Part shown: positions 1 through 29,755 of the stretch, one piece after another
Layout of the letters: each line of letters opens with the position of its first letter
How positions within the stretch are numbered: the first letter of the stretch is position 1
Notes under the pieces: model-generated
Seen by the model: the letters and a program-made list of their open reading frames with translations, nothing else
Database searches by the model: none
What the model was told of the DNA's origin: nothing
Program-made: the position numbers and the translations under genes
DNA from: an uncultured Flavobacterium sp.
GTDB taxonomy: Bacteria; Bacteroidota; Bacteroidia; Flavobacteriales; Flavobacteriaceae
Reading direction: 5' to 3'
Assembly (NCBI RefSeq): GCF_946479975.1
Contig: NZ_CAMLIX010000032.1
Coordinates: 1 to 29,755, forward strand
Length of the DNA: 29,755 nucleotides

Positions 1-464
1 ATAATTATTAATGACAATTGTGTTCATTGGAGTAGTTGATATATTTAAAACCAAAACTCTTGTTGAACTTTGAATAAATTCTGAATTCCAGATACCCAAT
101 TACTTTATTTACAATTAATTAATATTGCTTAACTTATTTTATGATTAAGTTCTATTTTTTTATCCATCAATAAAATAACAATATTTTTAAATGCTGTTTT
201 TTTTAATTTATTTATACAGAAAGAAATCAATTTTACTTCTAAGAATTTTAAAAGATTTCAATACATTAATCGCTTTTATTTTACAAGAAGGCATCAACAG
301 AACTACCTGATCATAGAATGTAAAAAAAAGTCATTATAAAGCAGAACAATTGCCAAAAAAAGCACATCAATGCTATTTTATAGTATAGATTTTTTTCTCT
401 ACATTTATTAGGTAAAAAACTAAATATTCAATTTTCCTTCAAAATTCATAACTAAATTTAGACC
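1..464. other. AT-rich intergenic region upstream of the two-component system
   Basis: No convincing coding sequence is visible on either strand in these 464 bases, which are very AT-rich. The left part holds a leftward promoter with a regulator box (52-87, listed separately). The rest should contain the promoter of the two-component operon. A TAGATTTT-like -7 element is visible at 386-393, but it has no well-spaced TTTG -33 partner, so I do not call it. The start codon of the first gene lies at 465. Confidence 0.6.
52..87 (-). promoter_or_regulatory. Leftward promoter with direct-repeat regulator box (box E)
   Basis: Read on the - strand, this is ATTCAG (87-82), 5 bp, ATTCAA (76-71), then GAGTTTTG (59-52) as a -7-like element. 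The half-sites are 11 bp apart. The last base of the -7 element is 19 bp beyond the end of the second half-site, the same geometry as the boxes at 2404, 5345, 16561, 19121 and 19238. The promoter points left, out of the window, so it should drive a - strand gene that begins before base 1. This would place the two-component genes divergently beside a probable target. Confidence 0.55.
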
Positions 465-1142
465 ATGAAAATTTTAATTATAGAAGATGAGCTGGAAATT
501 GCTCAAAGCATTAAAAATTATTTTAAGACTAATGGTATTCAATGCGAAACAGCAGAAAGCTATAATTTGGCATTGAATAAAATTGATTCTTATGATTATG
601 ACTGCATACTTCTGGATCTTATGATGCCTGACGGTGACGGATTTGATATATTAAGGGAACTCAAAAGAAAAAACAAAACGGATGGTGTCATTGTGGTTTC
701 TGCTAAAGAAACGCTTGAAACACGTTTGGAAGGATTCAATCTTGGTGCAGATGATTATCTTACCAAACCTTTTCATCTAGCCGAACTTTTGGTTAGAATG
801 CAGGCGTTAATCCGCCGCAAGAATTTTAAAGGGAGTAACAGCATTATATTCAATGAAATTGTAATTGAAATTCTCTCTAAAACTGTCAGTGTAAATGACC
901 AGAAATTAGATATTACCAAAAAAGAACTTGATTTGTTATTGTTTCTAATAGGCAATCAGGATAAAGTGTTATCAAAAGCTGCAATTGCCGAACATCTTTC
1001 CGGAGATATGGCAGATATGCTCGATAATCATGACTTTATTTATGCACACATCAAAAATCTCAAAAAGAAACTAACTCAGGCAGGAAGCGGCGATTATATT
1101 AAAACAGTTTATGGACTTGGGTATAAATGGGAAAATGAATAA
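465..1142 (+). CDS. OmpR/PhoB-family two-component response regulator
   Basis: This is a 225-residue transcription factor acting in the cytoplasm and activated by phosphorylation. The receiver domain (about 1-115) shows every expected residue: acidic pocket E7-D8, phospho-acceptor D51 in LLDLMMPDGDG, S79 as the switch hydroxyl, and K101 in DDYLTKPF. The C-terminal half (about 125-225) is a winged-helix DNA-binding domain ending in the typical TVYGLGYKWE wing. The start at 465 gives the canonical MKILIIEDE beginning. The stop overlaps the start of the next gene, a sensor kinase, by 8 bp, so the pair should be translated together. OmpR-family proteins bind 6-7 bp direct repeats with an 11-bp period, and such repeats lie in front of most transcription units in the next 20 kb. 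It is therefore the prime candidate for their regulator. The stimulus is unknown. Confidence 0.95.
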   Translation: MKILIIEDELEIAQSIKNYFKTNGIQCETAESYNLALNKIDSYDYDCILLDLMMPDGDGFDILRELKRKNKTDGVIVVSAKETLETRLEGFNLGADDYLTKPFHLAELLVRMQALIRRKNFKGSNSIIFNEIVIEILSKTVSVNDQKLDITKKELDLLLFLIGNQDKVLSKAAIAEHLSGDMADMLDNHDFIYAHIKNLKKKLTQAGSGDYIKTVYGLGYKWENE

Positions 1143-2400
1143 TAAAAAACTGCTTAACAAAACGACAAACAGCTTTCTTGCCTATGCTATCATCATTTTA
1201 TTGATAGCGGCACCATTATTTTATTTCATAAGCCAACAGCTTTATATTTATGAAACTGATGAAGTACTGCATTTTCATAAAGGTGCTTTTGTCAAGGAAA
1301 GCCATAAGGATTTTACACAGACTGATATTGATTTATGGAACAAATACAATCATGAAGTAATGATTGTTTCTGATATGGGTGTCAGGAGCGATTCTATAGT
1401 TGGTAAAATGCTCTATGATTCTATTGCAAAAGAACAGGAACCTTTTCGCGTACTCTATGCTCCCGTGAATATAAATGGAAAAAGATATACTTACACGGAG
1501 AGGATAAATTTATTGGAAATGGAAGGAATGGTCTTTAGCATTGCCGGCATGTTTCTATTTATTATTATTGTACTCCTGATTGGAATTATCTGGATCTCAA
1601 AAGCCACTGCCGCTAAAATCTGGAGCCCTTTTTATAATACGCTGAATCAGATTCAGGATTTTGAAATCGATAAAAATAAACCACCACATTTTATTGCGAC
1701 TGATATTGACGAATTTGACCGCCTAAATAAAAGTCTTGTAAGGCTTATCGAGAAAAACACAGCTATATACAAGAGTCAGAGAGAGTTTGTTGAGAATGCA
1801 GCCCATGAGCTTCAGACACCTTTAGCATTATTCCAAAATAAAATTGATACCCTGAGTCAGCTCAATTTGAATGAAGAACAATCTTCTCTGGTTACGTCTT
1901 TAAATACGGATATATCAAGGTTAAACAGGCTTAATAAAAACTTGTTATTACTCTCTAAAATTGACAACGAGAGTTTCCTTGACAGAAATACTATTGTACT
2001 TAATGACTATCTTAAAAAACATTTAGATTTTTTTACAGAACAGGCCAATGCTAAAAACTTAACGATTATCACTGAATTTACCTCTACTTTAAGTATAAAA
2101 GGAAATCCAGCCCTTACTGAGGTACTGATTAATAATTTGTTTTTAAATGCGATTCGTCACAATGAAAAAAATGGAAAAATCATTATTACAACCCTAGAGA
2201 ATGAATTAATATTTTTAAACACCGGTCAAAATACTCCTTTGAAAATTGAAAAACTTTTTAATCGATTTTCAAAAACTAATCCCTCTTCGCAGGGAAACGG
2301 CCTTGGTCTGGCAATAATCAAAAAAATAACGGAACTTAATCGTTGGGAAATAAGCTATACTTTCGATAATAATCTACATAGTTTCAGCGTCAAATTCTAA
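1135..2400 (+). CDS. Membrane sensor histidine kinase, partner of the regulator at 465
   Basis: This 421-residue inner-membrane kinase autophosphorylates on histidine and passes phosphate to its partner regulator. Transmembrane segment 1 is at about residues 14-36. A roughly 95-residue extracytoplasmic sensor region follows, and transmembrane segment 2 is at about 131-155. The dimerisation/phospho-acceptor helix has H224 in the H-box ENAAHELQTPLA. The ATPase domain shows the N-box (NNLFLNAIRHN, about 333-343) and the glycine-rich GNGLGLAI lid (about 387-395). I chose ATG 1135 (MNNKKLLNK) rather than the in-frame ATG at 1111, because the latter lies deep in the regulator gene. Start 1135 gives an 8-bp overlap typical of coupled regulator-kinase pairs. 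The sensor region resembles no ligand-binding fold I can name, so the signal cannot be predicted. Confidence 0.93.
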   Translation: MNNKKLLNKTTNSFLAYAIIILLIAAPLFYFISQQLYIYETDEVLHFHKGAFVKESHKDFTQTDIDLWNKYNHEVMIVSDMGVRSDSIVGKMLYDSIAKEQEPFRVLYAPVNINGKRYTYTERINLLEMEGMVFSIAGMFLFIIIVLLIGIIWISKATAAKIWSPFYNTLNQIQDFEIDKNKPPHFIATDIDEFDRLNKSLVRLIEKNTAIYKSQREFVENAAHELQTPLALFQNKIDTLSQLNLNEEQSSLVTSLNTDISRLNRLNKNLLLLSKIDNESFLDRNTIVLNDYLKKHLDFFTEQANAKNLTIITEFTSTLSIKGNPALTEVLINNLFLNAIRHNEKNGKIIITTLENELIFLNTGQNTPLKIEKLFNRFSKTNPSSQGNGLGLAIIKKITELNRWEISYTFDNNLHSFSVKF

Positions 2401-2403
2401 AAA

Positions 2404-2438
2404 ATTCAAACTTCCTACAGATTCATATTTGAACTTTG
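2404..2438 (+). promoter_or_regulatory. Promoter with weak direct-repeat box (box D) before the PepSY/receptor operon
   Basis: ATTCAA (2404-2409), 5 bp, CTACAG (2415-2420), then GAACTTTG (2431-2438). The half-sites match ATTCAG at 5 and 4 of 6 positions with the same 11-bp offset, and the end of the second half-site to the end of the -7 element is 18 bp. It begins just after the kinase stop (2400), and the next start codon is at 2474, leaving a leader of about 30 nt. This is the most divergent of the boxes I accept, supported mainly by its geometry. Confidence 0.5.
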
Positions 2439-2473
2439 TACTAGATTTTTTATCCATTAAAAAAATAGTACTT

Positions 2474-2902
2474 ATGAAAAATTCAATCCTAACATGTTTA
2501 GTCCTGCTTTTTTCTTCCTTTGCCATAGCGCAGAGCGTAAGTGAAAAAGACATCCCTAACATTGTAAAATCGACCTTTTTACTATCCTATCCTGACCAGA
2601 CCAATGTGAAGTGGGAAAAGGAAAAAGAAAATTATGAAGCCAGTTTTACCATAGGTAAAACAGATCGCTCCATGCTTGTAGATTCTAGTGGTAACATCAT
2701 AGAAACTGAAGAAGAAATCAGCGTAAAAAAACTTCCGGCCAAAGCCTTGGCTTACATCAAACAAAATTACAAAAACATAAAGATCAAAGAAGCTGCGATA
2801 ATAACGGACGCCCAAGGCATAGTTACTTTTGAGGCTCAGGTGACTTCTATCGACCTGATTTTTGACAAACAAGGAACTTATATTAAAAGCATAGCCGATT
2901 AA
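2474..2902 (+). CDS. Secreted PepSY-like protein
   Basis: This 142-residue exported protein has an N-terminal signal peptide (hydrophobic core about residues 5-16, cleavage after FAIAQ). The mature part has two half-repeats of the type seen in small Bacteroidota PepSY-like periplasmic proteins. In each, a short helix with 'vkWe..ke.YeA.F' is followed by strands and a 'D.sG.i.e' turn; here these are NVKWEKEKENYEASF with VDSSGNIIETEEE, and then a second unit ending VTSIDLIFDKQGTYIKSIAD. PepSY-like domains are thought to bind or inhibit partners in the envelope; the exact role here is not known. An ATG at 2429 is in frame, but it falls inside the promoter, so I start at 2474, which also gives the signal peptide. 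Only 11 bp separate it from the receptor gene, so the two form an operon and probably cooperate. Confidence 0.85.
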   Translation: MKNSILTCLVLLFSSFAIAQSVSEKDIPNIVKSTFLLSYPDQTNVKWEKEKENYEASFTIGKTDRSMLVDSSGNIIETEEEISVKKLPAKALAYIKQNYKNIKIKEAAIITDAQGIVTFEAQVTSIDLIFDKQGTYIKSIAD

Positions 2903-2913
2903 AACCTATACAA

Positions 2914-5325
2914 ATGAAATTAAAGATAATTTTGGTGCTCTCATTCCTTGTAATGAAAATTTTTAACGTAACAGCACAAAACAACTCCGCAACACTATCA
3001 GGATTAATTAAAGACAAAACTTCTAAGACCCCCCTGCCCTATGTAAACATAGTTTTAAAATCAACCAAGGACCAAAAATTTCTTTTTGGGACTGTTACAG
3101 CTGAAGACGGCCGTTTTAATTTGGCAGCCGTTCCTTCCGGAAACTATTTATTGGAAATTACTGCCACAGGCTACAAACTAAAACTGCAAAAAGTATTTGT
3201 AGGTACGCTATCAGATTTCCTGGACTTGAATACCATTGATCTTGAAGAAGATATTAATGCCTTGTCTGAAGTTGTAGTAACTTCAAAAACTTCCGACATA
3301 AGTGCAAAAATGGATAAAAAAGTATTTTCCGTAGCCGAGAATATTACCCAAAGCGGCGGTTCTGTACTGCAATCTATTCAAAGTCTTCCGGGCGTTACCA
3401 TAAATGACGGAAAAGTACAATTAAGAGGAAATGATAAAGTAATGGTGTTAATTGATGGAAAACAGACTGCTCTGACAGGTTTTGGAAATCAATCCGGTTT
3501 GGATAATATTCCTGCTTCGGCAATCGAAAAAATCGAAATTATCAATAATCCTTCTGCTAAATTTGATGCGAACGGAAACGCAGGAATCATCAATATCATT
3601 TACAAGAAAAACAAACAGGAAGGACTGAACGGAAAAGTAGGAATCAGTTCCGGATATGGGGCATTATGGGAACGTAAAGCAAATTTACCTGCCATACGTC
3701 CGCAATATCAGATGACGCCAAAAATGAACCCTTCGTTGTCGTTAAATTATCGCAAGAATAAAATAAACGCTTACCTTCAGGCAGATTATTTATATACGGA
3801 AACGCTTAACAAAAATGAATTTGTAACCCGAACTTATGAGGATGGAACTATCATCAATCAACAAACGGTACGAAACCGCGATACTCATTTTACAACACTT
3901 AAATCTGGTATAGACTGGAATTATAACGAACATAATACATTTGCTTTTTCAGGGCTTTTTGGAATTGAAAAAATTATTGATAACGGAGACGAGCCTTTTT
4001 TTAATCAAGATTATTCAGAGCGTTTACGTCTTTGGCGTTTTCTTGAAGATGAGCTTAAAACAACTGTTATGGCCAGCGCTTCTTACGAACATAAGTTTAA
4101 AGAAGCAGGACATAAATTAAATGCCGGAATTAATTATACCTATCACAGAGAAGACGAAAAATATTTCTTTACCGATATTTTACCAACTTATACGGGACAA
4201 GATTCTTTTAAATTACTTTCTGATGAAAAAGTGATTGATATTAATCTTGATTATGTTCAGCCATTGAAATATGGTCGTTTTGAAACCGGTTTTAAATTCA
4301 GAAACAGAGAAATCCCTACCAATATGCAATTTTTTGCTGGACAGAATTCCCCAATTGATGCCAATGCCGGGGGATGGGCAAATTATAAAGAAATTATTCC
4401 CGCCCTATATTCTAATTATATCTACGAAACCAATAAAATTGAGGCGGAACTTGGACTTCGTTATGAATATGTAAAATTACAATATGATGTAAACCCAGAT
4501 CATCCTACTTATAAAAGCAATGGTTATCATTATATTGAACCTTTTCCGAGCATTCGTTTTGGATATAAAATAAATGATAAAGATAAAATCACCGCTTTTT
4601 ATAACCGTAGAGTCGACAGGCCAAGCGAAGTTGATATTCGTATTTTTCCTAAATATGATGATGTTGAAATCATTAAAGTAGGAAATCCGGCTCTTCGCCC
4701 TCAATTTACCAGTGCTTTCGAAATTGGTTATAAAAAGAATCTTGAAAAAGGATATTTTACTGCTTCTCTTTATTACAGGGTAATCAACGGAACCATAACA
4801 CGTATCGCTACAACAGTTCCCGGAAGCACATTAATTTATAATGTATTTCAAAATGCCGATGAAAGCAGTTCTTTCGGAGTTGAAGCTGTTTATTCTAAAG
4901 AAATTACTTCGTGGTATTCTTTCAATATCAACGGAAACCTGTATAAAAACACTATAGATGCTTTTACTGTTACCAATTTATACCCTGTACCAAGCACTTA
5001 TTATGGCGAAAGTAAGGAAATGGTTTCCGGAAATGCAAAATGGAACAATACTTTACAATTTGATAAAACACTAAAAGGTCAGCTTTCTGTTATTTATCTC
5101 GCTCCGGATATTATTCCGCAGGGAAAAGTTGGTTCAAGATTTTCTGTTGATTTAGGATTAAAAAAGACGGTTCAAAAAGGAAAAGGAGAGGTTTTTCTAA
5201 ATGCCACCGATATTTTTAATACATTAGTCCTACAAAAAAATATAAAAGGACAAGATTTTAACTATATAAGTAAAGATTATTACGAAACGCAAGTAGTCCG
5301 ATTTGGCTACAGTTATAAGTTTTAA
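2914..5325 (+). CDS. TonB-dependent-receptor-like outer membrane protein (beta-barrel family with carboxypeptidase-like domain)
   Basis: This 803-residue outer membrane protein has a signal peptide ending at about residue 22 (NVTAQ). A carboxypeptidase-regulatory-like domain follows (about 26-105: SGLIKDKTSKTPLPYVNIVL... GRFNL..VPSGNYLLEI). Next is a TonB-type plug domain (about 115-235: QSGGSVLQSIQSLPGV, LIDGKQTAL, IPASAIEKIEIINNPSAKFDA) ending in the conserved GNAGIINIIYKK. The rest is a large beta-barrel with many aromatic-alternating strands and a terminal strand VVRFGYSYKF ending in phenylalanine. The layout matches the Bacteroidota 'outer membrane protein beta-barrel' receptor group. 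Such proteins usually import a ligand using energy from TonB, but no substrate can be read from the sequence. It shares an operon with the PepSY-like gene, under box D. A second, different member of the same family is at 16646-19102. Confidence 0.9.
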   Translation: MKLKIILVLSFLVMKIFNVTAQNNSATLSGLIKDKTSKTPLPYVNIVLKSTKDQKFLFGTVTAEDGRFNLAAVPSGNYLLEITATGYKLKLQKVFVGTLSDFLDLNTIDLEEDINALSEVVVTSKTSDISAKMDKKVFSVAENITQSGGSVLQSIQSLPGVTINDGKVQLRGNDKVMVLIDGKQTALTGFGNQSGLDNIPASAIEKIEIINNPSAKFDANGNAGIINIIYKKNKQEGLNGKVGISSGYGALWERKANLPAIRPQYQMTPKMNPSLSLNYRKNKINAYLQADYLYTETLNKNEFVTRTYEDGTIINQQTVRNRDTHFTTLKSGIDWNYNEHNTFAFSGLFGIEKIIDNGDEPFFNQDYSERLRLWRFLEDELKTTVMASASYEHKFKEAGHKLNAGINYTYHREDEKYFFTDILPTYTGQDSFKLLSDEKVIDINLDYVQPLKYGRFETGFKFRNREIPTNMQFFAGQNSPIDANAGGWANYKEIIPALYSNYIYETNKIEAELGLRYEYVKLQYDVNPDHPTYKSNGYHYIEPFPSIRFGYKINDKDKITAFYNRRVDRPSEVDIRIFPKYDDVEIIKVGNPALRPQFTSAFEIGYKKNLEKGYFTASLYYRVINGTITRIATTVPGSTLIYNVFQNADESSSFGVEAVYSKEITSWYSFNINGNLYKNTIDAFTVTNLYPVPSTYYGESKEMVSGNAKWNNTLQFDKTLKGQLSVIYLAPDIIPQGKVGSRFSVDLGLKKTVQKGKGEVFLNATDIFNTLVLQKNIKGQDFNYISKDYYETQVVRFGYSYKF

Positions 5326-5344
5326 TTTTCTTAATAAGACGAAA

Positions 5345-5380
5345 ATTCAGTTTTAATTCAGAATTGAGTTGTAAACTTTG
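5345..5380 (+). promoter_or_regulatory. Promoter with perfect direct-repeat box (box A) before the LtaS-like/diacylglycerol kinase operon
   Basis: ATTCAG (5345-5350), TTTTA, ATTCAG (5356-5361) form a perfect 6-bp direct repeat with an 11-bp period. The -7-like element AAACTTTG (5373-5380) ends 19 bp after the second half-site. The start codon follows at 5401, giving a leader of about 15 nt. The box occupies the -33 region and no TTTG -33 is present, which fits activator-dependent transcription. Confidence 0.65.
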
Positions 5381-5400
5381 CGCCACAATATTAAGAAAAT

Positions 5401-7359
5401 ATGAAGAAACATTTACCAAAATTTGGCAGATATTCACTGCTGTTCCATTTTATGATCTGGTTTTTAATCGTGTCACAAATCTTACGATTTACTTTCTTTA
5501 TATGGCAATATGACGAAGTTACGTGGAATATTATTGATTTAGTCAGAACTCTTTTTACAGGTTTATTTTTTGATATTGGTACAATTACTTTTATATCACT
5601 GGCAGGAATTGTTTATTATACTATAATGCCTAACAGATTTATAGGAACCTTATTAGATAAAATATTGGTCTGCTTTTTTACGGCATTAACCACATTTATA
5701 CTTGTGTTTACCTTTTTTGCTGAATTAACATTCTGGGATGAATTTAAAACCAGGTTCAATTTTATTGCTGTAGATTACTTAATTTATACACATGAGGTTG
5801 TGGCCAATATTGAGCAATCATATCCTTTGCCGTTATTAATTGGAGGTGTATTATTATTAACAGCTGTTTTTCTTTTCATTTTTCACAAAAGAAAAGCTTT
5901 TACTGATACTTTTAGTTCTAAAGCTGGTTTAAAAACAAGAATTGTTGTACTGAGCTGTGCTTTGGCTATTGCTTTATTTTTTGGTTCTTTCATTCATAAT
6001 TATCAGGCAGAATGGTCATCTAACCGTTATAACTCTGAAATTTCTAAATCAGGAATTTATTCATTTTTTGCTGCCTTTAGAAACAACCAAATGAAGTATG
6101 TTGATTTCTATACTTCGATAGATAATGATAAAGCCTTTGGAATTATAAAAGAGAAACTTAAAGATCCAAATGCACGTTATAATTCTATGGGATATTCGAT
6201 CCACAGAACTATTACCGACAGTACCCCATCATTAGAAAACAAAAATGTTGTATTTGTGCTTGTAGAAAGCCTTAGCGGAAGCTTCCTGAAAGAATTTGGA
6301 AACAAAGAAAACATTACGCCTTTTATGGATAGTCTGGCCCAGAAAAGTATTTTCTTTAATGATCTTTATGCAACCGGAACTAGAACTGTGCGTGGTATGG
6401 AAGCTGTAACACTATGCATACCGCCAACTCCAGGACAGTCAATTGTAAAACGACCAGAAAACCAGAATCTTTATACGGTTTGCAGTGTTTTTAAATCGAG
6501 AGCTTATGATTGTAATTTCTTTTACGGCGGTGACGGTTATTTTGATAACATGAACGCTTATTTTGGCGGAAATGGCTTTACCATTTATGATCGCGGACGC
6601 GGAAGTGTTTTAAGTGATAAGATAAAAACAACACGAAATAATATCAATGATAACGAAGTAACGTTTGAAAATGCATGGGGAATTTGTGATGAAGATATTT
6701 TTAATAAAATGCTTAAAGTTGCTGATTCTCAATACAAAGACAATAAGCCTTTCTTTAATTTTGTAATGACAACTTCAAACCACAGACCTTTTACTTATCC
6801 CGAAGGAAAAATTGATATTCCGTCAGGAACGAGCCGTGAAGGTGCTGTAAAATATACCGATTTTGCTTTAAGACAATTGTTCAAAAAAGCAAGTACGAAA
6901 CCCTGGTTTAAAAATACTGTATTTGTGATCATTGCTGATCATTGTGCGAGCAGTGCAGGAAAAGATGAAATTGATGTTGCCAATTATCATATTCCAGCTT
7001 TTATTGTAAACTTACCGGAACAATACAATCAGAAAATAATGAAACAATGTTCTCAAATTGATCTTTGGCCCACTTTGTTTTCTATTTTTCACTGGAATTA
7101 TGAATCTGATTTTTTTGGAAAAAACGTTTTAGCTACAAAATTTGAAGAACGGGCTCTTATGGGAACGTATCGCAAACTTGTTTTGATGAAAAAAGAAAAA
7201 GTTATGATTCTTTCTGATCAGAAAAAACAGGCTTTTTACACTTGGAACAAAAGTGATAACAGCTTAAAATCAATACCAATGAATCAGTCCTTTTTGGATG
7301 AAACCATTTCGTGGTATCAAACTGCTGATTACCTTTTTACAAATAAACTTTTAAAATAA
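5401..7359 (+). CDS. LtaS-like membrane sulfatase-fold transferase (phosphoglycerol or phosphoethanolamine transferase family)
   Basis: This 652-residue inner membrane enzyme has five predicted N-terminal transmembrane segments (about 12-35, 45-75, 87-110, 143-162, 180-200). A large extracytoplasmic alkaline-phosphatase/sulfatase fold domain follows, from about 280 to the end. Visible catalytic features are the metal-binding glutamate E289 in VFVLVESLSG, the likely threonine nucleophile T329 in ATGTRTVRGMEA (aligned with the LtaS 'TGxxxT' nucleophile), and the late metal pair in VFVIIADHCASSAGKDE. In Gram-positives this family polymerises glycerolphosphate from phosphatidylglycerol. In Gram-negatives relatives add phosphoglycerol or phosphoethanolamine to lipid A, glycans or glucans and release diacylglycerol. 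The acceptor here is unknown. A diacylglycerol kinase gene begins 3 bp downstream, which supports a lipid-donor reaction. It is expressed from box A. Confidence 0.85.
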   Translation: MKKHLPKFGRYSLLFHFMIWFLIVSQILRFTFFIWQYDEVTWNIIDLVRTLFTGLFFDIGTITFISLAGIVYYTIMPNRFIGTLLDKILVCFFTALTTFILVFTFFAELTFWDEFKTRFNFIAVDYLIYTHEVVANIEQSYPLPLLIGGVLLLTAVFLFIFHKRKAFTDTFSSKAGLKTRIVVLSCALAIALFFGSFIHNYQAEWSSNRYNSEISKSGIYSFFAAFRNNQMKYVDFYTSIDNDKAFGIIKEKLKDPNARYNSMGYSIHRTITDSTPSLENKNVVFVLVESLSGSFLKEFGNKENITPFMDSLAQKSIFFNDLYATGTRTVRGMEAVTLCIPPTPGQSIVKRPENQNLYTVCSVFKSRAYDCNFFYGGDGYFDNMNAYFGGNGFTIYDRGRGSVLSDKIKTTRNNINDNEVTFENAWGICDEDIFNKMLKVADSQYKDNKPFFNFVMTTSNHRPFTYPEGKIDIPSGTSREGAVKYTDFALRQLFKKASTKPWFKNTVFVIIADHCASSAGKDEIDVANYHIPAFIVNLPEQYNQKIMKQCSQIDLWPTLFSIFHWNYESDFFGKNVLATKFEERALMGTYRKLVLMKKEKVMILSDQKKQAFYTWNKSDNSLKSIPMNQSFLDETISWYQTADYLFTNKLLK

Positions 7360-7362
7360 ATA

Positions 7363-8241
7363 ATGACTTATATTCATTTTATTATTAATCCAATTTCAGG
7401 AAGCGGCAAACATAACCTTGCCGCTTCTTATATTCTTCAGCATTTTCCAGCCTCAGAATATCAAATTGCAGTGGATTATACCAATCATAAAACGCATGCT
7501 GTCGAATTAACAAAAGCAGCAGTAAAACAGAATCCTGATTATATTGTAGCTTGTGGCGGAGATGGTACGATTAATGAAGTTGCCTCTTGTTTAGTAAACA
7601 CCAGAATTATTTTGGGAATTATTCCCGTAGGATCAGGAAATGGTCTTGCATCTAACTTAAATATTCCAAGAGATTTTAAAAAAGCTATTGACATTATCAA
7701 AAAAGGAAAAACAACTTTTATGGATGTTGGAAAAATAAACGATTTTTACTTTTTTAGCAATATGGGAATTGGTATTGATGCTTTAATTATAAAAAAATAC
7801 GAACGTTCCGGTAACAGAACATTATCTTCTTATGTAAAAGCTGCTCTATCGTCAAGTTTTCAATACAAGGCTAAACAGGCAATTATATCATTTGAGGATC
7901 AGAAGATAGAAGTGAATCCGTTTATGCTCTTTATCTCTAATTCAAACGAAATGGGATATAATATGAGCTTAACGCCAAAAGCAAGCCTTAGTGATGGAAT
8001 GTTAGATATGGTAATTATCCCGGAATTGTCTTTTATCGAAAAACTCTTATTGGGATTTAATGTGCTTCGAAATACAATTGAAAACTTCAAAAAAGCAAAA
8101 CATTATCTAGTAAATGAAGTGCACATCAAAATGCCTCAGAAGATCTATATAGACGCACAGATCGATGGTGAACAGTACAATATAAAAACTAACATCATAA
8201 ATGTACGCATCTTACCCAAAGCTTTGAAGGTACTGGTTTAA
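7363..8241 (+). CDS. Diacylglycerol/sphingosine kinase-like lipid kinase (YegS/DgkB family)
   Basis: This 292-residue soluble or membrane-peripheral kinase probably phosphorylates diacylglycerol to phosphatidic acid with ATP. The nucleotide-binding signatures are clear: FIINPISGSGK near the N-terminus (about 7-16), CGGDGTINEVAS (about 64-75), and IIPVGSGNGLASNLNIP (about 86-102). The C-terminal beta-sandwich ends with the 'IDGEQYN....INVRILPKALKVLV' region typical of the family, whose usual length is close to 300. It starts 3 bp after the LtaS-like gene and is surely cotranscribed. The pair makes biochemical sense, since the transferase would liberate diacylglycerol from phospholipid and this kinase would return it to phospholipid synthesis. 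A strong terminator (8247-8289) follows immediately. Confidence 0.9.
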   Translation: MTYIHFIINPISGSGKHNLAASYILQHFPASEYQIAVDYTNHKTHAVELTKAAVKQNPDYIVACGGDGTINEVASCLVNTRIILGIIPVGSGNGLASNLNIPRDFKKAIDIIKKGKTTFMDVGKINDFYFFSNMGIGIDALIIKKYERSGNRTLSSYVKAALSSSFQYKAKQAIISFEDQKIEVNPFMLFISNSNEMGYNMSLTPKASLSDGMLDMVIIPELSFIEKLLLGFNVLRNTIENFKKAKHYLVNEVHIKMPQKIYIDAQIDGEQYNIKTNIINVRILPKALKVLV

Positions 8242-8246
8242 TTTAT

Positions 8247-8289
8247 CTCTGAATAAATCCTGAATCAGGATTTATTCAGAGCTTTTTTT
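8247..8289 (+). terminator. Strong intrinsic terminator whose stem contains the regulator repeat
   Basis: A 16-bp perfect inverted repeat (8247-8262 with 8266-8281, loop of about 3-5 nt) is followed by C and seven T residues. It sits between the end of the lipid kinase gene (8241) and the converging glycosyltransferase gene (ends 8293), so it terminates the rightward operon. On the - strand the stem contains ATTCAG-GATTT-ATTCAG (8265-8249), a perfect copy of the promoter box found elsewhere in this window. No -7 element follows it at the expected distance. Confidence 0.9.
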
Positions 8290-8292
8290 GAA

Positions 8293-9345
8293 TCATCCCA
8301 GTAAAATACGGTCCATTTCTAGTATGTACAAATTTTTGTTGAACTTGATTTTAGTATCAATTCCAATGCTGCCGTCACCGTAAGGTTCATATTTTTTACA
8401 ATTGGAAACCGAAAAAAGCCCAACTACCGGTATATGAACCGATTTTGCTAAATGCATAATACCGCTATCGGCACCAATAAAAATTGCCGTATTAGCTATT
8501 ACTGAACCTATCTCACGAATGTCTTTACTGTAAAAAGTGGTTGCCTTAAATCGAATTTGAGAAGCATTTTCCAAAGGCAGGATTTCAATAATATTATAAT
8601 CCCGCTCATATTTCCTTTTTAACAGCTCATAAAAATCAGTCCACCATAACTCCGAATAACATTTATCACTTGTTGCATAAGTAAATATGGCAATTGTCTG
8701 TTTTTGGTTTTCAAATTTTCCGTTAAGAATTTTTCTACCCTGATTGATTTCTTCCTTACTTAATTCAAGATCGATAGTAGCAACTGGATTAGAATTTGTG
8801 GCAATACCCAAAGCTTTTAGATATTCCCTGAAATTGTAGACTGGATATTTCGCTATATGATGATAATCGTCTTGCTTTACCTCTTCATCATTTATAATAT
8901 CACCATAAAATTTATAAGCTGCTTGAGAGATTTCTACAGCTAATCTGCCTGATGAAGAATCCTTATCTACATTTAGCACCATATCGTATTTTTTGCGCTT
9001 AATGTTTAACCATACTCTTAAATACGCAAAAAGGTGATTAAAAGGCTTTTTTGGAAGCACAATGATTTCTCCAATCTGCGGATAATTTTTTAAAATTATC
9101 CGCATTAAACCTCCTTTTACAAAAAGATCAATCCTGGCATTGGGAAAAGTACTGCTGACTTCTTTAATTAAAGGCGTAATAAGCAGAAGATTTCCTAATC
9201 TGGCATTTGGCCGGCAAATTAGTATTTTTTTTATTTGAGCAGGATCTTCAATACTCTTTGAAGAAACTTTAGAGGTGCTCATATTTTTGGTAAAAAAACG
9301 CATAATACTTCTTCTTATACTATTTATATTTTTCGAAATTTTCAT
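8293..9345 (-). CDS. Glycosyltransferase family 9 protein (ADP-heptose:LPS heptosyltransferase-like)
   Basis: This 350-residue cytoplasmic or membrane-associated GT-B-fold enzyme probably acts in lipopolysaccharide core or another surface glycan. The N-terminal acceptor domain begins with KKILICRPNARLGNLLLITPLIKEVSSTFPNARIDLFV, the typical family opening (about 40-78). The C-terminal donor site shows the hallmark IFIGADSGIMHLAKSVHIPVVGLFS (about 290-315). The N-terminus carries a basic 35-residue extension before the domain; an internal ATG at residue 15 (MRFFTKNMST) is an alternative start. It is the last gene of a six-gene - strand run, 81 bp after the PAP2 phosphatase, with no promoter box of its own in the gap. 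Donor sugar and acceptor cannot be told from sequence. Confidence 0.85.
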   Translation of the reverse strand: MKISKNINSIRRSIMRFFTKNMSTSKVSSKSIEDPAQIKKILICRPNARLGNLLLITPLIKEVSSTFPNARIDLFVKGGLMRIILKNYPQIGEIIVLPKKPFNHLFAYLRVWLNIKRKKYDMVLNVDKDSSSGRLAVEISQAAYKFYGDIINDEEVKQDDYHHIAKYPVYNFREYLKALGIATNSNPVATIDLELSKEEINQGRKILNGKFENQKQTIAIFTYATSDKCYSELWWTDFYELLKRKYERDYNIIEILPLENASQIRFKATTFYSKDIREIGSVIANTAIFIGADSGIMHLAKSVHIPVVGLFSVSNCKKYEPYGDGSIGIDTKIKFNKNLYILEMDRILLG

Positions 9346-9426
9346 TTTTGCAATAAGGTTTTAAATGCTAAGGTTATAGCTTGTGGTATTTTATCTATTG
9401 TCTAAAAAATCAAATAATTAAATCTT

Positions 9427-10236
9427 TTAAAACTGTACAACCATTCCGCCGCCAAATTGTTTTCCGTTATAAAACGGCATCAACATTGAGGTAACTTTAT
9501 TTTCTTTTGAAGGGAAAATGCTGTTTTTTACATAAGGAAAAAGCCAGTAAGCTACCTTGGTACTTAATATTCCAATCCCAGCTCCGGCAGCTACATCAGT
9601 AAGCCAGTGTCTATTATTATACATTCTGAAAAGCCCTGTTCCAGTCGCTACTATATAGCCGCTGATTCCGTACCAAATTGATTTGTCTTTGTACTCCTGC
9701 CAAAGAAATTCGGCACCGGCAAAAGCATTTGCGGTATGCCCGGAAGGAAATGAATTATAAGATGTACCATCTGGCCTTTCTACGTGTGTAATCTTTTTTA
9801 AGGCAAAAACCGTAGTACTCATCATAAGATAAGAAGTAGCCAAAATGATCGATCTGTCCTTAAGATTGTTTTTACCCTTTATGCCCATCGCATTAAGCGC
9901 ATATACGGACGCTGCGGGCGCATATTGAGAGAAATCATCAATAGTGATTTTGTTATCAATATCCTCTTTTACCTCATCACGAATTTGAGAATTAAAGCCC
10001 TTAAGCCAGTCACTTTCCAAACCGATAAAACCATAACCAATTAAGACACCGGGAATAATTAACTGTTTGTAATTAAACTTTAAATTGTGTACTGTGTCTT
10101 TAACCATAAGAGTATCTGCCACATGTTTTTGTACCTGAACTACTGTATCTTTAACTACTACAATAGAATCTGCCACATGTTCTTGTGCCTGAAGGGCAGA
10201 AATACCCAAAACGAATAATAAAAAAGCTTTTAGCAT
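9427..10236 (-). CDS. Secreted/membrane PAP2-family phosphatase
   Basis: This 269-residue protein starts with a signal peptide (about 1-17, cleavage near LQAQ) and carries a type 2 phosphatidic acid phosphatase domain facing the periplasm. The three catalytic motifs are complete: K147-x6-R154-P155, P-S-G-H at 164-167, and R204-x5-H210-x3-D214 (HWLTD). The family removes phosphate from lipid phosphates such as phosphatidic acid, undecaprenyl pyrophosphate or lipid A; the substrate here is unknown. Between the signal peptide and the domain lies a duplicated segment, HVADSIVVVKDTV then HVADTLMVKDTV, encoded by a tandem DNA repeat. It sits 55 bp downstream of the RND pump gene and 81 bp upstream of the glycosyltransferase gene, so it is probably part of the YncE-headed operon. 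Confidence 0.88.
   Translation of the reverse strand: MLKAFLLFVLGISALQAQEHVADSIVVVKDTVVQVQKHVADTLMVKDTVHNLKFNYKQLIIPGVLIGYGFIGLESDWLKGFNSQIRDEVKEDIDNKITIDDFSQYAPAASVYALNAMGIKGKNNLKDRSIILATSYLMMSTTVFALKKITHVERPDGTSYNSFPSGHTANAFAGAEFLWQEYKDKSIWYGISGYIVATGTGLFRMYNNRHWLTDVAAGAGIGILSTKVAYWLFPYVKNSIFPSKENKVTSMLMPFYNGKQFGGGMVVQF
10091..10194 (-). repeat. Tandem duplication of about 51 bp inside the PAP2 gene
   Basis: Two adjacent, partly diverged copies (10091-10140, 50 bp; 10142-10194, 53 bp) encode the repeated HVAD...VKDTV linker of the PAP2 protein. The length difference is one codon, so the reading frame is kept. This looks like an in-frame duplication in a flexible periplasmic linker. Confidence 0.8.
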
Positions 10237-10291
10237 TTTAATAGAGATTAGAAATTAATATTACATTGACAATCAAACAGGTAGTTTTCTC

Positions 10292-13200
10292 TCATAGTAA
10301 ATAAGTATGGTGTTTAGGGTTTTTATAGATTATCGCCAAAAGACTCGGCAGTACAATTAATAATAAAGGTATCGCAACAATAAATCCTCCAATTACCGCA
10401 ATTGCTAATGGCTGATGTAATTCTGAACCAGTTCCAACTCCAATAGCCAGAGGCAGTAAGGCAATTATGGCTCCAAGAGCCGTCATTAACTTGGGTCTTA
10501 ATCGTGTTGAAATCGAATAAATTAGTGACTGATTAACATCAGAAGTCAGTTTGTAGGTTTCACGAAACTGCAGAAAAGTAAAAATGGCATTTTCGCTAAT
10601 AATCCCAACAATCATAATGATTCCGGTGTAGCTTCCCACATTCAGCGGAACATTGGTTATAAAAAGTAATAAATAACTGCCTGAAATTCCCAATACAGAT
10701 ATTAGAAGAATAACCAAAGCAGCTCTAAAATCTCTGAATAAAAATAAAATCACACCAAAAACCAAAAGCGATGAAGCAATCAAAATCAATAATAATTCGC
10801 TAAAAGCCTGCTGTTGTTCTTTATAAGCGCCGCCATATTCAATATAATAACCTTGTGGCAATTTGATGTTTTGATTTATTTTATTTTGAATTTCTGTCAT
10901 CACAGTTCCAAGGCCTCCATTATCAAGTCTTCCTGTTACAACGCTCATCATCTGCAGGTTTTCACGCTGTACCTCAGCACTTCCTTTTTGCGGTGTAATT
11001 TTAACCAGATTTGAAAGTGGCACAGATTGTCCGCCCGGAAGAAATACCTGCAATTGTTTAATTTCTTCAAGACTTCTTTTATCAGAATTTTTATAAATAA
11101 GACGAATTGCCGTGCTTTGCTCCTGCTCTAATAAAGTTCCTATAATATTTCCTTCCAACTGAGTTTGCATCTGAAACTGCAAATCGGCTGGCGTAATACC
11201 ATATTGGGCCAGCAAAGTATAATTGGGTTCGATATTAATGCTTGGACCAGCCAGAACGATTCCATCAAAAACATCTGCCGTTCCCGGGGTATTCTCCACA
11301 AGTTTACTTATATGCTGTGCGATTTCATTTAGTTTCTTTTGATCGTTTCCGTAAATTTTTACTTCAATAGGAGAAACTGAACTCATCAAATCGCCCAGCA
11401 TATCCCCTATAACCTGTCCAAAATCAATTCTTAAAGCAGGCTGGCTGTTTTCGACCTTGGCTCTTATAGCATCAATAACATCATTCGTAGTTTTGTTACG
11501 GTCTTTTTTTAATTGAATTAAATAATCCCCTGTATTAGGTTCGGTAATAAAAAAACCCATTTGAGTTCCTGTTCTTCGGCTGTAAGCTTCTACATCAGGG
11601 TTTTTAATAATTATTTTTTCTACTTCACGCAGCATTCGATCCGTTTCTTCAAGAGAAGTTCCGGGTGGCGATTCATAATCCAGAACAATACTTCCTTCAT
11701 CCATTTCAGGAAGAAAACCAGTTTCAAGATTAGGCAGAATAAGAAAAATAGAGAGTACCAAAACGATACAAAAGCCTATACTCAAAATAGGTCTTTTAAT
11801 AAAGAAGGAGACCCATTTTTGTTCTTTTACATCGTGCGCTTCCTGCTGTTTATTATCAGAAGATTTTTCTTTTCCTGAAAGCATCAGATAAATCACCGGA
11901 AGCAGCAGCCATGTTACCAAAAAAGAACAAACTAAAGTAATGATCATCGTGTCTGTCAAAACTTTAAAATAAGAACCCGCCACTCCGCTCATCAAAACAA
12001 ACGGAATAAAAATTACGATGGTACTTATCGAAGAACCCAGCATTGCAGGAAATAAGTAATTGATCACTTTTTGCAGTAAAATTTTTACAGATTCGTCCGG
12101 ATTTTCTTCATGTGTGCGATGAATTTGTTCTACTACGACAATCGCATCGTCTATAATTAATCCCAAGGCAGCAGCAATCGCGCCAAGTGTCATAATATTG
12201 AATGTTTGTCCTGTAAAATACAATACAATGAGTGTCAAACTTAAAGTAACTGGAATCGTGATTAATATGGTTGCACTTGCTTTTACTGATTTTAGAAAAA
12301 GTACCGCAATGATAATGGTTAAAAACAATCCGATAAGTAAACTGTCTGTAACGCTTTTTACGGCATCATTTACAAAATTTGCCTGCTCATAAAATGGTTT
12401 TATGGTAATGTCTTTAGGCAATATTGCCTTAAGATCCTTCATTTTCTGATTCATGGCATCAGACATTTCGATAAGGTTGGCATCAGGTTGTTTTATTACC
12501 GCAATTAGTATGCTTTCTTTGCCGTTTGCATTGACTTTAATATATTCTTTTGCCTCTCTTATTTCGACCAGACAAATATCACTTAGCCTTATAATTCCTT
12601 TGCTGTTATTGCGGATTACCAGTTGCTCCAGCTCGTCTTTTTGATCAAGTTGAGCATCAGTAATAGTTAAATATAAATGGTGATAATCTGCCAGATAACC
12701 ATTTGATTTAATAAAGTTGGTTTCGCTCATTGCTTGGGTTACCATTCCCGGAGTAATACCGTAAGCACTCATTTTTTGATAATCGAGTGAAAGCCAGTAT
12801 TCCTTTTCCTTTCCTCCTACAACACGAATTTCGCTTGTTCCCTGAATCTGGGAAAGGAATGGTTTTATTGTATAATTGGCTATTTTTTTTAAATCAACAG
12901 CAGATCTTTCTTTACTATTAATGGCATAACCAATAACGGGAAGTATCGACGGATTCATCTTTTCGACCGTTACCTGAAGATCCGGCGGAAGATCATTTTT
13001 AATTTGATTGATCTGGGCTTCGATTCTTGTTTTACTAAGATCAATATCCGCTTTCCAGTCCATAAATGCCGAAATTTCACAGCTTCCTCTGCTTGTCGTA
13101 CTTCTTACGGTTTGCAATCCCTGCACTTTTTTAATAGCGATTTCAAGGGGTTTGGTCACGGTAATCATCATTTTATCTACTGGCTGCTGACCTGCATCGG

Positions 13201-13339
13201 CAATGATTTTTATTTTCGGAAATGTGATTTCAGGAAATAATCCGGTCTGCATTTTAGAATAAGAAAATATCCCTCCTAAAATAATCAGGAAGATAATCGT
13301 ACTTAATCCGTTTTTATGGCGGGCAAAAAAAGGCAGCAT
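10292..13339 (-). CDS. RND efflux pump inner membrane subunit (divergent, HME/CusA-like proton relay)
   Basis: This 1015-residue proton-driven transporter sits in the inner membrane and works with the fusion protein and TolC encoded upstream. It has the usual plan: TM1 (about 12-28), a large periplasmic loop, TM2-6, a second large loop and TM8-12. The TM4 acidic pair is intact (about D397-D398 in GLIIDDAIVVVEQ). In TM10 the motif is GIISENAIF, with glutamate where AcrB-type drug pumps have an essential lysine (AKNA). CusA-type metal pumps also use a glutamate (E939) in TM10, so the relay looks more HME-like, but I see no clear methionine cluster and do not assign a substrate. SRGSCEISAFMDW in the first loop is typical of Bacteroidota members. 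It follows the fusion protein gene after 6 bp. Confidence 0.92.
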   Translation of the reverse strand: MLPFFARHKNGLSTIIFLIILGGIFSYSKMQTGLFPEITFPKIKIIADAGQQPVDKMMITVTKPLEIAIKKVQGLQTVRSTTSRGSCEISAFMDWKADIDLSKTRIEAQINQIKNDLPPDLQVTVEKMNPSILPVIGYAINSKERSAVDLKKIANYTIKPFLSQIQGTSEIRVVGGKEKEYWLSLDYQKMSAYGITPGMVTQAMSETNFIKSNGYLADYHHLYLTITDAQLDQKDELEQLVIRNNSKGIIRLSDICLVEIREAKEYIKVNANGKESILIAVIKQPDANLIEMSDAMNQKMKDLKAILPKDITIKPFYEQANFVNDAVKSVTDSLLIGLFLTIIIAVLFLKSVKASATILITIPVTLSLTLIVLYFTGQTFNIMTLGAIAAALGLIIDDAIVVVEQIHRTHEENPDESVKILLQKVINYLFPAMLGSSISTIVIFIPFVLMSGVAGSYFKVLTDTMIITLVCSFLVTWLLLPVIYLMLSGKEKSSDNKQQEAHDVKEQKWVSFFIKRPILSIGFCIVLVLSIFLILPNLETGFLPEMDEGSIVLDYESPPGTSLEETDRMLREVEKIIIKNPDVEAYSRRTGTQMGFFITEPNTGDYLIQLKKDRNKTTNDVIDAIRAKVENSQPALRIDFGQVIGDMLGDLMSSVSPIEVKIYGNDQKKLNEIAQHISKLVENTPGTADVFDGIVLAGPSINIEPNYTLLAQYGITPADLQFQMQTQLEGNIIGTLLEQEQSTAIRLIYKNSDKRSLEEIKQLQVFLPGGQSVPLSNLVKITPQKGSAEVQRENLQMMSVVTGRLDNGGLGTVMTEIQNKINQNIKLPQGYYIEYGGAYKEQQQAFSELLLILIASSLLVFGVILFLFRDFRAALVILLISVLGISGSYLLLFITNVPLNVGSYTGIIMIVGIISENAIFTFLQFRETYKLTSDVNQSLIYSISTRLRPKLMTALGAIIALLPLAIGVGTGSELHQPLAIAVIGGFIVAIPLLLIVLPSLLAIIYKNPKHHTYLL

Positions 13340-13345
13340 AACGGT

Positions 13346-14272
13346 TTATTTATTTGTTATTTTTATTTTGATCGTATCTCCAACTCCATAATTTCCTGTT
13401 AGCAGAATTTTATCCGAAAGTTTTAATTTTGGAGATAAAATTTCTACTTTATCAACTGATTCAATTCCCTTTTTAATGGGAACTTTAACGGCCATATTTT
13501 TGCCGATTACTTTCATAATCCAGAAATCAGTTTGCGTTTCATCGCTCAAAACAGCTCCTTTAGGAAGACTGATCATTTTATTTGCAGCCGTTTTATTGAT
13601 TCTAACTTTTACAATTAAACTCTCTGGTATATTGGAGTTTTGCAATGTTTTTAAAATAACATTCTGCGTTTGCGAAGCCGGATCAACCCTAGGCATGTAT
13701 TTTTCTACCTTTGTTTTTATTGTTGTTCCGTCAGGCAAAGACACATCCAGTAATTCATTTGGCTTTACATATCTTTTTAATTCATAAGGAAGACTCAGTA
13801 CAATCGAAAAACTCGCCGCGTCATTAATAACCGCAAGAGCATCACCTTCTTGTACATAATCTCCTTTTTGAACATTAACATCAGTCACAAATCCATCACA
13901 AGTTGCCCTCAGATTTAAAGCGCCGCCAAAATGCAGATTCGGATCCATTTTATTAATGGTATTTCCCAGCACTTTTGCTTCACGCGTTTTAAGAGAAAAA
14001 AGAAGCTGATTCTTTCTGACAAAATCATTTGATGCAGCATTTACAATTTCCAGATAACCCGTTGTATTGGCTTTAATGGTATTTTTAATCAAATAAGTTG
14101 TTGTTGCATTCAGGTCAACATAATTCTCAATTGCCACAGTATCAATACTTGTTACTGTAACTGGAACGTTCACTACTGCCGGAGCTTCTACCGTAGCGGT
14201 TTTGTTGCAGGAATTTAAAATAAGTGCAATTGCCATTAAAGGCATTACTATGGAGTATATCTTTTTATTCAT
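13346..14272 (-). CDS. RND efflux membrane fusion protein (periplasmic adaptor lipoprotein)
   Basis: This 308-residue adaptor links the inner membrane pump to TolC. The N-terminus is a lipoprotein signal with a lipobox ending LNSC (Cys at about 22). The barrel-sandwich (biotinyl-lipoyl-like) hybrid is recognisable from IKANTTGYLEIVNAASNDFVRKNQLLFSL to LRATCDGFVTDVNVQKGDYVQEGDALAVI. The alpha-hairpin between the two lipoyl halves is very short (REAKVLGNTINKMDPNL), shorter than in AcrA. A beta-barrel domain and a membrane-proximal domain follow (VGDTIKIKITNK at the end). The start overlaps the stop of the TolC gene by 8 bp and the end lies 6 bp from the pump gene, a tight operon. Confidence 0.88.
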   Translation of the reverse strand: MNKKIYSIVMPLMAIALILNSCNKTATVEAPAVVNVPVTVTSIDTVAIENYVDLNATTTYLIKNTIKANTTGYLEIVNAASNDFVRKNQLLFSLKTREAKVLGNTINKMDPNLHFGGALNLRATCDGFVTDVNVQKGDYVQEGDALAVINDAASFSIVLSLPYELKRYVKPNELLDVSLPDGTTIKTKVEKYMPRVDPASQTQNVILKTLQNSNIPESLIVKVRINKTAANKMISLPKGAVLSDETQTDFWIMKVIGKNMAVKVPIKKGIESVDKVEILSPKLKLSDKILLTGNYGVGDTIKIKITNK

Positions 14273-15500
14273 TTGCTTTCCAGTAATTTATTTCATTAAT
14301 AATCTGCAGTTTATTTACTGTATTTTGCGAAATGGCATTCTGAATCGAAATAATGTTGCTTAAGGCAATAATGTATTCGGTAATTTGCGCATCTCCGGTA
14401 AGCAGTAATTTTTTATTGGCTTCGATTAATGTTTCTGCTACAGCTAATTGTGATTGCAATACTTTATATGTTTCCGTACTTTGATTGAATTTTTGATTCA
14501 GCAGTAAAAGCTGTTGGTCATATTGCCTTTTAAAATTCTTGTTATAACTTTCAATCGTGGCCAAAGCCATACTATTTTTTTGATGCTGAAGGCTTCTTTG
14601 GTTTCCGTCATAAATAGGAATACTTAATCCAAGACCAACACTTACCCCAAAGTTTTTATATCCCTGAGAAATAAAACTCGAATTGTAACCGGCATCTCCT
14701 AAAAGCGATAATGACGGTTTGTAGGCATTATCAATAAGTTTATCTGAGTTTTTTATTTTTAAGCTGTCAACTTCAAATTGTTTGAAGAAAACACTGCTTT
14801 GTTCCTGATCTGATTTAATGGTCAAATCCGGCGTTTTTAATTTTACAAAAGTGGTATCTGTTTCTCCCGTTAGGTAATTTAACAAAGCCAAATCATTCTG
14901 GTATTGCTGTTTGAGCTGCAAAGCAGTTAATTCCTGTTGCTTTACTGTTGCATTAAAAATTAGATAATCTGTTTGTTTATAGATCGAATTTCTGGCTAGT
15001 TTTTTCAGAATAACTTCTTCTTCTTTTAAAAGAGATGTTATTTTGTTATTGTACGTCATTTGTGTTTCGGTACCAAAAGCAGCAATATATTGTGCAATAA
15101 TGCTTTTGTCTAAATCTTTAACCGCAATTTTTTTATTGATGACCAGCGCGTCTTTAATCAGTTTAAAAGAATCTGCCTGCGAATTGATTTGATTTTTACC
15201 TAATATTCTTTTATTTACGCCAACCAAAGCCGAAACCATTTGTCCGTTACTCAAAGCGGTGTCATAACCATATCCGTTAATTACGGGCGAATAATTTGCA
15301 TTTAAATTTCCTGCAATCTGAGTTTTATAAGCAGCTCTATTGAGTAGACTGTCAAGTGTTGAAATCTTAATTTGATTTTGATAATCAGCCAATAAAGGAG
15401 AGTTTGTTCTGGCCTTCTCAATAAAGTAAATCAAATCTTTCTCCTGCGAGAAAGACCTGACACCAATCAAAACAAGTATGAAAAAAAAATACCTTTTCAT
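14265..15500 (-). CDS. TolC-family outer membrane efflux channel
   Basis: This 411-residue outer membrane channel has a signal peptide of about 19 residues (FSQ/E cleavage). Its helical repeats are typical of the TolC family, with coiled-coil-rich stretches (SKLIKDALVINKK..., LKQQYQNDLALLNYLTGETD) and the conserved GLSIPIYDGNQRSLQHQ motif at the start of the second half, matching 'L.iPlfdGg.r...'. It provides the exit duct for the RND pump encoded two genes downstream. The gene starts 31 bp after the YncE-like gene and overlaps the fusion protein gene by 8 bp. Confidence 0.9.
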   Translation of the reverse strand: MKRYFFFILVLIGVRSFSQEKDLIYFIEKARTNSPLLADYQNQIKISTLDSLLNRAAYKTQIAGNLNANYSPVINGYGYDTALSNGQMVSALVGVNKRILGKNQINSQADSFKLIKDALVINKKIAVKDLDKSIIAQYIAAFGTETQMTYNNKITSLLKEEEVILKKLARNSIYKQTDYLIFNATVKQQELTALQLKQQYQNDLALLNYLTGETDTTFVKLKTPDLTIKSDQEQSSVFFKQFEVDSLKIKNSDKLIDNAYKPSLSLLGDAGYNSSFISQGYKNFGVSVGLGLSIPIYDGNQRSLQHQKNSMALATIESYNKNFKRQYDQQLLLLNQKFNQSTETYKVLQSQLAVAETLIEANKKLLLTGDAQITEYIIALSNIISIQNAISQNTVNKLQIINEINYWKANE

Positions 15501-15530
15501 TTTATGAAGATTTTCAAAATTGATGTGAAA

Positions 15531-16538
15531 TTATTTTACGGTCAAGACTTTAAAAGTCCCAGGAATAATGACAGCACGCGGATTTGGGTTTTCTGCCGTT
15601 GCATCAGGAGTTTTTCCAAAAGAAGCTGTTGGCATATAAATCGTACCGGTTGCTTTGCTCATTGTAATTGTTCTGGCGCCTTTTGCAGTAGGAACAGTTT
15701 CTAAAACAGCATAGCTGTCTTTATTTTTTTGCTTAATTACAGTTAAAGTTCCTTCACCATTTGAACTAAATATCAGTTTTCGTTTTTCATCATAAAAAAC
15801 ACCATCAGAACCTTTGCCTATTGGCAGAGTTGTAACAACTTTACCTGTAATAGCATCAGTTACCACCATAATTGAGTTTCCGCAAACACTGAAAAGTCTA
15901 TTATTAACCACATCAAAAGCCAGTCCCGAAGGTTCATCTCCCGGACTTATATCAAAAGTTTTTACGACTTCTAGTTTGATGGCATCTATTACTTTTATTT
16001 GATTTTTATCTTCGATGTTTACATAGACCAAACCTTTTTTATTTGTTGCAGAAAATTCAGGTTTTCCGTCAAGCGGAATTGATTTTAGAACTTTATTAGT
16101 AACAGCATCTATAACCGTTGCATCATTGCTTTTGGCATTATAAACAAAGACTTTCTTAGAAAATTTATCATATAGTATAGCATCCGGTTTAACGCCCTGA
16201 ATAGTTACTTTTTCGATCAATTCAAAAGTTGTAAGATTAACAATTGTAACATCATTATCAGCTCCGTCAGATATAAAAGCTTTCTTAAGATCGTTATCAA
16301 TAGCAATACCGTGAACTCCTTTTGTATCGGGAATTACAGCTATTGCCTTATTCGTTTTTAAATCGATAACATTAACAACATTGCCATGAGATACAAATAA
16401 TCTTTGGGCCGGTTCATCAACAGATAAATAATCCCATCCAAGATCTCCCGCAACGGGAATTTCGTTGGATAATTTTAGATTTTGAGCTTGTGAAAAAGAG
16501 ACGAAAAGCGTAAACAAAAGCACAGATAAACATTTCAT
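15531..16538 (-). CDS. YncE-like secreted beta-propeller protein
   Basis: This 335-residue exported protein has a signal peptide (about 1-19, FSQAQ). Its whole length is made of seven-bladed propeller repeats of the YVTN/YncE type, for example RLFVSHG.VVNVIDLKTNKAIAVI, KAFISDGADNDVTIVNLTTFELIEKV, KVFVYNAKSNDATVIDAVTNKVLKSI and RLFSVCGNSIMVVTDAITGKVVTTL. The family is periplasmic and binds ligands or DNA, and no enzyme activity is established for most members. I chose ATG 16538 instead of the upstream in-frame TTG 16547, because it directly starts the signal peptide. It is the first gene behind box B and heads the efflux operon, an unusual partner for TolC/fusion/RND genes. A lactonase-like or ligand-sensing role is possible but not supported by specific residues. 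Confidence 0.85.
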   Translation of the reverse strand: MKCLSVLLFTLFVSFSQAQNLKLSNEIPVAGDLGWDYLSVDEPAQRLFVSHGNVVNVIDLKTNKAIAVIPDTKGVHGIAIDNDLKKAFISDGADNDVTIVNLTTFELIEKVTIQGVKPDAILYDKFSKKVFVYNAKSNDATVIDAVTNKVLKSIPLDGKPEFSATNKKGLVYVNIEDKNQIKVIDAIKLEVVKTFDISPGDEPSGLAFDVVNNRLFSVCGNSIMVVTDAITGKVVTTLPIGKGSDGVFYDEKRKLIFSSNGEGTLTVIKQKNKDSYAVLETVPTAKGARTITMSKATGTIYMPTASFGKTPDATAENPNPRAVIIPGTFKVLTVK

Positions 16539-16560
16539 AATAAGCAATTTAAACTCTAAA

Positions 16561-16595
16561 CAAAGTTGCTCATCAATCCTGAATTAAATCTGAAT
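16561..16595 (-). promoter_or_regulatory. Promoter with perfect direct-repeat box (box B) before the YncE-efflux operon
   Basis: On the - strand this is ATTCAG (16595-16590), ATTTA, ATTCAG (16584-16579), then CAACTTTG (16568-16561). The direct repeat is perfect with an 11-bp period, and the -7-like element ends 18 bp after the second half-site. The start codon at 16538 follows with a leader of about 17 nt. The spacer sequence after the second half-site (GATTGA) also resembles that of box A (AATTGA). Confidence 0.65.
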
Positions 16596-16645
16596 TAGTC
16601 CTTTGCCAATGCTTAATATTGTATTAAGAAATGCTGTCTTTTTAA

Positions 16646-19102
16646 TTAAATTGTTGGCTGTTGCGGTTCATTATTATGATCTGATTCTCCTTTTTTGAAT
16701 TCTAGTTTTCCAAATTTATAGCTAAGCGAAATCCCGAACGACTGAACAGGAACTTCCCTAATATTGACCTGATTAAAACTTTCTCCAAATTTGGTCGATC
16801 TTTGGTTCATGTATTTATTAAAAGGATTTGCCATTGTAACTCCTAAACTTGCTGCCTTATGCCAAAACTGTTTTCGAACTGCCAGATTATAGAAAAATGA
16901 AGAAGGACGCTCTCCCTGCAGGTTCTTTTGAGAAGAACGGTAATTTCCAAAAATTTCTGCCGTCATAGTAGGTTCAAACTGGTAACTTAAATTCAAATTC
17001 GCCCTGTAATTAAAACCACTTACACTTGTAAAACCAGGATTTGTAGTTGTTCTTTCTCCAAGTTCAATAGTCGATCTGATATTTAGTTTTTTATTGATGG
17101 ACAATGATCCAAAGATGCTTGCGCCAATATCAGTTTGAGAGCCAAAATTGTAACGCTGTGTTAAGGTTACATCTGTATAATCTGTTCCGTTGATATTTAA
17201 TGTTGGGTGAAATGTGGTAAAACTCTGGATATCTTGTGTATTACGTCGGTAGTATCCTGAAAAATAAATATTTGCTCCATTGGTAAACGTTTTACTATAT
17301 CCAAGTTCAAAACGATTACCAATTTCAGGTTTTAAAAATGGATTTCCTGTACTGATATTATGTGGATCACTAATATTAAAAAAAGGATTCAACTCTTCAT
17401 AATCAGGTCTTTCGATACGATAACTATAAGCAAATTTTATAGACTTGTCTTCACTAAATTTATGCTGAATCGTAAAAGATGGCGCAAAAGTATCATAGTC
17501 CGGTATGCTCACACCAACAAAATCCGCAGTTGTATTAGTACGCTCATAACGAAGTCCTGCTTTACCGTTTAAAAAACCATTAAATAATGCAAAAGAACTT
17601 GAAAAATAAGCCGAATAAATATTTCGTTTATAAGTAAAACCATAAGTCTGACCTACATTATTTATATAAGAACCATCGAGCGCCAAAGTATCTGTAACAA
17701 CATTACTGTTTATGGTTTCTAATGATATTTTAGATCCTGTTTCAAGCGTAAATCCTTTTGCAATTGGGGTTACAAAATCTAAAGCTATTTCTGTTTGATG
17801 ATCTTTTCCGGGATTGTAACTTCTAAGTCCTGAAACAGGATATACATCATCCTGATAAAGCGTTTGCTGTCCTGCATCATTTTGGCTTCTGCCATAACTT
17901 GATGTCACTAAAAAATCTAATTCCTGATCTTCTTTTTCGAAAATCTTTTTATAACCTAAACTCCAGTCAACAGCATTGTTTTTAAAATTACTTGTTGAGT
18001 TTCTTTCACTGTTAATCTGTGATAAGATAGTTCCATCAGACAAAGATGCTATTTGATTTTGCAGCGTCATTCCCGATGAATTATTTTCAAAATGATTATA
18101 GCCTAAAGTTCCCGTCAATTCATCTTTTGGGGTTATGCTCCAGTTTAAATTGATTCCGGTTTGGTATCCGCTTCTGGTAAACGGACTAACACCATTTTGA
18201 TACAATCTGTCAATACTGTCTCTTGCGGCATTATAAGAAACACGGTCACTTATACTTTTCGTTTTTGTATTTAATTGTTTGTTACCGCTAAAATAAATTC
18301 CCATTCCAAAATTTCCCTTGCGCGCATTCAAATTAAAGGAACCATTCTCTAAGCGTGTTCCGGCAGACAAATTAATACTGCTGTTAATTCCCTGAACTTT
18401 GCTTTCTTTAAGAACAATATTGATAATTCCTCCCGTTCCCGAAGCATCATATTTTGCACCAGGACTTGTTATCACTTCTATACTTTTAATCTGACTCGCC
18501 GGTATAGCCTGCAAGGCATCTGAAACACTGGCTCCAAATATACTGGAAGGTTTTCCGTTAATTAAAAATTTAATATTTGGATTTCCCTGTAATTCAACAT
18601 TTCCATCAATATCCACACTCACCATCGGAACGCTTTTTAAAACATCTGTTGCAGCACCGCCTTGACTTGTAAGATCGTTGGCGGTATTGTAAACCATTTT
18701 ATCAATTTTATTTTGAATTGTTGCTGTCTTTGAAATTATTTTAACTTCATCAAGCTGATTTGTTGAGGGCTGAAGTGAAACAGTTCCTAAATTAACCACA
18801 TTTTGACTTGCTGCAATAGTTACATTATTTAAAATAATTTCCTTGTAACTAATAAATTCTATAGCAATACGATACGATCCTTCGGGAAGATTATCTATCA
18901 AAAAAGAACCATTTTGATCTGTAGTAATTCCGTTAAAAGCTTTGGTTTCATTAGTTTTATAAATACTGATGATTGCCATTTCTATAGGTACTTTTGTTTC
19001 GGCATCCATCACTTTTCCTGTGATTTTTCCTTTATTGGAGTTAGATTGTGCAACAGTAGCAAGTGAAATAAAAAAAGCAATAGTTAAAATATAATGGCGC
19101 AT
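16646..19102 (-). CDS. TonB-dependent-receptor-like outer membrane protein (second member)
   Basis: This 818-residue outer membrane protein has a signal peptide of about 18 residues (ATVAQ) and a carboxypeptidase-regulatory-like domain (about 25-110: GKITGKVMDAETKVPIEMAIISI ... GSFLIDNLPEGSYRIAIEF). The plug domain (about 120-235) has GGAATDVLKSVPMVSVDIDGNVELQGNPNIKFLINGKPSS and IPASQIKSIEVITSPGAKYDASGTGGIINIVLKES. A long beta-barrel follows. The final barrel strand FGISLSYKFGKLEF is followed by a hydrophilic tail of about 20 residues, a trait I know from other members of this family. Ligand unknown. It has its own promoter with box C, and box B lies between it and the YncE gene, so the two are separate transcription units under the same control. 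Confidence 0.9.
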   Translation of the reverse strand: MRHYILTIAFFISLATVAQSNSNKGKITGKVMDAETKVPIEMAIISIYKTNETKAFNGITTDQNGSFLIDNLPEGSYRIAIEFISYKEIILNNVTIAASQNVVNLGTVSLQPSTNQLDEVKIISKTATIQNKIDKMVYNTANDLTSQGGAATDVLKSVPMVSVDIDGNVELQGNPNIKFLINGKPSSIFGASVSDALQAIPASQIKSIEVITSPGAKYDASGTGGIINIVLKESKVQGINSSINLSAGTRLENGSFNLNARKGNFGMGIYFSGNKQLNTKTKSISDRVSYNAARDSIDRLYQNGVSPFTRSGYQTGINLNWSITPKDELTGTLGYNHFENNSSGMTLQNQIASLSDGTILSQINSERNSTSNFKNNAVDWSLGYKKIFEKEDQELDFLVTSSYGRSQNDAGQQTLYQDDVYPVSGLRSYNPGKDHQTEIALDFVTPIAKGFTLETGSKISLETINSNVVTDTLALDGSYINNVGQTYGFTYKRNIYSAYFSSSFALFNGFLNGKAGLRYERTNTTADFVGVSIPDYDTFAPSFTIQHKFSEDKSIKFAYSYRIERPDYEELNPFFNISDPHNISTGNPFLKPEIGNRFELGYSKTFTNGANIYFSGYYRRNTQDIQSFTTFHPTLNINGTDYTDVTLTQRYNFGSQTDIGASIFGSLSINKKLNIRSTIELGERTTTNPGFTSVSGFNYRANLNLSYQFEPTMTAEIFGNYRSSQKNLQGERPSSFFYNLAVRKQFWHKAASLGVTMANPFNKYMNQRSTKFGESFNQVNIREVPVQSFGISLSYKFGKLEFKKGESDHNNEPQQPTI

Positions 19103-19120
19103 ATCAAAAATTTATAACGC

Positions 19121-19155
19121 CAAAATAATATCTTAATTCTGAATATATCCTGAAT
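19121..19155 (-). promoter_or_regulatory. Promoter with perfect direct-repeat box (box C) before the second receptor
   Basis: On the - strand this is ATTCAG (19155-19150), GATAT, ATTCAG (19144-19139), then TTATTTTG (19128-19121). The repeat is perfect with an 11-bp period, and the -7-like element ends 18 bp after the second half-site. The receptor start codon is at 19102. The box is back to back with box F, which faces the other way 83 bp to the right. Confidence 0.65.
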
Positions 19156-19181
19156 CTGTAATTTGTAATTATTTCTTAACA

Positions 19182-19193
19182 TTCAGGTCTGAA
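19182..19193. repeat. Short inverted repeat of the half-site between two divergent promoters
   Basis: TTCAG-GT-CTGAA is a palindrome made of two facing half-sites, midway between boxes C and F. OmpR-family proteins prefer direct repeats, so this may be an extra weak contact or chance. Confidence 0.3.
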
Positions 19194-19237
19194 CTTAGTG
19201 AGACAAAAAAAATCATCATTTGGTTAACTTTAAATGA

Positions 19238-19271
19238 ATTCAGAAAAAATTCAATTTTCATTACTTTATTG
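19238..19271 (+). promoter_or_regulatory. Promoter with direct-repeat box (box F) before the EamA gene
   Basis: ATTCAG (19238-19243), AAAAA, ATTCAA (19249-19254), then a -7-like CTTTATTG (19264-19271). The repeat period is 11 bp, with 11 of 12 half-site bases matching. The -7-like element ends 17 bp after the second half-site and is the least canonical of the set. The next start codon is at 19331. Confidence 0.5.
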
Positions 19272-19330
19272 CATCAATTAAAGTTCATCGATATCATTTT
19301 GAATCATTTATGAATTAAAAACCAAAAATT

Positions 19331-19747
19331 ATGTGGTGGATATTTGCTTTACTTTCTGCTTTCTTTGCTGCGCTCACGGCTATTTTTGCTAAAATAGGAA
19401 TCAAAGGCGTCGATACGGATTTGGCAACAGCAATTAGAACTGTAATTATCCTGATTCTTGCCTGGGGAATTGCTTTTTTCAGGGGCGGAACTAATAGCAT
19501 TCACTTATTAACAAAACAAAACCTGATTTTTTTATGCTTGTCGGGGATTGCCACCGGACTGTCATGGATATTTTACTTCAAAGCTTTACAAATCGGAAAA
19601 GTTTCGCAGGTCGCGCCGGTCGACAAAATAAGTGTTGCCATCGCAATCATACTTTCTGTGATATTTTTAAATGAAAAAATAAGCCCTCTTGGTATTGTTG
19701 GGGTCATTATGATTATTGGCGGTACGATAATCATCATATATAGTTAA
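19331..19747 (+). CDS. Half-size EamA-family (drug/metabolite) transporter
   Basis: This 138-residue inner membrane protein has a single EamA domain of about five transmembrane helices (about 2-22, 33-50, 64-84, 98-115, 120-137). Typical signatures are WWIFALLSAFFAALTAIFAKIGI at the start and SQVAPVDKISVAIAIILSVIFLNEKISPLGIVGVIMIIGG at the end. Full EamA exporters are about 280-300 residues with two such domains, so this one should act as a dimer, as other stand-alone halves do. It diverges from the second receptor, with box F upstream, and converges on the small gene at 19770. Substrate not predictable. Confidence 0.85.
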   Translation: MWWIFALLSAFFAALTAIFAKIGIKGVDTDLATAIRTVIILILAWGIAFFRGGTNSIHLLTKQNLIFLCLSGIATGLSWIFYFKALQIGKVSQVAPVDKISVAIAIILSVIFLNEKISPLGIVGVIMIIGGTIIIIYS

Positions 19748-19769
19748 TAATAAACACTATAGATAAGAA

Positions 19770-19967
19770 TTATAATACCAAGTTTGTAAAGATTTTTATG
19801 ATAAAAGTAAGCCAAAATAGAAGCGTTTTTCTTTTTTGCTTTTGCAAAGAAAAATTTTCGGATTGAAATTTTTCCCAAGAAGCCATTTTTATATCATTGG
19901 AATGCACAGGATAACTGTCATCCCACATTTTTTTTAATTCTACTTCCACTCTTTCTTCATTCATCAT
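19770..19967 (-). CDS. Small uncharacterised protein with one C-terminal membrane segment
   Basis: This protein of 65 residues, beginning MMNEERVEVELKKMWDD, matches no family that I recognise. The first 43 residues are charged and soluble (…MASWEKFQSENFSLQKQKRK), and the last 20 form a hydrophobic segment (LLFWLTFIIKIFTNLVL) reaching almost to the stop, so it would be a tail-anchored inner-membrane protein. The reading frame is open back to an ATG at 20084, but that longer version begins at the edge of the IS-associated repeat and spans a probable promoter (box G, 20042-20076), so I favour a start at 19967 or 19964. It faces the EamA gene with only 22 bp between stops. It could also be the truncated N-terminal half of an anti-sigma-like membrane protein. 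Confidence 0.5.
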   Translation of the reverse strand: MMNEERVEVELKKMWDDSYPVHSNDIKMASWEKFQSENFSLQKQKRKTLLFWLTFIIKIFTNLVL

Positions 19968-20041
19968 CTGAAAAGCTAGATCTGTTCGTAATTCTAAAAC
20001 TTCAAAAACGTATTTTTTTAGAACACATGTAAAAAACAGAG

Positions 20042-20076
20042 TAAAATTAAACAGACATTCTGAATTAATTTTGAAC
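20042..20076 (-). promoter_or_regulatory. Probable promoter with direct-repeat box (box G) before the small membrane protein gene
   Basis: On the - strand this is GTTCAA (20076-20071), AATTA, ATTCAG (20065-20060), then TAATTTTA (20049-20042). The half-sites match at 4 and 6 of 6 positions with an 11-bp period, and the -7-like element ends 18 bp after the second half-site, as in boxes B-D. If used, it forces the downstream start to 19967/19964. It lies 9 bp from the junction with IS-associated sequence. Confidence 0.4.
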
Positions 20077-20084
20077 TTCAGCAA

Positions 20085-20195
20085 TAAACGCTTAGGCAGT
20101 GTTTATCTGAAGCAATAAAAAATGAGGATATATTGCCTAAAATTTCTGACTGGCAACTAACTTTATGAGTGCTAAATTTTACAAGCATGAAAAAT
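20085..20195 (+). repeat. Dead tandem copy of the IS upstream/left-end sequence
   Basis: This 111-bp segment repeats the sequence at 20220-20328 that precedes the intact transposase. The first about 70 bp match apart from one inserted G, while the last about 40 bp have diverged clearly. Its ATG (20187) leads to MKNWS and then a stop, so there is no transposase behind it. Both copies contain facing TTAGGCA ... TGCCTAA arms about 40 bp apart. It is best read as the remnant of a second, related element next to or inside which the intact one landed. Confidence 0.75.
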
Positions 20196-20319
20196 TGGAG
20201 TTGATACCTTTTTTGCGACTAAACGCTTAGGCAGTGTTTATCTGAAGCAATAAAAAATGAGATATATTGCCTAAAATTTCTGACTGGTAGCTAATTTTAT
20301 TCCTGCAAATTTTAACCGC

Positions 20320-20610
20320 ATGAAAAATACGAGAAGAACCTTTAGTTTAGGCTTTAAGATTCTGGCCGCTTCCATGAGCATCCACTGCGGAAGAGTCTGT
20401 GACGTGGCAAGAGAACTCAACATCAGTACAAGTACCCTTCAGCATTGGAAGAAGCTTTACCAAGAAGGCAGATTTACCATAAAGAAAACTTCAGATGAAA
20501 TTACCCATAAAAATGAGCTGCAGAAGCTGCGGAAACAGATAAAAGAATTAGAAATTGAAAGGGACATCCTAAAAAAGGCTCAAAATATCTTCTCCAAGAG
20601 CGGCGGGTGA
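20320..20610 (+). CDS. IS3-family transposase OrfA
   Basis: This 96-residue DNA-binding subunit has an N-terminal helix-turn-helix (about 8-45: FSLGFKILAAS...VCDVARELNISTSTLQHWKK) followed by a leucine-zipper coiled coil (about 60-90: ELQKLRKQIKELEIERDILKKAQ). It recognises the element's ends and regulates transposition. Near its 3' end is the slippery heptamer A-AAA-AAG (20571-20577), in the right phase for a -1 shift. After the shift the reading frame runs open into orfB, which would produce the active OrfAB transposase. Confidence 0.92.
   Translation: MKNTRRTFSLGFKILAASMSIHCGRVCDVARELNISTSTLQHWKKLYQEGRFTIKKTSDEITHKNELQKLRKQIKELEIERDILKKAQNIFSKSGG
20571..20577 (+). promoter_or_regulatory. 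Programmed -1 ribosomal frameshift site (A6G)
   Basis: The heptamer reads CTA AAA AAG in the orfA frame, i.e. A-AAA-AAG, the best known bacterial -1 slippery sequence. From base 20577 the -1 frame continues without a stop through 20607 into orfB. OrfA terminates at 20610, 33 bp downstream. Confidence 0.85.
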
Positions 20611-21479
20611 AATATGAATTCATCAGAGAAAATGCTGAAATATTTCCTGTCGAGAAGATGTGCCGGATTTTTCAGATCCACAAAAGCAGTTTCTTCCGCT
20701 GGAGGAAAAGAACACCCACTGCAAAGTCTGTACGGAAAGCCCATATAATAAAAGAAATTATAAGAATTTACCACTGGAGCCAATGCCGATACGGAAGCCC
20801 TAGAATTGCTAAAGAATTAGATTCCATTGGGATAAAAGTTTCCAGAAAATTTGTCGGGCAGATTATGAAGGAAAACCATCTAAGAAGCATTGCAAAATCT
20901 AAATATAAAAAGACTACAAACCCACCCCGTAATAACAGATCAGCAGAAAACAGATTAGAACAGATTTTTAAGGCAGCCAGAAGAAACGAAATCTGGGTTT
21001 CTGATATAACCTACATCGAAACAGATGAAGGCTGGATCTATCTCACTGTGGTGATAGACCTTTTTGACCGTAAAGTGATCGGCTGGTCAATCAGCGAAAC
21101 AATGAGAGCAAAAGATACCAGCATCACCTCTTTAACGAAAGCTCTTTTAAATCGTCCTTTGCAGAACAATCAGGACATACTCTTTCACTCAGACCAAGGA
21201 AAGCAATATGCCTGCCGTGAGTTTATTGCTTTATTAGCCACAAATAAAATAACCCAAAGCATGAGCCGAAAGGGGAACTGCTATGATAACGCCATAGCAG
21301 AAAGCTTCTTCAAGACACTAAAGGTAGAACTGGTATACCAAAATAAATATGAGACCAAAGAGAAAGCAGAAAAATCAATAACCGATTATATCGAGAACTT
21401 CTACAACACCTGCAGAAGACATTCTGCACTCGGAAACTTAACCATCGAAGAGTTTCAGAATCAGCAGGCAATTAAATAA
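20607..21479 (+). CDS. IS3-family transposase OrfB (DDE integrase domain)
   Basis: This 290-residue catalytic part has an N-terminal HTH_21-like segment (FPVEKMCRIFQIHKSSFFRWRKR) and a retroviral-integrase-type DDE core. The first Asp is in IWVSDITYIETDEGWIYL, the second in FHSDQGKQYA, and the Glu in NAIAESFFKTLKVELVY, followed by the NTCRRHSALGNLTIEEF C-terminal signature. All catalytic residues are present and the frame is intact. The listed GTG at 20607 overlaps the orfA stop by 4 bp, so OrfB may be made alone by reinitiation, but in this family the active protein is normally the frameshifted OrfAB fusion. Confidence 0.93.
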   Translation: MKYEFIRENAEIFPVEKMCRIFQIHKSSFFRWRKRTPTAKSVRKAHIIKEIIRIYHWSQCRYGSPRIAKELDSIGIKVSRKFVGQIMKENHLRSIAKSKYKKTTNPPRNNRSAENRLEQIFKAARRNEIWVSDITYIETDEGWIYLTVVIDLFDRKVIGWSISETMRAKDTSITSLTKALLNRPLQNNQDILFHSDQGKQYACREFIALLATNKITQSMSRKGNCYDNAIAESFFKTLKVELVYQNKYETKEKAEKSITDYIENFYNTCRRHSALGNLTIEEFQNQQAIK

Positions 21480-21480
21480 T

Positions 21481-21561
21481 AGCTTTTCTTATGATGCTAG
21501 AGTTAAACTGGGCGCACAATCGATGCATTTAGATTTAACAAGAACTTATAACTTTATTTAA
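21481..21561 (+). pseudogene. 3' remnant of an outer-membrane-barrel-like protein gene
   Basis: Immediately after the orfB stop, a different frame is open for about 26 codons and ends SYDARVKLGAQSMHL..., with the last residues DLTRTYNFI and then TAA. The alternating hydrophobic/polar pattern with a terminal aromatic strand resembles the C-terminus of Bacteroidota outer membrane barrels. No matching 5' part exists on the left side of the IS, so the front of the gene has been removed. A 20-bp perfect AT-only palindrome (21552-21571) straddles the stop codon and may be the gene's former terminator. The assignment rests on a short stretch, so confidence is moderate. Confidence 0.45.
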
Positions 21562-21653
21562 TTAAATAAAGTATTTCCCTGGCTAACATCTTAACTATTT
21601 TTTTTAACATATAGTTATTACCAAAAGTTACATTTATTTTTAATATTTTAGTC

Positions 21654-21687
21654 TTTGTGTTAAAATAGTAAATGACTTTAATATTTG
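21654..21687 (+). promoter_or_regulatory. Probable Bacteroidota-type promoter for the DUF1573 gene
   Basis: TTTG at 21654-21657 and TAATATTTG at 21679-21687 resemble the TTTG / TAnnTTTG elements, with about 21 bp between them. This would give a leader of about 65 nt before the start at 21758. No ATTCAG direct repeat is present. Confidence 0.45.
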
Positions 21688-21757
21688 TCACAACACAAAA
21701 TAATATTTTTCATAATGATTCAATGACAATACATGCAACTAACTTAATAATTCAAAA

Positions 21758-22138
21758 ATGAAAAATTTCATCCTATTTCTTCTATTATTATCCAGTACAA
21801 TTATTTATTCGCAAAAAGGGCCAAAAATCGAGTTTCTAGCCCAGGACAATACAATCGATTACGGAAAAGTTTCAAAAAGTGAAAATATCCTCCGCTCATT
21901 TGAATTTAAAAACACAGGAGATGCACCATTATTAATTATAGCAGCAGAATCGACAGTAAGCTATGTAGTGGTCAATAAGCCATCTGCGGCAATTATGCCA
22001 GGTAAAAAAGGGAAAATTGATGTAACTTATAATAGCATCTCAACCGGTCCGATTCGTAAAACAATTACTGTAGAGAGCAATGCCGTCAATTATCCTGATG
22101 GAAGAATTGCAATAAAAATTAAAGGCGAAGTTTTATAA
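21758..22138 (+). CDS. Secreted DUF1573-family protein lacking the usual cysteines
   Basis: This 126-residue exported protein has a signal peptide (about 1-19, IIYSQ). It contains one immunoglobulin-like DUF1573 domain: IDYGKVSKSENILRSFEFKNTGDAPLLI ... PGKKGKIDVTYNSISTGPIRKTITVESNA. The family usually carries a CGCT-type cysteine motif after 'iv.a.ss' (as in 'SSCGCTVP'); here that position reads AESTVSYVVVN and the mature protein has no cysteine at all. The domain is found in many Bacteroidota envelope proteins, but its function is not established. It stands alone between the IS region and a long noncoding stretch. Confidence 0.85.
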   Translation: MKNFILFLLLLSSTIIYSQKGPKIEFLAQDNTIDYGKVSKSENILRSFEFKNTGDAPLLIIAAESTVSYVVVNKPSAAIMPGKKGKIDVTYNSISTGPIRKTITVESNAVNYPDGRIAIKIKGEVL

Positions 22139-22257
22139 ATGCACAATATGAGTATTTATATTAAATTCCAAGACATAAACTCTTAACTGAAAGTGAGTTT
22201 TTATCAATTTATAAAAGAAAACCCGAAACAGTTGCTCGGCTTTTAATAATTTTTTGA

Positions 22258-22281
22258 AATAATAATAATAATAATAATAAT
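22258..22281. repeat. Trinucleotide microsatellite (AAT)8
   Basis: There are eight perfect AAT units, followed by one more A. It lies outside any gene, 120 bp after the DUF1573 stop. Such tracts vary in length by slipped-strand mispairing, but no promoter that would be tuned by it is evident. Confidence 0.95.
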
Positions 22282-22522
22282 AGCCTTCACAATCAAATAT
22301 ATCTCCTTATCTGGCCTCACAAAAGCATAAAACAAATAAGGTATTGCTGAGATGTTTCTTTTGTGTCACAAAGATATAATTTTTAAATTTATGATCTACA
22401 CTCATCTTCAGAACTGTATATTTATAATTTTTATTCATTTGAGCATTTTTTTAAAATCAGTCTGAGCTAAACAATTCCGGCCAAATAACAATATATTTTC
22501 TACATTACAGTACTTCACCTTT

Positions 22523-22609
22523 TTAATGTCCTTTTTTAAGATATTCATCAAAGGCTTTATCAGGATCTGATGTTGCGTATTCATTTTGCGGTTCGGGAAT
22601 ATATTTGAT
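22523..22609 (-). pseudogene. Coding-like 3' fragment downstream of the ClC gene
   Basis: On the - strand, 28 codons free of stops end in DKAFDEYLKKGH and TAA. The composition (Glu, Lys, Asp, Pro, Tyr) looks like the hydrophilic end of a real protein rather than random AT-rich DNA. A stop codon lies directly upstream in the same frame, 28 bp after the ClC stop. It may be the remains of a gene once located between the IS region and the ClC gene, or chance. No family is recognised. Confidence 0.3.
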
Positions 22610-22637
22610 TCAACCTCAGGAAATCCCTAAAACATAT

Positions 22638-23918
22638 CTAAAGTATTTGATTGTATTTTTTTGTCAAATAAAAATCATACGAATAAACATTGTAAGGCAA
22701 AAGCTTTTTTGAAAACAAATAAGAAATTAAACTTCCAAGCAAAATCGGAACAAACAATAAATATCCGTTTGGCAGTAAGCTACATATCAGAACCAAAGAG
22801 GTAAAGGGAGCAAAAAGAGAAGCAGATAAGGTAGCCGCTGCCCCTACCAAGGCAAAGTTTAACGGAATTAAATCTGTTCCAAAATAATTGTTACCAATAA
22901 AAGCAACCAGTAGTCCTAAGAATGCTCCCGAAACAATGCTTGGTGCAAATACACCGCCATCGCCGCCAGCACCAAGTGTAAGCGAGGCAGCCAGAGGCTT
23001 TAGAATAGTGATAATTAATAAGAAAAAAAATGAAACGTTCGGGGTTGTTACAGATTCATGCAGCACCTCACGAAGGGCATCGTAACTGTCACCATATAAG
23101 CCTGGAAAAAAGTAAATTAATAGTCCCACAAGTAAAGCTCCTAAATTCACACGCATGAAATTGTTGGAAATGGTTCCGAAGAGGCCTTTTATCCGGGTGA
23201 CGAGTAGTGTAAAATAAACCGCTAATACTGCTGCAAAAAGACTTAGAATAACAAAATAAGGTAAGGCCTTCCAATTCCAATCTACAATGGTATATAGAAG
23301 TAAAGGTTTATTATCAAATAAAGAAATAAATAACCAGCTTACCAGTGCCGAAGAAGTGCAGGCAATAGCCAATGTTTTGCTTATTTTTCTTGCGATAACC
23401 TCCAGGGCAAATAGCCAACCAGCCAAAGGGCTGCAAAATAAAATAGCAACTCCTGCCGTTACTCCGGCGCAAATCAATTCTCTCTTGTATACTTGCGCTG
23501 ACAATCTTTTTTTGTAGGCAAAGTTTCCAATAGTGGCAACAGCTACAACAGTAGATACTTCTATACCAGTGGAGCCTCCAAATATTACCGTCAGAAAACC
23601 ATTAATATAATGCGAAGGTATTTTAAATAAAGGCAAGTGATCCTTGCGTTGATCAAGTGTTTTATAAATTTCGGTTATTCCTTTATTTTTGCGATTTTTG
23701 AATGCATATTTTCTTAAAAAATAAATAGCGGTAATTCCAATAGTTGGCAATAAAATTATTGCTACTGAATAATTACTGACAGCATTAAACAGATAATGTT
23801 CAAAAAAATCAGTAAGTTTCTTTAGTGAAAAAGCGAGCAATGCCCCACAGAGCCCAACAAAAGAAGATATAAGTATAAGTTTAAGGTAGTTTCGATGTAT
23901 TATCTTGCGTCTTTCCAT
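22638..23918 (-). CDS. ClC-family chloride channel/antiporter
   Basis: This 426-residue inner membrane protein moves chloride or a similar anion, possibly in exchange for protons, as a homodimer. Conserved parts are the gating-glutamate region (GGSTGIEVSTVVAVATIGNFAYKK, in place of the usual G-R/K-EGP), the helix after it (AGVAILFCSPLAGWLFALEV, usually FNAPLAG) and the GxFxP motif GAGGDGGVFAPSIVSGAFLG. The first anion-coordinating motif, normally GSGIP, reads NKGITEI here, so the selectivity serine is absent. Length is normal, with no extra CBS domains. It lies downstream of a good -7 box (23945-23952) and is separated by 109 bp from the hemerythrin-like gene; both point left. The changed motifs may mean altered selectivity or coupling. 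Confidence 0.87.
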   Translation of the reverse strand: MERRKIIHRNYLKLILISSFVGLCGALLAFSLKKLTDFFEHYLFNAVSNYSVAIILLPTIGITAIYFLRKYAFKNRKNKGITEIYKTLDQRKDHLPLFKIPSHYINGFLTVIFGGSTGIEVSTVVAVATIGNFAYKKRLSAQVYKRELICAGVTAGVAILFCSPLAGWLFALEVIARKISKTLAIACTSSALVSWLFISLFDNKPLLLYTIVDWNWKALPYFVILSLFAAVLAVYFTLLVTRIKGLFGTISNNFMRVNLGALLVGLLIYFFPGLYGDSYDALREVLHESVTTPNVSFFFLLIITILKPLAASLTLGAGGDGGVFAPSIVSGAFLGLLVAFIGNNYFGTDLIPLNFALVGAAATLSASLFAPFTSLVLICSLLPNGYLLFVPILLGSLISYLFSKKLLPYNVYSYDFYLTKKYNQIL

Positions 23919-23944
23919 TTAAATTGTGTCTTTTTTATTATAAA

Positions 23945-23952
23945 CAAAATTA
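23945..23952 (-). promoter_or_regulatory. -7 promoter element for the ClC gene
   Basis: On the - strand TAATTTTG matches the Bacteroidota TAnnTTTG -7 consensus exactly, 26 bp before the start codon at 23918. No clear TTTG -33 is visible, and there is no ATTCAG repeat. Confidence 0.5.
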
Positions 23953-24027
23953 GATATTAAAAAGCTAATGTTTTATTTTCTGTTTTTTTAATGTAGAAAA
24001 ATTAGTCATCAAAGGATTTAACGAATT

Positions 24028-24513
24028 TTATTGCCAAAAGCGATCGTTCCATTGTTGGCTATTTGGTTCAGGAGAATAGGTTTTTAAACTCGCTATAATT
24101 TGATTTGATGGCATCTTATTTCTTATTGATGCGAATATATTTCTCTCTTCAAATCGTATTAGTATTTCAAGATCTTCCTCAATCCTACTTAATGATTTTT
24201 CAATTAAAATATTTTTTGTAAAATGTTTTTTTATTTTTCGCTGCAATGTCAATGCTTTTTTTACCAATTCATTTTCCATTCCCAATATTGGAAAAATATG
24301 TTCCTTTTCCATCTCGAAATGCGCGGCCAATTCATTGCTGTAATACCAATCCGCATAATTTTTAATTCTGTCAGGGGCAATTTTTTGTTTAATTCCAACC
24401 CTGATTGCCCAGCATAGTTCTAATGAATGCTGGTGATCGCTATGTAAAGAGGTAAGTACTTTCTCCAGATTTCCCAAGTTCTCCTTTTTTATAAGTGTTT
24501 TTTCTAAATTCAT
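24028..24513 (-). CDS. Hemerythrin-like (HHE) metal-binding protein
   Basis: This 161-residue soluble protein is predicted to be a four-helix bundle holding a di-iron centre. The candidate ligands are spaced as in HHE-domain proteins: H24, H27 and H29 in LHSDHQHS, H65 and H72 with E68/E71 in AAHFEMEKEHIFPIL, H97 in KKHF, and E122/E123 in IRFEERNIF. There is no signal peptide, so it acts in the cytoplasm. Roles of relatives include oxygen, nitric oxide or iron-sulfur damage responses; none can be chosen here. It is a single gene between the efflux operon's terminator and the ClC gene. Confidence 0.82.
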   Translation of the reverse strand: MNLEKTLIKKENLGNLEKVLTSLHSDHQHSLELCWAIRVGIKQKIAPDRIKNYADWYYSNELAAHFEMEKEHIFPILGMENELVKKALTLQRKIKKHFTKNILIEKSLSRIEEDLEILIRFEERNIFASIRNKMPSNQIIASLKTYSPEPNSQQWNDRFWQ

Positions 24514-24578
24514 TTTATTTTATCAATTTTCCCGAAGGATTTAATATCTCTGATCTAATTAAAATTATCATTTTGAAG

Positions 24579-24610
24579 TAAAAAACAGACCTTCCTTTGC
24601 GAAGGTCTGT
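24579..24610 (-). terminator. Intrinsic terminator of the efflux operon
   Basis: A 10-bp perfect stem (24585-24594 with 24601-24610) with a 6-nt loop is followed, in - strand direction, by six T residues. It lies 27 bp after the stop of the outer membrane channel gene (24637) and closes the leftward efflux operon. Confidence 0.92.
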
Positions 24611-24636
24611 GTTCTGATGGATGTAATTTCAAAATA

Positions 24637-26073
24637 TTAATTCCATCCTCCACCTAACGCTTTGTAAATGGTAACAAAAGCATTTAGTTGTTGTTTTTTG
24701 GTTTCAATAAGTTCAAATTTAGATTCCAATGCATCTTTTTGTGTCAGTAAGACTTCCATATAATCGGCTCTTGCTGAACTAAATAAATTATTCGAAATCT
24801 GTATCGATTCATTAAGAGCCTGAACCTGTTTCGATTTCAGATCATAACTTTGTGCCGTGTTTTTAATTTTAGATAATTGATTTGCGACTTCAATATACGC
24901 ATTTATCAAAGTCTTCTCATAATTATAAACGGCCTGTATTTGTTTGGCATTCGCCGAAATATAACTTGCCTTTATCGCATTTCTATTAATTAATGGCGCG
25001 ACTAAATCACCTGCCAGTGAATAAAATAAAGATTCTGGAGAAGTCAACAAATATTTGGTATTGAAAGCTTCATATCCGATTCCCGCTGAAATTCCTACAG
25101 AAGGATAAAATTTAGCCTTAGCTACTTTTATATCCAATTTTGCTGCCATCAAATCCATCTCTGCCTTTTTAATATCAGGTCGGTTTTCCAATAATTGAGA
25201 TGGAACTCCGGCATGGATCAAAGGCGGAATGATAGTATTAAAAACATCGTCATTTCTGACAATCGACTGAGGAAAACGTCCCAACAGAAAATTAATTTTA
25301 TTTTCTGTTTGATAAATTTCCTGCTGAATATCAAACTGCAGGCTTTGCGTATTGAGTATCTGCGCTTCAAAACGACGCACAGCCAATTCATTAACTCTCG
25401 CAGCTTCTTTTTGAATTTTTACAACTTTCAATGCATTGGACTGAATATCGATATTTTGTTTCACAATTGCCAGTTGGTTGTCCAGCGCTAATAATTCATA
25501 GTACGAATTTGCTATTTCGGCAATCAGATTAGTAATTACAAAATTTCTGCCCTCAACAGAACTTAAATACCTGTTTAAGGCTGCTTTTTGTGCATTATGC
25601 AATTTGTTCCAAATGTCAATTTCCCATGATGCAGATAATCCAAAACCATAATTCGGCAAAGGATCGGGCGTTTCTTTACCGGGCATAATTTCGGTAGTAG
25701 CTTCGCCCGAACCTGTACTGGTATATCGACCAGATTTGTCAAGACTTGCTCCGGCATTAAAGCCAAGAAAAGGCAAATATTCTCCCTTTCTGGCTCTTAC
25801 TTCACTGCGGGCAATTTCAATTTCCTGCAATGTAATATTTAGTTCCTGATTGTTCTTTAAAGCAATCCCAATCAGGTTTTTTAAATTCTCATCTGTAAAA
25901 TAATTTTTCCATTGTATTTTGGCAGTATTAACAGTATCCTGAGAAGCATCTGCATAAACCTGCGGAACGGTTTTATTTTCTGTTTTCTCCATTACAGATG
26001 GTGCTTTACATCCTATAAAACATAGTAATATAAAAGACAAACCTGCGTATTTTATTTTTTTGTTATTCTTCAT
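24637..26073 (-). CDS. OprM/NodT-family outer membrane efflux lipoprotein
   Basis: This 478-residue outer membrane channel belongs to the tripartite pump. The N-terminus is a lipoprotein signal (MKNNKKIKYAGLSFILLCFIGCKAPS, lipobox FIGC, about Cys22). The body has the two TolC-type repeats, with the first ASWEIDIWNKLHNAQKAALNRYLSS and the family hallmark LLENRPDIKKAEMDLMAAKLDIKVAKAKFYPSVGISAG. The reading frame is open upstream to 26127, but I chose ATG 26073, because it starts the lipoprotein signal and has AGGAAA just before it. With this start the gene overlaps the pump gene by 11 bp. The C-terminus YKALGGGWN is typical of the family. Confidence 0.92.
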   Translation of the reverse strand: MKNNKKIKYAGLSFILLCFIGCKAPSVMEKTENKTVPQVYADASQDTVNTAKIQWKNYFTDENLKNLIGIALKNNQELNITLQEIEIARSEVRARKGEYLPFLGFNAGASLDKSGRYTSTGSGEATTEIMPGKETPDPLPNYGFGLSASWEIDIWNKLHNAQKAALNRYLSSVEGRNFVITNLIAEIANSYYELLALDNQLAIVKQNIDIQSNALKVVKIQKEAARVNELAVRRFEAQILNTQSLQFDIQQEIYQTENKINFLLGRFPQSIVRNDDVFNTIIPPLIHAGVPSQLLENRPDIKKAEMDLMAAKLDIKVAKAKFYPSVGISAGIGYEAFNTKYLLTSPESLFYSLAGDLVAPLINRNAIKASYISANAKQIQAVYNYEKTLINAYIEVANQLSKIKNTAQSYDLKSKQVQALNESIQISNNLFSSARADYMEVLLTQKDALESKFELIETKKQQLNAFVTIYKALGGGWN

Positions 26074-29000
26074 TTTCCTGTGTTTGATCGTTTGTTGAAA
26101 AATCATGCACATGATGCATAAAATCATCTGATAATGAACTTTCCTCTTCTCCTTTAATTAGTTTTCGGCCTTCGGCCAATGAACCAAAAATGTAATATAA
26201 TCCCGGAACTATAATTACGCCAAAAATGGTTCCAAAAAGCATTCCACCCAATGCAGAACCTCCAATTGTACGATTACCGATGGCTCCTGCACCGGAAGCA
26301 AAAATCAAAGGAATCAATCCTGCAATAAAAGCAAATGAAGTCATTAAGATAGGCCTGAAACGCACCTTTGCTCCTTCAATCGCCGCTTCAAGAATTGTAG
26401 CGCCCTGCTGATGCTTGAGAACTGCAAACTCGACAATTAATACGGCATTTTTACCGAGTAAGCCGACCAGCATAATAAGTCCGATTTGAGCATAAATATC
26501 GTTTTGCAAGCCCATCAGCTGCAGTATAACAAAAGATCCCAAAAGCCCTATAGGTATTGATAAAATTACCGATAATGGAATAATAAAACTCTCATATTGT
26601 GCTACCAGTACAAAATAAACAAAAGCCAATACGACTAAAAAGATGTATAGCGACTCATTTCCTCTGCCTGCCTCATCATACGAAAGACCTTCCCAGGCAA
26701 TATCATATCCTTTAGGCAGGGTTTTAGCCGACACTTCTTTAATGGCTTTAATGGCATCTGCAGTTGTATATCCCTTAGCAGGCTGTCCCTGAATGGAAGC
26801 TGAATTATACATATTATAACGTGTTACCTCGTTAGGACCTTGTGTCTTTTTAAGTTTCATAAAGGCAGAGTACGGAACCATTTCACCATGATCATTCTTC
26901 ACAAAAAGATTTAAAACATCTGTCGGAAGTCTTCTGAATTTAGGGTCCGACTGTACGTACACTTTGAAAAAACGGCCAAACTTAATGAATCCCTGCTCGT
27001 AGGTACTTCCTATCAAAATATTAAGGTTTTCCATCGCTTTTCCGATAGAAACTCCTTTTTGCATGGCCAAATCATTGTTAAACTCTAATTCATATTGCGG
27101 ATAATTGGCGGCAAAAAAAGTAAACAATCCGGACAGTTCTTTGCGTTTGCTTAGCTCAGACATAAAGTTTTTATTGATTTTATCAAACTCCTGATAATTG
27201 GTACTTGTCGTTTTATCTAATAAACGCATAGAAAAACCTCCTGAAGAACCAAAACCCGGAATCGCAGGTGGTTCAAAAAACTCAACTACTGCTCCAAGAT
27301 TTCTTGATTTTTCTTCAAGCTCCTGCATGATTTCTTTAACAGAATGTTTTCTGTCTGACCATGATTTAAGGTTGATCAAACAAGTTCCCGCATTAGATCC
27401 ACGTCCTTCAGTCATGATTTCATAACCCGCTAAAGAAGAAACAGATTCTACACCTTCAACATCTTCACAAATTTTCTGAAGCCTGTGCGCCACTTCATTT
27501 GTTGTTTCCAAAGTTGATCCTGGTGGTGTCTGAATAATTCCGTAAATTGTTCCCTGATCTTCACTTGGAATAAACCCTGAAGGCAGCACCTGATTCTCAA
27601 CAAATATCGCCACACAAAATCCGATTAAGATTAGAAAGGTCAGCCATCTTCTGCTTACAATAGATTTCAAAACAATTACATATTTGCCTGTCAGTCGTTC
27701 AAACCATCTGTTAAAGGCATCTAATGATTTGGTCAGGATGTTGCCTTTCTTTTGTTTACCATGATTATTTTTCAATAAAATAGCACAAAGAACCGGAGTA
27801 AGTGTAAGCGCAACTATTGCTGAAATTATAATTGAACTCGACATAGTAACCGAGAATTGTCTATAAAAGGTACCTACTGGTCCGGTCATAAATGCAATTG
27901 GAATAAAGACAGCAACCATAACCGCCGTAATAGCAATAACGGCACCTCCAATTTCGCCCAATACCAATTTTACGGCATGGTACGGTGTGATATGAGGAAA
28001 CTCTTCAAACTTGGCATGGACGGCTTCAACGACAACAATGGCATTATCTACCACAATACCAATAGCCAGTACCAATGAAAACAAGGTCACTAAGTTTATG
28101 GACATTCCAAACATCTGGATCACAAAAAAGGCACCAATTAAAGAAACCGGAACTGCAATAATAGGAATTAGTGTGGAGCGCCAATCTCCTAAGAAAACAA
28201 ATACAACAAGTGCCACTAATATAAAAGCATCACGCAGCGTGTGCATTACCTGATCGATAGAAGCATCAAGGAAACTTGATACGTCATAACTTATTTTATA
28301 ATCCATTCCGGGAGGAAAAGTAGCTTTCATTTCCTCCAATTTGGCTTTTACATCATTGATAACATCACTTGCATTACTTCCATAGTTTTGTTTCAATACA
28401 ATAGCCGCAGAAGGATGGCCGTCTAAGTTGGAATAAATATCAAAAAATTCGCTTCCTAATTCAACTTTTGCAATGTCTTTTAAATGAATGCTCTGCCCTT
28501 CTGCATTGGCTCGGATAATGATATTTTCATATTGTTTGGGTTCATTGTATCTTCCTTTATAGGTTAAAACATATTCTAAAGATTGAGCTGAAATACCCGA
28601 ACTTTGCCCTAATCGGCCAGGACGGCCAATGATACTCTGTTCCTGTAATGCTTCCATAACTTCTTCTACAGAAATTTTGTAAGCTCTCATTCGGTCTGGA
28701 TTTAACCACACCCGCATGGCATATTTACGGCTTCCTAATATTTGCGATCTTGCTACTCCTTTTACCCTCGAAATTTCAGGTATCATTTTTACATTAGCAT
28801 AATTATAGAGGAATTTTTCATCCATACTTTTGCTTTTCGAATACAAGTTGACATACATTAGCATACTGGGCTGGATTGGCGTGATAACAACTCCTTCACG
28901 CTGAACCAATTCGGGCAATAATGGCATTACCTGATCTACCCTTGTTTTAACCCTGATAACGGCCTGATTGGGATCTGTTCCGGGTTCAAATATTATTCTG

Positions 29001-29269
29001 AGTGTTGCTTCTCCGGCGCTTGTTGCATCTGTTGCCATATAACGCACACCCTGAACTCCATTAAGAGAATTCTCTAAGGTAATCAGCGTTGATTTTACCA
29101 ATACATCTGCACTGGCTCCCGGATACGCTATAAATATATTTACTGTTGTTGGTGCAATCTGAGGGAATTGCGATATAGGCAGCTGCTTTATGGCGAGTGA
29201 ACCTATAAAGACAATTACAATCGAAATTATAATTGCAAAAACGGGTCTATGTATAAATTTATTAAACAT
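26063..29269 (-). CDS. HAE1-type RND multidrug efflux pump (AcrB-like)
   Basis: This 1068-residue inner membrane proton antiporter exports hydrophobic compounds directly to the outside with its fusion protein and OprM-type channel. Family marks include FIHRPVFAIIISIVIVFIGSLAIKQLPISQFPQIAPTTV at the start, SGRPGRLGQSSGISAQ-like docking-loop sequence, PPAIPGFGSSGGFSMRL in the second loop, and TM10 GLLGKNAVLIVEFA with the essential lysine. In TM4 the usual Asp-Asp pair reads GIVVDNAIVVVEAVHAKFEE, i.e. the second Asp is Asn. The C-terminus has a short acidic tail (SSLSDDFMHHVHDF...). It follows the fusion protein gene by 26 bp and overlaps the next gene by 11 bp. Confidence 0.95.
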   Translation of the reverse strand: MFNKFIHRPVFAIIISIVIVFIGSLAIKQLPISQFPQIAPTTVNIFIAYPGASADVLVKSTLITLENSLNGVQGVRYMATDATSAGEATLRIIFEPGTDPNQAVIRVKTRVDQVMPLLPELVQREGVVITPIQPSMLMYVNLYSKSKSMDEKFLYNYANVKMIPEISRVKGVARSQILGSRKYAMRVWLNPDRMRAYKISVEEVMEALQEQSIIGRPGRLGQSSGISAQSLEYVLTYKGRYNEPKQYENIIIRANAEGQSIHLKDIAKVELGSEFFDIYSNLDGHPSAAIVLKQNYGSNASDVINDVKAKLEEMKATFPPGMDYKISYDVSSFLDASIDQVMHTLRDAFILVALVVFVFLGDWRSTLIPIIAVPVSLIGAFFVIQMFGMSINLVTLFSLVLAIGIVVDNAIVVVEAVHAKFEEFPHITPYHAVKLVLGEIGGAVIAITAVMVAVFIPIAFMTGPVGTFYRQFSVTMSSSIIISAIVALTLTPVLCAILLKNNHGKQKKGNILTKSLDAFNRWFERLTGKYVIVLKSIVSRRWLTFLILIGFCVAIFVENQVLPSGFIPSEDQGTIYGIIQTPPGSTLETTNEVAHRLQKICEDVEGVESVSSLAGYEIMTEGRGSNAGTCLINLKSWSDRKHSVKEIMQELEEKSRNLGAVVEFFEPPAIPGFGSSGGFSMRLLDKTTSTNYQEFDKINKNFMSELSKRKELSGLFTFFAANYPQYELEFNNDLAMQKGVSIGKAMENLNILIGSTYEQGFIKFGRFFKVYVQSDPKFRRLPTDVLNLFVKNDHGEMVPYSAFMKLKKTQGPNEVTRYNMYNSASIQGQPAKGYTTADAIKAIKEVSAKTLPKGYDIAWEGLSYDEAGRGNESLYIFLVVLAFVYFVLVAQYESFIIPLSVILSIPIGLLGSFVILQLMGLQNDIYAQIGLIMLVGLLGKNAVLIVEFAVLKHQQGATILEAAIEGAKVRFRPILMTSFAFIAGLIPLIFASGAGAIGNRTIGGSALGGMLFGTIFGVIIVPGLYYIFGSLAEGRKLIKGEEESSLSDDFMHHVHDFSTNDQTQENEE

Positions 29270-29295
29270 GTTTTTTTAATTTTTTGAAGATTCGA

Positions 29296-29755
29296 TTATT
29301 CTGCATATAATTCTAAATGAGACAATACCTCTTGAGGCTGCACTAATTTGTAGTCTATTTTTTCATTCTCTTTTACAAGTCGAAGACCTTCCAGAAGTAT
29401 CTTGTCATTTACAGACAAACCTTCCTTTATTACAAATAAGTGAGGCATCTCTGCCATGACAACAACTTCTCTTGATTTTACAGCATTATCTTTATCAATT
29501 ACATAAACATATTTTTTATCTAAAACTTCGAAAGTGGCTTTTTGCGGAATCAGCATTGCATTTTTTAATACAATCGGCATTTCGATACTGCCGGTTTCGC
29601 CGTGTCGCAATAATCTTTTTGGATTAGGGAAAGTAGCTCTAAAGGAAATATTTCCGGTTTCATTGTCAAAGTCGGCTTCAATTGTTTCAACTTTGCCAGG
29701 ATACGCAAATCTCTGATTATTGGCCATTAAAAGATTTACTTTCATTTTATTTCCT
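29296..29755 (-). CDS. RND membrane fusion protein, C-terminal part (cut by the window edge)
   Basis: The reading frame is open to the right edge of the window, and only about the last 150 residues are visible. GKVETIEADFDNETGNISFRATFPNPKRLLRHGETGSIEMP is the beta-barrel domain of AcrA-type adaptors. IPQKATFEVLDKKYVYVIDKDNAVKSREV with LVIKEGL-like sequence (FVIKEGLSVNDKILLEGLRLVKENEKIDYKLV) is the membrane-proximal domain. The in-frame ATG at 29745 is internal, because the domain is already under way. It is the first visible gene of the adaptor-pump-channel operon; the promoter lies outside the window. Confidence 0.9.
   Translation of the reverse strand, partial: GNKMKVNLLMANNQRFAYPGKVETIEADFDNETGNISFRATFPNPKRLLRHGETGSIEMPIVLKNAMLIPQKATFEVLDKKYVYVIDKDNAVKSREVVVMAEMPHLFVIKEGLSVNDKILLEGLRLVKENEKIDYKLVQPQEVLSHLELYAE

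What the first reader, a model, noticed from the sequence alone, without database searches (positions are those of the whole stretch)
52..20076. A shared ATTCAG-N5-ATTCAG promoter architecture links at least six transcription units to the local two-component system
Direct reading finds 6-bp direct repeats with an 11-bp period, each followed 17-19 bp later by the last base of an ACTTTG-like -7 element. They lie at 52-87 (-), 2404-2438 (+), 5345-5380 (+), 16561-16595 (-), 19121-19155 (-), 19238-19271 (+) and probably 20042-20076 (-). Three are perfect 12/12 repeats (5345, 16579-16595, 19139-19155). Every one is oriented toward the next gene. An 11-bp direct-repeat period just upstream of the core promoter is the known mode of OmpR/PhoB-type activators, and exactly one such regulator is encoded here (465-1142). 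I saw none to the right of the IS element. This suggests a compact, previously undescribed envelope regulon of about 12 genes: PepSY protein, two outer membrane receptors, LtaS-like transferase, lipid kinase, propeller protein, efflux system, phosphatase, glycosyltransferase and EamA transporter.
Basis: partly seen in the sequence, partly recalled or inferred. Interest (0 to 1): 0.87.

Follow-up and report, generated by a model that had tools for sequence, protein, structure and literature searches.

The report
Self-regulated envelope gene switch in Flavobacterium
A cluster of cell-envelope genes in a Flavobacterium-like bacterium shares one 22-letter DNA switch that is most likely read by the regulator encoded in the same cluster, which gives a concrete, testable envelope-stress circuit.

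Summary
The motif is real. Exact ATTCAG-N5-ATTCAG occurs 5 times in the window and 0 times at any other gap from 0 to 20. The full site is two 11-bp units (ATTCAGAATTN) at about -39 to -18 of a TAnnTTTG promoter. An equivalent site ends 20-24 nt before the RR start in 55 of 65 distinct orthologues. A matrix trained only on those RR sites finds sites before PepSY 20 of 22, LtaS-like 18 of 19, OMP1 18 of 23 and PAP2 14 of 28, against 17 of 446 unnamed genes and 0.08% of shuffled regions. In RR-bearing genomes 39 of 45 strict hits lie within 20 kb of the RR. RRs with this recognition helix have a site upstream (62 of 68); others do not (0 of 39). The regulon claim is well supported, with corrections: one perfect repeat is a terminator hairpin, one lies inside a gene, and two listed sites are weak. 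Binding and activation are inferred. It resembles PmrA and BqsR/DbfR operators, in another phylum.

The parts
65..86 (-). Operator (22-bp box); -7 element down to 52; points at a PAP2-like phosphatase gene that lies just left of the window (read in G001)
   Evidence: PWM 24.3; G001 C23 homologue upstream of a 275-aa ORF that looks PAP2-like by eye; its relatives L006 and L014 are PAP2 by Pfam
426..447 (+). Operator of the RR gene itself (autoregulatory); ATG at 465 falls on the predicted +1, so the mRNA is predicted leaderless
   Evidence: PWM 29.0; site ends 20-24 nt before ATG in 55 of 65 RR orthologues
465..1142 (+). OmpR/PhoB-family response regulator
   Evidence: Response_reg + Trans_reg_C; best PDB matches DrrD and E. 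coli BasR/PmrA
1111..2400 (+). Sensor histidine kinase, NCBIfam PorY family
   Evidence: HisKA + HATPase_c; NF052314 430.9 bits against cut-off 350
2404..2425 (+). Operator of PepSY-OMP1 unit (weak in the window, conserved in relatives); -7 ends at 2438
   Evidence: PWM 10.5; 20 of 22 PepSY upstream regions carry a site at T=11, 22 of 22 at T=9
2474..2902 (+). Small secreted PepSY-like protein (ATG 2474; the TTG at 2429 lies inside the promoter)
   Evidence: PF11396
2914..5325 (+). Outer membrane beta-barrel protein OMP1, same unit as PepSY
   Evidence: PF14905
5345..5366 (+). Operator of LtaS-like/DGK unit; -7 TTTG ends at 5380
   Evidence: 12/12, PWM 26.2; 18 of 19 LtaS-like upstream regions
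5401..7359 (+). Membrane sulfatase-fold phosphotransferase (LtaS/phosphoglycerol-transferase-like)
   Evidence: PF00884; best PDB VP1736 3lxq, then LtaS
7363..8241 (+). YegS-type diacylglycerol/lipid kinase
   Evidence: PF00781, TIGR00147 above cut-off
8247..8281 (.). Bidirectional terminator hairpin that contains box-like repeats in both arms; not a promoter
   Evidence: 16-bp stem, -23.6 kcal/mol, z -6.7, followed by U7 on +; between convergent genes
8293..9345 (-). Family 9 glycosyltransferase, last gene of the efflux unit
   Evidence: PF01075; no own box, 0 of 5 upstream regions
9427..10236 (-). PAP2-family phosphatase
   Evidence: PF01569
10292..13339 (-). RND efflux pump
   Evidence: PF00873
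13346..14272 (-). Membrane fusion protein
   Evidence: PF16576
14265..15500 (-). TolC-like outer membrane efflux protein
   Evidence: PF02321; an 83% identical homologue in G306 has a strict site upstream on a contig without the RR
15531..16547 (-). Beta-propeller protein, first gene of the efflux unit
   Evidence: PF21783
16574..16595 (-). Operator of propeller/efflux/PAP2/GT9 unit; -7 down to 16561
   Evidence: 12/12, PWM 22.2; also in G001
16646..19102 (-). Outer membrane beta-barrel protein OMP2
   Evidence: PF14905
19134..19155 (-). Operator of OMP2; -7 down to 19121
   Evidence: 12/12, PWM 18.4; in G328 and G240 a strict site precedes an 80% identical OMP2, with a second strict site about 2.55 kb further on
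19238..19259 (+). Probable operator of the EamA gene (weak)
   Evidence: PWM 11.0; 3 of 3 EamA upstream regions, then G328 11.8 and G240 only 8.4
19331..19747 (+). Short EamA-domain transporter
   Evidence: PF00892
20055..20076 (-). Operator ahead of a small ORF that is intact in G001 and frame-shifted here, beside the IS
   Evidence: PWM 15.6; G001 comparison by eye

Best explanation
The sites are operators of the OmpR-type response regulator encoded at 465-1142. Each operator is two head-to-tail 11-bp half-sites (ATTCAGAATTN twice) on one face of the DNA, at about -39 to -18, in the place of the -33 element, and is read by two DNA-binding domains of the phosphorylated regulator. From there it would recruit RNA polymerase to a TAnnTTTG -7 element (class II activation, as recalled for PhoB and PmrA and as described for BqsR). 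The PorY-family kinase, probably modulated by the PepSY protein, senses an envelope disturbance and phosphorylates the regulator. This raises its own leaderless mRNA and six or seven transcription units for outer membrane barrels, a phospholipid-using phosphotransferase, the lipid kinase that recycles its diacylglycerol, PAP2 phosphatases, a glycosyltransferase and an efflux pump. Shown here: motif, spacing, position, conservation, linkage to the regulator and association with its recognition helix. Inferred: binding, phosphorylation dependence, activation rather than repression, the signal, and the biochemical role.
For: Gap-5 excess in the window and in 657 upstream regions of related loci (not freed of duplicate loci): 15 exact at gap 5 against 0 at 15 other gaps; 11 or more of 12: 43 against at most 13. 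RR-upstream site at fixed distance in 55 of 65. Matrix trained on RR sites alone predicts neighbour sites. Association over 299 genomes and linkage 39 of 45. An efflux operon of G306, on a contig without the RR, keeps the site. OMP2 site kept in G328 and G240. Helix class with site 62 of 68 against 0 of 39; L243, L244 and L245, outside the training set, all have one. Residue/base covariation. The -7 position -12 to -5 is from PMC9723704 (passages).
Against: No binding or expression data. In G001 87 sites have at most one mismatch, so the 12-letter core alone is not specific. 26 of 57 RR genomes have no strict hit. Six helix-class RRs lack a site upstream: L035, L037, L039, L040, L128, L234. 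PAP2 14 of 28, OMP2 3 of 8, propeller 2 of 4. At 10 of 12 letters gaps 1 and 12 are also raised (64 and 58 against 93), because the motif itself extends at that phase. The helix association is partly circular (most class members trained the matrix) and related species are counted throughout. The covariation needs only one or two changes on the tree. 2404 and 19238 are weak in this window.
Confidence: 0.82

Rival explanations
1. The site is read by a different OmpR-type regulator, or jointly by the second, 90% identical copy of this module that G001 carries elsewhere, so the local two-component system is only one of its users.
For: G001 has a second RR-HK-PepSY-OMP1 module whose recognition helix is identical over DNHDFIYAHIKNLKKKL; both would read the same operator. 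It is not known whether the window's genome has it.
Against: Across 299 genomes strict sites go with this RR family and mostly lie beside it; RRs with other helices have no site upstream, 0 of 39.
Confidence: 0.1
2. The regulator represses rather than activates: the operator overlaps the -33 region and would block RNA polymerase.
For: Position overlaps where a -33 element would lie; autoregulatory sites are often repressive (recalled).
Against: Orientation and distance to the -7 element are nearly fixed (of 43 sites 21 have TTTG, 15 of them at +14), which fits contact with polymerase; BqsR, with the same geometry, activates (PMC4682146, passages).
Confidence: 0.1
3. Shared promoters are duplicated or AT-rich sequence with no common regulator.
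For: 34% GC; the single half-site pair is frequent at many gaps in whole genomes; one perfect copy is a hairpin and one is coding.
Against: Among exact pairs upstream of genes only gap 5 is seen; shuffled-region rate 0.08%; sites kept over 58-93% identical RRs in several families of Bacteroidota.
Confidence: 0.03

Closest known systems
BqsRS / CarRS (Pseudomonas aeruginosa) and DbfQRS (Vibrio cholerae)
   Same: PepSY protein beside an OmpR-type RR and a kinase; operator of two short direct repeats with an 11-bp period (BqsR TTAAG-N6-TTAAG; here TTCAG-N6-TTCAG), one of which BqsR shares with polymerase; DbfQRS responds to LPS defects and polymyxin (PMC4682146 passages; PMC12714742 passages and section 9).
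   Different: Other phylum; kinase is PorY family; half-site differs by one base; target genes here are LtaS-like, PAP2, lipid kinase, barrels and an efflux unit. The passage on that paper's survey names Proteobacteria, Terrabacteria and Fusobacteria, not Bacteroidota (the supplement was not seen).
PmrAB / BasRS (Enterobacteriaceae)
   Same: RR aligns over its full length to E. coli BasR, E 1.1e-32; direct-repeat operator YTTAAK (Salmonella, passage of PMC10927774); envelope lipid modification theme (recalled).
   Different: RR scores 151.8 against a cut-off of 330 for the PmrA family; different half-site, kinase family and gene set.
PorY/PorX/SigP (Porphyromonas gingivalis)
   Same: The kinase passes the NCBIfam PorY-family cut-off.
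   Different: PorY is an orphan gene that phosphorylates PorX (PMC4800418 passages); here the kinase overlaps an OmpR-type RR gene and no type IX secretion gene was recognised among the window's units.
PhoB boxes
   Same: 11-bp-period direct repeats upstream of the core promoter (recalled).
   Different: Different sequence (recalled); RR below the PhoB cut-offs.

Membership tests
OmpR/PhoB-family response regulators | Receiver plus winged-helix Trans_reg_C domain | tested here: met
   PF00072 and PF00486 above cut-off
OmpR/PhoB-family response regulators | Direct-repeat operator with 11-bp period next to the core promoter | tested here: met
   (by sequence only)
OmpR/PhoB-family response regulators | Phosphorylation-dependent binding to that operator | not testable with these tools
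   Needs protein
DbfQRS / BqsRS-type PepSY two-component module | Small secreted PepSY protein gene beside RR and kinase genes | tested here: met
   PepSY_like by Pfam in L010 and L035
DbfQRS / BqsRS-type PepSY two-component module | Operator TTAAG-N6-TTAAG | tested here: not met
   TTCAG-N6-TTCAG here: same spacing, one base different
DbfQRS / BqsRS-type PepSY two-component module | PepSY protein acts on the kinase sensor; response to LPS damage | not testable with these tools
   Described for V. cholerae in PMC12714742
PmrA (NCBIfam NF007928) | Curated family score | tested here: not met
   151.8 bits against 330
PorY-family sensor kinase (NF052314) | Curated family score | tested here: met
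   430.9 bits against 350
PorXY-SigP cascade | Orphan kinase acting on PorX | tested here: not met
   Kinase gene overlaps its own OmpR-type RR gene, so it is not an orphan. Whether it also acts on PorX was not tested

The most novel reading that the evidence does not exclude
A Bacteroidota-wide envelope regulon, so far undescribed, in which a PorY-family kinase paired with an OmpR-type regulator and a PepSY protein controls phospholipid-dependent surface modification. Its operator code can be read directly from the recognition helix, and its regulator is made from a leaderless, self-activated mRNA with an SM5-like -7 element (TAnnTTGY), i.e. possibly under another sigma factor than its targets.
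Probability: 0.4. Interest if true: 0.72.

Novelty: new member of a known kind. Interest (0 to 1): 0.56.

Why it matters
In the listings of six searches of one open-access library (some searches showed only 20 of 33, 12 of 499 and 12 of 168 papers) I saw no described operator for an OmpR-type envelope regulator of flavobacteria. The site now has a 22-bp definition, an exact promoter position, a list of target units and a natural series of regulators in which helix and operator change together, so binding, regulon and signal can each be tested with single experiments. It also suggests that kinases named PorY after a secretion regulator have, in flavobacteria, a partner and role of their own.

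Tried and rejected
Mismatch-tolerant scans of the 12-letter core: too loose (63 against 47.5 +/- 7.3 in the window; 87 sites with at most one mismatch in G001); replaced by spacing controls, a 22-bp matrix and the -7 element.

The perfect repeat at 8249 as a hidden promoter: rejected because it sits in a strong hairpin between convergent genes. L001 has a hairpin without the repeat at the same place (by eye). That a terminator should hold an exact copy is still odd.

ORF 19770-20084 (104 aa, TTG start) as the seventh target: no Pfam or NCBIfam match; it reads through the operator itself. A small ORF behind the operator is intact in G001 and frame-shifted in the window.

G001 C19:23473 as a displaced EamA gene: the 17 letters match window 19238 exactly, but no EamA homologue was found in the stretch fetched there, so treated as chance.

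The second efflux pair right of the IS (24637-29269) as a negative control: dropped. No site lies there inside the window, but the next gene upstream runs to 29745 of 29755, so the promoter of that unit is probably outside the window.

L128 as an RR with another helix and no site: dropped on re-check. Its helix is of the same class, so it is counted as an exception without a site.

Distant regulon members: a looser pattern in 57 RR genomes gave 84 hits, 44 within 20 kb of an RR; the 40 others compare with about 25 for the reversed pattern (my sum of the table), so most are probably background. Of these only the G306 efflux gene was followed up, and it was convincing.

Plasmid origin of window 1-8300: no match in the plasmid collection in 'near' mode. 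No structure predictions or large protein searches were run.


Full report
WHAT WAS CLAIMED AND WHAT IS THERE. The window is 34% GC, closest to Flavobacterium among the sequences found. Exact ATTCAG-N5-ATTCAG occurs five times; the same pair at any other gap from 0 to 20 occurs zero times. The other two it did not list: 26789-26805(-), inside an RND efflux gene, and 8249-8265(-), which with 8263-8279(+) forms a 16-bp hairpin followed by seven U's between the convergent genes ending at 8241 and 8293, i.e. a two-way terminator.

THE MISSING SITE. Related loci were fetched by the RR protein (79 loci, L001-L047 being 58-93% identical relatives in Bacteroidota plus one record labelled Chlorobiota). 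Alignment of their sites showed that many lie just before the RR gene. With minus-strand loci turned round, 85 RR loci gave 65 distinct upstream regions. 55 of the 65 have at least 8 of 12 core letters with the site ending 20-24 nt before the ATG; at 40-45 nt the count is 0, at 0-5 nt 3, at 30-35 nt 22. Eight of 12 anywhere in the 80 nt is not discriminating by itself (gap 5: 58, gap 12: 57, shuffles about 19 of 65); at 10 or more the counts are gap 5 35, gap 12 26, gap 1 15, all other gaps to 11 at most 6, shuffles 0.2. Gaps 1 and 12 are raised because the motif continues as ATTCAG-N-ATTG. Of 32 RRs of other kinds (L048-L079) none has 8 of 12 at 20-24 nt, but for these the start was inferred from the match and only 7 of 32 show a start codon there; with 200 nt upstream searched, none of these nor of 7 sister-clade RRs reaches matrix score 9 (0 of 39). 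The window has the RR site at 426-447, three core mismatches, matrix score 29.0, the best in the window.

THE FULL SITE. The 43 sites with at most one core mismatch give ATTCAG AATTA ATTCAG AATTG, that is two 11-bp units, then TA and TTTG; TTTG starts 14 nt after the core in 15, 15 nt in 4, 13 nt in 2; the other 22 have no exact TTTG there. In F. psychrophilum the -7 element TAnnTTTG spans -12 to -5 (PMC9723704, passages). That places the site at about -39 to -18 and the RR start codon at +1. RR promoters mostly have TAnnTTGY instead (24 of 55, or 34 with nAnnTTGY; TAnnTTTG 5, TAnnTTTH 7, none 9). This equals motif SM5 of that paper, which its authors think most likely under an alternative sigma factor. 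RR mRNAs are thus predicted to be leaderless; the paper puts leaderless mRNAs at 5.5%.

CROSS-PREDICTION. A 22-bp matrix built only from 55 RR-upstream sites was run over upstream regions of the window and related loci, identical regions dropped. At a threshold of 11, passed by 0.08% of shuffled regions, it found PepSY 20 of 22, LtaS-like 18 of 19, OMP1 18 of 23, PAP2 14 of 28, EamA 3 of 3, OMP2 3 of 8, propeller 2 of 4, DGK 2 of 4, OEP 1 of 6, the region before the 104-aa ORF in G001 1 of 1, and 17 of 446 unnamed genes; GT9 0 of 5, RND 0 of 4, chloride channel 0 of 3, DUF1573 0 of 1, HK 0 of 1; the RR genes themselves, mostly training data, 50 of 56. In the window's regulon the genes without a site of their own are inside operons. 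I translated 16 unnamed ORFs with sites and put five to Pfam: two PAP2, two PepSY-like, one Omp85. In the window alone six sites score 15 or more; 60 simulated windows average 0.23, maximum 3. The sites at 2404 and 19238 score only 10.5 and 11.0, no more than a coding stretch at 16772 (11.9), and rest on conservation. For EamA two further genomes gave 11.8 (G328) and 8.4 (G240, below threshold).

GENOMES. Over 299 genomes of the genus a strict pattern (core, ATT extension, TTTG at the right distance) hits 31 of 57 genomes with the RR (E <= 1e-80) and 16 of 242 without; 39 of 45 hits in RR genomes are within 20 kb of the RR, a zone of about 0.9% of that DNA if genomes average 4.8 Mb; the reversed pattern hits 3 of 299 genomes (the last by reading the table). 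Species are related, so the p-values printed there overstate. G001, 97% identical over window 1-15438, has 4 exact sites in 6.5 Mb, 3 in this locus, one of these being the terminator. In G306 a strict site on a contig without the RR precedes an OEP gene 83% identical to the window's. In G328 and G240 a strict site precedes an OMP2 80% identical to the window's, beside a divergent EamA gene 96-98% identical, with a second strict site about 2.55 kb further: the window's arrangement (2.56 kb).

WHICH PROTEIN READS IT. RRs whose recognition region reads like DNHDFxYAH(I/V)KN have a matrix hit of 11 or more upstream in 62 of 68; others 0 of 39 (one search gave 62 of 67 and 0 of 40 because its word for the helix missed L128, which has the helix and no site). 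Most of the 68 trained the matrix, so the clean part is: L243, L244 and L245 (57, 57 and 49% identical overall, same helix, not in the training set) have sites, at 52, 23 and 35 nt before the start; sister-clade RRs L237-L242 and L246 (43-52%, YSQ, YNH or YTH in place of YAH) do not. Six helix-class RRs have none: L035, L037, L039, L040, L128, L234. Among helix-class RRs with a site, N in place of K in KNLKxK goes with T at base 5 of both half-sites in 4 of 5 and of one in the fifth; with K, 0 of 49 have both and 3 have one; with R, one of 2 has one (the other rows of the 65 were set aside by that script for lack of a site or of a helix match). On the best RR tree N needs two changes, and one is not ruled out; a K member inside that clade (L047) has A again, the other (L035) has no site. 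This is suggestive, not many independent events.

WHAT THE UNITS DO. RR-HK; PepSY-OMP1; LtaS-like/lipid kinase; propeller-OEP-MFP-RND-PAP2-GT9; OMP2; EamA; a PAP2-like gene left of the window; and a small broken ORF. Parts of this gene set recur beside the RR in many related loci. From general knowledge of LtaS, OpgB and EptA, enzymes of this fold take a head group from a phospholipid and leave diacylglycerol, which a lipid kinase recycles. With PAP2, GT9 and outer membrane barrels this suggests surface glycolipid modification. This is inference; the PAP2 has only a weak LpxE hint (27.4 bits against 177) and no PDB match, and the best solved relative of the LtaS-like protein is an uncharacterised Vibrio protein.

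COMPARISON. BqsR reads TTAAG-N6-TTAAG and one pentamer doubles as a polymerase contact (PMC4682146, passages); here it is TTCAG-N6-TTCAG at the same spacing. DbfQ, a PepSY protein beside DbfRS, acts on that kinase, and the system answers to LPS defects and polymyxin (PMC12714742, passages and section 9). Salmonella PmrA uses YTTAAK direct repeats (PMC10927774, passage). PMC5636140 (abstract only) links the same V. cholerae kinase, VC1639, to polymyxin. The kinase here is PorY family, yet PorY of P. gingivalis is an orphan acting on PorX (PMC4800418, passages). So it works like BqsRS/DbfQRS and PmrAB, belongs to the OmpR/PhoB family, and is not PmrA or PorXY by the tests made.

VERDICT. It is a new member of a known kind; binding, sign and signal remain to be shown.

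Noticed in passing
window 8247-8281: A two-way terminator hairpin whose arms carry an exact and a near-exact operator; conserved in G001, absent from the L001 hairpin at the same place. Chance, or a terminator that grew out of, or also serves as, a binding site.
   Followed up: partly
L131-L132 (G001 contig C26): A second RR-HK-PepSY-OMP1 module, RR 90% identical, in the nearest held genome; likely to read the same operator.
   Followed up: partly
window 426-465 and RR-upstream regions: RR promoters mostly carry TAnnTTGY (SM5-like) -7 elements while target promoters more often carry TTTG; RR mRNAs predicted leaderless.
   Followed up: partly
window 20085-20316: Left of the IS3-type transposase genes a 42-bp exact and a 65-bp 80% direct repeat with 134-135 bp spacing, as if the element's left end were duplicated; the element abuts the operator at 20055-20076.
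   Followed up: partly
window 24637-29269: A second RND efflux pair (OEP and AcrB-type); no operator inside the window, but its own promoter probably lies beyond the window's end.
   Followed up: partly
window 17669-19760 against G001 C23: G001 lacks this stretch (start of OMP2, both operators, EamA) at this place; its OMP2 is a remnant (alignment).
   Followed up: partly
L237-L242, L246: A sister clade of RRs (43-52% identical, several beside kinases that pass the PorY-family cut-off) lacks this operator; L237 and L238 share a TATATTTGATATACC stretch before the RR gene. L241 has propeller, GT9, PAP2 and PepSY homologues nearby but no site.
   Followed up: no
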